This document shows positions 1 to 64,000 of a stretch of DNA of 64,000 bases, one piece after another. The DNA is from Chloranthus sessilifolius. Lineage: Eukaryota > Streptophyta > Magnoliopsida > Chloranthales > Chloranthaceae. Every line of letters starts with the position of its first letter. The stretch's first letter is position 1. The stretch spans positions 70,947,604 through 71,011,603 of the forward strand of contig CM037587.1 in the NCBI GenBank assembly GCA_021018995.1. The letters run 5' to 3'. Made by a program: the position numbers and the translations under genes. The notes under the pieces were generated by a model. It was not told the DNA's origin and did no database searches. It was given only the letters and a program-made list of their open reading frames with translations.

Positions 1-635
1 AGAATCTGCTTTGAAACTTCAATTGAAACTACATCTGATCATTGTAGTTAAAATTTAGTCATTTAATCTGTTTTGAATACCTGCTTGTAAAAAATATGCC
101 ACGAATTATGTTTTGAAAACCATATTAATTAAGATATGATGTAATTGAGATGAGTTTCTTCTACGGAGCATAGAATGTTAGCTCACTCCAACTATACGTC
201 ACAGGCACAAGTACTGATTTGGGTTCTGGAGATCCAGAGTTTGAGGACTCTGACTATATTCCGAAGGACGATTTTGAGATTCCTCCGAAAGAGTCCTTTC
301 CAGATGAGGATTCTGTCTTTATGTGTTTTTTTGAGACTAGATACTTGGGCTTGGTACGTCCGACCTTTTGTTTTATGTAATTATTACACCTTATTTTTGT
401 GAGCCATTTTTTGGTGATGGTCGGCCATGGCCGGTGATTCGTTTCAGTTCTTTTTTTTACGTGTTTTCACATGGAATTAGACTTTTTATTTTTGTCTTGC
501 ATTTTGTATAGAAATGGAGTTTCCTTTTGTTATACTCTAATAATTGCCTGTATTCTATTCGGCTTATCGATTTATCGATTGGTTGGTGAGCCGGCCTTCC
601 CGGTATTTCGGACACGGGAATGTCGGGTCGTCACA
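1..635 (+). mobile_element. 3' end of a chromovirus-type LTR, truncated by the window edge
   Basis: The stretch aligns by eye with the last ~600 bp of the LTRs of element A (18570-19172 and 25560-26169). Shared landmarks are the TTAGCTCA...ACTATACGTCAC core near 178-200, the glutamate/aspartate-rich-looking segment that follows, a GGCCATGGCCGGTG block near 423 (A has GGCCATCACCGGTG) and the end GTCGGGTCGTCACA. The LTR ends in CA at 635. No primer-binding site follows, so this is the right end of a 3' LTR or a solo LTR on the plus strand, with the rest lying upstream of the window. It is a related but clearly different family from A. Confidence 0.8.
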
Positions 636-747
636 ACTACACATGAGCATCTCACTCGTCAAAGGAAGAGAAGTCAAACAAAAGAGGGAACAAAATGTTT
701 TTGTATCCAATAGTTTATCAATAAAACATCTTCATCATTTAAGGAAA

Positions 748-1053
748 TGTCTTTGTAGCAAGGAAGATTTGAAACTCCTTCTCGATGTTCACAGCCTCTT
801 CCGCATATCCTCGAATCTCTATTTCTTACATCGTCATTTCATTCAGCACCGACACTCTTGACCTGTTAAGTATAATGCCCTCATCCTCCAATTTATCATG
901 TTCTATAGTTTTAACTTTGATTTCGGCTTCTAGTGCTTCCATTCGTTCTTTGACAAGTGCAAGCTCGCACTCCCTCTCTCAGAGCTTTTCAGGTCCTTCT
1001 GAAGACTTCTCCTTCACTTCCTCTTGTGTGTCTTTCAAACTTACGAGGTTCTA
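748..1053 (-). pseudogene. Degenerate coiled-coil coding fragment
   Basis: On the minus strand one frame reads as a charged helix, with Glu/Lys-rich heptad-like stretches such as EEVKEKSSEGPEKL and LVKERMEALEAEIKVK, interrupted by only two stop codons over about 100 codons. Composition and periodicity suggest the C-terminal coiled coil of a longer protein, as found in many plant transposon-associated ORFs. No catalytic motif is visible and neither end is defined. It lies directly beyond the LTR end at 635, so the rest may have been displaced by that insertion. The family is not recognised; it could also be a low-complexity coincidence. Confidence 0.4.
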
Positions 1054-1180
1054 GAGGGCAACTCACAATGGTTGAACATCAAACTCATGCTCCTCTAACT
1101 CGAGGAGGGTCCTTAGGTAGTTGTCAAAAAGGTGTCTTGGTTCTTCAAGCTTTGATTTACATATCTCGGCCCCCACATTG

Positions 1181-1228
1181 GCAAAGGTAACCTCACTGGA
1201 GGCAGCAAAGGTAACCTCACTGGAGGCA
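1181..1228. repeat. Two-copy 24-bp tandem repeat
   Basis: The unit GCAAAGGTAACCTCACTGGA occurs at 1181 and again at 1205, giving a 24-bp period. It abuts the left copy of the longer direct repeat beginning at 1221. Confidence 0.85.
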
Positions 1229-1404
1229 TCTGCAATTATTCACAAACCAGGGTGTTCCACATATCTCTTGTAACTCCATGTTTAAAAAAGAATCTTAGCA
1301 TACCAATTTTATAATAATCAAGGATTCATAAACAAAACTAATCTTAACTTATCAACTAAGAATTGTTGATCGTGTTTTTCTATAACTTCTCTCTCTCGGC
1401 GGGG
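1221..1404 (+). repeat. Direct repeat, copy 1 (about 185 bp)
   Basis: Begins TGGAGGCATCTGCAATTATT and ends near a CTCTCTCGGCGGGG block. A second copy with a few substitutions and a small indel lies at 2519-2714 in the same orientation. The 1.1 kb between them (1405-2518) shows no open frame or recognisable element. The pair may be the ends of an unclassified insertion or an old segmental duplication. Confidence 0.85.
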
Positions 1405-2518
1405 ATGTGTGAATGACTTCATGCCTTTCTTCTAGGTCTCTCTCTATGTTTGCAATTTGTGACTCAATTTTTTGACTATGGTGCTGACTAATGAATTCCC
1501 ATCCATAAAAGGGGTGTCAGAAGTGGTTGTCGAGTTGATACAAAAGATTGTATGAGGTTCTACCATTGCCTAGGTATGTAGGATTCAAAAAAAACAAGTG
1601 GAGTTTTGGGGTAAACTTCAATTGTTTTAGTTATTTACTAGCCTATGACCAAAGTTTGAAATGATTAAGGTGCAGTTGTTGTGAAATGACAGTATTTCTA
1701 CTTTCTGTGCTACTTTGCTTCCTTTTGAATAAAGAGGAACATAAGAAAACTTTAAACACCTTAACTGCTACTACCTGTAAATTTCTTGCAATATAATTAT
1801 CTATTTGTGTAAGAAATTCTATTCTTCCCCTAATTGTAGTCTTGCGGTAGTTGCAACTCTCTATTGCAGCTCACTCTCTCTCTCTCTCTCTAACGCTAAA
1901 ATATTCCCATTGACGGCCGACAGTAGTTGCAACTCTCACTAAAGCAAAAATATTTTAACGTCTGAGGAGATGAAACAGATAGACAATTCCAAATTACTTC
2001 ATAAAGAGCTCTTTCAAAAGCTACTTCAATAAGTCTTTCAATAGTAAGAAAATAATTTTCCTTAATAGAAATTTATGAGAGTGAAAATTTGTAAGTTCAA
2101 TTATAATTAGAGTTTATTAACAATTAGAGACTAGAGAACATTTGTTCATCATCCGGATTCTGGAGGCTCAAGTCGAGATGATATGGCTAACAGTAAGGAT
2201 GGGGTAAACTGTTTACATGGGGCAGCCTAAATGCTGGTGATGATTTTCTGATTCAAAATTATCAAAGTGTACCCTATACTGGTAGACCAACAAATTTACA
2301 TGTAGCATTTCGATGGAAATTAATCTTTACTTTTTGGTTGATAGGTCTGATGTGTTTAATCAATATTAGCAAAAAGATTTTTAAGACCACATCAGTGACA
2401 ACAGAATTAGCAGATTAGGTATGAGCTTTAAAGTAACATAATCTTCAATGGGCATGGTGAAAATCAGAGGAAAATCTTTGCACATGGCATTCATTCTATG
2501 TTATTAATAGTACCTTGT
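1405..2518. other. Sequence between the direct repeats; no gene recognised
   Basis: A+T-rich sequence with a short (CT)n run near 1876-1891. No PBS, polypurine tract, long frame or coding-like composition was seen. If the flanking repeats are termini of an element, this is its interior, but nothing in it supports a class. Confidence 0.5.
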
Positions 2519-2714
2519 TGGAGGCACCTGCAATTATTCGCAAACCAGGGTGTTCGCCATATCTCCTATAACTCCATGTTTAAAAAAGATCAATACATAT
2601 CTCAGCATACCAAGTTTATAATAATCAAGGATTCATAAACAAAATTAATCTTACTTTATCAACTGAGAATTGTTGATCGTGTTTTTCTATAACATCTCTC
2701 TCGGGGGGGGGGGA
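2519..2714 (+). repeat. Direct repeat, copy 2, ending in a G11 homopolymer
   Basis: Matches 1221-1404 over almost its whole length. Where copy 1 has CTCTCTCTCGGCGGGG, this copy has CTCTCTCGG followed by a run of 11 G residues at 2703-2713. The homopolymer may be slippage at a C/G-rich end or a sequencing problem. Confidence 0.8.
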
Positions 2715-4198
2715 GGTACTTTCGTACAAGTGTTCTTAAACGAGTTGTCAGCTCAAATACTCTCACAGACCTTGAGAAGGGTATAGCCTAATTACCTTTT
2801 AAAATAATGTAGCACACAAGCTAACACCAGAAATTGTAGGAACTCAAATTCTAAATGGCTTCTCACCATTAAGATGCAAATGATTGCAAGGTCTCAAGCA
2901 AATTTGCACTGAAAAGTTATAAAATACAATTCCAAGGGAGGGGAGAGGTCACACAACCAAAAAACCTATAAACCCAATCCAGTTACAAGAGGTTAGAATT
3001 CTCTTATGGTTGGCAAGTAATTAAAGGAATTAGTGTTAGAAAGAAAGTTCAAGAACCGGCAAACTCATCTTCTAAGTTATAACAAAATCCATCGATAATA
3101 CATCAAACTTTAAAATTAATATGCTAGATTTCCAAATTGAATTAATAACACTATCAAGTTGAAAATATTGATGAAATCATGATTGATGATGAAGTTCCAT
3201 AACTCCATCAAAGCATAGTGAAATTGACCAATCTTTATTATTTTATATATTTCCCAACATAGAAACAATATTTTTTCACCTATATAACTTTGCATACATA
3301 TACTCCAATTACATAATGAAATGTAACTGATACGGTAGGAAACTTCTGCTATCAAATTAATGACTAAAACAAAAACCCTCTGCACAGTTTTGTTTCTTAA
3401 ACACTATCCTTGTGAAGACAAGGTCAACATTTAACTCTTTTTACTCAAATTAACATCATTTTATGAAGCACAAAAATTGTTTCAAGCACAAAATCTGAAC
3501 TCTCCAAATACACCTTCAGAAATTCTAGAGCCGTTTAAATATAGATGGAACTCTATAGCCTTATATACTCAAAATCTATACATACACCTTCAAATATTTC
3601 TCGTCCAAAGCAGTCCCCCCACTCCTTATTTTTTGCTATTCCTCATCAGTTTCAAGGAATTCTCTAATTTGAGAACATAATCAAATTCTTAGAGACCAAT
3701 TATATAATTTTGACCAGTTATGTCTACTATTATCCCTACGGGGATAGTACATATCGAACTGGGTGGAACAGGAGAATCCAAGCAATGCATGTTTATGAAG
3801 CTGGAAAGGGTACCGTCCAAGACCTTCATACAAGCTGGAAAGGGTACGGAGAAAAATTATATAGTATATTAACCTGACGAATGAGGGGAAATAAATAATA
3901 AATCTATAACAGAGATTGGACATCTAAAATTTAAGGGCGATGTGACAGAAGCAAGTCTACTAGCAGCGAGGTCACAGATGCAGGTCTACTAGCATCGTTT
4001 GGTCCCGCCATATCAGATGGAAGGGATTAGATGCAAGGCCCAAAATCTATACTACTTGAGTTTGTGCATCTACCGTAGCACCATATTGTCCCATCACGTA
4101 GGTTGAAACTTATATCAAGGCGAATTGCACAATGGATCACCACAAGGGACGTGATTATTATATTGTCAATAAAAGGGAAGGGCTTCAACAAATTTTTC
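2715..4198. other. Host intergenic sequence with short repeats
   Basis: No convincing coding frame. It holds a dispersed repeat (3240-3395) and two pairs of short direct repeats: AGCTGGAAAGGGTAC at 3800 and 3833, and a 28-30 bp pair around 3953-4008 containing GTCTACTAGCA. These pairs lie 190-400 bp upstream of the TATA box at 4199 and could be promoter elements of the small gene that follows. Confidence 0.45.
3240..3395 (+). repeat. Dispersed repeat, copy 1
   Basis: Matches 57555-57700 in the same orientation. Shared words include ATGGTAGGAAACTTCT (GGTAGGAAACTTCTGC here) and ACAAAAACCCTCT. The two copies lie outside the retrotransposons and are moderately diverged, so this is an older repeat family of unknown type. 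Confidence 0.6.
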
Positions 4199-4206
4199 TA
4201 TAAATA
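4199..4206 (+). promoter_or_regulatory. TATA box of the small degenerate gene
   Basis: TATAAATA in the context CTATAAATACAGG lies 57 bp upstream of the ATG at 4263, a normal spacing for a short plant leader. Short direct repeats upstream (3800-4008) may be cis elements. Function is inferred from position only. Confidence 0.5.
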
Positions 4207-4262
4207 CAGGGACTGGAACTCTAGTAAACACCACTAAGGCATCACTACTTTGTAGAAATCAA

Positions 4263-4700
4263 ATGTCTTCTGAAAATAGCTCTGACTCTATTCCTTCCCC
4301 TCCACGGATGGAGTTTGGTTCGCCCTCATGCGAATATTCCTAAAATCCACGACCTTTTCGAGCACCACCGGGACACAGTTGAACGTCATACGGCCGCTAT
4401 AAGCGGAGTTGTGGGTACATCACACGCCAACTAGTAGAGAATGATGTACCACTGAAGGGCTCTTGCGAAAATTACCCACTTGTCCAAATTGACACCCCTC
4501 TGGTAGATGTAGTTGTATCTGCAACTGAAGATGAAAGCCAAAATAAGGAGCCTCTAATTGAGCACTTAGCTCTTTCGGTGCTGCCTGGTATGACAGAAGC
4601 TGGGCCAATCATCATTTTTTCCTTGACCGAAGAGGTCGAAAGTTACGATTTAGATGATGTGATGTCAGTCGATACCGCAGTTGGTACTGATGATATTTGA
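4263..4700 (+). pseudogene. Small degenerate gene of unknown family
   Basis: An ATG at 4263 follows a TATA box by 57 bp and opens a Ser/Pro-rich N-terminus (MSSENSSDSIPSPPR). The frame meets stops at 4341 and about 4380. A neighbouring frame stays open across that gap (KIHDLFEHHRDTVERH). The original frame then resumes and stays open from about 4427 to a TGA at 4698, reading an acidic, valine-rich segment that ends VDTAVGTDDI. Composition and the way the frames hand over suggest a real small protein with two compensating frameshifts. No motif is recognised. It could be a host gene or the remnant of an element; nothing allows a choice. Confidence 0.4.
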
Positions 4701-5007
4701 AATCAGTGTTGGGCCTGGGTATGATATATTAGGTGAACTTCATTCATCTGGTTATGCACTCCAGTGCTTCTAATATTATGTTATAAATCTATATAGTCGG
4801 AATATATATTTTGTCCATTTCGGTTGTAATAGGATTGCCTAGTTTGCGTAGAAATGTAATAGGATTATCTACTTTAATTTTTCTTCTAAAATTGATCTAC
4901 ATGTTTTATTGTGCACTATTGCTATAAATATAGAGAAAAAACTTTGCCTCAAGTGAAAATATACATACAAATACACATATATACCATTCCAACTTTCCAA
5001 TGGTTTT

Positions 5008-7165
5008 TGTGACAGCCCAAATTTTGGCGCCCCGAAATCTGTGCCATCAGCACGTTCCTTAAGGCCGTGCCCAAGAAACCTTTACGATACATTGGTATAT
5101 ACAAGCCAAAAATTGTAATTAGGGCGCACACATCTACTCTAAACGAGTTCTCATATATAAAAATAATTATGGTCTCTATAGGCAGTCCTTGTCCCATGCA
5201 AATTCATGGGCATAAGAACTTACCCAAACCATTAGTGATAATTGTTCATCCCAATGTTTTATCAAAAGCATACGATAATTAATTTCATTCAATAAAGAGG
5301 CTTGATATACTAAGTCGTGCCTAATACTCTCAACTCACTCTCAAAGTATGCAATGGATCTCCTAGAAGAATTCTTCAGGAGGAGGCTCGACCCCTCAGTG
5401 GGTACGTAGTCTGAATCCCCTGGATCAAAGTCTCTAGAAATCCTTGCTGCCACTAGTCCTAGACCTGCGACGTATAGTCTAAGGGGTGAGCTACATCCTA
5501 GCTCAATAGGGAAACAAAGTGAACATATAGATTAAATCTCACATATATGTTAGCAGTTTTGAAAGTACAATTTACTAGATATCACTTTTAAGCAGAACCA
5601 TTGATATAACTGGAATAACTAAAATGGATACAACTGATTTCCTTTCATGGTGTTGTTTGTTCTCATCTTACTGGTTTAGTTATGAATTCGGCCTAATCAC
5701 TTAAACCTTTAACTTAAATAATCCCCAAGCAATATAGCATCGAGCCCCGATGGAATACCTACCATCGTCGTCTACTAGACAACTGTTATATGTATTCCCT
5801 AGGAATACTGCCCAGGCCCCTTTCTCATGGTGGTGGGGTTTATTATCAAATCTACATCCTTAAGATGTGCTATGAGTATACGGATTGGCCGCTGTACTGG
5901 TCACGGATATCCTGCCGCGTTAGTCGTGGGTATCCTGCCACGTCGGTGGGGTATTCTAATCAAACCTCAAATAACAAAAGTATCGATGTGCTTTACAGAT
6001 AGTTATTCACCGTGACTTGTGTTAATTTTTAGTACATTAGGCCTCATCATTATGCTTAGTTTCACGGTTCGTTTTCATCTGCATCCCTGGGATACTGTAG
6101 ATTTAATACATCATTTAGATGCCCACTTTACAATATTACATCCCCTGGGGACTTCATGATTTCACCTTGAAGCTTATGCACACACCCTTTTTCATAAAGA
6201 TCACATAATACTCAACTTTTTAATTGAAATATACTGCATATATGGGTTGACGAAATAAAGTACATGTTTCAAGAATATTCCCTACCTCAACGCAATTCCA
6301 ATGCACACTTTCTCGTAGAGGTTTACACTTCACGATCTTACGCCAAACCTACATTTCATGTATTTAGAATATGCTTAGAAAGGTTACTAGAATCATTGGA
6401 GCACATAGCCTCCTTGTTTCTGCACCAATAATTTCAAGAACTGTGCGGTGCCTCATGGCAACACAACCGCCGGCGGTCACTTGACCTCGCTTAAGCAGTT
6501 AAATCGAGATCGCTCGAGCGGTTAAAGCGAGCCGCCTGAAGCTTTACTGGAGGCCTCGCTCGAGCGAGCTTCCCCCTTTATTTTGGGTCTCGCTCGAGCG
6601 AGCCCAGAACTAAATTTTTTTATAATTTTCCCTCGCTCGAGCGAGGAGCGATAATTTTTACTCCTCGATCTGTTCGAGAAAACTATTTCTCCCTTCATTC
6701 GGACCTTAATATCATTAAAAATCATTCAATCAACATCCTATACATTATTTAAAACACGCCTAAGCATTTATCATGCATTTAACATACCTCCAACGATAGG
6801 TCTCGCACAAGTTCGATCCACGATTTAAAACTCTATTAGACGAAAAGATCTCTAAGGTTCCTTATCCAACCTTTTTCTCTAGATCTTCCACCGATTTAAG
6901 TCCCAACAAAACCCTAGCTCTTCTTTACTAGGCTCTTTTCTTTCTCTCTATTTCTCCTTCTCTCTATTTAGGCTAGAGTTAAGTCACGTATGGGGCTCTT
7001 CTCTCCTCTCTCTTTCACTTATATACATATACGTTAGGGAAATACTGGTATGTTTCCCACATACACTCATAGTGTATACATGTTAATTTTGGTTCCCTTA
7101 TGAATCACACATACATGTGTATGGTGCATGAAGTGCACGGTTCCCAAAAATCTGGGGTTGTGACA
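5008..7165 (-). repeat. Element B 3' LTR
   Basis: 2,158 bp, a diverged copy of 13709-15901. Its palindromic array (6484-6650) is shorter than in the 5' LTR, having lost several CTCGCTCGAGCGAG units, and many remaining CpGs differ by transitions. A minus-strand TATA-like TATATAAG lies at 7018-7025, about 140 bp inside the LTR. Confidence 0.95.
6484..6650. repeat. CTCGAGCG palindromic array in B 3' LTR
   Basis: Several copies of CTCGCTCGAGCGAG and close variants (CGCTCGAGCGG, CTCGCTTAAG) are separated by 15-40 bp of unrelated sequence. The same word recurs at 15152-15384 in the other LTR and at 9092-9309 inside the element. Confidence 0.9.
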
Positions 7166-7202
7166 ATCACCCCAACTTATAAGATTTTCGTCCTCGAAAA
7201 TC
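7166..7202 (-). promoter_or_regulatory. Element B polypurine tract and conserved upstream motif
   Basis: On the minus strand TTTTCGAGGACGAAAAT is followed by TTATAAGTTGGGGTGAT and then the LTR start TGTCACA. The GGGG-containing purine stretch next to the LTR is the plus-strand primer. The TTTCGAGGACGAAA word also precedes the PPT of element A and, from general knowledge, is typical of Tekay-type chromoviruses. Confidence 0.8.
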
Positions 7203-7587
7203 GACGATACACGTGTAACTAGGTACTACTACTACTACCAGGCCATGGATAGGCTAGCTTCATACATCATCAGGTAATTGAACAAATGGTCCAATCTCGC
7301 AGCGACTTGCGTTAAACCATGTCAACTTATACCCATATAGTCGAGAATGATGATGATATCAAGAATAATGATGATACGATTTTATACTATCAGGTATTTT
7401 CATCAACATGACACTAATTGATATAATAACACTAAAGAGCTATACAATCATTACGATAGCCATCCACAAAAATTGTGACATTCATGTCACGATAGTTTGT
7501 AAATAAACTGTCCAAAAACCACCTCACCATGAAATGTCTTAACAAAATATTACATTTCCATTTTCCACAAGAAAAATATATAACTAC

Positions 7588-8876
7588 CTAGTCATCGTCC
7601 TCCTCATACTCGTCGTCGTCGCCGGAGCCATCATCATCCCCGTAGTCCTCATCATCCTCATTCTCGTCAACCACCCTGGAGGTAGTGGTACCAGTTATAG
7701 CGCTCCTCGTAGCAGGGTCCGAGCTAGATGCTCCAAAAATAGCATCTCTCATAGCACCGACGGGCTGCATGTATGACTGCGGGTAAGCCTAGTCCATGAG
7801 GTTTATGAGTAGTGCCTCCTGAAACCTCTGATGCAATCTGATCTCCCGCCCCTGCTGAAGGATCTCCCGCATCATGGCAGTGTCGGTAGTGTGTATGGGC
7901 TGTGAAAATGAGGTAGAGGGAGTGGTAGGTCCTACCGGCGCTTGATGCATGGCTTGTCGGGAGACTTGACGATCTCTTTTCTTGTTGACGCTAGTTTGAA
8001 GGCTCTTCAGGTTTCGGCTCCAGTCTTGGGCCAAATAGGGGACGACGTTATCGGTGAGGAATAACTCGTCGGTCCAAATCTTGAATCCTCCCTTTCCATT
8101 TCATGAGTCGAGGAGTCGGGAAATCAACCGAGCATAAGGTAGTCGATTGATGGGTGGAGGAACAGCACCTCTTACATTCCGTTTATAGGCATGTGCCATG
8201 CCTTTTATGATAACCATAGGCGCGTTAATCCACCTATTATGGAATGCAGTGTGTAAAGCCCGCAGAATGCTTCACGACGTTCTTGGTCATGGCCGGTTGG
8301 GTGTAGATTGTTCTTAAAAATAACATCCAGAAGCCACATACGTGGCGGTAGCTGTGATCGGGTGATAGATTGACCCGAAGCGGACGTACTGCTGGTGATG
8401 TCGAAAATAATCTTTGGGAATTCCACGTTCCCAGAAAAAGGTGGTAGGATGACTGGGCTAGGGGAATAGGTGTGGGGACATTTCATAACCGATGAAATTT
8501 CGGCACAGTTAAAGATTAATTCCTTTCCATCGATCGTGACGAGGATGGCGTCCTCATTCACGTTCATATTAAGGGTTTGGTAAAATAGTTTCACAGGTCT
8601 CGAGTAATACCGATCTCCGAACGGCGTAAGTAAAGTTCTAAGGTTGTTGTTGGTGAGGAAGTTCGATGTCCATTGGGTGGACGTTGGATCCCCAAAACAA
8701 GAGGGATGTATATCCCATTCGGTTTCAAATATTTTGGCCCCCCACCAATCGTCTAGTGTGATTGGGGTGGGGGATGGGTTTGGTGATGGTTGTGAAGCTT
8801 GCGGCGCTTTGTTGCGTGCCGACGGCGATCGAATCGCCATCTGCTTCTTAGGTTGTGGATTAGGGCTTGAAGCCAT
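7588..8876 (-). pseudogene. Element B accessory ORF, 'putative plant transposon protein'-like
   Basis: Starts at 8876 with a Pro/Ser/Lys-rich N-terminus (MASSPNPQPKKQMAIRSP). The conserved core follows, including LPPRMWLLDVIFK, LHPTGHDQERRE and, after a frameshift near 8235, INAPMVI and LPYARLISRLL. Stops interrupt near 8100 and 7790. The C-terminus (to 7588) is a long Asp/Glu run with EDDEDYGDDD. The core matches the extra ORFs of A, C and D position by position. It lies between the chromodomain and the 3' LTR, on the sense strand, with its own array and TATA upstream. No protease, polymerase or membrane segment is visible. Resemblance to PF20167/PF03078-type families is from memory, not a search; function unknown. 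Confidence 0.75.
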
Positions 8877-9078
8877 TAGGTGTCTAAAAAGCTTTTCAAA
8901 ATAAGGAAGAAAATTCGGAAAGGAGTAGATTTTACCTAAAAGAAAGTTTTTAACGGATCGGATCGTCTAAATCTGGATCGAATCGATCGGAAAAAGATTG
9001 AAGATGACAAGCCCTAAACCCTCGTTCAGCTCCAACTCCTCGCTTGAAGATGAAATGGGTGTTTTGTCTTCCGTCTGC

Positions 9079-9309
9079 TATATATAGTCCATCCTCGCTT
9101 GAGCGGTCGTTAGTTATTGCTCGAGCGAGCCCAGGACGCTAACTGGTATAATTTATGGCCTCGCTCGAGCGGTTGATAAAGCTCGCTTGAGCGACAAATA
9201 GACCTCGGGCGAGAGGTCACTACTCCTTGCTCGAGCGATGCCAGAAACTTCCTGTTTATTATTTCATGTGACTCGTGCGAGCGAGTATAATTTATCGCTC
9301 GAGCGAGCC
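9079..9309 (-). promoter_or_regulatory. Candidate internal promoter of B accessory ORF: CTCGAGCG array plus TATA box
   Basis: Between the chromodomain stop (9547) and the accessory start (8876), positions 9092-9309 hold about seven CTCGAGCGAG-like words (GCTCGAGCGAG, CTCGCTCGAGCGG, GCTCGCTTGAGCG). Directly downstream on the minus strand is TATATATA at 9079-9086, 203 bp before the ATG. The word is the same as in this element's LTRs. The arrangement looks like a second promoter; activity is inferred. Confidence 0.6.
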
Positions 9310-9546
9310 AAACGACGTTGTTCTTGTTCTCACAAGTTCACATCTTCACTAGTCTCTCCCAGCATTTAGAACACCACTCACGCATGACTATGTATACTAT
9401 TCATTAAAAATTTAGTTCTCATGAACAAATTTGTTCAGGCAAAATAATTTATTATGCTCGAATTGTAATTGCACTCATTTGGTTCGTTTTAACTATAAAT
9501 TGATAGTCTAAATTTTTTTTACACTTTATCATAATAATAAAGAAAA

Positions 9547-12500
9547 CTAGCTAGTGTCCTTGAACAAATTGGGGTATTGTTCTTTGACGTTAGCCTCTCG
9601 TTCCCACGTTGCTTCTTCGACCGGATGGTTCTTCCATCGGACAAGCATTAAGGGAATAACCTTTGTTCACAACACTTGTTCCTTTCGATCTAAAAGTTCC
9701 ACCGGCTCTTCAATCATGGTCATATCCTCATGCATTTCGAATGATTGGCCGCTCAGCACGTGATCAGGGTCATTGAGATACTTCCTGAGCATAGATACGT
9801 GGAATACATTGTGTACCTGATCAAACAATGGTGGCAATCCAATGCCGTAGGCTACTTCCCCTACTCGACCCAAAACTTCAAACGGTCCAAGGTAGCGGGG
9901 ACTTAGCTTCCCTCTTTTTCCGAACCTCATCACACCCTTCATAGGCGATACTTTCACGAAAACATGTTCTCCCACCTTAAAGTCCACGCTCATCCACTTG
10001 ATGTCGGCGTAGCTTTTCTATCTGCTTTGAGCCGCCTTTAGTCTTTCCCTGATTATGCGGACAATAGCTGCGTTATCTTCAAGTAGCTCGAGTCCCAAAA
10101 CAAATTTCTCGCCAATTTCCTCCCAATTGATTGGCGATTTGCATCGTCTTCCATACAAGGCTTCATACGATGCCATCCCGATGTTCGTCTGATAGCTATT
10201 GTTATATGCGAACTCAATCAATGGTAGATGTTGGTCCCACGATCCTTGTAATTCCAACATACATGCCCTAAGCATGTCTTCAATGATTTGATTGACCCTC
10301 TCAGTCTGTCCGTCGGTTTGTGGGTGGAACGTCATACTGAAATCTAGTCTCATTCCCATTCCTTCTTGAAATTTCTTCCAAAACTTTGATGTATATAATG
10401 GGTCACGGTCTGAAACAATGCTACTCGAAACCCCATGTAAACGGACAATCTCTTTCACATAGAGCTCTGCCAGTCTTCCCGCAGTGTACATCATGTTGTA
10501 AGGCAAGAAGTGCGCTGACTTAGTCAATCGATCGACTACTACCCAAATGGCATTATACTTCTTTGCAGTTCGCAGTAGACCGACTATGAAGTCCATGGAG
10601 ATAGATTCCCACTTCCATTCCGGTATGGGTAGAGGCTGTAATAGGCCTGCGGGGTGTCTATGATCGATCTTCACTTGTTGGCACGTCAAACACCGTGACA
10701 CATACTCTGCTACATCTTGTTTCAAGCCTCTCCACCAGTAATTCTTTTTCAAATCTTGATACATCTTTGTGCTTCCCGAGTGGATAGCATAGCTTGACTT
10801 GTGAGATTCATCAAGAATTGTTCGTCGAAGATTGGCATTGTCTGGAATGCAAAGTCGGCCCTTGAACACTAAGGAACCATCCTCCTTGATCAAAAACTCA
10901 GATGTAATACCTTCAGTTACATCTTGACATATCTTGGTTAGAATTGGGTCTTTCATCTGTAGTTCTCGTATGTGTTCGAATATCACTGTTTTCACTGATA
11001 TGTTGGCTAAGAAGGCTCCTGTGGCTTGTGGCTGTATGTCTCCTCCACATAGTGCTAAATCCTCCAACAGTTTCCATCGATGTATACCCAAAATTAGGCT
11101 AGCCAACTGAGCTGAACTCTTTCGACTCAAGGCATCGGCCACTATGTTAGCTTTGCCTGGATGGTACTGTATGGAACAGTCGTAGTCCTTGAGGAATTCC
11201 ATCCATCTGCGCTGCCTCATATTTAGTTCCTTCTGTGTAAACAGATATCTGAGGCTCTTATGGTCAGTGAAGATTTCAAACGTTTCTCCGTATAAATAAT
11301 GTCGCCATATCTTCAATGCGAATATGACCGCTGCTAGTTCCAGATCATGTGTTGGGTAGTTCTTCTCGTGCTCTTTCAACTGTCTTGACCGGTAAGCTAT
11401 TGCCTTTTTATATTGATTTAGTACACAACCCAACCCATTATACGAAGCATCACTATAGACCGCGAATCCTCCACTGCCTGATGGAATGGCTAACACTAGA
11501 GCTGAGCTGAGTCTCTTCTTGAGTTCTTGAAAACTCTTCTCACACACCTCACTCCACTCAAATCTCGAATCCTTTCTTGTAAGCCTCGTAAGAGGTCCTG
11601 ATATTTTTGAAAACCCCTCGATGAAATGTTGATAATAACCTGCCAGTCCGAGGAAACTTCGGACGTCTGTCACGGTCTTTGGTTGCTCCCAGTTCACTAT
11701 TGCCTCGATCTTAGCGGGATCTACTGTGACACCATGCTTTGAGAAGACGTGTCCCAAAAAGCTAACCTCTTCTAGCCAGAACTCACATTTGCTGAGCTTG
11801 GCGTACAATTGGTGTTCACGTAAGGTTTGTAGAGCGACTCGTAAGTGTTCTTCATGCTCCGTCTTCGATTTTGAGTAAATCAGGATGTCATCAACAAACA
11901 TGACAACGCAGGAGTCTAGGTGTGGTTTAAACACCTGATTCATTAAGTCCATAAACGACGTCGGTGCATTCGTCAATCCGAATGGCATCACTAAAAATTC
12001 ATAATGTCCATACCATGTTCTAAATGCTGTTTTCTGAATGTCCTCAGCCTTTACTCTTAACTGATGGTATCCAGATCTCAAATCGATCTTGGAAAAGTAC
12101 TTCGCTCCTTGCAACTAATCAAACAAGTCATCTATTCTTGGCAACGGATATCGATTCTTCACAGTGAGTTTGTTCAACTGACGGTAGTCAATGCACAACC
12201 GCATCGACCCATCTTTCTTTTTCACAAATAGAACTGGTGCTCCCCATGGAGAAATGCTTGGTCTTATGAATCCTTTATCCATGAGCTCTTGCAACTATTC
12301 TTTCAATTCTTTCAACTCTGCAGGAGCCATCCTGTAAGGTGCCTTTGAAATAGGCTCCGTTCCTGGTGCATAGTCGATAGCGAATTCCACTTCTCTTTCT
12401 GGGGGTAATCCTAGTAATTCTTCTGGAAATACGTCTGCGAATTCTCTCACTACTGCTATCTCGAAGATAATATTCTTTTCTTCTTTATCTTCTTTCAGAA

Positions 12501-12600
12501 ATGCCAAATAACCACTACACCCCTTTCTGATTAAACGTTCAGCTCTGACTGTCGAGATGAGTGGCACCTGTGTCGATCTCTCTCCTCGAAATCAAAACGA
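9547..12600 (-). pseudogene. pol: Element B pol: RT, RNase H, integrase and chromodomain, with four stops
   Basis: The frame enters with a linker common to chromoviruses ([27 protein letters not shown]). RT carries [14 protein letters not shown], the MPFGLTNAP motif and the FVDDILIYS catalytic box. RNase H shows [12 protein letters not shown] and TDHKSLRYL. Integrase has the HHCC region ending CLTCQQVK, then [16 protein letters not shown] and GQTERVNQ, giving the DDE residues. The distal part has KWMSVDFKVGEHVFVKV and a chromodomain reading VRWKNHPVEEATWE. In-frame stops fall near 12295, 12115, 10015 and just before the chromodomain near 9664; otherwise the frame is intact. It replicated the element through reverse transcription and targeted integration; this copy cannot make one polyprotein. 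Confidence 0.95.
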
Positions 12601-12640
12601 TCTCCTTGTGTTAGGTCAGAAATGCCAAATAACCACTACA
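12495..12640. repeat. 25-bp exact direct repeat at the gag/pol deletion
   Basis: The same 25 bases, beginning TCAGAAATGCCAAATAACC, occur at 12495-12519 inside pol and at 12616-12640 at the broken end of gag. The zinc knuckle and protease expected here are missing, so the repeat marks a rearrangement junction, probably template switching during reverse transcription. Confidence 0.85.
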
Positions 12641-12643
12641 AAC

Positions 12644-13617
12644 CTCGGTTTCTTATGTACTGATTCATAACTCCCCGTCCTGCTTGGATCTATGCTTCCT
12701 CTTCCCTGTTGTTCCCTCCGACGATATCGGTTATTATTTTCTTTTTCGACTACTAATGCCTCACTCATTACTTCTCTATAGGTCTTCAGCTAGAAGGGCG
12801 CAACCCCTCCTCAGATGTCCGACCTTAAACCCTGTTGGAACCTCTTCGCTTTCATCACGTCAGAAATTACGTAGTCTGGAGCGAAGCGAGCCAGTCTCAT
12901 AAATTCTACTTCGTACTCTCTCACGGTCATCCTTCCTTGCATTAGTTGCAAAAATTGGGTCTCCATCTGATTTCTCACAACCTCCGAAAAATATTGCTTA
13001 TTGAACTCTTCTATGAATTCATCCCAAGTCCAGGGCATATATGGAGTTTCTTGTGCTCTAGTTCACGATACGAATTTCCACTAAGGTCCAGCTTCTCCAT
13101 CTAGCATATATGCTGCCCAACGAACGCTCTCGTCCTCTGTGCATGTCAGTACGCTAAACACCTCCATTTCACCCAGCCAATTTTTGGCTACCATGGTGTC
13201 TGCCTGCCCTGAAAAGTTAGGTCTCATCCTCCTGAATTCGGTAAATGTTGAAGCCACTGGTGGTGTAGGTCCTACTGGAGGTGTGGGTGTCCGTTGTGGT
13301 TCTGGGGCTGCATGTGCTGCCAAGGATGCTGCTTGTTGTGCCATGGCAGTTGCCATTGTCTCCATTGTATGCATCATCCTCTGAAGCTCCTCTCTTTCTT
13401 CATTTCTCTCCCTCACTCTATCTTGTTCTCTCTGATTTCGATCCTGATGATCTCGATCCTAATCTTCTGCTTGATTTTGGTTTTCTCCGTGGCCACTGCC
13501 CTCGGGAATCTCCCTGTTTCCTAATGGTACCCTGTTTGTAGGCGAGACGAAACCATCTCTACTGCGTAAATTCCTATCATGACCACCCCTGGGTCAGCCT
13601 CTTCCTCTAAGAAACAT
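12644..13617 (-). pseudogene. gag: Element B gag, C-terminus deleted
   Basis: Begins at the ATG at 13617 (MFLRGRG), 79 bp inside the PBS edge. It is Arg/Glu-rich at first (REQDRVRERNEEREELQRMM), with an Ala/Gln-rich segment. The capsid-like retrotransposon gag domain contains VAKNWLGEMEVF, ESVRWAAYMLDGEA, PYMPWTWDEFIEEF and VREYEVEFMRLARFAP. Stops occur at about 13596, 13460, 13081 and near 12805. After a KKPRF motif the reading is lost; no CCHC zinc knuckle or DTGA/DSGA protease box is present. In intact relatives gag packages the RNA. The equivalent gag of element A keeps the knuckle region, which shows what B has lost. Confidence 0.9.
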
Positions 13618-13695
13618 AACGGTCTGCATGAGAAACCACAATTTTGTTAGCAGAAGTCCCTATATTCTGGCGATTGCCAAAACTAAAAAGAAAGG

Positions 13696-13708
13696 CTTTG
13701 ATACCAAC
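13696..13708 (-). promoter_or_regulatory. Element B primer-binding site (tRNA-iMet type)
   Basis: On the minus strand the LTR end CTGTCACA is followed by GTTGGTATCAAAGCC, close to the TGGTATCAGAGC complement of initiator methionine tRNA used by many plant Ty3/gypsy elements. One mismatch (A for G) is shared with element A. Confidence 0.9.
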
Positions 13709-15901
13709 TGTGACAGCCCGAATTTTGGTGCCCCGAAATCTGTGCCATCAGCACGACCCTCAAGGCCATGCCCAAGAAACCTTTACGATACATTGGTATA
13801 TACAAGCCAAAAATTGTAATTAGGGCGCACACATCTACTCTAAATGAGTTCTCATATATAAAAATAATTATGGTCTCTAAAGGCAGTCCTTGTCCCATGC
13901 CAATTCATGGGCATTAGAACTTACCCAAACCATTAGTGATAATTGTTCATCCCAATGTTTTATCAAAAGCATATGATAATTAATTTCATTCAATAAAGAG
14001 GCTTGATATACCAAGCCGTGCCTAATACTCTCAACTCACTCTCAAAGTACGCAATGGGTCTCCTAGAAGAATTCTTCAGGAGGAGGCTCTGACTCCTCAG
14101 TGGGTACGTAGTCTGAATCCCCTGGATCAAAGTCTCTAGAAATCCTTGCTGCCGCTAGTCCTGGACCTGCGACGTATAGTCTAAGGGGTGAGCTACATCC
14201 TAGCTCAATAGGGAAACAAAGTGAACATATAGATTAAATCTCACATATATGTTAGCAGTTTTGAAAGCACAATTTACTAGATATCACTTTTAAACATAAC
14301 CATTGATATAACTGGAATAACTAAAATGAATACAGCTGATTTCCTTTCATGGTGTTGTTTGTTCTCATGATACTGGTTTAGTTATGAATTCGGCCTAATC
14401 ACTTAAACCTTTAACTTAAATAATTCCCGAGCAATATAGCATCGAGCCCCGATGGAATACCCACCATCGTCTTCTACTAGACAATTGTTATATGTATTCC
14501 CTAGGAATACTGCCCAGGCCCCTTTCTCATGGTGGCAGGGTCTATTATCAAATCTACATCCCTGGGATGTGCTATAAGTATACGAATTGGCCGCCATACC
14601 GGTCACGGATATCCTGCAGCGTCAGTCATGGGTATCCCGCCACGTCGATGGGGTATTCTAATCAAACCTCAAATAACAAAAGTATCGATGTGCTTTACAG
14701 ATAGTTATTCACCGTGACTTGTGTTAATTTTTAGTACATTAGGCCTCATCATTATGCTTAGTTTCACGGTTCATTTTCATCTGCATCCCTGTGATACTGC
14801 AGATTTAATACATCATTTAGATGCCCACCTTACAATATTACATCCCCTGGGGACTTCATGATTTCACCTTGAAGCTTACACACACACCCTTTTTCATAAA
14901 GATCACACAATACTCAACTTTTTAATTGAAATATACTGCATATATGGGTTGACGAAATAAAGTACATGTTTCAAGAATATTCCCTACCTCAACGCAATTC
15001 CAATGCACACTTTCTCCTAGAGGTTTACACTTTATGATCTTACGCCAAACCTACATTTCATGTATTTAGAATATGCTTAGAAAGGTTACTGGAATCATTG
15101 GAGCACATAGCCTCCTTGTTTCTACACCAATAATTTCAAGAACTGTGTGGTGCCTCGCGCGAGCGAGCACAACCCCTCGCTCGAGCAGTCACTTGACCTT
15201 GCTCGAGCGGTCACTTGACCTCGCTCGAGCGGTTAAAGCGAGCCGCCTGAAGCTTTACTGGAGGCCTCGCTCGAGCGAGCTTCCCCCTTTATTTTGGGTC
15301 TCGCTCAAGCGAGCACAGAACTAAATTTTTTTATAATTTGTCCTCGCTCGAGCTATCCATTTAGACCGCTCGAGCGAGGAGCGATAATTTTTATTCCTCG
15401 ATCTATTCGAGAAAACTATTTCTCCCTTCATTCGGACCTTAATATCATTAAAAATCATTCAATCAACATCCTATACATTATTTAAAACATGCCTAAGCAT
15501 TTATCATGCATTTAACATACCTCCAATGATAGGTCTCGCGCAAGTTCGATCCACGATTCAAAACTCTATTAGACAAAATGATCTCTAAGGTTCCTTATCC
15601 AACCTTTTTCTCCAGATCTTCCACCGATTTAAGTCCCTAAAAAACCCTAGCTCTTCTTTACTAGGCTCTTCTTTTCTTTTTCCCTATTTCTCCTTCTCTC
15701 TATTAAGGCTAGAATTAAGTTACATATGGGGCTCTTCTCTCCTCTCTCTTTCACTTATATACATATACGTTAGGGAAATACTGGTGTGTTTCCCACATAG
15801 ACACATTGTGTATACATGTTAGTTTTGGTTCCCTTGTGAATCACACATACATATGTATGGTGCATGATGTGCACGGTTCCCAAAAATCTGGGGTTGTGAC
15901 A
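13709..15901 (-). repeat. Element B 5' LTR
   Basis: 2,193 bp, diverged copy of 5008-7165. It contains the conserved chromovirus LTR core (minus strand GTTAGCTC-like block with ACTATACGTC near 14170-14195) and the fuller CTCGAGCG array at 15152-15384. TG...CA termini are intact. Confidence 0.95.
15152..15384. repeat. CTCGAGCG palindromic array in B 5' LTR
   Basis: About nine words: CTCGCGCGAGCGAG, CTCGCTCGAGCAG, GCTCGAGCGG, CTCGCTCGAGCGG, CTCGCTCGAGCGAG and variants, spaced irregularly. It is longer than the homologous stretch in the 3' LTR. The half-site CTCGC/GCGAG also occurs alone. Confidence 0.92.
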
Positions 15902-15902
15902 G

Positions 15903-16033
15903 TTTCAGCCAAGACCTAAGCGATTTGAACTATTAAAAGTTCTTTCTATATAATGCTTGAGATGTATACCTGTATCGGCCTTTTCCCTATTGTTCAACGG
16001 TGCCCACAATTGTCTCAAATGCCTCTCATCCCC
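15903..16033 (-). pseudogene. Ulp1-like gene, last recognisable exon
   Basis: After a TTTAG acceptor a frame reads GDERHLRQLWAPLNNREKAD and continues to a TGA at about 15903, right at the edge of element B. It is coding-like and follows the exon at 16132-16305 on the same strand. The junction phase with that exon does not fit exactly, so the acceptor may be elsewhere or a small indel intervenes. Confidence 0.5.
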
Positions 16034-16131
16034 TAAAGTATATCATATTGTCCGGTATAGATCAAATAATGAAAGGTTCAATTAGGGAAGAAAAACAAAC
16101 ACCTAAAGACAGTAAAATCTTATTAATTAAC

Positions 16132-16305
16132 CTGATTGAAAGAATATGTAGCACCGCAAGAAGCATAACCGATATATTTGAGGATGAACATCACACTGTC
16201 CCAACCGTTGGTCACCCTTGGAATGGCCGCAGGACCCAACCACGACTATGCAAGCAATTCCAATTTGTCATTCCCTAGATGACTCAATATCAAAGGCAGA
16301 AAGTC
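16132..16305 (-). pseudogene. Ulp1-like gene, exon with a destroyed catalytic Cys box
   Basis: An exon of 58 codons bounded by TATAG (acceptor) and CAG/GTTAAT (donor). It reads DFLPLILSHLGND, one TAG stop, then TNGWDSVMFILKYIGYASC. In Ulp1/C48 cysteine proteases the equivalent segment is N-G-x-D-C-G-V with the nucleophile Cys. Here DCGV has become DSV, so the nucleophile is gone. Together with 16392-16529 (His and Asp) this identifies the family. Confidence 0.65.
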
Positions 16306-16391
16306 CTATATGAAAGGAAAGAAACATAGTTAGCCTCATTTAACGCATCATAATGAAAAGTTCAATAATATCTTATGATATCAAAACTTAC

Positions 16392-16529
16392 CAATACAGT
16401 AATCTCTTCTTCAAACTTTAAAAGAGGGTCACACGGAAATGAATCGAGTACCTCAACCCTCTTATCTTTCAAATTGACAATAAACAAGGCCCAATGTTTG
16501 GGTCTTTCCCTATGTATGGGCACAAACAT
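16392..16529 (-). pseudogene. Ulp1-like gene, exon with the His and Asp of the C48 triad
   Basis: Exactly 46 codons between a TATGTAG acceptor and a TTG/GTAAG donor. It reads MFVPIHRERPKHWALFIV and then VEVLDSFPCDPLL. The HW...LFIVNL...VLDS pattern is the His and Asp part of the Ulp1 (SUMO-protease, peptidase C48) fold. No stop occurs in this exon. Such genes with a DUF1985 N-terminus are frequent in plants and often associated with Mutator-like elements (family knowledge). Confidence 0.75.
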
Positions 16530-16665
16530 CTACATAGGTATGTCTTTTATGATTAATTACATATGTCAATTACATAAATAAAAAGTACATATATATATAT
16601 AATATTGAACTTATACATTTACATTCTTAACACTAGTACATATATAATCCAACTAAACACATTAC

Positions 16666-16830
16666 CTTCTCAACACTAGTAATCTGATATCCGACACGAT
16701 TTGGGTTCGATAATTTTATGAAGTTGCGACTTAGTTCTAATGTTGCTGGCAACGAACCATCTGATCCCGTAGTTGTATTATTCATTGCCAAATAGTTGTT
16801 ATATTTCTTGCTGGCAGAATGCAACACACC
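16666..16830 (-). pseudogene. Ulp1-like gene, internal exon
   Basis: 55 codons between a GTCCAG acceptor and an AAG/GTAATG donor, in phase with the next exon. It reads GVLHSASKKYNNYLAMNNTT and ends VGYQITSVEK. No stop. It is the first exon recognised on this side of element A, whose left edge is 128 bp upstream on the gene strand. Confidence 0.6.
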
Positions 16831-16958
16831 CTGGACAGACAAAAATGGTGTTAAATGTGACTTTCGTTAAAAGGAAGACTTTGAAGGGGATCACGATAAC
16901 ACTTACGAGATTCTACATAGGGAAAAAATGACACTTTATGAATTGATCCTTGTATTTG

Positions 16959-19172
16959 TGTAATATCCCATATATATTTGGCCTGATTTTGATTACCTCG
17001 ATAAGCATGCCCGAGAAATTTAGGGGATAAATCTGGTTTATTTATGTAGGTTAAGGTTTGAGGAGAATTTCGGTGAAAGGATTTTTGCTTTGGACTCAGA
17101 GAAGTCATACATTTAGTAATTTATACATTAAGTTGGGTGTGTGTGTTTAACACCGAAAACTAATGCAAGTTAAGTGGATAGAATTGTGGAATTAAAAGAT
17201 CTAGATTTTTGGTTTGCCTTTTAATTTTATAAAGAGAGAAGCTTGAAGCAGAAGTTCTATCTTTTCTCCCTCACGTGAGAACCAAAACTTGGAACTTTTG
17301 CAATCTCTTTTACTTCCTTGCTTAGATCCCTTGAGATTTAGAATCCCTCTCTCTATCTTAGCCATTGATAAGCTTTATTTTATTTGCTTCTGATTTGTTA
17401 GATGTAATTAAAAGGAAGGCTAGAGGAGAGTGGACAGTTTTAGTGTAAGATTTAGGTTAAACCTTTGCTCTGGCAGCAAGGCCAGAGATGGACTGAATGT
17501 TGGAGTCCAACTGATTGAAGCTTGGTTTTGTTCGGGTGATAGAATTGGAGCAACGGGAGCCGAAGGATTAAACTTCAAAAGGTAGGCTTTTAAACTCCTT
17601 TGATGAGGTTAATTTCTGCCTAGTTTAGTTTAGATAAATGGCGTGTATAGAATAGAAAACAGCTTTGAATTTTTGGATGAAAGAAAGCAAGTAAGGAGAG
17701 AGTTTTCGAACAGCACAGACCTGGACAAATTCGAGGGTCGAATTTAAATTCAACCATCGAATTTGAAATTCGACCATTGAATTGAAATTCGAGGGTCGAA
17801 TCTGGGCTTTTATGACTGATGCACTTTTGGCTGCATTCGATGCTCGAATTGAATTCGAGCATCGAATTCAAATTCCACCATTGAATTATGCCCTGTTTTT
17901 GTTGGTTTTGGAAATGTCTCGGGGAGTCCTTGTTGGATTTTTGTTGGTTCGATTGACCCTTTTTAACACAGTTATGGAGTTAATACTTGTAGGTCTCAAT
18001 TTGTATCCACTGTGGGGACCTCTTGGTGTGTTTCTTTGTCCGATTCAAGTAAAGTTGAGGTAGGGGAACCCTAAAACTTATTTGCATTTTATTCTATGTT
18101 TTTGGTTGCATTTTATTCTAAGCATGAATTCTAACTTTTGTTAAACATAGCATGAATAAGAACTTAGAAACTGTGATAAATAAGAACTCAAAAATTTGGA
18201 ACTTCAGAACCTCATTTGCGAATGTGAATTTTGTATTAGAACTCCGAAAATCCGAAATGTATTACATACATAAAATTTGATATGTTTAGCATTTGCATTC
18301 GATTTGAGGTTAATACGAACGAAACCCTATATTCTGCCAACCGTATTGATGGTAATTCAGCCTAGCGCAAGTTTTCCTCATTACGTAGGGGCTTGTTGCT
18401 CTTTCCGAAAAAGGGTTCATTGAACGACGATGGTCAGTAGGGTTTCCCATTGGTAATATTCTCGCTCTCATGCTATAGGTAATTTGAGAGATATAATTAA
18501 GTTATAAATTTAAGATAAGAGGCATGCTTAATTAAGAATTTGAAAACCTCAGAACGTCAGACCTATTAAATCATCTTTTGGCTTACTATTTTAGAATTGG
18601 AATTTAGTCTATGATGCATCTTTTGAAAACCATATTTGATCTGATTCTCGTCTTTGGAATCCTTTACTTATGATAAAATGTAATTTTGATAAGTTTTCTG
18701 TATTAAGCTTCGATGTTAGCTCATCCTGACTATACGTCACAAGTGCTGGGACTGATTTAGGTTCAGACAATCTCGATCTAGAGGACTCTGACTATATCCC
18801 TGAGGAGGAGCTTGAGACCCCAGCGGAGTTCTTCCCTTGATTTAGATTCATCTTCTTGGAACTTTTTAGATTTGAGTTCTTTTGAATATTGGGCCCGAGG
18901 CCACTGTTTTGTCATTTTTTTATATCACTTGAGGAACCATCATTAGGAACCACTATTTTAGGTGTTTTGATTGGCCATCACCGGTGGTTCTTCCTAGTTC
19001 CTCTTAGTGATATAGTTTGTTTGATCTTTTATCTTTGATTATTAGTTTTACTTCTATTTAGAACTATATTATGCTGCCGGTTTCTGATTGAAATGCCGCT
19101 TATTGAGAAATCAATAATTTGGTGAACCGACCTTTCCTATACCGAAAGGATTGGAAAAGTCGGGTCTTCGCA
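16959..19172 (+). repeat. Element A 5' LTR
   Basis: 2,214 bp, TG...CA. A TATA-like TTTATAAA is at 17226-17233. The ATTCGA/TCGAAT array lies at 17731-17886. The conserved core TTAGCTCATCCTGACTATAC is near 18716. Confidence 0.95.
17731..17886. repeat. ATTCGA...TCGAAT palindromic array in A 5' LTR
   Basis: Words include ATTCGAGGGTCGAA, ACCATCGAATT, ATTCGACCATTGAATT, ATTCGATGCTCGAATT and ATTCGAGCATCGAATT. Each is an inverted pair of TCGA half-sites with a 3-4 bp centre (GGG, CCA, GCA, TGC). The same words recur at 24784-24888 and 21464-21646. Confidence 0.92.
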
Positions 19173-19190
19173 GTTGGTATCAAAGCATGA
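19173..19190 (+). promoter_or_regulatory. Element A primer-binding site (tRNA-iMet type)
   Basis: GTTGGTATCAAAGCATGAC follows the LTR end directly; TGGTATCAAAGC matches the initiator-Met complement TGGTATCAGAGC with one difference, the same as in B. Confidence 0.9.
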
Positions 19191-19282
19191 CTCTAGGTTC
19201 AAAGTCTTAGGACTAAGGGCAAGATTATCTTTACAATCAATACTGATCTATTATTACTGTTTTTCAATACTGACAGATCAGC

Positions 19283-20565
19283 ATGGCTCCACGGTTCAGA
19301 GGCAGGGACCGAGGGACAGAGGGGCCTAGAATGGCTCGTATCGAGGAGATCGATGAGGGCATAAGTACCTCACTAGTGAGAGATAGAGTGGCTACCGGTC
19401 CTAATGTAGATCCCTTGTGACTGGTAGAGGTGGAGGAAATGTTGACCAAGTATTGGCTACTTTGGCCACCAATATGGCTCAGCAGACTACGGTAATGGAT
19501 CGGCAGATGGAGTTGCTGGCAGCCAGACATCAGCCAGGAGGTTTTGCATAGTTCAGACGGATGAGGCCTCCTACCTTCTCAGGTTAGACTGATCCAATGG
19601 AGGTCGAGGGATGGATCGATGAGATGGAGAAAATCTTTGAGGTGTTGCAGTGCACCGATGTAGAGAAGGTGCGCTGGGCAACCTTAAAGTTAATAGGCGA
19701 GGCCAGTCCCTGGTGGAAATTTGTGTCCAGGACACGAGAGCAGGACTACCCTAACACTCCATGGACATGGGCGGAGTTTGTGGATACATTCAACGATCAG
19801 TATTTCCCAAAGATTGTGCGTAATCAATGGGAAGTCCAGTTCATTAAACTGGAACATAACAAGATGTTTGTGCGCGAGTACTGAACAGAGTTTGATAGGC
19901 TTGCACGTTTCACACCTTTGTATGTGGCCACTGAATTGATGAGGGCCCATAAATTTCAGCAGGGTTTGAGGCCAAATATATAGGAGAAGGCTGCGATGTG
20001 GGAGATGGAGACCTTTGGGGGCATCATGTCAAAGGCCCTCATTTCTAAAGAGGAGAACCAGAAGCAGTATCTAAGAAATAAGAACCGGTTCAGAAAGGGA
20101 CAGTCTAGTGTGTCTGCGTATGCGAGCAAAAAGCCAAGGTTCTCGAGACCTCCTCAGTATCCTATTCAGCCATCGTATTCAAAGCCAGCTGTTACTTCAG
20201 GACCTGTGTCTTCCTCCTGTCAGCGACCACAGAGTTCTTCACTAGTGCGACCTTTCTGAATTGTGAGCACTACTGCGAGCGGGGCTTCTATGGCTCAGGG
20301 ATTAGCTCGTGGACCATCTGTTACTCCTATTCCTACTCCAGCATGTACACGATGTGGGAAACCACATAAGACGGAGGATTGCAGAAGGAACACTGGAGGA
20401 TGCTTTCGGTGTGGGAAGGTTGGTCATATGATCAGAGATTATCCAAAGGAGGATAAGGGAAGTACTACGTCGGTCTCTACATAAAAATCGACACGACCTA
20501 TAGTTCAGGGTCGAGCATATGCGGTGACTGCACATGATGCTCAAACGTCGAATGACGTGATCCAA
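19283..20565 (+). pseudogene. gag: Element A gag with many stops and a damaged zinc knuckle
   Basis: ATG at 19283 (MAPRFRGRDRG). A frameshift lies near 19418, with stops near 19549, 19587, 19882, 19981, 20257 and 20482. The gag domain reads VEGWIDEMEKIFEVL, EKVRWATLKLIGEASPWW, PWTWAEFVDTFNDQYFP and RLARFTPLYVA, homologous to gag of B. Two Cys-rich knuckles follow: CTRCGKPHKTEDC, one residue short of CX2CX4HX4C, and CFRCGKVGH...DY, whose last Cys is Tyr. Gag would form the particle and bind RNA; this copy cannot. Confidence 0.9.
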
Positions 20566-20739
20566 GGTATCATTAAAGTTCAGATTGTCAATTCTTGTGT
20601 AGTTTATATTGATTTCAATTGTGATTTCATTAAAGAACTTTTGGAAACTAAAATCATTGCATCTAATTAATGATAATTTATGGCTAAAAGGTACCCTTGT
20701 GATGAGTCATGAAGGCGACTCAAGTAAAACTGGAGCATG

Positions 20740-21257
20740 AGTATTGATAGACCCCGGGTCTACACACTCGTTTATTACTCCTCTTTTCTCAGAGAAGTTG
20801 GGTATTTCTCCTGAACCCCTTGCTTTCATTTTGGATGTGAAAATTCCTACGGGAAGCTCAGTGAGCATGGATACAGTGTGTCAGTCAGTTATCGTGATGG
20901 TTGATGACCATGAGACAATGACCGACATGATTACATTGAGCCTGGAAGGGTTCGACGCGATTCTCGGGATGGATTGGCTGTTTGCATATCACGCGAGCGT
21001 GGACTGTCTATGAAAGATCGTGACCTTTCAACCACCAAAGTGAAAATCCTTTCGATTTTGTGGAGTGAAGTCAAAGGTTGCGCCGCTTGTTTCTGCTATT
21101 CGGACCGAGCGCATGATGAGGAACGGTTGGAGTGGATATCTTGCTTACTTACAAGATCATAAAGAAGAGAAGATGGACATTGCACTTATCACAGTTGCTT
21201 GTGAGTTTCTCGATGTCTTCTCTGAAGATTTGCCTAGATTGCCATCGGACCAAGTCT
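20740..21257 (+). pseudogene. pol: Element A protease and pol-linker remnant
   Basis: An aspartic-protease box reads IDPGSTHSFI (D-x-G motif), with DAILGMDWL downstream as in chromovirus retropepsins. A second segment reads VAPLVSAIRTERMMR and FLDVFSEDLPRLPSDQ, which in B lies just before RT. The reading stops at 21257 and is followed at once by A/T simple sequence, so about 3 kb of pol is deleted from here. Confidence 0.85.
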
Positions 21258-21294
21258 AAACTTTATTTATTTATTTTTTGGTAAATTGCACTAG

Positions 21295-21295
21295 C

Positions 21296-21334
<39 letters not shown>

Positions 21335-21338
21335 TAGT
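21295..21338. repeat. A-run followed by (AT)n
   Basis: A run of about 17 A and then an AT dinucleotide run sit at the junction where pol is lost and the accessory region begins. It may mark the recombination or an end-joining event. Confidence 0.9.
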
Positions 21339-21463
21339 TGTGCACTTGTGTTATAGACCAGGTTCAATGTCCAACATGAAAAGGGCTCAAGGAAGGACAA
21401 TGGGACCAAAACCTATGTTCCAAAGACTATTTTTTTGCAAATTTTCAAGGCAACAAGTTCTGC

Positions 21464-21646
21464 CAAATTCGAACCTCAAAATTCCAATTTGAGGGTCGAA
21501 TTTTGATGAATAGTGCATAGGCATTTTGGGCGAAAATACAGCCCTCACAGATTTTGGGAAATTTGATGGTCGAATTTAAATTTGACCATCGAATTGAAAT
21601 TCGATGCTTGAATTTAAATTCGAGGGTCGAATTTTGCGGGTTATGT
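21464..21646. promoter_or_regulatory. Internal ATTCGA/TCGAAT array upstream of A accessory ORF
   Basis: Words such as TTTGAGGGTCGAATTTT, TTTGATGGTCGAATTT, TTTGACCATCGAATTG, ATTCGATGCTTGAATTT and ATTCGAGGGTCGAATTTT are the same set as in the LTR array. They lie 258-440 bp upstream of the accessory ATG at 21904. No clear TATA box is visible between array and ATG, unlike in B, C and D. Confidence 0.7.
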
Positions 21647-21903
21647 CAGTTGGGTTTTGGGGTTTTGTCATTTCGCACATTTGGGAAACAAGGGTGAGCT
21701 AGGGTTCTTGGGGGTTTTTCGGTTTTCTTGTGTTCTCTTACAATTTTTGGCCAAAATCAAGAGGGATTCCACTCGGATTTGCATAGGGAATGGATTACAC
21801 GCATAGGAAACCGATTGTGGGTTTTACAACGAGGTAAAAAAAAAATTTCCTTGTGGGTTTGTGGATTCTTTTTGCATATTTGTACTTTTCCTTGTTGTTT
21901 GCA

Positions 21904-23216
21904 ATGGGGCCTAAGAAACAAACCCCTGTTTGTGTCCCAACTTCAAAAAGGCCATCCTCCAAAGCTGGGTCTTCAAGCCAACCCCCACAACCACCACCAC
22001 AGCCGGTTCCACAACCTGTGCCACCATCACAAATTCATGAGCAACCCAATGAATATTGGAGTGAAACGGGGTTTGCTGACGAATGGATCTTCGATCTTGA
22101 ACTATTTGATCAGTAAGCCACAACACAATGGGCTTCGGACTATTTGGAAAAAGCTCAATTAACCCCATTGTTAAACCCTTTTCACACCCATTTCTATCCT
22201 CAATTAGTGTGCCTCTTTTACCAGCGTATGCGACGGGTGGATGGGAAGAAAATATATAAACCACCCTTGATGGGTGTGACTATGCCTTTGATGTTGACGA
22301 CATTGCCGCGGCAATGCGGTGTCCAACCAGGCATTCAAGCACAATGGGTCTCACTCCACCGCACACTAAACCCATACAAGTCCAGGAGGTGCGGGCCCAA
22401 ATGACCCAAGGTCGACATGGATCCGGCAAAGCTATTGCCCATTCTCCAATGCCAAATACGATGTGAATGCTTGATGTGATCTTCAACGCATCCCTATACC
22501 CTTTTGGGCATCGGCCGGAGCGATGGGGCCCCATCCAACATATTTTATTTTCGACATTTCAAGAACGTTGGTTCAACGCCCCAACCATTATCTTTACCGG
22601 TATCATAAAGGCCCATGAGAAAATGAGTAAAAGGATAAAGACCCCGGCCAAGGGAATCCCCTATGCTCTCTTGATTTTATTGATGATTGAGGATTATCGG
22701 GCGGGACCGGCTTATGAGATTCCTCCTACTAAACCTCGGTCCATGGCTAGTCTCAAAACCTATAAATTGGTCGATTGGGGATGGACCTACACCAAATTGT
22801 TAAAGGCTCCTAAAGTTACGGTCGTTCCTGATGATGATGAGGAGGATGGCGGTCACCCCGCTACAAAGCATGTCGCCCCTAAGACGGACCAGCCGCCACT
22901 CGCTGATGTACTCACCTTATCAGAGTTTACACGTAAGATGACTACTATGGGTCAACAGATTCAGGAGCTGACTCAGCATGCGAGCTCCATGAGCAGAGAG
23001 TTGCAGATACATGGGGGGGGACTGGCCTATTTGATGCAGCATGCTTTTCCTACCGATTACGCAACCTATATGGCCGACATCCGAGCATCAGTGCACCACG
23101 CTTCTACCTCTGGCGCAGGTGACGGTGTCCCTACGGATGTGGGAGATGACGGCACAAATGATTATGAGGATGGTGATGGTGGTGATGCTGGGCCCGGTGC
23201 AGATAGGGGGGATTAG
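21904..23216 (+). pseudogene. Element A accessory ORF, 'putative plant transposon protein'-like
   Basis: ATG at 21904 opens a basic, Pro/Gln-rich N-terminus (MGPKKQTPVCVPTSKRPS). A stop falls at 22114 and a frame change between about 22270 and 22465. The conserved core reads MLDVIFNASLYPFGHRPER, WFNAPTIIFTGII and GIPYALLILLM. A coiled-coil-like segment follows (TTMGQQIQELTQHASSM). The C-terminus is acidic and Gly-rich (DVGDDGTNDYEDGDGGDAG), ending at 23216. The last 249 codons are uninterrupted, so it decayed less than gag. It lies in sense between the pol remnant and the 3' LTR. Same architecture as the B and D ORFs; function unknown. Confidence 0.75.
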
Positions 23217-23890
23217 CTCAGTTGTGGTGACTATGTCGATTTACTTTTGCAGCCTATCTTTTATTGGGACTGTACTTATTTCCTGATGGATGGATTATCT
23301 AGAACCTAGTGGTTCTACCTTTGCTACTTTTTATAACTTTTCGTTTGTTATCTTTTGATGGTCCGATCTATGGATGCTTGCTTATACATTTGGTTATTTT
23401 GGGGATATGGTTGTAATCATTATAGTTCTTTTATTTTATTTATGCTTTCTCCCGTTTGCAGTATGGGTCTATGGTTGGATTACATCTCGTTCTTTTGCTT
23501 TGCATCTGATTGTGACTTTGATTCCTTTGCTTTCTGCTTCGGTATTTCCATAGTGTTGTGCTTCAATCTATTCGACCCTATCTACTCGATAACCTGTTTT
23601 GTGTACTTTGCATTTTCGTTTTGAGCACCATGAGTCACGGCGAGGTAGTTTCTCGGCACGTGACACTTGGGGTGTAGGCACCCATGTACAGATGCAATCC
23701 ACTATGGCCCTTCCGGTGCCACACGTAGTACATCCAGGTTACTACGGATACCGTCCCTTGACTTGCGTGCCTTGTGAAGCCATCGCACTGTGACCCATGT
23801 ACTTTTGCTTTAGCCTTGTGCCTTTGGTCTTCTTTTAGACTTTTGGTTCAGATACGGGTTTTTGTCAATCTGTTTGTGTGTCTTTTACAT
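23217..23890 (+). other. Element A 3' noncoding region
   Basis: T-rich sequence after the accessory stop, without a coding-like frame. It leads to the TTTCGAGGACGAAA motif. Confidence 0.6.
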
Positions 23891-23923
23891 TTTCGAGGAC
23901 GAAAATTCCTAAGGAGGGGATAA
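23891..23923 (+). promoter_or_regulatory. Element A polypurine tract and conserved motif
   Basis: TTTCGAGGACGAAAATT, then AAGGAGGGGATAA immediately before the 3' LTR start TGTAATATC. The purine run primes plus-strand synthesis. Confidence 0.92.
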
Positions 23924-24604
23924 TGTAATATCTTAGATATTTTTGGCCTGATTTCGAGTACCTCGATAAGCATGCTAGGGAAATTTATGAGACAAATCTG
24001 GTTTATTTATGTAGGTTAAGGTTTGAGGAGAATTTTGGTCAAAGGATTTTTACTTTGGACTTGGAGAAGTCATACTTTTAGTAATTTATACATTAAGTTG
24101 GGTGTGTGTGTTTAACACCGTAAACTAATGTAAGTTAAGTGGATAGAATTGTAGAATTAAAAGATCTAGATTTTTTGTTTGCTTTTTAATTTTATAAAGA
24201 GAGAAGCTTGAAGGAGAAGTTCTATCTTTTCTCCCTCATGTGAGAACCAGAACTTGGAACTTTTGCAATCTCTTTTACTTCCTTGCTTAGATCCCTTGAG
24301 ATTTAGAATCCCTCTCCCCATTTTAGCCATTGATAAGCTTTATTTTATTTGCTTCTGAATTGTTAGATATAATTAAAAGGAAGGCTAGGGGAGAGTGGAA
24401 AGTTTTAGTGTAAGATTTAGGCTAAACCTTTGCTCTGGCAGCAAGGTTAGAGATGGACTGAATGCTGGAGTCCAACTGATTGAAGCTTAGTTTTGTTTCG
24501 GTGATCGAATTTGGAGCAACGGGAGCCGAAGGATTAAACTTCAAAATGTAGGCTTTTAAACTCCTTCGATTAGGTTAATTTTAGCCTAATTTAGTTTAGA
24601 TAAA

Positions 24605-24786
24605 TGGGGTCTATAGAATAGAAAACAGCTTTGAATTTTTGGATGAAAGAAAGCAAGTAAGGAGAGAGTTTTCGAATAGCACAGACCTGGACAATTGGGG
24701 TGTATAGAATAGAAAACAACTTTGAATTTTTGGATGAAAGAAAGCAAGTAAGGAGAGAGTTTTCGAACAGCACAGACTTGGACAAA
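24605..24786 (+). repeat. 91-bp tandem duplication inside A 3' LTR
   Basis: Two units beginning TGGGGT(C/G)TATAGAATAG, at 24605 and 24696, each ending near the word ACCTGGACAA or ACTTGGACAA. The 5' LTR has one unit at 17638-17728. The duplication replaced the first array words. Confidence 0.9.
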
Positions 24787-24888
24787 TTCGAGGGTCGAAT
24801 CTGGGCTTTTATGACTGATGCACTTTTGGCTGCATTCAATGCTCAAATTGAATTCGAGCATCGAATTCAAATTCGACCATCGAATTAT
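24784..24888. repeat. ATTCGA/TCGAAT array in A 3' LTR
   Basis: ATTCGAGGGTCGAATC, ATTCAATGCTCAAATT, ATTCGAGCATCGAATT and ATTCGACCATCGAATT. One word differs from the 5' LTR by C-to-T/G-to-A changes at its CpGs. Confidence 0.88.
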
Positions 24889-26519
24889 GCCCTATTTTTG
24901 TTGGTTTTGGAAATGTCTTGGGGAGGTCATGTTGGGTTTTTGTTGGTTCGATTGACCCTTTTTAACACTGTTATGGGGTTAATACTTGTAGGTCTCAATT
25001 TATATCCACTGTGGGGACCTCTTAGTGTGTTTATTTGACCAATTCAAGTCAAGTTGAGGTAGGGGAACCCTAAAATTGATTTGCATTTTATTCTAAGTTT
25101 TTTGTTGCATTTTATTCTAAGCATGAATTCTGGCTTTTGTTAAACATAGCATGAATCAGAACTTTGAAACTGTGATAAATAAGAACTCAGAAATTTGGAA
25201 CTTCAGAACCTCATTTGCGAATGTGAATTTTGATTTAGAACTCCGAAAATCTGAAATGTATTATATACATAAAATCTAATATGTTTAGCATTTGCATTTG
25301 ATTTGAGGTTAATACGTATGAAACCCTATATTTTGCCAACCATTTTGACGGTAATTCAGCCTAGCGCAAGTTTTCCTTATTACGTAAAGCCTTGTTGCTC
25401 TTTCCGAAAAAGGGTTCATTGAATGACGATGGTCAGTAGGGTTTCCCATCGGTAATATTTTCACTCCCATGCTATAGGTAATTTGGAAGATATAATTAAG
25501 TTATAAATTTAAGATTAGAGGCATGCTTAATTAAGTTATAAGCTCAAATCATCAGACCGATTAAATCATCTTTTGGCTTACTATTTTAGAATTAGAATTT
25601 AGTCTATGATGCATCTTTTAAAAACCATATTTGATCCGATTCTCGTCTTTGGAAACCTTTACTTATGATAAAATGTAATTTTGATAAGTTTCCTCTATTG
25701 AGCTTCAATGTTAGCTCATCCCGACTATACGTCATAGGTGCTGGGACTAATTTAGGTTTAGATGATCTCGGTCTAGAGGACTTTGACTATATCCCTGAGG
25801 AGGAGCTTGAGACCCTAGCGGAGGAGTTCTTCCCTTGATTTAGATTTGTCTTCTTGGTACTTTTGGATTGGAGTTCTTTTGAATATTGGGCCTGAGGCCA
25901 CTGTTTTGTCATTTTTTGATATCACTTGAGGAACCATCATTAGGAACCACTATTTTAGGTGTTTGGATTGGTCATCACCGGTGGTTCTTCCTAATTCCTC
26001 TTAGTGATATAGTTTGTTTAATCTTTTATCCTTGATTATTAGTTTTACTTCTGTTTAGAACTATGTTATGCTGCCGGCTTCTGGTTGAAATGCGGCTTAT
26101 TGAGAAATCAATAAGTTGGCGAACCGGCCTTTCCTATACCCAAAGGATTGGAAAAGTCGGGTCGTCACAATTTGTCCTCTTATTTCTTCAATAAAAATAA
26201 ATACGCATCCATAACCTGCTAGACAGTCCGTATAAAAATAGCGTATTATATATTAGTACAACACGAAGTGAATATTTAAATTTCTCAGATCAATAAATTA
26301 GGCCATTTCAATACCGCTCCTGATAAACACGTCAGAGAACGTAGCATCTGAAGCTTTGATAGCGGTAGAACTTGCCCTTTGTAATAAAGAGAGGACTTAT
26401 TCAAGTTTACTCCATGCAGATTTATCAAGAAGTTATACAAAATTTTATAGCTTTTGTTGAACATAATATAATTCATAATGTTTAAAATAGTCAAATAAGG
26501 AAAATTAATGATAACTAAC

Positions 26520-26611
26520 TTGTCATTCGGGTGACTCCAATACTTCTCGACGAGATAACTTTGTTCCAAGCTCAATTCCAGTTTAGCAATGTGATTTTCA
26601 TACCCCACTTG
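26520..26611 (-). pseudogene. Ulp1-like gene, short exon
   Basis: Between a TTTGTAG acceptor and an A/GTTAGT donor a frame reads QVGYENHIAKLELSLEQ and SYLVEKYWSHPND. Canonical splice sites on both sides and coding-like content support it; the exact partner exon across element A is not settled. Confidence 0.5.
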
Positions 26612-26676
26612 CTACAAACACATAGAGATAAAATAAAATTTATGCTTTTTCGATCTTCATATTTTAAACTACGTAC

Positions 26677-26984
26677 CTCCTTTGCATTCATCTGTTTCTT
26701 AGTTGACCTTTGATTTTCATATGCTTGATAAGGAGTTCTCAGCCAACATGACTATTTTGGCACCCGTTTCCCTATGCACTCGAAGGACTTTAACAAATCC
26801 TCGTTGATGTTGCATGCATTATCATTTTTGGATTCATCTGTGTTTGGGTTTGTGGAATAATCTACTAGCACTTCGATCGCATCACTAGCCAAATCGATTA
26901 CATCATTCTAGACTTTCATATAATATACCCCATCTTGAAAACTCTCCGATATGCTGTTTTCCTGACTTGGTTTCAATTTTTCTG
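26677..26984 (-). pseudogene. Ulp1-like gene, exon with one stop
   Basis: From a GGTTAAG acceptor to a GAG/GTACGT donor, one frame reads KPSQENSISESFQDG, DVIDLASDAIEVLVDY, CIGKRVPK, stops, then continues RTPYQAYENQRSTKKQ. The charged linker and the KR-x-P motif are usual between DUF1985 and the Ulp1 domain. There are two in-frame TAGs (near 26910 and 26733). Confidence 0.5.
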
Positions 26985-27094
26985 CTTAACCCCTATTTTA
27001 TAATATGACCAGTTTTACATATCAAATATTTCTAAAGACAAAAAAGGGATGTAACTAAGAACAATAAGTTTGTGCTAATACCTTTGGCTCTGAA

Positions 27095-27385
27095 TTTGGC
27101 ATTTCTTCCCTCAGTTCTCTTAGACTCTCAGTTAGAGAACTTATTGATCCTTGGTCCCTATTTTATACGCAAGTTAGTGGCTTAAGGTGTGAATAGTCAT
27201 CCAATTGGAAAACATTGCTAATCAAAGCAGATGATATAATATTGTACTAGATCATCCTCTACTATCATTTTGTATCTTGAAGTTAACTTTTGTATTATCT
27301 TTGGCACTTTCTCCTTCGACATTTTCATATGTTTGCCTTCCTCTTTGGACCCAAATACCACAATATTTTCTTTCTTTGATTGCTA
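27095..27385 (-). pseudogene. Ulp1-like gene, probable linker exon(s)
   Basis: Two coding-like stretches: KENIVVFGSKEEGKHMKM followed by SKEKVPKIIQKLTSRYKM, and SLTESLRELREEMPNSEPK. They are charged and helical, with a non-coding gap between them. Splice boundaries are not certain. Confidence 0.4.
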
Positions 27386-27581
27386 ATTTATAAAAAAATA
27401 GATGATTGGTTACTCTAAATTTCGACAAAAATGATTAGCAAATCAATAACCCGCCATATTTTTCCTTTTTTCCTTACCCTCAAATCGAACAATCCTTTCT
27501 TCAAGAATCGGACATTCTCTGATAGTTTTGCATTTTTTTCTCTAAACATGGGACTCGCTTCACCAATAAATGGGTTGTATT

Positions 27582-30362
27582 TGTGACAGCCCGAATTTTT
27601 CCAACCTAAATTTTTGAGGCATACTTTTTCCTTTTTTTCAACTTATACCGACCCGGACCGCCAGATCGTAGATCACAATCTGATACAGAATACTTGGCAC
27701 ATCCATATATATAAGGAAATCAAAGCAAAGTTACATATGTCATAAATAGAAATCTCCAGTTCTAATATCTAATATGTGCATAACTAAACAAACACCAGTG
27801 ATGGCCAACCATCACCAACAGTGGTGTACAACAGTTCCAATATACCAAACCTTAACTCACCAAATCCACAAAGCACTAATTCTGCGATCTCAAAACATAG
27901 TACAAATCCTTATGCAGAAGCTCCTTTCCTTCTAGTACGTAGTCTGGGCCTTCCACAAACCTACACTTCTGACATATAGTCGGGGTGAGCTAACATCTAA
28001 GCTCAGTAGAGAAAATTCAATAGCAGTTACTTCTTATTAGATAAATGCATAGATTCAATGATAATCTTCAAAGCATTTTCACATCTAAGCGGAAAGCATG
28101 TTCATATCTAAATAGTATTCAAAAAGTCTTTGCAGTCATCAATTACAAAACAAAACTTTGAGCAATGATCAAGGTTCATGTATTTTCGTGTTAAAATGGA
28201 AAGTAAAACAAAATTTCTTATTTCTTATTTTCTAGGATTCGGACAAATTTATAGCCAAGGTTCAAGTTCGGATCAAGGTTCAAATTTATATTTGCAAACA
28301 ATGTTGAATTTGCAGCAAATAACCAATCTGAGACCAAAGCATCTCATGTCGCGGGAATAGAGCATCCTACCTGGAAGGAACAAGGTTAAAACCCCGGGGA
28401 CTCTACCACTCTCTGGAGCCTCTACTCCTCTCTGTCTCAAGTTCAAGGTTCAAGTTCGAGTTCAAGTTTCAAGTTCATATTCAAGAACAGATCGAGGTTT
28501 CAGATTCAAAGACGGATTCAGATTCAAGCTTCAAGTTCGAAATCAACGGATTCACGGTTCGGACTAAGAGGTCGGATTCAAGCTCCAATTTCATGTTCCT
28601 TTTCACATTTTAAGTTTATTTTTTGAAGTTCCAAATACATAAAGTTCAAGTATTATTCAATGATGCAAAATTATTCCATTTTCAAATACAATCAAATATC
28701 AAATTCTCAAATTCATAAAATTTCAACTCTAGTTTCAAGAATTCAAGCACTAGTTTAAATATGGTCAAACTTATAACTTTTTATTCAATCATATCAAAAT
28801 CATATAAAAACACTATGAATCAAATTTACAAAATGTAATTATACATTGAGTTTTCCCTACCTTAACCTCAAAGTTGCACGAAGTAAAATAAGGCCTTATC
28901 GATAGCTTCCCTCCATCAATCTACATCACAAATATAAATGTATTAAGGATTAACCTTAATTACTAATGATTTTGACTTAAGTATCTTCTTAAAAACCGAA
29001 GCGGAGATGGACAAGTTAGTGCTAACATAGAACTTGATCCAAATTCCCCCTAAATTTTTATCATTAAAACTTTTAATTCATATAATTGTTAATATATATA
29101 AGTTATAGGTATCGTTCTCCTCTTTCCAACACCTTAAGAATTGCATCAATCGGAGCTCGGAGTAAAAGGTTTTGGCAAAAATACTGAAGCAGTGTTGGCA
29201 AGTTCAATCAAAATCGAACACTTGGAACTTGACGCAACTATCCACCAAACTTTGACCTTTAAAAATTTTGATTTATGAAATGATTATTTACAAAAGTTTT
29301 AGATATTGTTTTCCTCTTTCCAATGCCTCAAGAATCATGTGATTCTAAGTTCGGGGTAGAAAGTTACGGCTAAAATACCGAGCGATAGCTTGATCGTAGC
29401 AATTTGCATCGCTCATACAGCGAGTCTCGGCACGCCCAGCTAAGCGAAACAATGCGTGCTCGATTTTGTGCATTTTGGGCTTTTTAAACCTCATTTTTAT
29501 ATCAAAATTCATTCTTTTCTATTCTAATCTTTTGCACACATCTTAGCTACATACTTTTAACCAATTTGAACCAAATCTTACCTTCTAATTCGTGCTACCA
29601 ACGCCTATTGAATTCGAAATCAAAGAACCGACTTCTACACTCCATGTTCGCCCAATTTCTTAAAACCCTTCGATTCCTTTGATCTTAGCGAGCGTAGGTC
29701 AAACCTCTTCATCTCCACGATGCCCCCAAACTATTCAATGGCTCCCTTGAGCAAAATAAGATGATCTGGAGCGAGATCCACGGGGTTTTGGGTTTCAAAA
29801 TGAAAGAGGGTTTGGGAGAAACGGGTTCCCTTGCTTTCAATTCATCCCCACATCGATGATCGACGTTTCTCTTGCGAAATCAATCGAAGAAGAAGTTTTG
29901 AGGGTGGGATCCACCAAAATGCAAGAGGGTTTCCTCCTTTCTCTCTCAAGAAACATAAAACCCTCTAAAATTTGCAAACGGTTTAAGCTTCAATGGAAAC
30001 TTGCCTTTTCATAGTAAGAGGGACTTTTCCCCTTATGAAGCACATACACCCATTTGGGTGTTAGCCTTATCTATTTGACTTTGTTCCATCGTGGAACCCA
30101 TACACCTAAGCGAGACGTTAGTTACTATAGAAATAATCTTTTGGTTCGATTTGGGGCCTGAACACTCAAACCACTTATCAATTGGACACGGTATTAAGAT
30201 GATACACCACCACGGTGTACGAGCTTCGGTCCAAAAGTCTTACACGAGGCTCAAACGAACTCAAAATGATCTCGATTGAAAAATCTGAAATGGTGACTTA
30301 TTTTCTAACGGACACACACCTGATCAGGACCTATGGTTTTGGAAATTTTTTGAGAAGTTACA
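27582..30362 (-). mobile_element. Solo LTR of another chromovirus-type family
   Basis: Plus-strand TGTGACAGCCCGAATTTT start as in element B, and end TTACA; 2,781 bp flanked by exact GTATT duplications (27577-27581 and 30363-30367). It contains the conserved LTR core (GACATATAGTCGGGGTGAGC near 27972, TCTAAGCTCAGTAG). No PBS, PPT or coding follows, so the interior was removed by LTR recombination. A TTCAAG-rich low-complexity tract lies at 28430-28570. It sits in an intron of the Ulp1-like gene. Confidence 0.85.
28430..28570. repeat. TTCAAG-rich low-complexity tract
   Basis: Repeated TTCAAGTTC/TTCAAGGTTCAAG words inside the solo LTR, spreading more loosely to 28240 and 28760. Not a clean tandem repeat. 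Confidence 0.7.
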
Positions 30363-30551
30363 GTATTGTTTTCTAGTCCTCTTACATTTAAGGCTTTGCA
30401 AATGACAGTGATCCTTGATTCCTGAGCTGTGACTTTAATCTCAATTGTCGCTTGCGGAAAAATATATACATATTACATCAAAGAGATAAACTACTATAAA
30501 CCAAACAAAAATACAGCAAGAATAGGGTTATAGGGTTGTATGCCCTCTTAC

Positions 30552-30683
30552 ATCGGCACTTCTCAACCCGCATTCGTACACTTCGTGTTTGAACAAAACA
30601 TTTGTGAAGTACCTTTGGTACCTTGGAATCCTCGACTGTAAGAAAGAAGGAGCTAAGATAGGGATATGTTCAAGCGTCCATAC
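30552..30683 (-). pseudogene. Ulp1-like gene, exon 2
   Basis: 44 codons between an AATCAG acceptor and a GAT/GTAAGA donor. It reads VWTLEHIPILAPSFLQ and YFTNVLFKHEVYECG, with no stop. The W-x-x-E-x-I-P motif regularly follows the DUF1985 domain in this protein family, and the phase joins exactly to the preceding exon. Confidence 0.65.
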
Positions 30684-30766
30684 CTGATTTAGAGTACAAG
30701 CATAAAAAAATAACTATGCCAAGATTTTTCACAAGTAATAACTAAAACTACCAAGCGTAAAAGTAC

Positions 30767-31417
30767 CTGAAGGGCGTATACACAACCATTCAAATGAGTG
30801 TTCTTTTTATATGTTTTAAATTTCTTCAAACAATTCTTTAAATATTTCAACAATTCATCGTATACAATTTTCCCCCATGCAATATTGTTGAATTCCCCAA
30901 TGTCGTAAACCATGTATATGTACTCTAGGTTGATAGTCTGTTCTTTGTTTGGTATAAAAAAGGACACAAGAAAATACAACAAAGACAGTCTTTTGAAGTC
31001 ATCAAGGTTTTCTAAGGAATTTAATTTCATGAGAATATCCTCAATTTTGTTCCTCGCGATTTCTTCCTTCTTACCAAAATATTTACGAAAAAATAATTTA
31101 ACTTCATGTTCACTGACTTTGTTATCAATGTTACTCTGTCTATCAGCCACATCTAGGCTAGTAATCACATCCATTTCATAGATATGAAAATGTATGTGCT
31201 TACCGCCTACGACAAACCATTCATTTACAAAATCGTACTTCTCGATCAAAAGATAAATGAGAGTACAACATATGCGTACATTGGCAAGCTCGAAAAGAGG
31301 TCCAAAGGATGTTGGCGTAAGAGTTTCCTTCTCGAAATTTTTGAGAGAAGAAATAAAATGGTAAATTCTACTTGGACTACAGGCACTATATTCCTGAACA
31401 CATTCATTCAAAGACAT
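30767..31417 (-). pseudogene. DUF1985-type N-terminal exon of the Ulp1-like gene
   Basis: 217 codons from ATG at 31417 to a CAG/GTACTT donor, without a stop. Landmarks are TPTSFGPLFELAN, IHFHIYEMDVITSLDVAD, FFRKYFGKK, DFKRLSLLYFLVSFFIP and YDIGEFNNIAWGK, with GCVYALQ at the end. This pattern matches the DUF1985 domain found N-terminal to Ulp1-like proteases in many plants (recognised by eye). It is the best-preserved part of the gene. Later exons carry stops and the protease lacks its Cys, so the locus is probably inactive. Element C inserted 115 bp upstream of the ATG, separating it from its promoter. Confidence 0.7.
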
Positions 31418-31532
31418 ATATAACTATGAGTAGTGCTAGAGTAAGTATACTAAGCGCAATAAATTGCCAACATATGATGTGGACAGAACATACCATTTTT
31501 TTTTTACATCTGCCATATCTGAACAATGTATC

Positions 31533-34020
31533 TGTTAAGACCTGAAAAGTACCACTTTTCACCCCTTAACTTCTGATTAGACCCTTAGCCATCTAATAAG
31601 TTCTTGTTAAGTGTTTTATATAGGTAATAATCAGCAGTGAAACAAGGCCAGGAATCCTGCTAAGGAGCCTATTTTGGCACCAGAAGTCCCTCAGAAGGAT
31701 AGACTCTGAATCCAGACTTGGAATGAGCCTCGCGTAGTCCAACTGAGCCTCCCAAGACTTTACAACAACTACTCGCGTAGCTCTCACGAAGCTCAAGAGT
31801 AGAACACATCGCGCAGTCTAGCGCAGTTCAAAGAAGACCTCTCTCAACCTCACGCAGTTCACTCAGAACGGCTAACGAGAGAGAGCTTCAGGAGACTCCT
31901 CGTGCAACTGTCGCACAGTGGCCGCGGGATGCAATTATCAGAAGAGAACTCCTCGCGCAATTCTCGCGCCATTCAAGAAGAAAGCATCCTCGCGAAGACG
32001 GAGCCATCCTTGCGAAGATCAATCAAGACATGAAACCTCGCGCAATTCAGAACTCATTAAAGCCTCACGAGGAAACTAGCGAAGTCCATTAAAGAGAAGT
32101 GCTCGCGAAGTTCTCGCACTATTCAAATCTGTCCTCGTGAAGATCAACCCAGCGATCGTGCAGCTACCTCGCGGCTGCTTGAACTCCAACCCCACGACAT
32201 CTGAGGCTTTGATGTCTACTCAACCTCGTGACTTCCTGGAGAGCAAGCCAAGGCAACCTCGCGACGGTTGAAGCTTCAATATCAAATCATCCTGGCGAAG
32301 AGCAAGAGCTACCATGCGACAAGTCTGGGAAATAATGGCTATCTAGCAAAGCTCTGAACTTCAACTTTCATCTTTAGCAGAGGACCTTCTGGGAATTTCC
32401 AGCGATTAAGGCACGCACTCCCATGCACAAATCTCTATGCACGCACCCCAAGGCATCCAAGGATCACTATTTGGCCATGTGGCATCATTAAAAATTAGGG
32501 TTTCCTAACCCTAATGTGTCGCCGCACCACTACTATATAAACCCATAGTTAGCTTAGGTTTAGACATCCTGGAATAGCTGGGAACACATCTCATTTCTTG
32601 GAGACTTGATTTGAGATCGTTTTTCTTTTCTTTTTGTGGCTGTAAGTAGTTTTCTTTTTCTTTTTCCTTCTCTCCATAGTCCAGCACTTGCTGGCTATGT
32701 CTTTGTATGCTTTTTGAACTAGATCAATGGAAGTTTTGTAATAGGATTTGTACTCTATAGGATTTGTGTTTGAATGTGAGATGCTCTGTGCAAGGATGCT
32801 GCCTTGTGATCTGCCATTGCTTTGGCTGTGATTCAAAGCAATGGAGGACTGATTCTAAGGGCCACTCAAATCCAAGTGACCTGTGTGTCTGGGCTATCAT
32901 GGTCATATACAGCCTTAGCCCCACCACAGGACCCACTAGATCTGGAATTCCCATGGGAGCTTGAGCTGGTAGGCTGGTGACCATGGTGGTGGTAGCGATA
33001 TTCTTGTTTTGTGTTGGGCTCTGTGAGGAGGATAGCCTCTGGGATAGTTTGTGACCATTCAAGTGGACAGGTTATAGCCTTAGGGTGATTCTAATCCACC
33101 GATCCAGGATGGATCTTTCTTCTTTACAACTGAGCTTGTAGAAGCCTGGTGGGAGATTGTACAGAGGCAGACTCCCCTATAATTGTATAGATCCGCTATT
33201 AGATGTTAGATCTGATCTGGTTATAGAGATTATAGGCTTGTGACTGGACCATTGTAGCCTCACTCAAGCAATGGACAGCTAGATTGAAGGTTGTACTCAA
33301 TCTCTTGTTGGTTCTATGTGTCTGGGCTATCATGGTCCTATACACCCTTAGCCCCACACATAGAGCTTTAGAGGTTGAGGTTCCCTATGGATTCTTGAGC
33401 TGGTAGCCAGGATGAAATAGTGCCTACAATGATTAACTTATTTTGACCCATCCCTGAATTGTGGTTCCCCTATGGGATAGTCTGTGACCATTTGAGTGGA
33501 CAGGTTATAACCTTAAGGGATTGAATCATGGCAAAGAGATGGGTTGAATCCTTTCTCCTCAGTGGTGATAACATAGCCATTGGACAGGATTTCTATAACA
33601 TCAGATCTGAATCTGAGTTACAAAGCTCCTTTGATCTAGGCTCAATAACATATTTCTCACCCTTTTATATTTATTTTCCACACTCCATCCATCCTCTCAA
33701 CCCTTTCTATAGTTTAGACATTAGGTTACCTTAGAATACCTAGAATAAGTGACCTTAAACTCCCCTCCTTTTTAGGACTGCCAGATCTGTAGTCAGATCT
33801 GGAGGGACTACTAGAGATGGCTCCCTTGGAGCTGTAGATCACCTTTCCCTGTGGGACAGACTCTTACATATCAAAACTTGTTACAATGGACCCTGTATCT
33901 TGCAGGTCTAGGATTTCTTAGTTGTGCTGATTCCATCCCCTGTTTTACTCTTTCTTTGATTTTTAAATTACTTTTACCACCAACTAATAAAGCAAGCACA
34001 CACTCAGAAATTCGCCAACA
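31533..34020 (+). repeat. Element C 5' LTR
   Basis: 2,488 bp. Array at 31728-32346; TATA box CTATATAAACC at 32533-32543; TG...CA termini. Very similar to 54547-57038. Confidence 0.96.
31728..32541 (+). promoter_or_regulatory. CTCGCG array followed by TATA box in C 5' LTR
   Basis: About 20 words related to CCTCGCGAAG, CTCGCGCAGTTC and ACCTCGCGAC between 31728 and 32346. The TATA box TATATAAA is at 32534-32541. Many words carry CG-to-TG/CA changes (CTCACGCAG, CTCGTGAAG). The 3' LTR keeps CpG at many of these sites. Confidence 0.8.
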
Positions 34021-34044
34021 AGTTTTTGGCGCCGTTGCCGGGGA
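34021..34044 (+). promoter_or_regulatory. Element C primer-binding site (tRNA-Asp type)
   Basis: AGTTTT spacer, then TGGCGCCGTTGCCGGGGA from 34027, the complement of plant tRNA-Asp 3' end used by Athila elements. Confidence 0.95.
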
Positions 34045-34384
34045 GAGATGATCTATTAGTAGACCCTTAGTTTTTGTATTCTTAGTATTCTTTGCAAATG
34101 TGAATAATTGATACTGCTGATATAATTTTGAACCTTTCTTGCAGATCTAGACAGCAGCAGTGAAGGACAGTTGGACTGCAAGTGGAGCTTAGCTACCTCT
34201 GTTTGCAAACTCTCTAACGTTTAAAACTCTATCTATCTTTCTTGAAAATTCTCTAGCAGTATCTAGGATAGTTGTAAATGTATTCTTTGAATAGCTATAA
34301 ATTAGTTAGATAAATTTGTTAATTGTAAAGTTATTCATTTGCAATGTGCCTGCAAGAAGCTCTCCTTGTTGTTGGTGTGCTTGT

Positions 34385-35925
34385 ATGCTAGGGAGGAGAT
34401 CTCTCAGCCCTACTTTAGAGCCTCTTAACCATGAGTTAGAAAGGGGAATGAGACTTAGAAGAGACAGGCACACCATAGGAGAGCCCCCAAGTGAACCTGT
34501 GACAGCAAATATGGGTGAAGAACAACGCAGAACTCTCAAGGAGTTGAATGCTCCGGATGACTATAACTCCCCTTTTAGCATTAAATTCCCTGATGTTCAG
34601 GGGAATTATGAAATAAAAACTTCAATCATCCAAATGCTGCCCTCTTTTCATGGGCTTAGCAAGGAGGACCCTTACAAGCACATTGACCAATTATTAGCCT
34701 TGTGCACCACTTTTAATATCACTGGTTTGGGACCTGAGGCTACTAAGCTCAGACTCTTTCCCTTCTCTCTGAAGGATAGGGCCAGTACCTGGTTGACCAC
34801 TCTTCCCAACAATAGCATTGCTTCATGGAAAGACCTGCAGACCAAATTCCTGACCAAGTTCTTCCCTGAGACCAAAACTAGCCAGTTGAGGAAAGAGATT
34901 CTTGCTTTTGCTCAATCCCCAACTGAGGATTTTAACCAAGCCTGGGATAGGTTTAAAGAAATGGTCAAACAATGCCCCCACCACAAGATCCCAGAGTGGC
35001 AGCTTGTACAAAGCTTCTACAATGGGATTGATGAGAAAAATAGAGATATGGTTGATGCCTCTTGTGGTGGATCCTACATGCACAAGATTGCTGAGGAGGC
35101 ATGGGAATTGTTTGAGGTGATTAGTGAGAATGCTTTTCAAAAGCCATCCCTGGCAAGAACTAGTCAGGAATTTGAGTCAAAGGTGGGGCCTGCTGCTGGA
35201 TCAAGAGGAAAAGTTTATGAGGTGTCTGGGAACAATGACCTGCAGCTGCAGAAGGCAAACCGCTCTATGAAGTTTGACAAATTACTGGCTGTGATGCAAC
35301 CCAGAAGGGCTGCTCATGTGGTGGAGGCATGTCTGATATGCCAGTCCCCACAGCACACAGTGGAGGAATGTTCATCTGTAGGGCAATTTCCTGAAGTAGT
35401 TTTGGAACATGCTGCTGCTGCTCAATCTTATGGCTAGCAATAATCTGGGGGCTACAACAGACAACCATATGGATACCAGCACCAAAATGCTTGTTACCAA
35501 TGGAGAGACCACCCAAATCTGAGGTGGAGGCAAGACAGTTACATGAGCCCCAGCAGATGTTGGCCTTACTACAAAGGCCACAACAGCAGTTTAATCAAGG
35601 GAATGCCCCTAGATCTAACTTCCAACACCATCAGCAGCCCCATTAGAAACAAAATCAATTGGTCTTACCCCCATCTCAACCCAGAAATACTTCTTTCGAG
35701 GACCAGGTCTTGACCTCACTGTAAAACCTGGGTTCCTTGGCTCAGACTGTGAATTCTCATGGTCAGAGCATCAAGAAGATGGAAGAGCAGATTGGCCAAC
35801 TAGCGAATACCTTAGCCAAAAGAGAAGAAGGAAGGTTGCCCAGTCAACTAGTGGTTAATCTCAAGGGCCAATTTTTGATTGGTGAAGGATCCTCAAACCC
35901 TGAAGGGGATCTTTCATTGAATTGA
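34385..35925 (+). pseudogene. gag: Element C gag (Athila type) with an intact CCHC knuckle
   Basis: Starts at the ATG at 34385 (MLGRRSL), chosen because D shares MFGRRTL at the same place; upstream codons are unconserved. Landmarks: MGEEQRR, IKTSIIQMLPSFHGLSKEDP, FPFSLKDRASTWLTTLP, FLTKFFPETKTSQLRKEI, WQLVQSFYNGIDEKNRDM and VDASCGGSYM. The zinc knuckle is CLICQSPQHTVEEC. The frame is open to 35437, then stops and shifts occur. A last segment (SIKKMEEQIGQLANTLAKRE) ends at 35925. It is longer and better preserved than gag of D. Protease should follow but does not. Confidence 0.9.
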
Positions 35926-36250
35926 TGTTAAGAACTGTGCACTTTGTATGATATGTACTTTACAGTTTAGAGGAATTTGTAGTGATCTTGTTGGAGTCTG
36001 AGTTTAGTGCTTTATGCCTACTTTTATTCCTGTTCCCCTTGTTTGCCAATTTCAAGTGATTGAATGATGATGGTACTGTTTTAATGTTTTTCATGATGTG
36101 TGAATGTAATGCTTTGAGAGTATGGGAATTTTTGAATGTTTTATAATGCTTATGGGTGTCCCTGAAAGAGAGCATGCGAGAGAATCCACCCACAAAACAA
36201 AGGTCAAAAGGCTGACTAGTGGGTGTGTGAATTTTGAGTATGTTTATGCC

Positions 36251-36450
36251 GTCGCGAGGTTCTGAAAAATTTGGTTTGGTTTCCTCTCGTGCAGTTCATA
36301 AAGAATCACTTTGGTTTGCCATCGCGAGTTTCAGATATAGTTGTGTGGGCTTCCTCGCACAATTTAAATGAACATCCAATCTCGCGACCCATTCAGGCTC
36401 TCCAGCGAGCAGATATTTTTGAAGCGCGCCGAGCCTCACGATATTTAAAA
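36251..36450 (+). promoter_or_regulatory. Internal CGCG array plus TATA-like box upstream of C accessory ORF
   Basis: Words GTCGCGAGGTTC, CTCTCGTGCAGTTC, CATCGCGAGTTTC, CCTCGCACAATT, TCTCGCGACCC, CCAGCGAGCAG and AAGCGCGCCGAGCC fill 36251-36440. ATATTTAAAA follows at 36441-36450, 235 bp before the ATG at 36685. The vocabulary is that of this element's LTR array. Confidence 0.65.
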
Positions 36451-36684
36451 TCCAACCCCACTCCTCTCAATCTCTCTCCTCCAGCATCCTGTCTACAGTT
36501 CATCACTCACTTTGAAATTTTGGATTTTTGTTCCTAAAGCTTCCATCATCAGTTGCCCCCTGCTAGGAGCTCCTGCGGTCTACCGTGCATCAAATTGAAC
36601 AGAACCCTAACTTTTAGGGTAAGACTCAGCTCTTGATTTTTTCCTTTTAAAATTTCAACTGCACACTCACCAAGGAGAATCTTA

Positions 36685-37850
36685 ATGGCTCCTAAAAGTG
36701 TGCCTGTGAAGAGAGCCAGGGATCAGGCCACCGTGGAGCCTGCCTCTAAGAAAGCCAAGTCCTCTACGGCACAACAAAAAGGGAAGGAGGTGGTTCCTGA
36801 GGTGGATGAACAAACACCTGACTACTCTACACCCTCTGAGCTCCTCATTTCCATTCCTTTAGAGCCTAAATCCATTTTTGATATATCTTTCTTTGAATCT
36901 GAGCCGTTGTCAGCACCTGCCATTGAGTTCTTGCGCAAGGCTGGTTTGTTCCCCTTGATGCAAATGATTCCTACACTAGCCTATCCTAGGTTAGTGCAAC
37001 TCTTTTACCATAACCTTAGGGTCAGACCAGACACACATGGGAAGCTAGGCCTCCTTGTGCTAGTTGACAATTTTGAGATGCTACTCAGCCCAGTGTTGAT
37101 TCCTGAAGTCTTGGGCATCCCTGCCATTTTTGATCCCAACTGTGGTTATGGTTCCCCTGTGAGTGCCTCCATTGACACCATTGCACAGGCCATTACCAGA
37201 GGCTTGAAGGCCATAGGGGACTCCATCAGAAGAAGAGATTTGGATCCCAAATTACTGTTCATTGATCAAGTGCTAAGGAAGAATATTTATTGCTCCGACC
37301 ATCAGTAAGAGAGGAGGACACCAATTGCTTATGCTATCTATTCCTTCTCTCTGGGCCATGGATTTAATGCTGCATGGTTGATCTTTGAGGCCATAGAGGA
37401 TATGATGGTGAAGCTCGGGCTGCAAAAGAAGATCCACACTCTCCCCTATGGAAGACTCATCACCAAATTACTTCTGAGTGGAGGATACAAGATACCAGTG
37501 GGGGAGTTATCTGCTGACCTCCCTCCCACCACTTTTGCCAAAAGACAATGGGGGACTAGCAGGAGTCTGATGGATCCCCAAAAGAAGAAAAAGAAGGCTG
37601 AAGCTCAGATTGTTTCTGAGCAAGGTGAGAGAACTGCTATGGCAAAGGCCACCCCTGCCCCCAAAAAGAGGGCTAAAGCCCCTGCTCCAAAGAAGGTGGT
37701 GCAAGCTTCTGTGATGAGTATGCTGCACTACCTGTATTGCCCCTATTTGGTACTAAGCCCTCGCCCATTACAAATGAAGATTTGGGAACCTCTAGTGCAC
37801 TTCAATCCCCAACATCCATAATCGCGAGATTCAATTATCTCGTGATCCCC
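36685..37850 (+). pseudogene. Element C accessory ORF, 'putative plant transposon protein'-like
   Basis: ATG at 36685 opens a strongly basic, nuclear-localisation-like N-terminus (MAPKSVPVKRARDQ, KKAKSSTAQQKGKE). The core reads LAYPRLVQLFYHNLRVRP, LIPEVLGIPAIFDP, ITRGLKAIGDSIRRRDLDP and DQVLRKNIYCSDHQ, a single TAA at 37306, then FNAAWLIFEAIEDMM and LPYGRLITKLLLSGG. A Lys/Ala/Pro-rich tail follows (KKRAKAPAPKK). The core aligns by eye along its length with the D ORF. It is sense, in the env-like position of Athila elements. No membrane helix or signal peptide is seen. One stop and a late shift separate it from an open gene. Confidence 0.75.
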
Positions 37851-37994
37851 TTACCCAGCTGCGCAAGTCAAATGCATTTGTCATTTCCCACGCTGATTGC
37901 TGGGACTTGACGTTTCCCAACTCACTCTCAATTAATTGCAGCGACTTGGATGTTATTCCACAATTTTATCTTCCACCATCCTCGTCTTTAAATA
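37821..37994 (+). promoter_or_regulatory. Second small CGCG/TATA module in C
   Basis: ATCGCGAGATT and ATCTCGTGATC (an inverted pair) at 37820-37846, CAGCTGCGCAAG at 37856, then TTTAAATA at 37987-37994, 73 bp upstream of the ATG at 38067. Confidence 0.5.
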
Positions 37995-38066
37995 CACAGG
38001 GAGCCCCTTTCATATTCATCGCATCCTTTCTCCTCTCACCCTAGAGGTCCTTCCCTACTCCTAACA

Positions 38067-38219
38067 ATGGCAGATGACAAGCCTAATGCGTTGCCTAAGA
38101 AGTTTTACCCGATGTGGTTGGACCCGCCACCACCTAAAGAGTCGGATCCCCTACAACCCCTCTGGGATGAGTACGAGGTGGTTCAGCAGCTCCTAGCTAA
38201 GGAGGAGGAAAAGCTCTAG
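38067..38219 (+). CDS. Small ORF of element C, 50 codons, acidic/Pro-rich
   Basis: ATG at 38067, 73 bp after a TATA-like box. The product starts MADDKPNALPKKFYPMW, then LDPPPPKESDPLQP and DEYEVVQQLLAKEEEKL. The frame after the TAG stays open and reads a Lys/Pro-rich segment (KKQKIEPSPAPSTP), so the TAG may be a premature stop. It could also be the displaced C-terminal part of the accessory ORF, which in D has Pro-rich and acidic segments at this place. No known family recognised. Confidence 0.45.
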   Translation: MADDKPNALPKKFYPMWLDPPPPKESDPLQPLWDEYEVVQQLLAKEEEKL

Positions 38220-39300
38220 CCACAACAGAAAAAGCAAAAGATAGAACCATCCCCTGCCCCCTCCACTCCACCCCATCCCCCACCTTCTCAACCCCCTCAC
38301 CCTAGATCTCTTTCTCCCTTCTTCCCCCTTTTTGTAATTTTCTTTTTTCGTTCTAATGAAATTTTCTATTCCTGTTATTCAGTACAGTTCTCTATTTTTG
38401 GTTGTTTTCTTTCTTCCCTGTTCTTTCCTTTTCTTTTTACCATGAATAAATCTGCTGCATAGACACCTTTGAATCAGTGAGGACACTGGTCCTCATAGGT
38501 TTGGGGGTGTGGCAGGCAGACCCTGCTAATGGAATAGTTAACCTTAGTGCAACAGAGTCATGTGAGTAATATGAAAATGGATCTATGTTCACTTAAGAAT
38601 CATGACAAATAAGAAATTTAAAATTTTTGCAAACTTTAGACATTATAAACTTTTAATTTTTCACATTTTCATGATGATAGCACCAAGGAAACTCACTTGT
38701 ATCAGCACTTAGTGAATCATTAGAGAGAAAAAAAGGTGAGGACATACTTAAAAGTTCAAAGGAAGACCATAACCAGTGAGAATTGGGCCTATAAAATTTT
38801 TTTTCCATCCTTTGAGGAGTGACTAAGGCAATTTCTTCTAGTTCTAAGGACTGGCTGAGTCACTGTGCTCACTAGAAGTTAGGCAACTCCAAGTTGAAAC
38901 AACTGACAGCACTCATGAAACTTAGGAAATGATCAAGGCCTTCTCTTGGACAGTTTGAGCCTAATAAGACCAACCCTAAAGCAACTGCCCTTGTCCATAC
39001 CCCCTTTGAGCTTTAAATCCTAAATTTCTTCAATATGCACCCAAATACTTGTACCTGAACCTATGAACCTGATTCAGCCTACCCTCACTCTGAGAATTCA
39101 GAACGTAAAGGAGAAAAAGTTGAAGATGGACTAGCTATGGTCAACATTAGGTGAATGGAGAAGAAGTATCTCAAAATTCTAGCAGTATGGTAACTAAGAA
39201 CATGGTGGCATTTCAAAAAAGCAAAAACGAAAATAAAAAGAAGAAAATTCCATAAAAAAGAAACAAAAACAATAATGAAGAGGAGCAAGAGAGGAGTCAA
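38220..39300 (+). other. Element C 3' noncoding region, first part, with internal PPT-like motif
   Basis: After a Pro-rich and T-rich stretch lies GGTTTGGGGGTG at 38498-38509, identical to the terminal PPT of C (54535-54546) and of D. The rest is noncoding; blocks such as CTTGGACAGTTTGAGCC and CCTCACTCTGAGAA recur in D's 3' region (42170-42400, other strand). Element D inserted at 39300. Confidence 0.7.
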
Positions 39301-41169
39301 TGTTGTTGGTTCTTAGTGTGCTTGATTTATGTGTGTTTTGAAAATAGGTTTGCAACTGCTAAATTATAATGAATTTAGAATATTAAAAAGAGTAAAGAAA
39401 TATCAGCACAGGTAGAAGTGAATTAGCCTGCAAGATCAGGGCCAATTGTAGCAAGTTTTAAATGTAAGTGAGTGAAAGATCATCCACAGAGAATTTGTCT
39501 AAAATGCAAGATAAACCTCCAGATCTGAGCTACCAGATCTGGCCTCTTATCCTATCTAGAAAGCACATAAGATGGGGAGGTTGAATTTGTCACATTAACT
39601 AAATGATAAAAAGTAAAAGTTAAACTAAATGATCCAGATCCGAGTTGGGGGAGCGTTTGAGGTAAACTTATAAAAAATGGAGAAGTAATATCTAACTTTG
39701 ATTTGGTCCTTGAAATCTAATGAGAATGACTGCAGCTCAACTGAGAGATGATCCAATCTTTATCTATAAAGCGGATGTAAGAGAAATAAATCTAATTCAA
39801 GGATTAGGTTTAAGCTTATGGCTATGGTCTGTCCACTTTAATGGCCACAAACCATCCAATAGTCTTGAATCCAAATCCTTAATCTAGAACAAGAAACATC
39901 ACTACAAATGCTGTGAGAGACTAGGTTACAAACACTAACTCTCACAAGATTAATGAATTAAGGGAAATTGCATGAAAAACAGTGAATCTAAAGGAGTCTA
40001 ATGCAATAAGGAGATCAGAGGGAACCCTTAACATGAGTCCAATGGAGAATGCACGGTTTACAGCAACCTTTTCAAATTCACCATTACAATTACAGAGCAC
40101 AGCTTAAACAACTCTCAGATTTGTAGTCTTGAATATAACTCTCCTTTGAATTACAGAAGTATCTCACAACTCTCAATTGCAAGTAAAAAGTGAGGCTATT
40201 ACAGGGATTTCAGACAAACTATCTGATTTGGAAATGGGGGATTAGGAATGAAACTAAAAATCTGGATGCCCAAATTGGGCAAATGGTTCGTCTATTTATA
40301 GTTTTCCCTAAGTCCAGCTCAGATGTGTATCAACCAATCAGAAGTGCTCAGATCTGTATTGACCAATGGTAGTCGAGCACGAGGATCCAGATCTGTTCTG
40401 GCCAATCAGAATTCCTTGATCTGGTTCAGCCAATCAGGTGAAAAAGGCATCGATTCTGTTATACATTTTGAAAGTCTGTTAGAGTTTCTAGAAGTTCCCG
40501 CCAAGTTATTTCATCTCTGGGTGCTCACGTGGGGTGGAATATGCCTTCGCTTCATGCTTAGAATCCTCTGAAATGTCCCTAGGTTTTTAAATACATTGGG
40601 CCGTGTGAAATAGATTACTGAATTGCCCTTGCAAAAGCTGGGAACCTCCAGAATACCTTTTCGCAAAACTTAGGGGGCTTTTCACAAGGTGTTGTAACTC
40701 CTGAAGCTCTTTTCGCAATGTTCTGGTTCTGTTCGAATTGAGTTTTCTTCTTTTCGAAAAAGTAAATCATCTCTTCGAAGAGTTCAGATGCTCTTCGAAA
40801 GCTAAGCCTGGAGTTTTTGTTCTTTTCGCAGAGTTTCAGGTTCTTTGCGAACAGTTCAGGTTCTTTGCGAAAAGTACTCTGTAGTGCATTTTTCTGTTCG
40901 AATTGCTCCATACTTCTTTTCTGGGTTGAGACCAGGTCTTTGCCTCTTCAATTCAGACCTTTCAACAGCTAGTGAGGTTGTTTCTTCTCTTTCTTCCTTT
41001 GGATTGACATGGATTGTCATCTTTTTTGCACTTTTAAGCTGCTTTTATGGTTAGGCCTGTCTTTATTATTAGCTGCAACACAAGTACTTAAAACACTTAT
41101 TTAGTTCTCTCAAAGGTCTATCAAGACTCAAGTTCAGGGGTGAAAAATGGTATTTTTCAGTTCTCAACA
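39301..41169 (-). repeat. Element D 3' LTR
   Basis: 1,869 bp. The minus-strand TATA box CTATAAATAG is at about 40292-40301; the TTCGAA/TTCGC array is at 40656-40905, upstream of it in the element's orientation. Confidence 0.96.
40656..40905. repeat. TTCGAA/TTCGC array in D 3' LTR
   Basis: Words: CTTTTCGCAAAA, CTTTTCGCAATG, CTGTTCGAATTG, CTTTTCGAAAAAG, CTCTTCGAAGAG, CTCTTCGAAAGC, CTTTTCGCAGAG, CTTTGCGAACAG, CTTTGCGAAAAG, CTGTTCGAATTG. Several are perfect palindromes. Nearly the same array is at 53157-53406. Confidence 0.93.
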
Positions 41170-41181
41170 CACCCCCAAACC
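41170..41181 (-). promoter_or_regulatory. Element D terminal polypurine tract
   Basis: Minus strand GGTTTGGGGGTG directly before the LTR start TGTTGAG. The preceding ACTAGCAAAG word is also found before C's PPT. Confidence 0.93.
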
Positions 41182-42776
41182 TAAGCTTTGCTAGTCCCTG
41201 AGCAAAGACAAAATTAAAAATAAAGTAAAAAGCCACTTTTGTAGGGAGCACAGTTGCATTTAGCATATGCAACAAGCCTTTTAAACCCCTAGGTGGTCCC
41301 TAGTGGAGGAGTTAAGTCTCCTGAGGGTTTTCAGTGAAAGTACCCACAAACTTCTTCAATAAATCAGTTAAGATCACTACAGTTCTGTTACAGCTAACTT
41401 TCATCCAATCTGTTTATGCACACCTGCATCAGTCATGTTGTAAGAAGATTTTTCAAGAAAAAAAAAACATCAGTTCAAAACTAAAATTCTGCTGTAATTC
41501 TTATTAGTACTCAGTCAATTTATGTCAAAGGTTATTTACAAGAAAAATTAACGAACAGCTTGCCTTCGATTTAGGAATCCAGCTTCGATGTTACCCCAAT
41601 GAGTTGATTTCAAACCCAACTCTCACCAGGATTTTCACTCAACATGCAAGTAAGAGGGTTGTACTATTTCACACGGCTCAAGAGTAGTTACAGCCCTCAA
41701 ATAGGACTGTAAGCATGAGCATAGGCATTGCTTTTAGTTCAGAATTCCCTGCTCCTTTTACCATAGATTATACAAATTCTTATCTCCATGTGATAGCTCA
41801 ATCCATCATTGATCAGTAAGGACTTTACTGGGGTTGTAATGTGGCTTATGGGTGAAATTTCTCAAGAATAAAGGGGTGGAATGGTGTTCAAATTTGAGAA
41901 GTCAGTCAAGGTAAGGAGGTGATATACAAACCTTCTTTACTTCAGCATATTTTCATTTTCTTCTTTGAATTTCTAGAGCCAAAGTGGCCATCTTTTTCTC
42001 TTTCTTTTTCAAACTTCCAATGAAATGCCTTCTCTCTTTTTGTTTTGCTCAAATAGTTTTTTTTTTTTTCAAATTAGCATTGACTGGAATGCCACATTTC
42101 CTCTATTGTTACATCATTGCCTTCAACTTGTACCCTTCTTTTGTTATCAAATTGTTACTCAATTCTCCTTTCTTCAGCTTCCTTCCCTTTATCTTCTGAC
42201 TTCTCGGAGTGAGGGTTAGGCTAAATGAAGTTGATGAGGTTTATTGGATGAGGTTTCAAAGGAATCTTAGATTTGTACAGCTCAAATGGTGTGTATCAAG
42301 GGCATTTTCAAAAGGTGGGGCTTTGTAAGGTTCAAACTGTCCAAAAGGAGGCCTTACATCATGTCTTTAATATAACGAGTGCTATCAAATTATTTTAATT
42401 TGGATATGTGTAACTTCTAGTGCAAGAAAGCAGATTCAATCAGTCCCAAAAGCAGAAAAAATTGCCAATTCATACGTCCAAAGAATACATTTCAGGCCCA
42501 AACCTCACTGGGGTGGTTTTTTTATCAAATTCCTGAGGTGTATCCTCACTGTTTTCCTTCTTTTTAGGTTTACTAAAGCATCAATTTTCTTTTGGAAATT
42601 TCCTGACATTCACTTCATGAAAGTATTAGAATTACACTAGAAATTAATTTCAAAAGGTTTTTAACTTCTTCATATTTTTTCTTTTTTTTTAAAATAGCAG
42701 GTGTGAAATTACTTTATTTTCAAAAATTCCACTGATCATAAGTTGTACTGATGTTAACTCAATTATTGATTTCTGT
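41182..42776 (-). other. Element D 3' noncoding region
   Basis: No coding-like frame; A/T-rich. Blocks on the minus strand (TTTGGACAGTTTGAACC, CCTCACTCCGAGAAGTCAG) match C's 3' region, showing common descent of the two Athila families. Confidence 0.7.
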
Positions 42777-42789
42777 CACCCCCCAAACC
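42777..42789 (-). promoter_or_regulatory. Internal PPT-like motif of element D
   Basis: Minus strand GGTTTGGGGGGTG, one G longer than the terminal PPT, 160 bp downstream of the accessory ORF's last stop. C has the same motif at 38498-38509 after its own extra ORFs. Confidence 0.6.
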
Positions 42790-42950
42790 AAAGGGGAGCA
42801 AGGTCCACGTTGGTCCAAAGCAGAGAAAAGATATAAGCAAGGAAAAAAAAATCATGTTGACAAAAGGACAGACAGAAATGCACAGGAATTACACAAGAAA
42901 CAACAGAATTTTATATTACAAACTCATAACACAGATAAGTACAATGTGAT

Positions 42951-45387
42951 CTAATAACTGGGGTCAAAATCTGTATCATAAGTTGGTTCAATTGGCTCAG
43001 AACTGGAGTCACTGTCAGAATCAGAACTAGAATCGTGTTATTGATGCGAACTTGATTGAGCTTTCTCGTGGAGTGTGTTTTGCAGCTCAGTGTATTCCTC
43101 TGATTTTATCTTTTTGGTGAGGCCAATGTACTTGCCAAGTCTAGTGGTCTTCAGTTTTTCTTGGTCAAGCTGTGCTTGCAACATGGTCACCTTGTGCTGC
43201 TCACTCCGAACCATCTGAAATGTTTGACCCAGCAAGTCCTTCATTTTCTCTCTCTCAAATTTCATAAATAACTCCAACTTCCGAATCTGGTTTTCATAAG
43301 GGGTTCGAATGTAGGCTTGTAAATCAGCTAACCCCTTTAGAACATCTCGACAGATATAAGGATTTTCTTCCATGGCTCTTCTGAGGGTGGCAAATTTGGG
43401 AAGGGGAATGGAATGGTAGGGGACCAAAGGTGTCCCAGTTGTGGGAGGGGGAGAAGAAGTGTCCAGAAGGAGGACTTCAGGGTCGGTCTGAGTGGCTTGC
43501 TCAGAGAAAGTGGGGAGTGGTGAAGGGGATGCAACCAGAGGGACTTCAGGTTCAGTTTGGGTTACATGGGCAATAGTGGTGGGGGTGGGCAGATCAACCA
43601 ATACTACCTCTGGTTCAGTTTGGGTAGCATGGGAATCAACAGTAAGTACAGGGGTAATGGTGGTTATGTGGGATGTGGAGGCTAAGGTTTGGAGCAGGTC
43701 ATTGGTCACAGACTGGTTTTCTGTGTTGATTTGGAGTTGGGCTTGGATGGATTGGAGGTAGGCAAGTATTTGGTTAATAGATGCAGGTGGGGGAGAGGTG
43801 GGCATAGCAGGGACTGGTACAATTGAAGTGGAGGGTGGAGGTGCAATGGCTGTAAAGGGAGAAGTAGGTAAGTGAGTGAAATGATGAGGGTCAGGTATAG
43901 GGATAGGTTCAAGCCCCATGGTTTCAAAAACAGATCCCATTAAGGAAGAATAAGCCTCTGTAGTGAAAGGCTCGAGTTGTGTATGGGATACATCGTGTGT
44001 GTAATGAATGAGTAGGTGAATTTGAGGGCTTTGGAGCGGAGGAGAGATGGGGCAATAAAGTCTGCAGCTAAAACATGGGCATTGGTGGGAGAAATTGGTG
44101 GTGTGAGTATGGTTGGAGTGGTTGGTGTAGAGGGGGAATCTATAATTGGAATAATGGAGGGTATGGGAGATGGGACAGCTAGGATAGGTGAAGTGGCAGG
44201 GGCTGGAATATGGGAGGAGGGTGAAAGGCCAACTTCCTCAAGAATTGGTGCAGCTGAAGAGCTGGTCACCATGGGAAGGATAGTTTCTTCAAAAATGGGT
44301 GCAGCTAAAGAGCTGGTCACCACAGGGTCCGAGAGCTTGAGAAGTGGTGCGGCAAGAGGTCACCACCAGGTTCTTAAACCGTTCTAAGGGAACTCAGGCG
44401 AGTTCAGTGTGTTCATTACAGGTGTAGGTGCAGGTTCACCTTCCTCTCTCATTCTTCTCAGCATGGCTTGGCTTGTAGTCCAAGCCTTTTTTCCAAAATT
44501 GTGAGGAGCAATGATTTCAAATGGCTCCTCATTATCAATGTCAAACTTGGCTCTGAGGAGGGCTGTGATCAATCTACCAAATGGGAGGCTAGCTAATTTC
44601 TGCTCCTTTTTCAACTTGGCACTGATATCAGCCATGGCTTCAAAAATTAACATAGGGGCATTAAAAAATTGCCCCTGAGAAAAATGAAAGAGAGCCTCCA
44701 GAATTGGTGTTCTCTCTTGGTTGTGCCCGGTGACATAAAAACTTCCCCTCAAAATATAGTCCATCAATAGAAATTGGGGGGCTAGGTCTCTCCTCATGAT
44801 GGACTGTCCAGTGCCCACAATTCCTTGGGTTAAATGTGCAGCCATTTCTCTAAAGGAGGTTGTTTCTGGAGCAGCCAATGGACCAGAAGGATCAAATTGG
44901 AAGGGTATCCCCAAAGCATTCCCTATGTCTTCAAATGTGACAGTAAGATCGCAATCATCAATAAAGATAACCAAGGTAGGGACATCAGCATCTCTTTCAG
45001 TGACCTTGATTAGGTTTTGGTACCATAACTTCACCATTTGTGGGTAAATTTTCTCTGGCAAGGGGGTAAGGATATTGCTTAGTGAGGCATCTCTTATGTA
45101 TTTTAAAGATAACAGGCAATCCGGTTTGTTGTGAAAAAGTTTACATCACAATCACTCGAGAATTACCTTGAGCTTCAATGAATGGATTTGGTAGTACCAA
45201 ATGTATAGGCAGAGGAGGAAGCTCAGGCTCAGGACTAGCAGGCGAGGATGGGTTCCTCATGTCGAACTTTCTTTCCTTTCTCCACCCTATCCGCTTTATC
45301 CATAGATAGTTTTCTTTTGGCTGAAGTTTTGGCTTTTCCTTTTGGGGTTGGTTTGCTAAATTTCTTAGCAGAGGATTTTGGGAACAT
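42951..45387 (-). pseudogene. Element D accessory ORF, 'putative plant transposon protein'-like
   Basis: ATG at 45387 begins a basic N-terminus (MFPKSSAKKFSKPTPKGKA, TSAKRKLSMDK). A frame change precedes the core (45061-44384): PQMVKLWYQNLIKVTERD, FEDIGNALGIPFQFDP, GQSIMRRDLAPQFLLMD, FYVTGHNQERTP, FFNAPMLIFEAMADI and LPFGRLITALLRAKFD. A very long Pro/Thr/Ser-rich region follows (44323-43400), with three near-repeats of ATQTEPEVVLVD/VTQTEPEVPLV/ATQTDPEVLLLD, then a Lys/Glu coiled coil (FMKFEREKMKDLLGQTF). The tail, in another frame, is acidic (SDSDSDSSSEPIEP) and stops at 42951. Longest member of the set. Several frameshifts. Function unknown; nuclear role suggested only by composition. Confidence 0.75.
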
Positions 45388-45719
45388 GGCGATAGGATTT
45401 CTCCACTTTTCCCATTCTAAATTGATGTATGAAAATGCCTAGCAGATCTTGACACAAATCAAATTTTCCAAATGATAAACAGAGAGAATGTGCAGAGAAA
45501 TACCGAGATCTAGGATTTTTGATTGAACGAGTTGTTTGCTTGCAGAAATCCCCCAGACTAGAAGCTAAAATCCTTCTCTGACAACTCAAATGATCGAACA
45601 AAGGTGAAGAAAAATGTAGCAAGCTTCTCAAATCGTGCAAGGAAAGAACGAAATAGGGTTTTCGTGGAAGCAGTCGCTCTTGAGAAGATTTGAATATGAA
45701 ACCCTACTTCGAAAGGGTT

Positions 45720-46040
45720 TAAATATACTCAGAGTTAATTTCGCAAAGTTCTTTTTAAGTTTTCGAAAAGTTCCAAAATAGACCTTTTTACAACTGCGAA
45801 TGGCATCAGTACCATTCGAAAAGTTAATAGCTTCAGAAACATCTTTTCGAAAAGAAACTAGCTTCAGAAATATCTTTTCGAAAAGAAAATAGCTTCAGAA
45901 CCAACTATTCGAAAAGCAAATCCTTGCTTTCGAGTAGTTCGTTACAAATCCAGCGTCTTTTCGAAAAGTAAATTGAACTTTACGAAAAGATAATTATTAC
46001 TTTGCGACTTAACTTGGAGCATATTTAAACCATGCGAAAA
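45720..46040 (-). promoter_or_regulatory. Internal TTCGAAAAG array plus TATA upstream of D accessory ORF
   Basis: Words: TTTCGCAAAG, TTTTCGAAAAG, ATTCGAAAAG, TTTTCGAAAAG (three more), ATTCGAAAAG, TTTACGAAAAG, TTTGCGAC, ATGCGAAAAG between 45737 and 46040. Minus-strand TATATTTA is at 45720-45727, 333 bp before the ATG at 45387. Same vocabulary as the LTR array. Confidence 0.65.
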
Positions 46041-46139
46041 GAGACAAATCATGAATAAAAACAGAAACAACGAAACTAAGTAAAAACTATGAAATAAAAA
46101 CATAATAATGTAGATTATCTACCATCGATTCTTGGAGGT

Positions 46140-47221
46140 TCGTGATGACGATGGGTAATGCATGGTTTGAGCCTCTAACCATTTACTTTCGTGATTCTTC
46201 CATTACTTGGATCAAGGATGTCAATTGAAGGAGGCTGAATGACAGTGTATGCCCCTTCCCATCTGGATCTCAGCTTTCATGGGAAAAACTTTAGTTTTGA
46301 GTTAAATAACCATACCTTAGAGCCAGCTGTGAACTCTTTTCTCAATAAATTTTTATCATGGAATGTTTTGACTTTCTCTTTGTAAAATCTTGAATTTGTG
46401 TATGCATCCATTCTCAGCTCCTCCAACTCAGCAAGTTGCGCTTTCTGTGATTACCGGATAGTTAGATCCATGTTCGATGTTTTAATGGCCCAAAAAGCTT
46501 TATATTCTAACTCTACTGGTAAATGGCATGCTTTGCCATAGACCAACCTGAATGGGGACATACCAATTGGGGTTTTATAGGCTGTCCTGTATGCCCACAG
46601 TGCATCATTCAGCTTAAAGGACCAATCCTTTCTATCCTTCTTCACAGTCTTTTCCAAAATATGTTTGATTTCTCTATTGGAAATCTCCACTTGTCCATTG
46701 GTTTGTGGATGATATGGAGTGGCTACTCTATGAGTCACAGAGTATTTTTTCAATAAAGTTTTAAAATATTTATTACAAAAATGGCTTCCCCCATCACTGA
46801 TAATGGCTCTGGGAAAACCAAACCTGGAGAAAATGTGATCCTTAAGAAATTTAAGAACCACTTTGTGATCGTTTGTTTTAGTGGTTGTGGCTTCAATCCA
46901 TTTGGATACATAATCCACAGCTACTAAAATGAAATTATACCCATTGGAAGGAGGAAAGGGACCCATGAAGTCTATCCCCCAAACATCAAACAACTCAACT
47001 ACCAAAATAGGCTGTAAAGGCATTGTGTTTCTCTTGGAAATGCTGCCTAATTTCTGACAGTTCTGGCAAGACTTACAATGCTGCAGGGAATCTTTGAAAA
47101 GTGTAGGCCAATAAAATCCACATTGCAAAACCTTTGCAGCAGTTTTGTTTCCACTAAAATGAACTCCACTGGCCTGTTCATGACACAAAAAGTATTCTAT
47201 GAAATTCTTGGTCAGGGACAC
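46140..47221 (-). pseudogene. pol: Element D integrase
   Basis: Zinc region: [15 protein letters not shown]...[11 protein letters not shown] (H-H-C-C). Core: [54 protein letters not shown], containing the D, D and E residues. Distal: [19 protein letters not shown] and [12 protein letters not shown], typical of Athila integrases. One stop near 46451; beyond it the Athila-like C-terminus continues in the same region (RWEGAYTVIQ, INGQRLKP-type end near 46160). No chromodomain, as expected for this lineage. Confidence 0.93.
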
Positions 47222-47810
47222 ATTTTCTTATTATTTGATCTGCACAACTCTTAAATAGATAAGGATCTTCCCAGATGAAATGTTTAACCTTTGAGAAGAA
47301 AAGATCTTTATCCATTCTATTCCAATGTTGAGGAATTCTTCCAGTAGCCAAAAAGTTGATTATGTTTGCAAACCAAGGAGTGTGAACACTAATGGCAAAG
47401 AGTTGTTCATCAGGGAAAGATTCATTGATAGGCAGCCTATCAATCTCAGCAGTTAAAATTCTAGACAGGTGATCAGCCACCACATTCTCCACCCCCTTTT
47501 TATCTTTGATCTGTAAATCAAATTCCTGTAATAGGAGAATCCACCTGATTAATCTTGGTTTGGTGTCCTTCTTAGACAGAAGGTATTTCAAAGCAGAGTG
47601 GTCAGTGAACACCACTATTTGTGAACCCAAGACATATGACCTAAATTTCTCTAAAGCAAAAACAATTGCTAGCAGCTCCTTCTCAGTTGTTGTGTAATTG
47701 AGTTGTGCATCGATCATTGATCTTCTGGCATAAGCTATGACATGAGGCAGCTTTTCTTTCTCGTCAGGACAGCTCCCAAAGCATAATCGATGCATCACAC
47801 ATCGATTCAA
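47178..47810 (-). pseudogene. pol: Element D RNase H
   Basis: IAYARRSMIDAQLNYTTTEK, ELLAIVFALEKFRSYVLGS, VVFTDHSALKYLLSKKD, RLIRWILLLQEFDLQIKDKK and NVVADHLSRI are the standard Athila RNase H motifs. The N-terminal catalytic DASD-like segment is broken by a frame change near 47810. It overlaps the integrase frame by 44 bp because of another shift. Confidence 0.9.
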
Positions 47811-49000
47811 AAGGTAATGAATAATCTAGAGCGCAATATTGGAGCTGAAATCAAACAGTTTTTAAGAATTCAAAAGCCTTCATGCATTCATTATTGAAAA
47901 CAAAGGGACATCTTGGCACAAATGACAAAGAGGTTTGGTTATTTCTATCAAGTCCTTAATGAACCTTCAGTAAAATCCGATGTCCCGTAAAACTTTCTGA
48001 TTTGTTTAATGCTTTTGGGAGGTGGTAAATGTGCAATTAAATCAATTTTTGCTCTGTCCACCTCAATGCCCTTGTGGGAAACAACATGGCCAAGGACAAT
48101 GCCTTGGGTGACCATGAAATGGCTCTTTTCCCAGCTCAAAACTAGATTGGTTTTGTCACATCTTTGTAATACCAATTTTAGATGATGTAAACACTGGGAA
48201 AAACTGTCTCCGTAGATTGAAAAATCATCAATAAAAATCTCCATAAATTGGTCAATCATATCAGAGAAAATGGAATACATGCATCTTTGAAAGGTAGCAG
48301 AAGCATTACAAAGACCAAAAGGCATTCTCCTATAGGCAAAAGTGCCAAAAGGGCAAGTGAATGTGGTCTTTTCCTGATCTTGTGGGTACACAGGAATCTG
48401 GTTGTAACCAGAGTAACCATCAAGAAAACGGTAATAAGCTTTTCCTGCTAGCTTATCTAAAATCTAATCAATGAATGGGAGGGAGAAATGGTCTTTTCTG
48501 GTCATTGCATTTAATTTTCTGTAATCAATACAGACTCTTCACCCAGTTGTTGTCTGGTTGTCATAAGCTCACCAGAATCTGACGTTACAACAGTGATCCC
48601 AGATTTCTTAGGTACCACCTGTGTAGGTGCCACCCAAGCTGAATTTTGAAATGGGGTAAATGACCCCTGCATCCAACAACTTAACAACCTCTTTCATGAC
48701 CACTTCTTACATATGAGGGTTCAGCCTCCTTTGCATTTCCCTAGAAGGCTTTGCATCTTCTTCCAAATGGATTTTGTGCATGCAAACAGCTGGACTGATT
48801 CCTCCCAAATCAGCAATAGTCCAGCCAATTGCCCTTCTATGTTCTTTCAAAACTATCAACAGCTCTTCTTCTTGCTCCTTTGTGAGGGAGGAAGAAATAA
48901 TTGCAGGCAATGATTTATGATTTCCTAAAAACACATATTTCAAATTTTCTAGCAGCTGCTTTAGTTCTAAATCAGGTGGGCTGAGAAAAGAAGGTAACAA
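47811..49000 (-). pseudogene. pol: Element D reverse transcriptase
   Basis: Upstream linker (LPAIISSSLTKEQEEELL, LKEHRRAIGWTIADLGGISP) at 49000-48707, then RT with TTFTCPFGTFAYRRMPFGL, CNASATFQRCM and FIDDFSIYG as the catalytic YxDD-like box, followed by GIVLGHVVSHKGIEVDRAKI. The fragments are separated by stops and frameshifts near 48700, 48540 and 47960. All sequence motifs of an Athila RT are recognisable; it cannot be expressed as one protein. Confidence 0.92.
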
Positions 49001-49169
49001 AGGTACCTTAGCTGTTTGTGGAAGGGGGAAAGTAGCAGGTTTCTAAGAAGAGAAAGTTGCTGATTGGTTATGAGTTCCTTGCACAACATTTATTTCCTCA
49101 AAATTTGAGATACAAACTGTTTCTTCTTCAAAATTTTCCCAAACATCTTTAACATTTGTGGTGAAATCT

Positions 49170-49694
49170 TCACTGCAGAAACTGTTGTAAAGTCCCTTCT
49201 ACAAGTTCATCCAATAGATCAACATGAAAACATTCTTCAGAGTTGAATTGAGGCTGTGTGACTGCATTATAAACATTTAATTTTACCTTCATGTTTCCAA
49301 AAGAGACTTCCATAATACCAGACCTGCATTGAATGCAAGCATTTGCTGTAGCCAGGAATGGTCTTCCCAAAATGACAGGGATGGAAGTTTTGCTTTTGGT
49401 AGGTTCCATGTCCAAGACTAGAAAATCAGCAGGATAGAAAAATTTATCTACTCCCACCAATACATCCTCAATCATCCCAACTGGCTTCCTTTCAGATCTG
49501 TCTGCTAGTTGAAACACCACATGAGTGGGTTTTAATTCTCTCAAACCTAGTTTCTCATATACAGAATATGGAAGTAGGTTGACACTAGCACCGAGATCTA
49601 ATAAAGCCTTTTCAATGGTATGTTCCCCAATAATGCAAGGGATTGTGGGGATTCCAGGATCTTGAAGTTTAGGAGGTGTGGCAATGGATAACAC
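49170..49694 (-). pseudogene. pol: Element D aspartic protease
   Basis: 174 open codons. The active-site box is ALLDLGASVNLLPYSVYEKL (D-L-G-A-S), a common Athila variant of DTGAS. VILGRPFLATANA is the flap-distal ILGRPF motif. It processed the gag-pol polyprotein. Open in itself, but fused to broken gag and RT on either side. Confidence 0.92.
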
Positions 49695-49833
49695 CTAATT
49701 AATTCTTTCCACAGCAAAGACCTTCTTGGGCAACTGTATCCTAGACTGTCTTTTGTGAGTGCAAACATCTTTCAAAAATTTTTCATATGCTGGAATTTCA
49801 TATACTGGAATTTGTTTGATTGCCTCACCACTT

Positions 49834-51540
49834 TCAAAGATTTATCTTGACTTGCTTGAAAGTCTCCATCATTTCTTCTATTTTTGTGTTCCCTTTATCA
49901 AAAGGGGATACAGATTTCATTGCATGAGGAAATGGTAAATGAGGAACTAGTCCTTCATCTATAGCTTTGGAAGCATTTTCATAAACTTTTTGAATTTTTT
50001 GTTTTTCATTTTTTTGATTTTTCTGAGGTCCATCAGCACCCTCACTGCTATCATTCTGCTGCTCTTGCTGCATATCTTTATTATTTTCCTCATTTTTTTC
50101 TTCTTCAGTACCCACTTTGTTATTTATAATTCTTCCACTTCTCAAAGTGGTGACAGTTTTTACTTCTTCATGTGAATTAGAAGCTTCTCCAACCATGAAC
50201 TGTCCTTTGGGATTGTTCAAAGGTTGGCTGGGTAACTTTCCTTCCTCTCTTTTTGCCAAAGTATTTGAAAGCTGTCCCAATGTTTCTTCAATCTTCTTTA
50301 TGCTCTGGCTGTGAAAATTCATAGTCTGAGTTAAAGATCCTAAATTCAGGAGTGAATTTAGGACTTGATCTTCAAAAGAAGGGGACCTGGAAGGGTTTGA
50401 ATCAAGCGCATCACGCATGTTGTTGTGGAATGGAATGGGTCAAAAATTTGGTTTGGCATAAAATTTGATAAAGGTGTGCAATTTGAAAGGCATTTGGTTC
50501 TTTGGTTGTTGTTGTGCATTGTGATTGATAATTCCTTGGTTCCACCTCAAATTGGGGTGCCCTCTCCATGGATATTCGTTTGATCATCAAATGATTGAAT
50601 GATTGAGCAGCATGAGCTTGTTCCACCATTAAATCTGGGAAGCTAGTGCGGCAAGAGGACATTGGTCAATTGAATGAGTAGGGGACCGCATATCGACATG
50701 CCTCCTCTACTCTTGCAACATTTAGATTTTTAAGTGAGTCCATCAATCTATCAAACTTTGTGGTTAACTTGTCCATCTTTCTTTCCAACTCATTCACCTC
50801 ATAAATCTTCCCTTTGGTGGGTTGCTGATTGTTCAACCTAGCAGGATTTTCAATATCTCTTGACAAAGATTCCTGTTGAGTTGAGTTTTCACCAATTACT
50901 TCAAATAAGTCCCAAACCTCCTCAACTGTTTTTTGCAAGTAAGTACCTCCACAGGAGGCATCCACCATATTTCTGCCTTTTTGATCAATTCCTTGATAGA
51001 AGCTTTGAACCAGCTGCCATCTGGGAATTTGATGATGAGGACATTGCCTTAAAAGTTCCTTAAATTGTTCCCATGCTTCATGGAAAGTTTCAGTTGAGTT
51101 TTGTGAGAAAGAAATGATACTTTGTCTCAATTGGCTTGTTTTAGACATTGGGAAATATTTGGCTAAAAATTGACACTGCAAATCATTCCAAGAAGTGATA
51201 CTATTTGGTGCTAACATAGATAACCATGCTCTAGCTTTATCCTTTAATAAAAAAGGAAAAAGCCTAAGCTTGGTTGCCTCGGAAAGAATCGGCTATATTT
51301 GAATGTGGTGCAAAGAGCCAAGAATTCATCCACATGTTTGTATGGATCTTCCTTACTCAACCCATGGAAGGAAGGAAGCATTTGGATAGTTGATGATTTG
51401 ATCTCATAATTTCCTTCAACAGTAGGAAATTGAATGCAAAAGGGAGAATTGTAAGCACTAGGTGCAAAGTAATCCCTCAAAAGTCGAGGTTCTTCACCCA
51501 TAGTAGCAGAATTCTGTGTTGTTTGTTTGGTTCGTAGTAG
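49834..51540 (-). pseudogene. gag: Element D gag, frameshifted, zinc knuckle lost
   Basis: Starts with MGEEPRLLRDYFAPSAYNS at 51501 or with MFGRRTL slightly upstream. IQMLPSFHGLSKEDPYKHVD is shared with C. A shift near 51290 moves to the frame reading FLAKYFPMSKTSQLR, WQLVQSFYQGIDQKGRNM and VDASCGGTYLQK. Then a stop near 50666 removes the CX2CX4HX4C knuckle seen in C. The C-terminal part (SIKKIEETLGQLSNTLAKRE, TVTTLRSGRIINNK) ends at 49834. The TLRSGR motif marks the gag-protease linker of Athila. Confidence 0.9.
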
Positions 51541-51775
51541 CCTTTCAACTTCTAAATTCAGTGGGACAATCTCAAGGTTGAGAGTCCTCCTACCAAACAT
51601 ACAACTCAGACAAAAAATCTGATTATTCACAGTAAACCTTCAGAATTCCTTTTTAAGTAGTTTCCCTTCTTCAAAAATTGGATATGAATAACTGCACAGG
51701 TATAAACAATAGAATAGTTTAGTAACGATATAAAAAGTAAAAGTGAAACTTAGGTCTACCTATTTTAGAACAAAT

Positions 51776-51799
51776 TCCCCGACAGCGGCGCCAAAAACT
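51776..51799 (-). promoter_or_regulatory. Element D primer-binding site (tRNA-Asp type)
   Basis: Minus strand AAGTTTT then TGGCGCCGCTGTCGGGGA (51776-51793), complement of tRNA-Asp with two changes relative to C's PBS. Confidence 0.95.
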
Positions 51800-53670
51800 T
51801 GTTGTTGGTTCTTAGTGTACTTGATTTATGTGTGTTTTGAAAATAGGTTTGCAACTGCTAAATTATAATGAATCTAGAATTTTAAAAAGAGTAAAGAAAT
51901 ATCAGCACAGGTAGAAGTGAATTATCTTGCAAGGTCAAGGCCAATTGTAACAAGTTTTAAATGTAAGTGAGTGAAAGATCGTCCACAGAGAATTTGTCTA
52001 AAATGCAAGATAAACCTCCAGATCTGAGCTACCAGATCTGGCCTCTTATCCTATCTAGAAAGCACATAAGATGGCGAGGTTGAATTTGTCACATTAACTA
52101 AATGATAAAAAGTAAAAGTTAAACTAAATGATCCAGATCCGAGTTGGGGGAGCGTTTGAGGTAAACTTATAAAAAATGGAGAAGTAATATCTAACTTTGA
52201 TTTGGTCCTTGAAATCTAATGAGAATGACTGCAGCTCAACTGAGAGATGATCCAATCTTCATCTGGCTACAAGCGCAGATGTAAGAGAAATAAATCTAAT
52301 TCAAGGATTAGGTTTAAGCTTATGGCTATGGTCTGTCCACTTTAATGGCCACAAACCACCCAATAGTCTTGAATCCAAATCCTTAATCTAGATCAAGAAA
52401 CATCACTACAAATGCCGTGAGAGACTAGGTTACAAACACTAACTCTCACAGGATTAATGAATTAAGGGAAATTGCATGAAAAACAGTGAATCTAAAGGAG
52501 TCTAATGCAATAAGGAGATCAGAGGGAACCCTTAACATGAGTCCAATGGAGAATGCATTTCTGACAACCTTTTCAAATTCACCATTACAATTACAGAACA
52601 CAGCTTAAACAGCTCTCAGATTTGTAGTCTTGAATATAACTCTCCTTTGAATTACAGAAGTATCTCACAGCTCTCAATTGCAAGTAAAAAGTGAGGCTAT
52701 TACAGGGATTTTAGACAAACTATCTGATTTGGAAATGGGGGATTAGGAATGAAACTCAAAATCTGGATGCCCAAATTAGGCAAATGGTTCGTCTATTTAT
52801 AGTTTTCCCTAAGTCCAGCTCAGATGTGTATCAACCAATCAGAAGTGCTCAGATCTGTATTGACCAATGGTAGTCGAGCACGAGGATCCAGATCTGTTCT
52901 GGCCAATCAGAATTCCTTGATCTGGTTCAGCCAATCAGGTGAAAAAGGCATCGATTCTGTTATGCATTTTGAAAGTCTGTTAGAGTTTCTAGAAGTTCCC
53001 GCCAAGTTATTTCATCTCTGGGTGCTCACGTGGGGTGGAATATGCCTTCGCTTTATGCTTAGAATCCTCTGAAATGTCCCTAGGTTTTTAAATGCATTGG
53101 GCCGTGTGAAACAGATTACCGAATTGCCCTTGCAAAAGCTGGGAACCTCCAGAATACCTTTTCGCAAAGCTTAGGGGGCTTTTTGCAAGGTGTTGTAACT
53201 GCTGAAGCTCTTTTCACAATGTTCTGGTTCTGTTCGAATTGAGTTTTCTTCTTTTCGAAAAGGTAAATCATCTCTTCGAAGAGTTCAGATGCTCTTCGAA
53301 AGCTAAGCCTGGAGTTTTTGTTCTTTTCGCAGAGTTTCAGGTTCTTTGCGAACAGTTCAGGTTCTTTGCGAAAAGTACTCTGTAGTGCATTTTTCTGTTC
53401 GAATTGCTCCATACTTCTTTTCTGGGTTGAGACCAGGTCTTTGCCTCTTCAATTCAGACCTTTCAATAGCTAGTGAGGTTGTTTCTTCTCTTTCTTCCTT
53501 TGGATTGACATGGATTGTCATCTTTTTGGCACTTTTAAGCTGCTTTTATGGTTAAGCCTGTCTTTATTGTTAGCTGCAACACAAGTACTTAAAACACTTA
53601 TTTAGTTCTCTCAAAGGTCTATCAAGACTCAAGTTCAGGGGTGAAAAATGGTATTTTTCAGTTCTCAACA
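51800..53670 (-). repeat. Element D 5' LTR
   Basis: 1,871 bp; array at 53157-53406; TATA CTATAAATAG at 52793-52802 on the minus strand; TGTTG...CAACA ends. Differs from the 3' LTR only at scattered positions. Confidence 0.96.
53157..53406. repeat. TTCGAA/TTCGC array in D 5' LTR
   Basis: Same order of words as at 40656-40905, with a few changes (CTTTTCACAATG for CTTTTCGCAATG, TTTTTGCAAGG for TTTTCACAAGG), mostly at CpG. Confidence 0.93.
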
Positions 53671-54546
53671 GTCAAAGGAGAACTTTCTTTTGGAAAATCG
53701 AAATCAAGAAGAGAAACTGATCACTTCAAATCTAAAAATCTCAAAGAAGAAGAAAGGAGCTGAATTCAAGAAGGTGAAGTCATGAACCACCTCCTTCACT
53801 TACTGATTTCTCATTTTTGAACCCCTTTTCAATCTTCCATTCTTATAACCCCACTCCATAAGCCACATTCCAGCCCAGTTAAAAGCCCTTGTGATCCAAA
53901 GTTGAGTGAGTTGTCATGTGAAGATAAAGAGTTATCCAATCTATGGTGAGGATGTGTCAATGATGTCAGCACCTAAGAGCTATGCCTATGGTCATGCTTA
54001 TAGACCCATTTGGGGGATGTAAATGCTCTTGAGCCTGAGAGAAAATGAACCCCTCAACAAGACCCTTATGAGAGTATGCCCTGGAAAGTTTTTGGGTCTA
54101 AACTTGAATGCATTATGTATGACCCATAACCTAATTTTTAATATGATGATGAGCTCAGTGCTGGCACACACTTGTACAGTTCTGTGGTTGTACACTGATT
54201 GGAAATGTTGTGCATTCATGAGGAGTTTATGCTGTTTAAATTACTGTGCAACCAATAGATTAAATTTCTTTTATGTTTACTGATTCAAGAGTAGACTAAG
54301 TCTGCTCCTTGACTGCTCACTTGATGATATTGCATTTTTGTTAACTGTTTCATTGAGAAGTCTGTGGGTGTCTTCACTGAAAACCCTCAGGAGACTTCAC
54401 TCCTCCACTAGGGATCACCTAGGGGTTTAAAAGGCTTGGTACATATGCTAAATGTATCCGTGCTCCCTACGAAAGTGGCATTTAATTTTTGTAGTAGATT
54501 TAATGTAGCTTTGCTAAGGGACTAGCAAAGATTCGGTTTGGGGGTG
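53671..54546 (+). other. Element C 3' noncoding region, second part, ending in PPT
   Basis: Continues C after the D insertion, without a coding frame. It ends ACTAGCAAAGATTCGGTTTGG and GGGTG (PPT GGTTTGGGGGTG at 54535-54546) directly before the 3' LTR. Confidence 0.85.
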
Positions 54547-57038
54547 TGTTAAGACCTGAAAAGTACCACTTTTCACCCCTTAACTTAACCTCTGATTAGA
54601 CCCTTAGCCATCTAATAAGTTCTTGTTAAGTGTTTTATATAGGTAATAATCAGTAGTGAAACCAGGCCAGGAATCCTGCTAAGGAGCCTATTTTGGCATC
54701 AGAAGTCCCTCAGAAGGATGGACTCTGAATCCAGACCTGGAATGAGCCTCGTGCATCCAACTGAGCCTCCCAAGACTTTACAACAACTACTCGCGCAGCT
54801 CTCGCGAAGCTCAAGAGTAGAACACATCGTGCAGTCTCGCGCAATTCAAAGCAGACCTCTCTCAACCTCGCGCAGTTCGCTAAGAATGGCTGAGGAGAGA
54901 GAGCTTCAGGAGACTTCTCGCATAGCTGTCGCGTAGTGGCCGCGGGATGCAATTATCAGAAGAGAACTCCTCGCGCAGTTCTCGCGCCATTCAAGAAGAA
55001 AGCATCCTTCCAAAGAAGGAGCCATCCTTGCGAAGATTAATCAAGACATGAAACCTCGCGTAGTTCAGAACTCATTAAAGCCTCGCGAGGAAACTCGCAA
55101 AGTCCATTGAAGATAAGTGCTCGAGAAGTTCTCGCGCTATTCAAATCTGTCCTCGCGAAGATCAACCCAGCGATCGCGCAGCTACCTCGCGACTGCTTGA
55201 ACTCCAACCCCGCGACATCTAAGGCTTTGATGTCTACTCAACCTCGCGACTGCCTGAAGAGAAAACTAAGGCAACCTCGTGATGGTTGAAGCTTTAATAT
55301 CAAATCATCCTCATGAAGAGCAAGAGCTACCATGCGACAAGTCTGGGAAATAATGGCTACCTAGCGAAGCTCTGAACTTCAACTTCCATCTCTTCAGCAG
55401 AGGACCTTCTGGGAATTTCCAGCGATTAGGGCACACACTCCCACGCTCAAATCTCCGTGCACGTGCCCTAAGGCATCCAAGGATCACTATTCGGCCACGT
55501 GGCATCGTTAAAAATTAGGGTTTCCTAACCCTAATGCGCCGCCACACTACTACTATATAAACCCATACTTAGCCTAGGTTTAGACACCCTGGAATATCGG
55601 GGAACACATCTCATTTCTTGGAGACTTGATCTGAGATCATTTTTCTTTTCTTTTTGTAGCTGTAAGTAGTTTTCTTCTTTTTTTTCCTTCTCTCCATAGT
55701 CCAGCACTTGCTGGCTATGTCTTTGTATGCTTTTTGAACTAGATCAATGGAAGTTTTATAATAGGATTTGTACTCTGTAGGATTTGTGTTTGAATGTGAG
55801 ATGCTCTGTGCAAGGCTGCTGCCTTGTGATCTGCCATTGCTTTGGCTGTGATTCAAAGCAATGGAGGACTGATTCTAAGGGCCACTCAGATCCAAGTGAC
55901 CTGCGTGTCTGGGCTATCATGGTCATATACAGCCTTAGCCCCACCACAGGACCCACTAGATCTGAAATCCCCATAGGAGCTTGAGCTGGTAGCCTGGTGA
56001 CCATGGTGGTGGCAGCGATATTCTTATTTTGTCTTGGGCTCTGTGAGGAGGATTGCCTCTGGGATAGTCTGTGACCATTCAAGTGGACAGGTTATAGCCT
56101 TAGGGTGATTCTAATCCACCGATCCAAGATGGATCTTTCTTCTTTACACCTGAGCTTGTAGAAGCCTGGTGGGAGATTGTACAGAGGCAGACTCCCCTAT
56201 AATTGTATAGATCTGCTATCAGATGTTAGATCTGATCTGGTTATAGAGATTGTAGGCTTGTGACTGGACCATTGTAGCCTCACTCAAGCAATGGACAGCT
56301 AGATCGAAGGTTGTACTTAATCTCTTGTTGGTTCTATGTATCTGGGCTATCATGGTCCTATACAGCCTTAGCCCCACACATAGACTTTAGAGGTTGAGGT
56401 TCCCTATGGATTCTTGAGCTGGTAGCCTGGATGAAATAGTGCCTACAATGATTAACTTGTTTTGACCCATCCCTGGATTGTGGTTCCCCTATGGGATAGT
56501 CTGTGACCATTTGAGTGGACAGGTTATAACCTTAAGGGATTGAATCATGGCAGAGAGATGGGTTGAATCCTTTCTCCTCAATGGTGATAAAGTAGCCATT
56601 GGAAAGGATTTCTATAACATCATATCTGAATCTGAGTTACAAAGCTCCTTTGATCTAGGCTCAATAACATACTTCTCACCCTTTTATATTTATTTTCCAC
56701 ACTCCATCCATCCTCTCAACCCTTTCTGTAGTTTAGACATTAGGTTACCTTAGAATACCTAGAATAAGTGACCTTAAACTCCCCTCCTTTTTAGGACTGC
56801 CATATCTGTAGTCAGATCTGGAGGGACTACTAGAGATGGCTCCCTTGGAGCTGTAGATCACCTTTCCCTGTGGGACAAACTCTTACTTATCAAAACTTGC
56901 CACAATGGACCCTGTATCTTGCTGTCTAGGATTTCTTAGTTATGCTGATTCCATCCCTTGTTTTACTCTTTCTTTGATTTTTAAATTACTTTTACCACCA
57001 ACCAATAAAGTAAGCACACACTTAGAAATCCGCCAACA
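54547..57038 (+). repeat. Element C 3' LTR
   Basis: 2,492 bp. CTCGCG array at 54748-55370, TATA box at 55554-55561. At many array words where the 5' LTR has CA or TG, this copy keeps CG. Confidence 0.96.
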
Positions 57039-57222
57039 GTATCCTAGCAATCATTTATAGCTTCTATCGTTGCGACTTAATGCCTTAATAATAAAATCAC
57101 CATTCGATTTCGAAACAATAGTTTTTCTAAGGAATAATATTTGACAACCTGTGTTAAAAGATTGAACATGGACTAACGGCATGACTCATTAGTTAAGAAT
57201 CAAGTGACAAGTAGTAGCAAAG

Positions 57223-57253
57223 ACGAAAATAAAAGTGTCGCTTTTATTTTCGT
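57223..57253. repeat. 13-bp perfect inverted repeat
   Basis: ACGAAAATAAAAG, a 5-nt loop TGTCG, and CTTTTATTTTCGT. No T-run or coding context; could be the relic of a small transposon end or chance. Confidence 0.8.
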
Positions 57254-57554
57254 AAGATTTTTTTCGCTAATTGCATTTTTTGAGTAAGTCCCTAAAACTA
57301 TGATCTTCTAAACATACTAAAATGCATCATTTTGGGTAATATCTCGATAGAAGGTCGTTCGGAAAAAATTTTGTTCATAAACTTGAGGATTAGTTGAACA
57401 ACAATCACAATTGTTGTGGTTATCTCATAGCACATGGTCCATGCAAATTATGATCAAGGAACACATTACTTGAGCAAATAATAAAATATAATAAATATAT
57501 GACACTGGTATTGGATTTCTTTGGAATCAAATATGGTGTTCTTAATGTATTCCA

Positions 57555-57700
57555 CTTACAACAGAAATTATTTTTTATCACGTATATAACTTCACATATA
57601 TATGCTCCAATAATATAATGAAACATAACTAATATGGTAGGAAACTTCTACTATCAAAATAAAGACTTAAACAAAAACCCTCTACATAGTTTTATTATAG
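57555..57700 (+). repeat. Dispersed repeat, copy 2
   Basis: Matches 3240-3395; see ATGGTAGGAAACTTCT and ACAAAAACCCTCT. Confidence 0.6.
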
Positions 57701-58386
57701 CACTGCAGATCTCAACCAATTATTTAATTGAAAAATGAATTGAAGGTATCATGTAACTAAATTTTGACTACATCTATAACCCCACAACCACAAAATGAGT
57801 AGTTCGATTTGCAAACACCCATGATATTATACCAATGAAGCCAATAATGTTGATTGAGCACCATTCTCTCATTCATTTTAACAAAATATATGCTACTTAA
57901 ACCTCAATTGGAGGGGCTTGCTCGTGATTCGGGTGCTAAAACGAGGATTTCTTAAAGAGGGAAAAGGGACAAAGAGAAAAAAAAGGGGGGGATTACATGT
58001 GAAGTGAATGTGAGAGAACCAGTTCCAAAAAGGCATTCACTTGGACTGTCATTTGTTATTATTGCTAGAGCTAAAATTATGTATCACAATAATTGCAAGA
58101 GAGTTTGCTTTCACATTCAAATATCACACCTCCCACAACCTTAATAAAAATTATTTTTACTTATACATGCTTCTCTCAAGCACTTCATCAAATAGTTTAT
58201 GTGCACGACCTTAAAGTCGTCATTACTGCAATCAAAATATCATAACATCATCACTATATATGTTATCGACGTTGAGAAAGAAAATTGGGACTAGCAGACC
58301 CAACTCTGGCAATGTTGCTCCTCTAATGAGAGAACACCAAATTGACCTCTATATATGTACCCATCTGGGTACATGGAATAAAACCC

Positions 58387-59998
58387 TGTAGACACCCAAA
58401 TTTGGCCCAATGTCCGATCGAAACATATTTCAAGAGAGGGGCATTTTTTGAGCTTTTGATGGCATGTATGGAACCCTTAGGAATTACCCCAAACCTTCAG
58501 GAATCACCCTAGATCCCTTCGGAACCTATCCCGAACCTTTAGAAAATAGTCCCGACCCTTAGAACCCATTCCCAACCCTAAACCTAACCTTCCTGGATAG
58601 TGGATGAGGAAGGGTGCACCGGAATTGGCTACGACCCTCTACGACAATCAAGTCCCATATCATTGAAGAATAGAGGTCATCAGCTTTCCAAGGGTCTAAG
58701 AATCGGCCCAATCGGAGGTCGACATCAAAAGATATAGCAAACCAAGCCCGGAGGGCATAAATGTAAATACATGGGGGGCCCTTAGGGACTTGGTGCAACT
58801 AATAGTTGCGCTAGGCCATTTCTCCACAGAAATGGCATGGCGCATCTAATAGTTGCGCCAACAATAAACTTTGCCTGGCGCAACTAATAGTTGTGCCAGA
58901 TTTAAAAGTGGGGCCCACCCTCGCGAGGCAACTTCCAGCACTATTCATTACTGTTTTACTGTACATTTGCCTGACACAACTATTAGTTGCGCCAGGCATA
59001 TAAACATAACTATTGGTTTTTACCCTGAAAATCATAATTGGGGTTTGACTTGTTGACCATCTTGACCCTTAGGGTGTGTTTTGCTAGTTCTGTTGCACCC
59101 TTTTAAAGTCTATTTGCACCCCTTTAAGTGGCTTAAGGCCTTCCCCCATCATCCACCATTGGAGGACCTTCCCACACATTTCAATGCTCTAAAAACCCAA
59201 GGAAAACTTAGATTGCCCATTACCTAATTGCTAATCCAATTAGGACTTTAACCCCTCACTAATCCTCCCTTCCTCTCTAAATAAAGAGTCACCCCTCTTG
59301 CTTAGGGGTTGAGAATTTTTCTTAAGAGAGAAAGAGCTCCAAGTGAGAAGTTCTTCCTCCCTTTGGTGCACTATTTTCACCTAAAATCCAAAATTCAAAA
59401 ACCCTTCCCAAGCTTGCGCTTACACTCAAAACCCTTAGCCTAGGTGTGTGTGATCCCCTAGCCTCTCTTCTCCATCTCCTAGCTAGTAGGCCTTAGTGGT
59501 TAGAACCCCTTTTTCCACCATTCAAGCCTCCAAAAGCTCATCAAAAGCAAGTCAAGCAAGGCTCCTCTACGGTGCTACAAGGGCTCTGGCTCTCCCATTT
59601 CTTCTCCTATCTCTTTCTAGTTCCCACCATCCTCCCATTTGTGCCATTACGCCGCTGACCTTTCGGTAGGAACAGAGGGGCACAAATAGGATTCTAAGCC
59701 CTTTTGGGCAAGAGAAAGCTATTTTCTTTTTCTTTTACTTCATTTATTTTTGACCATTAGTAGAAACCGTGTTAAGCGGGTTGATCGGGTGCCTAACACC
59801 TTCCCGATCGATAACCGAAGCCCCTACCCAAGAGCCTTTGGTGTGGATCGGATTCAGAGTCATATTTTTAGCACTTCAGTGCTCATAAAAATGAACTAGG
59901 TATCTCGGGACACTGAAAGCTTAGGGTGGCGACTCTATATTTTTTCGTTAGAGAGTGCATCGTCGCGACGGGATCGTCCCGACTCCCACGGTTGCACA
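58387..59998 (+). repeat. Element E 5' LTR
   Basis: 1,612 bp, TG...CA. Palindromic array at 58790-58996, TATA-like TATAAACA at 58999-59006 immediately after it. No second copy in the window, so the end is set by the PBS and the CA dinucleotide. Confidence 0.82.
58790..59006 (+). promoter_or_regulatory. GCGCAACTA palindrome array plus TATA in E LTR
   Basis: Four long palindromes built on GCGCAACTAATAGTTGCGC: at 58791 (GTGCAACTAATAGTTGCGC), 58840 (GCGCATCTAATAGTTGCGC), 58878 (GCGCAACTAATAGTTGTGC) and 58974 (ACACAACTATTAGTTGCGC). TATAAACA follows the last one directly. Confidence 0.85.
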
Positions 59999-60000
59999 GA

Positions 60001-60018
60001 TGGCGACTCTGCTGGGGA
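60001..60018 (+). promoter_or_regulatory. Element E primer-binding site (tRNA-Arg type)
   Basis: TGGCGACTCTGCTGGGGA, two bases after the LTR end. The plant tRNA-Arg complement is TGGCGACTCCACTGGG, so two internal mismatches. Confidence 0.75.
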
Positions 60019-61391
60019 GTAGCTAGTAGAGCTTCCCCTTAAACTTGGCCTTGTAATTTTTTATTTTTACTAACATGTTATTGCTGTTTTTTTAGTTTAT
60101 TTTTACTTTTTTTTTTAACTCTCCCCTCCGATTAAGTCATTTTACTTACCCCTACTTTTCCATCATTTATGAGCCTTAACCGATTGGCGGGCCTACTTGC
60201 GCAATGGTCCTTTATTTTCCTTACTTTTTCATCATTTTAGTGCCTTAGCCGATTGGCAGGCCTACTAGGGCATTGTCTTTTAATTCCCTTAATTTTTCAT
60301 CATTTAAAGTTTCTTAGCCTATTGGCGAGCCTACTTGTGCACTCATATCCCAATAGTGGACGCCGGCCCGTAGGGGCGGCACGAGATCATCACTCCCGGT
60401 CTTTGAACTAAAGAAAACTTTCAAAAAAAAGAGAAAAGCTTTGAAAAAAATTAAAATTGAACCAAGCTAGGGAGCTTAATTAATCTGTTTTTACGGGATA
60501 GATTTTTTAAAAGGGTTGGGTTTAGGCACACATACAAACACTCGAGTCTTAGTATGGCGGCAACCCCTAGTGGTGATGATCTAGAAAAGTCCCAGCCCAC
60601 CTAGTATCTGAGAAGGCGCTCACGCCGGAGGTATATCGGGTGGGTTCCCATCCCAAAAAGCTTAAAACCCTTCGGGAGCGCGCTAACGAGTTATACCAGA
60701 CTCAAACCCTTTAGGTGCGGTCAGGAGAGAATCGATCATCAAAAACTGCTCAGTTCTCGAAAGCCTAGCTTCCACAAAAACCAAAAAAAGAGACTCATTT
60801 CAGGATCACATCATCTTTTTCTTCGAGGACCAGCTTTTTTCTGGCGCAAGTATTAGTTAGCGATTAAACACTGGAATTTTATTAGTTGCGCCAGCTTTAA
60901 AAACCAAAATTTTACCTTGGCGCAACTAATAGTTGCGCCAGTGTAAAATCAGTCCTCTGCAACTTGGGCGCATGTATTAGTTGCGTCAGGTTTGTTTTGC
61001 ACTACACCAACCCGAATTTGTGGCCTTCTTCATATCCCGAGTTCCCCAATTAGTGTGCTTAGTGCCTTGTTTGGGCCCCGCCATCTCCAACACCCAATAC
61101 GCCCCCGTCGGTCAAAAGAGGGCAACTTCTTTTTGGCTCATTCTAGGGGATCGGGTTGTTCGCCTCAATTTTCGTGCCTTCAATAGATCAAAGGTTCTCC
61201 TTCGATTCTTCCAAAGTGCATCGGAATCGTCGCCGCTGGTCTTGAAGTAAGGTATGAGAGCCACCCGAAAAGGGAGTTCCAAGGCCTCGGAACCTTTGTT
61301 TTTCAAAAAAAATTTCAAATTTTTTTTTTTTTAATAAATATATATATATATATATAACCCAAAAATATATATAGTTTGTGGTGCCGGCACA
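60019..61391 (+). other. Element E leader with a second palindrome array
   Basis: Noncoding; includes three copies of a CCGATTGGCGGGCCTACT-like word at 60180, 60248 and 60313 spaced about 65 bp. The array at 60841-60989 repeats the LTR palindrome: GGCGCAAGTATTAGTTAGCG, TTAGTTGCGCCAG, GGCGCAACTAATAGTTGCGC and GGCGCATGTATTAGTTGCG. A T-run and (AT)n lie at 61319-61359, just before the first ORF. Confidence 0.7.
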
Positions 61392-62580
61392 ATGGCTTCA
61401 TCTTGCCATCCACCGTCCCGTAGGGGAAGAAGGAGGAGGATTTTTGGGCCTTATCCAAGGCACCCTTACTCGAGCCGCTCCCAAAGAATGTTGTGGGTAG
61501 TGGACCCGGCTTATGCCGATCCTGACTCATCCCTGCCACATTCTCCAACCCACTCCCATTCGGCGCCCCCATATTCCCAACCATTACCCCCCAGAATATC
61601 CAAAGTCGTACCCCCGTTCTCCATCTTTTGCCCAAACCATGTTGATGCCAAATCTGACCCATTTCCCATCCACACAAAACCCAAACCCATTTTCCCAATC
61701 CACATCCATGCCCCAATTCCCATCATCCCCCAATAGACCCGATCCACCCGCATTCACATACACCACTTTCGCCTTTATCCGCCAGAAATCCCCATCCACC
61801 CGGGTCATGCCCATTTTATCAGAGCCATGCCCAACTTTCCTCATCCCTCCTCATCATACCCCCATCATCCCAAAACATACCAAATACATCCCTCATCCAC
61901 CCCATACCCCCCACCTACCATGGACATGCCCTGACATTATCTTTGCTATGCCCATTTTCCCACCACCTCCATCCCATCTATACCCCATCATCCCTTAAAT
62001 CCCCATCTCCATCCCCCTCCCCCACGACCATGATGGAGGAGATGTTCTAAGCCTATTCCATGTGGAAGGCTTCTCAAAATAACCCCCCTCCTCTTTCACA
62101 CCTCATGTCCCTAAACCCGTCTCACACCCTAGCCAATCTCCATGCCTTACTCCCCATCCCCATCAACCCCCATAATCCACACCACCCAAACCCCCATTAC
62201 CCACATACCCCAAGGCCCATTGGCCCAAACCCCCTTTTCTCACATATCCCAGGGGGCCATGGCCCAATACCCCACCACCCAAACCTACCCAGGGTCCATG
62301 GCCTAGACCCATCAAGGCCTATTGGGCCAGACCCACCAGGGGCCCATGGCCCAGACCCATCAAGGCCCCTTGGCCCAGACCCACCAAGGGCTCATGGGCC
62401 AGGTCCACCAAGGGCCATGGCCCAGACCCATCAAGGAACATTAGGCTAGACCCATCAAGGCCCATTGGGCCAAACCCCTCAAGGGCCATTGGCCCATACC
62501 TACCCAGGCCCACTGACCCACACCCACTAAGGGCCCGTACCCAAACCTACCAAGGGTCCATGGCCCAAACCTATCAGAGC
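61392..62580 (+). pseudogene. gag: Element E gag N-terminal region, Pro-rich, with octapeptide repeats
   Basis: ATG at 61392: MASSCHPPSRRGRRRRIFG, basic start. Frames then change, but all read Pro/His/Ser-rich sequence (61513-61998 and 62060-62449). An EMF-stop-AYSMWKASQN stretch spans 62040-62075. From 62205 to 62580 a 24-bp tandem repeat (GGCCCAGACCCATCAAGG plus 6 variable bases) encodes GPDPSRPI/GPDPPGAH-type octapeptides. The capsid-like gag core normally found next is missing: the sequence passes within ~200 bp to the gag C-terminus. So gag is internally deleted and frameshifted. Confidence 0.65.
62205..62580 (+). repeat. 24-bp tandem repeat, about 14 degenerate units
   Basis: Units such as GGCCCAGACCCATCAAGG and GGCCCAGACCCACCAAGGG followed by GCCCAT, GCCCCTT or GCTCATG. 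The regular core at 62300-62450 encodes eight-residue repeats; both ends are degenerate. Confidence 0.85.
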
Positions 62581-62791
62581 AAAGGAACGAGAAGAGAATG
62601 GGGGGCGATGTCCAGAACATAGTCAATACCCGACCTAATAACAATACAACCCCGTTTCAATTTCAGGCTGTCCCACCAGCACTTGTTAGGCCTGAGCAGA
62701 CGCAAAGAATGGGAAATGAACAAGGAATGCAAATGACTCGGAATAGAGGAGAGCCCGCTACGACCGAGTCTTCACACCTCTGGGGCAATCA

Positions 62792-63442
62792 TTGACTGTA
62801 CTTTTGCCCCTATTAATAGAAAAGGGATTAGTGTCTATCCACCAACCACAACCTCCTCCTCACCCGATCCCAAGGAACTATGACCCAAATACCCACTACA
62901 ATTTTCATCAGGGTCCGGGTCACCCTACTGATCGTTGCTTCCCATTGAAGCATGCCATCCAGGATTTGATCGATGCTAGGAAAATCATTCCCCCTGCACC
63001 CTCTCAGCATGCTAATATTCACCAAGTGCCACTACACCCACATCCCACCAGAGGAGCAGGTCCCAGGCCCACCATCGAAATGATAGAAGGTGAGGAGGAG
63101 TTTGAATTTGACCCATCCAATTATATCAGTGATCGGGAGAATTATGTGGCACCATTGCCAAGGAACGATGAAGAAAGAAATGTTGGGGTAATTGAACTCC
63201 TAAATTTGTCTAAATATTTCCCCAACCCAACCCCACAATTTGAATCCTTGGATGTCCGGGTATACTTTCCGTCCACCACACCCGCCAATTATGTAAATAT
63301 CAATGCATACCAACCATACACCACAACCCCCATCAATTACCCTATAAGCCCCCAATCCTGCACACCGCCAGTTATCAATGGCCTGCGCCCGCCCCATTTT
63401 AACTACCACCATACACCACAACCCCCATTGATTACCGTATAA
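62792..63442 (+). pseudogene. gag: Element E gag C-terminal region with zinc-finger-like motif
   Basis: The motif YNFHQGPGHPTDRCFPLKH (Y-x-x-H...GH-x-T-x-x-C) followed by AIQDLIDARKI is the Tat/Ogre gag C-terminal signature. Then GPRPTIEMIEGEEEFEFDP and IELLNLSKYFPNPTPQF. A 95-bp tandem duplication (63313-63407 and 63408-63502) shifts the frame, so the protein continues in another frame from 63403. Confidence 0.75.
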
Positions 63443-63510
63443 GCCCCCAGGCCCCCAATCCCACACCCACACCTGGCAATTACCAATGGCTTACGCCCAT
63501 CCCATCACCC
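63313..63510 (+). repeat. 95-bp tandem duplication in E gag
   Basis: Units begin ACCATACACCACAACCCCCA at 63313 and 63408 and share AAGCCCCCA and CAATGGC(C/T)T(G/A)CGCCC. The 95-bp period is not a multiple of three and accounts for the frame change. Confidence 0.8.
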
Positions 63511-64000
63511 CAATTTTCGTCGGCAAACTTTACCACCCTGGTCAATTACCTAACGGCACATCAGACCCGCCATCTCTCGCTAACACCTACTAGCTATCAA
63601 TGGCCTACTTTTACCTCCTTCCCTCCAATGCCACCACCCTCAAGCTTTACCACCCCCATTTGGCCCAATCTTTCCACCCAACCCGCTACCACCGAGGTGA
63701 ATCAAGTATTGCCCACACCTCCTAGGCCGACAGTACAAGAGCCTCAAGTACAAGCGGCCATACCTTTCCAGCTCTCGAGACCCACATATGATCCTCATCG
63801 AGTCCTGCTAAGCTACGAACAAACAGATGTCAATGCCAGCAGCAGCAACAAAGAAGGGGCAGTAGATTTGGTTACCAAGTCAGGGAGGATATCAAAGCAG
63901 CAAGAAGCACCAGCTGCAACACAGGCCCAACCCGAAGGAAAGAAAGACAGTGCGGTGAACCCCTTCAAGAAGATGAGTCGAGAACATATACTGAAGACTC
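63403..64000 (+). CDS. Element E gag-protease linker, open at the window end
   Basis: 199 codons without a stop after the TAA at 63400. Pro-rich and Thr-rich (NYQWLTPIPSPQF, PPMPPPSSFTTPIWP), then QVQAAIPFQLSRPTYDPHR, DLVTKSGRISKQQE and FKKMSREHIL. The TKSGRISK segment corresponds to the TRSGRVY-type linker before the protease in Tat/Ogre elements. The lack of stops over this length shows E is less decayed than its neighbours here. Confidence 0.7.

Follow-up and report, generated by a model that had tools for sequence, protein, structure and literature searches.

What could be the role of short DNA words that are arrayed twice in the same LTR retrotransposon, once in the LTR and once in the interior, and that change from one family to the next? 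This question is raised by a 64 kb stretch of the genome of Chloranthus sessilifolius (hereafter the window, meaning the whole stretch analysed), in which five LTR retrotransposons, A to E, carry such arrays. The sample comprises one copy per family, all within this window.

Elements and Lineages

The five elements are the following (percentages are LTR pair identities from self-blastn).

16959-26175, plus strand: element A; LTRs 16959-19178 and 23924-26175; 90.6%
5008-15901, minus strand: element B; 5' LTR 13709-15901, 3' LTR 5008-7165; 93.7%
31533-57038, plus strand: element C, host of the nested D; LTRs 31533-34020 and 54547-57038; 94.2%
39301-53670, minus strand: element D, nested in C; 5' LTR 51800-53670, 3' LTR 39301-41169; 97.4%
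58390-64000, plus strand: element E, truncated at the window end; a single LTR visible, about 58390-59999

Pfam searches revealed Ty3/gypsy-type gag, protease and pol families across A, B and D, as well as a gag in C (E=2e-24). Element B encodes gag, RT, RNase H, integrase and SH3_Tf2-1 domains, and element D gag, protease, RT, RNase H and integrase. Pieces of gag, a zf-CCHC zinc knuckle and an RVP_2 protease were found in A, without any RT, RNase H or integrase among its 21 sense stop-free pieces of at least 60 aa, all of which were scanned. In the same way, the 14 sense pieces of at least 60 aa of C, all scanned, gave no protease, RT, RNase H or integrase, and the three pieces scanned of E gave no Pfam match.

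From their LTR ends and primer-binding sites (and, for A, the protease type), we take A and B to be chromovirus-like; C and D are presumably Athila-like according to the same two features, and E is assumed to be Ogre-like from its LTR start and primer-binding site. No chromodomain was found in the pieces scanned with Pfam. C and D share their LTR ends and a stretch on the leader side, and their gag sequences are similar (self-blastn); they are thus sister families that use different words. Owing to this kinship, the five families represent fewer than five independent cases.

Word Arrays in LTRs and Interiors

The arrays are real, family-specific and present at two positions per element. An earlier note on this DNA had described one array in the LTR and one in the interior of each family, and the words described are present in all 15 intervals claimed (match counts refer to the matrices presented below).

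17731-17886: left LTR array of A, half-sites ATTCGA / TCGAAT; 7 matches; blind cluster
24784-24888: right LTR array of A, shorter; 4 of the 5 right-LTR matches
21464-21646: internal array of A, 258 bp upstream of the inferred accessory start at 21904; 6 matches; blind cluster
15152-15384: 5' LTR array of B, word CTCGCTCGAGCGAG; 8 matches
6484-6650: 3' LTR array of B; 4 matches
9092-9309: internal array of B, 216 bp upstream of the accessory ATG; 8 matches
31728-32346, plus strand: left LTR array of C, CTCGCGAAGTTC-like one-way word; 16 matches
54748-55370, plus strand: right LTR array of C; 16 matches; two blind clusters
36251-36440: internal array of C, 245 bp upstream of the accessory ATG at 36685; 1 strict match
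37820-37870: second internal interval claimed for C, very small, with too little sequence for judgement
53157-53406: 5' LTR array of D, word CTTTTCGAAAAG; 9 matches
40656-40905: 3' LTR array of D; 9 matches
45737-46040: internal array of D, 350 bp upstream of the inferred accessory start at 45387; 8 matches; blind cluster
58790-58996: LTR array of E, word GGCGCAACTAATAGTTGCGCC; 4 matches
60841-60989: internal array of E, in the 5' leader about 840 bp past the LTR; 3 matches; blind cluster

According to these coordinates, the distance between the LTR start and the first array position is 195-772 bp in the five elements, and every LTR array ends inside the first half of its LTR.

A blind scan for 8-mers found at least four times per 300 bp on either strand, simple repeats being removed, gave 14 clusters in the window versus 2 in total over 30 dinucleotide shuffles, so that the excess of words over shuffled sequence is real. 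Eleven of these 14 clusters coincide at least partly with the arrays, reaching 10 of the 15 intervals; none was found at the right LTR of A, the left LTR of C, both internal intervals of C and the right LTR of D. Three clusters lie outside the arrays, at 9422-9669, 28170-28538 and 62159-62565.

Matrices were trained on one LTR array, with a threshold of 2 matches per 64 kb of shuffle. Elsewhere than in the LTRs and internal arrays, they gave 1 match for A, 4 for B, 1 for C and none for D and E; one right-LTR match of A falls outside its array, and the right LTR of E lies beyond the window. When 250-bp windows were ranked with these LTR-trained matrices, the internal array came first in all five families and was equalled by none of the 2316-2462 others, the weakest case being C (58 versus 31 for the next-best of 2316 others). 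Conversely, matrices trained on the internal arrays put the LTR arrays on top in five of five families, with training sites numbering only 3 for C and 2 for E. The double placement is therefore upheld in both directions. It should be added that this ranking is not blind, since its seeds are the words of the earlier note, as opposed to the 8-mer scan, which is blind.

The internal arrays are not misplaced LTR fragments: self-blastn lists no match between LTR and internal array in B, C, D and E, and that of A (88 bp at 84%) is mainly the array itself. Furthermore, the pair of arrays occurs in more than one Ty3/gypsy lineage, in agreement with the proposal that the plan spans lineages.

Each of the five families has a word of its own, the matrix of one family hardly ever matching the arrays of another, and the sisters C and D already differ. 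This bears on the possibility that the arrays are sites for host transcription factors, related to stress or development, acting at the LTR and at an internal promoter with no protein of the element involved. Such a role would fit with the matching of Sirevirus boxes mainly to stress-factor sites in plant cis-element lists (Bousios et al. 2010, in the part of PMC2829016 considered here) and with LTR control regions being often arrays of sometimes palindromic repeats (from an extract of PMC10760457). However, it hardly accounts for words that differ between all families, C and D included, and leaves unexplained the internal copy that precedes a homologous accessory gene in A to D (see below), so that host factors seem a rather unlikely explanation. 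One single host factor serving all the families was rejected, given the near-absence of cross-matches among the words.

Structure, Spacing and CpG Content of the Arrays

The words had been described as palindromes with a CG core. They are family-specific, but not all of them have this structure. A strict inverted-repeat test (5+5 arms, gap of 0-6, z against shuffles) gave 6.3 and 6.0 for the LTRs of B and 3.1 for its internal array, 2.7 and 2.0 for the LTRs of A, and 3.1 for the LTR of E; the values of 12.6 and 5.4 for the internal arrays of A and E are both inflated by an AT run. For C, the z-scores are 1.6 and 2.8 in the LTRs and -0.4 in the interior and, for D, 0.3, -1.1 and 1.1, respectively. 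Strict inverted repeats are thus in clear excess in B, in moderate excess in A and E, and unclear in C and D. The word of C is mostly one-way, CTCGCG being found 9 times forward and 0 times reverse in the left LTR array, and the CG of the A and E words is located in the arms, not in the core.

Palindromes could also act at the RNA level, as hairpins that would help the element or feed the small-RNA silencing of the host. Sirevirus palindromes are small-RNA hotspots in maize LTRs, as reported in extracts of PMC5311732 and PMC10760457, and the folding of 150-nt pieces compared with shuffles gives marked z-scores for A (-5.0 and -6.4), B (-4.6 and -3.4), E (-8.8 and -6.2) and the internal array of D (-4.1). 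Nevertheless, those of the D LTR (-0.2) and of C (-2.3 and -1.6) indicate no common property, the word of C is not a palindrome, and hairpins follow from palindromes anyway. An RNA role is therefore improbable, and one common to all families was discarded because the folding of the C and D LTRs is not markedly beyond that of shuffles.

The spacing of the words is mixed. The site centres of D follow a near-helical period of 10.40 bp, matched by 0 of 2000 jittered controls, and the other periods are 9.40 for A, 11.15 for B and 9.55 for E. No period was found in the site spacing of C, for which 700 of 2000 jittered controls were as good. Tandem Repeats Finder detected short units within portions of the arrays, of 19 bp in A, 22-23 bp in B, and 20 and 31 bp in D. 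Part of the spacing regularity is short tandem duplication.

The arrays concentrate the CpG sites of their elements. Those of C hold 98 of 164 CpG within 12.9% of the element length; the corresponding values are 33/133 within 5.6% for D, 62/397 within 5.7% for B, 25/245 within 4.8% for A and 14/150 within 6.3% for E. Between the LTR pairs of A to D, 28 of 99 CpG sites have changed from CG to TG or CA inside the arrays, and 56 of 142 outside. This is suggestive of a slower CpG decay inside the arrays, in a small sample where the A array is poorly aligned.

The tandem units of A, B and D would be expected if the arrays were functionless slippage products, located in noncoding DNA by chance and copied once from the LTR to the interior. 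However, except in A, the internal and LTR arrays have the word in common and not the spacers. Moreover, slippage accounts neither for the same location before the accessory gene in four of four families nor for CpG kept in CpG-poor elements. This origin is very improbable.

A Shared Accessory Gene Downstream of the Internal Array

The claim of one array in the LTR and one in the interior is correct for both positions; it overlooked what follows the internal one. Sequence comparisons indicate that a homologous accessory gene, not noticed previously, lies behind the internal array in A to D. It is in sense orientation, before the 3' LTR, in these four elements.

21904-23216, plus strand: accessory gene of A, with stops and frame changes, in separate pieces; matches B and D
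8205-8966, minus strand: first piece of the accessory gene of B, ATG at 8876; the match continues in pieces to about 7591
36637-37821, plus strand: accessory gene of C, in two pieces, 36637-37308 and 37309-37821
43038-45387, minus strand: accessory region of D; basic start 45238-45438, core 44384-45145, further piece 43038-44237

The internal arrays end 216-350 bp upstream of the start of this gene, the starts of A and D being inferred because their reading frames are broken. The gene follows the array in four of the four families whose region falls inside the window; the 3' part of E extends beyond the window end, and no accessory gene was found in the part inside it.

Among the 12 between-family matches listed for the accessory pieces, nine have E<0.001. 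These include C-D (2e-19 and 3e-16), B-D (2e-12), B-C (1e-7), A-B (9e-7) and A-D (2e-5); weak ones are A1-C1 (0.005), A3-B1 (0.95) and A3-C2 (5.4). The relatedness of the genes rests on these cross-family matches, since the Pfam family Transposase_32 (PF20167) is matched below its curated cut-off of 45 bits by the D core (E=1.1e-7, 32.4 bits), the B piece (E=0.0062, 16.9 bits) and the C piece (E=0.011, 16.1 bits), and the A pieces have no Pfam match. Up to E=10, three accessory pieces match Transposase_32 only and a fourth nothing.

The N-termini of the four predicted proteins are basic, with net charges of +5, +5, +5 and +9 over the first 30 aa for A, B, C and D, respectively. Acidic C-terminal tails are found in A and B (-10 and -18 over the last 50 aa) and are absent from the C-terminal pieces of C and D (+5 and +2), which counts against a role of the accessory protein at the arrays. 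In favour of such a role, gag, the array and the accessory gene are all retained in A and C, in which no RT or integrase was found; chance deletion may nevertheless explain this, as each is a single copy.

Location Relative to Promoters

In the internal region of B, TATATATA begins 6 bp downstream of the array (9086, minus strand). A strict TATAWAW has a background of about 1.17 per kb per strand, and none was found within 300 bp downstream of the internal arrays of A, C, D and E. Looser ATATTTAAA-like AT boxes adjoin the internal array in C and D, and A has none. In the LTRs, a TATA is found downstream of the array in C (188 bp) and D (356 bp); the likely one lies upstream of the array in B, as does a looser one, identified by eye, in A. 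Since the TATA comes before the array in A and B and after it in C and D, the array lies close to the promoter, in some elements downstream of it.

Comparison with Known Systems

The plan was thought to correspond to no named feature. This no longer holds, as a similar one was already described by Bousios et al. (2010; PMC2829016) for Sireviruses (Ty1/copia), whose LTRs contain RM boxes, palindromic words rich in CG. According to the extract of this paper used here, extra RM boxes are located upstream of ENV in 9 of 9 elements with this gene and in 0 of 4 without it, 77 of the 79 internal boxes lie upstream of ENV, and Tnd-1, a listed Sirevirus, also lacks the CGG-CCG signature. This signature is missing from the consensus words of all five families studied here. 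As far as this extract describes them, Sirevirus boxes resemble the present arrays in being family-specific dyad words that contain CG, arrayed in the upper LTR half and CG-rich relative to the element, with a second array, in A to D, shortly before a gene that separates pol from the 3' LTR. They differ in that the second array of E is in the 5' leader, the word of C is one-way, A to D are Ty3/gypsy elements (as we take E to be), and the gene behind the array is Transposase_32-like rather than ENV. The plan thus has a precedent in the Sirevirus literature cited, and what is new is its presence in Ty3/gypsy elements with a different gene. Searches of open-licence PMC papers listed none seen to describe word arrays in both the LTR and the accessory gene region of Ty3/gypsy elements.

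Another comparison is offered by the anti-silencing VANC proteins of VANDAL DNA transposons, which bind family-specific motif arrays in the noncoding DNA of their own elements (extracts of PMC5735166 and PMC10398659). As described there, each family has its own short word in noncoding arrays that derive partly from tandem duplication, words change between related families, and a gene of the element adjoins one array, all of which is comparable to the present case. In contrast, the elements studied here are retrotransposons and not Mu-like elements, and binding and demethylation are at most predicted for them. A direct kinship between the accessory proteins and VANC was looked for by sequence and not found: Pfam gave no match to DUF1985 or DUF287 in the accessory pieces, and their alignment with a VANC21/DUF1985 profile (hhalign) had a probability of 0.2%, which shuffled columns reached as well. 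The AlphaFold models obtained for the accessory core of D (mean pLDDT 38.4, 4-row alignment) and for a DUF1985 ORF of the window (49.2) are too poor for use, and Foldseek returned no match for either at E 0.001. A common origin based on the order helices, beta hairpin, helices in both models is void at such pLDDT values.

Accessory genes are also known in other Ty3/gypsy elements. In sunflower Athila 14, a 3' accessory ORF carries Transposase_32 and is predicted to be nuclear (extract of PMC11728184). The genes described here are likewise in sense orientation before the 3' LTR, with a Transposase_32-like core and a basic start; unlike in Athila 14, for which this extract reports no word array, they adjoin such arrays and are also carried by the chromovirus-like A and B. 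The accessory genes of Retand and Grande (TRP28, PF04195), located between pol and 3' LTR, are antisense and were suggested to have a regulatory role, and gene23 of Grande has its own promoter (extracts of PMC11963269 and PMC7264820 for the former, of PMC7264820 for the latter). The location is the same here, in sense instead of antisense orientation, and PF04195 was not matched by the accessory pieces scanned.

Putative Role of the Arrays

The arrays probably act as DNA operators, located at the LTR promoter and at that of the accessory gene. By analogy with VANC, there is about an even chance that these operators are bound by the accessory protein of the element itself. This reading is suggested by the shared accessory gene, the family-specific arrays, the basic starts, the acidic tails of A and B, the TATATATA next to the internal array of B, the CpG richness, the near-helical spacing of D and the Sirevirus and VANC precedents. 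The association of internal Sirevirus boxes with ENV, as given in the extract cited, is the strongest outside support for this mechanism. Several points count against a reading based on operators and the accessory protein: the null result with the VANC profile, Transposase_32 scores under the cut-off, the variable place of the TATA, the mixed spacing, the lack of an accessory gene of E inside the window, and the single copy per family.

According to this proposal, the accessory protein of each family would bind the array of its own word, and this binding would lead to activation, or escape from silencing, of the LTR and the accessory gene of that family, leaving the other families unaffected. 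Three parts of this proposal are inferred: protein binding at the sites, the identity of this protein with the accessory one, and activation or anti-silencing as its effect. Taken as a whole, such a self-addressed module, carried by several Ty3/gypsy lineages, in which the accessory protein would read the array in the LTR and in its own promoter and thereby switch on, or let escape, its family only, is a tentative proposal that is perhaps not the case. The same reserve applies to the view, which is part of it, that the genes called "envelope-like" in these elements and in Sireviruses could be address-specific regulators and not envelopes.

Implications

Even without any protein, the joint placement of arrays in the LTR and before an accessory gene means that the Sirevirus plan also exists in Ty3/gypsy elements. 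The question can be addressed directly, as each family provides one protein and one short array, with the other families as controls. If the proposal is true, a function would be found for the accessory genes of Athila-like elements, which have long gone unexplained, and a sequence-addressed mode of self-activation or anti-silencing, familiar from VANDAL DNA transposons, would be widespread among the retrotransposons with which large plant genomes are filled.

Gene content and repeats of the elements

The LTR retrotransposons A (16959-26175) and C (31533-57038) both retain gag, the family-specific word array and the accessory gene that lies behind it; neither reverse transcriptase nor integrase was found among their sense stop-free pieces of at least 60 aa, all of which were scanned (21/21 for A, 14/14 for C). 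In element B, TGAACAAA occurs four times at 9422-9669, immediately upstream of the internal array, and element E carries a tandem repeat of about 24 bp within a proline-rich coding stretch (62159-62565).

Features outside the elements

28170-28538: additional word cluster, GTTCAAG / AACTTGAA (blind 8-mer scan)
30689-31423, minus strand: ORF with DUF1985 (E=1.9e-15)

Positions 1-280, at the window start, share 73% similarity with the LTR of A (25648-25812) and are the remnant of another LTR of this kind. The word cluster, close to a stretch (27964-28015) with 84% likeness to that LTR, is perhaps a sixth array, CpG-decayed, in an old chromovirus LTR.

The ORF also has a plant mobile domain match below threshold, as well as a match (E=5e-4) to VANC21, an anti-silencing protein of VANDAL transposons with a solved structure (9lnj); a VANC-like gene thus sits immediately outside element C.
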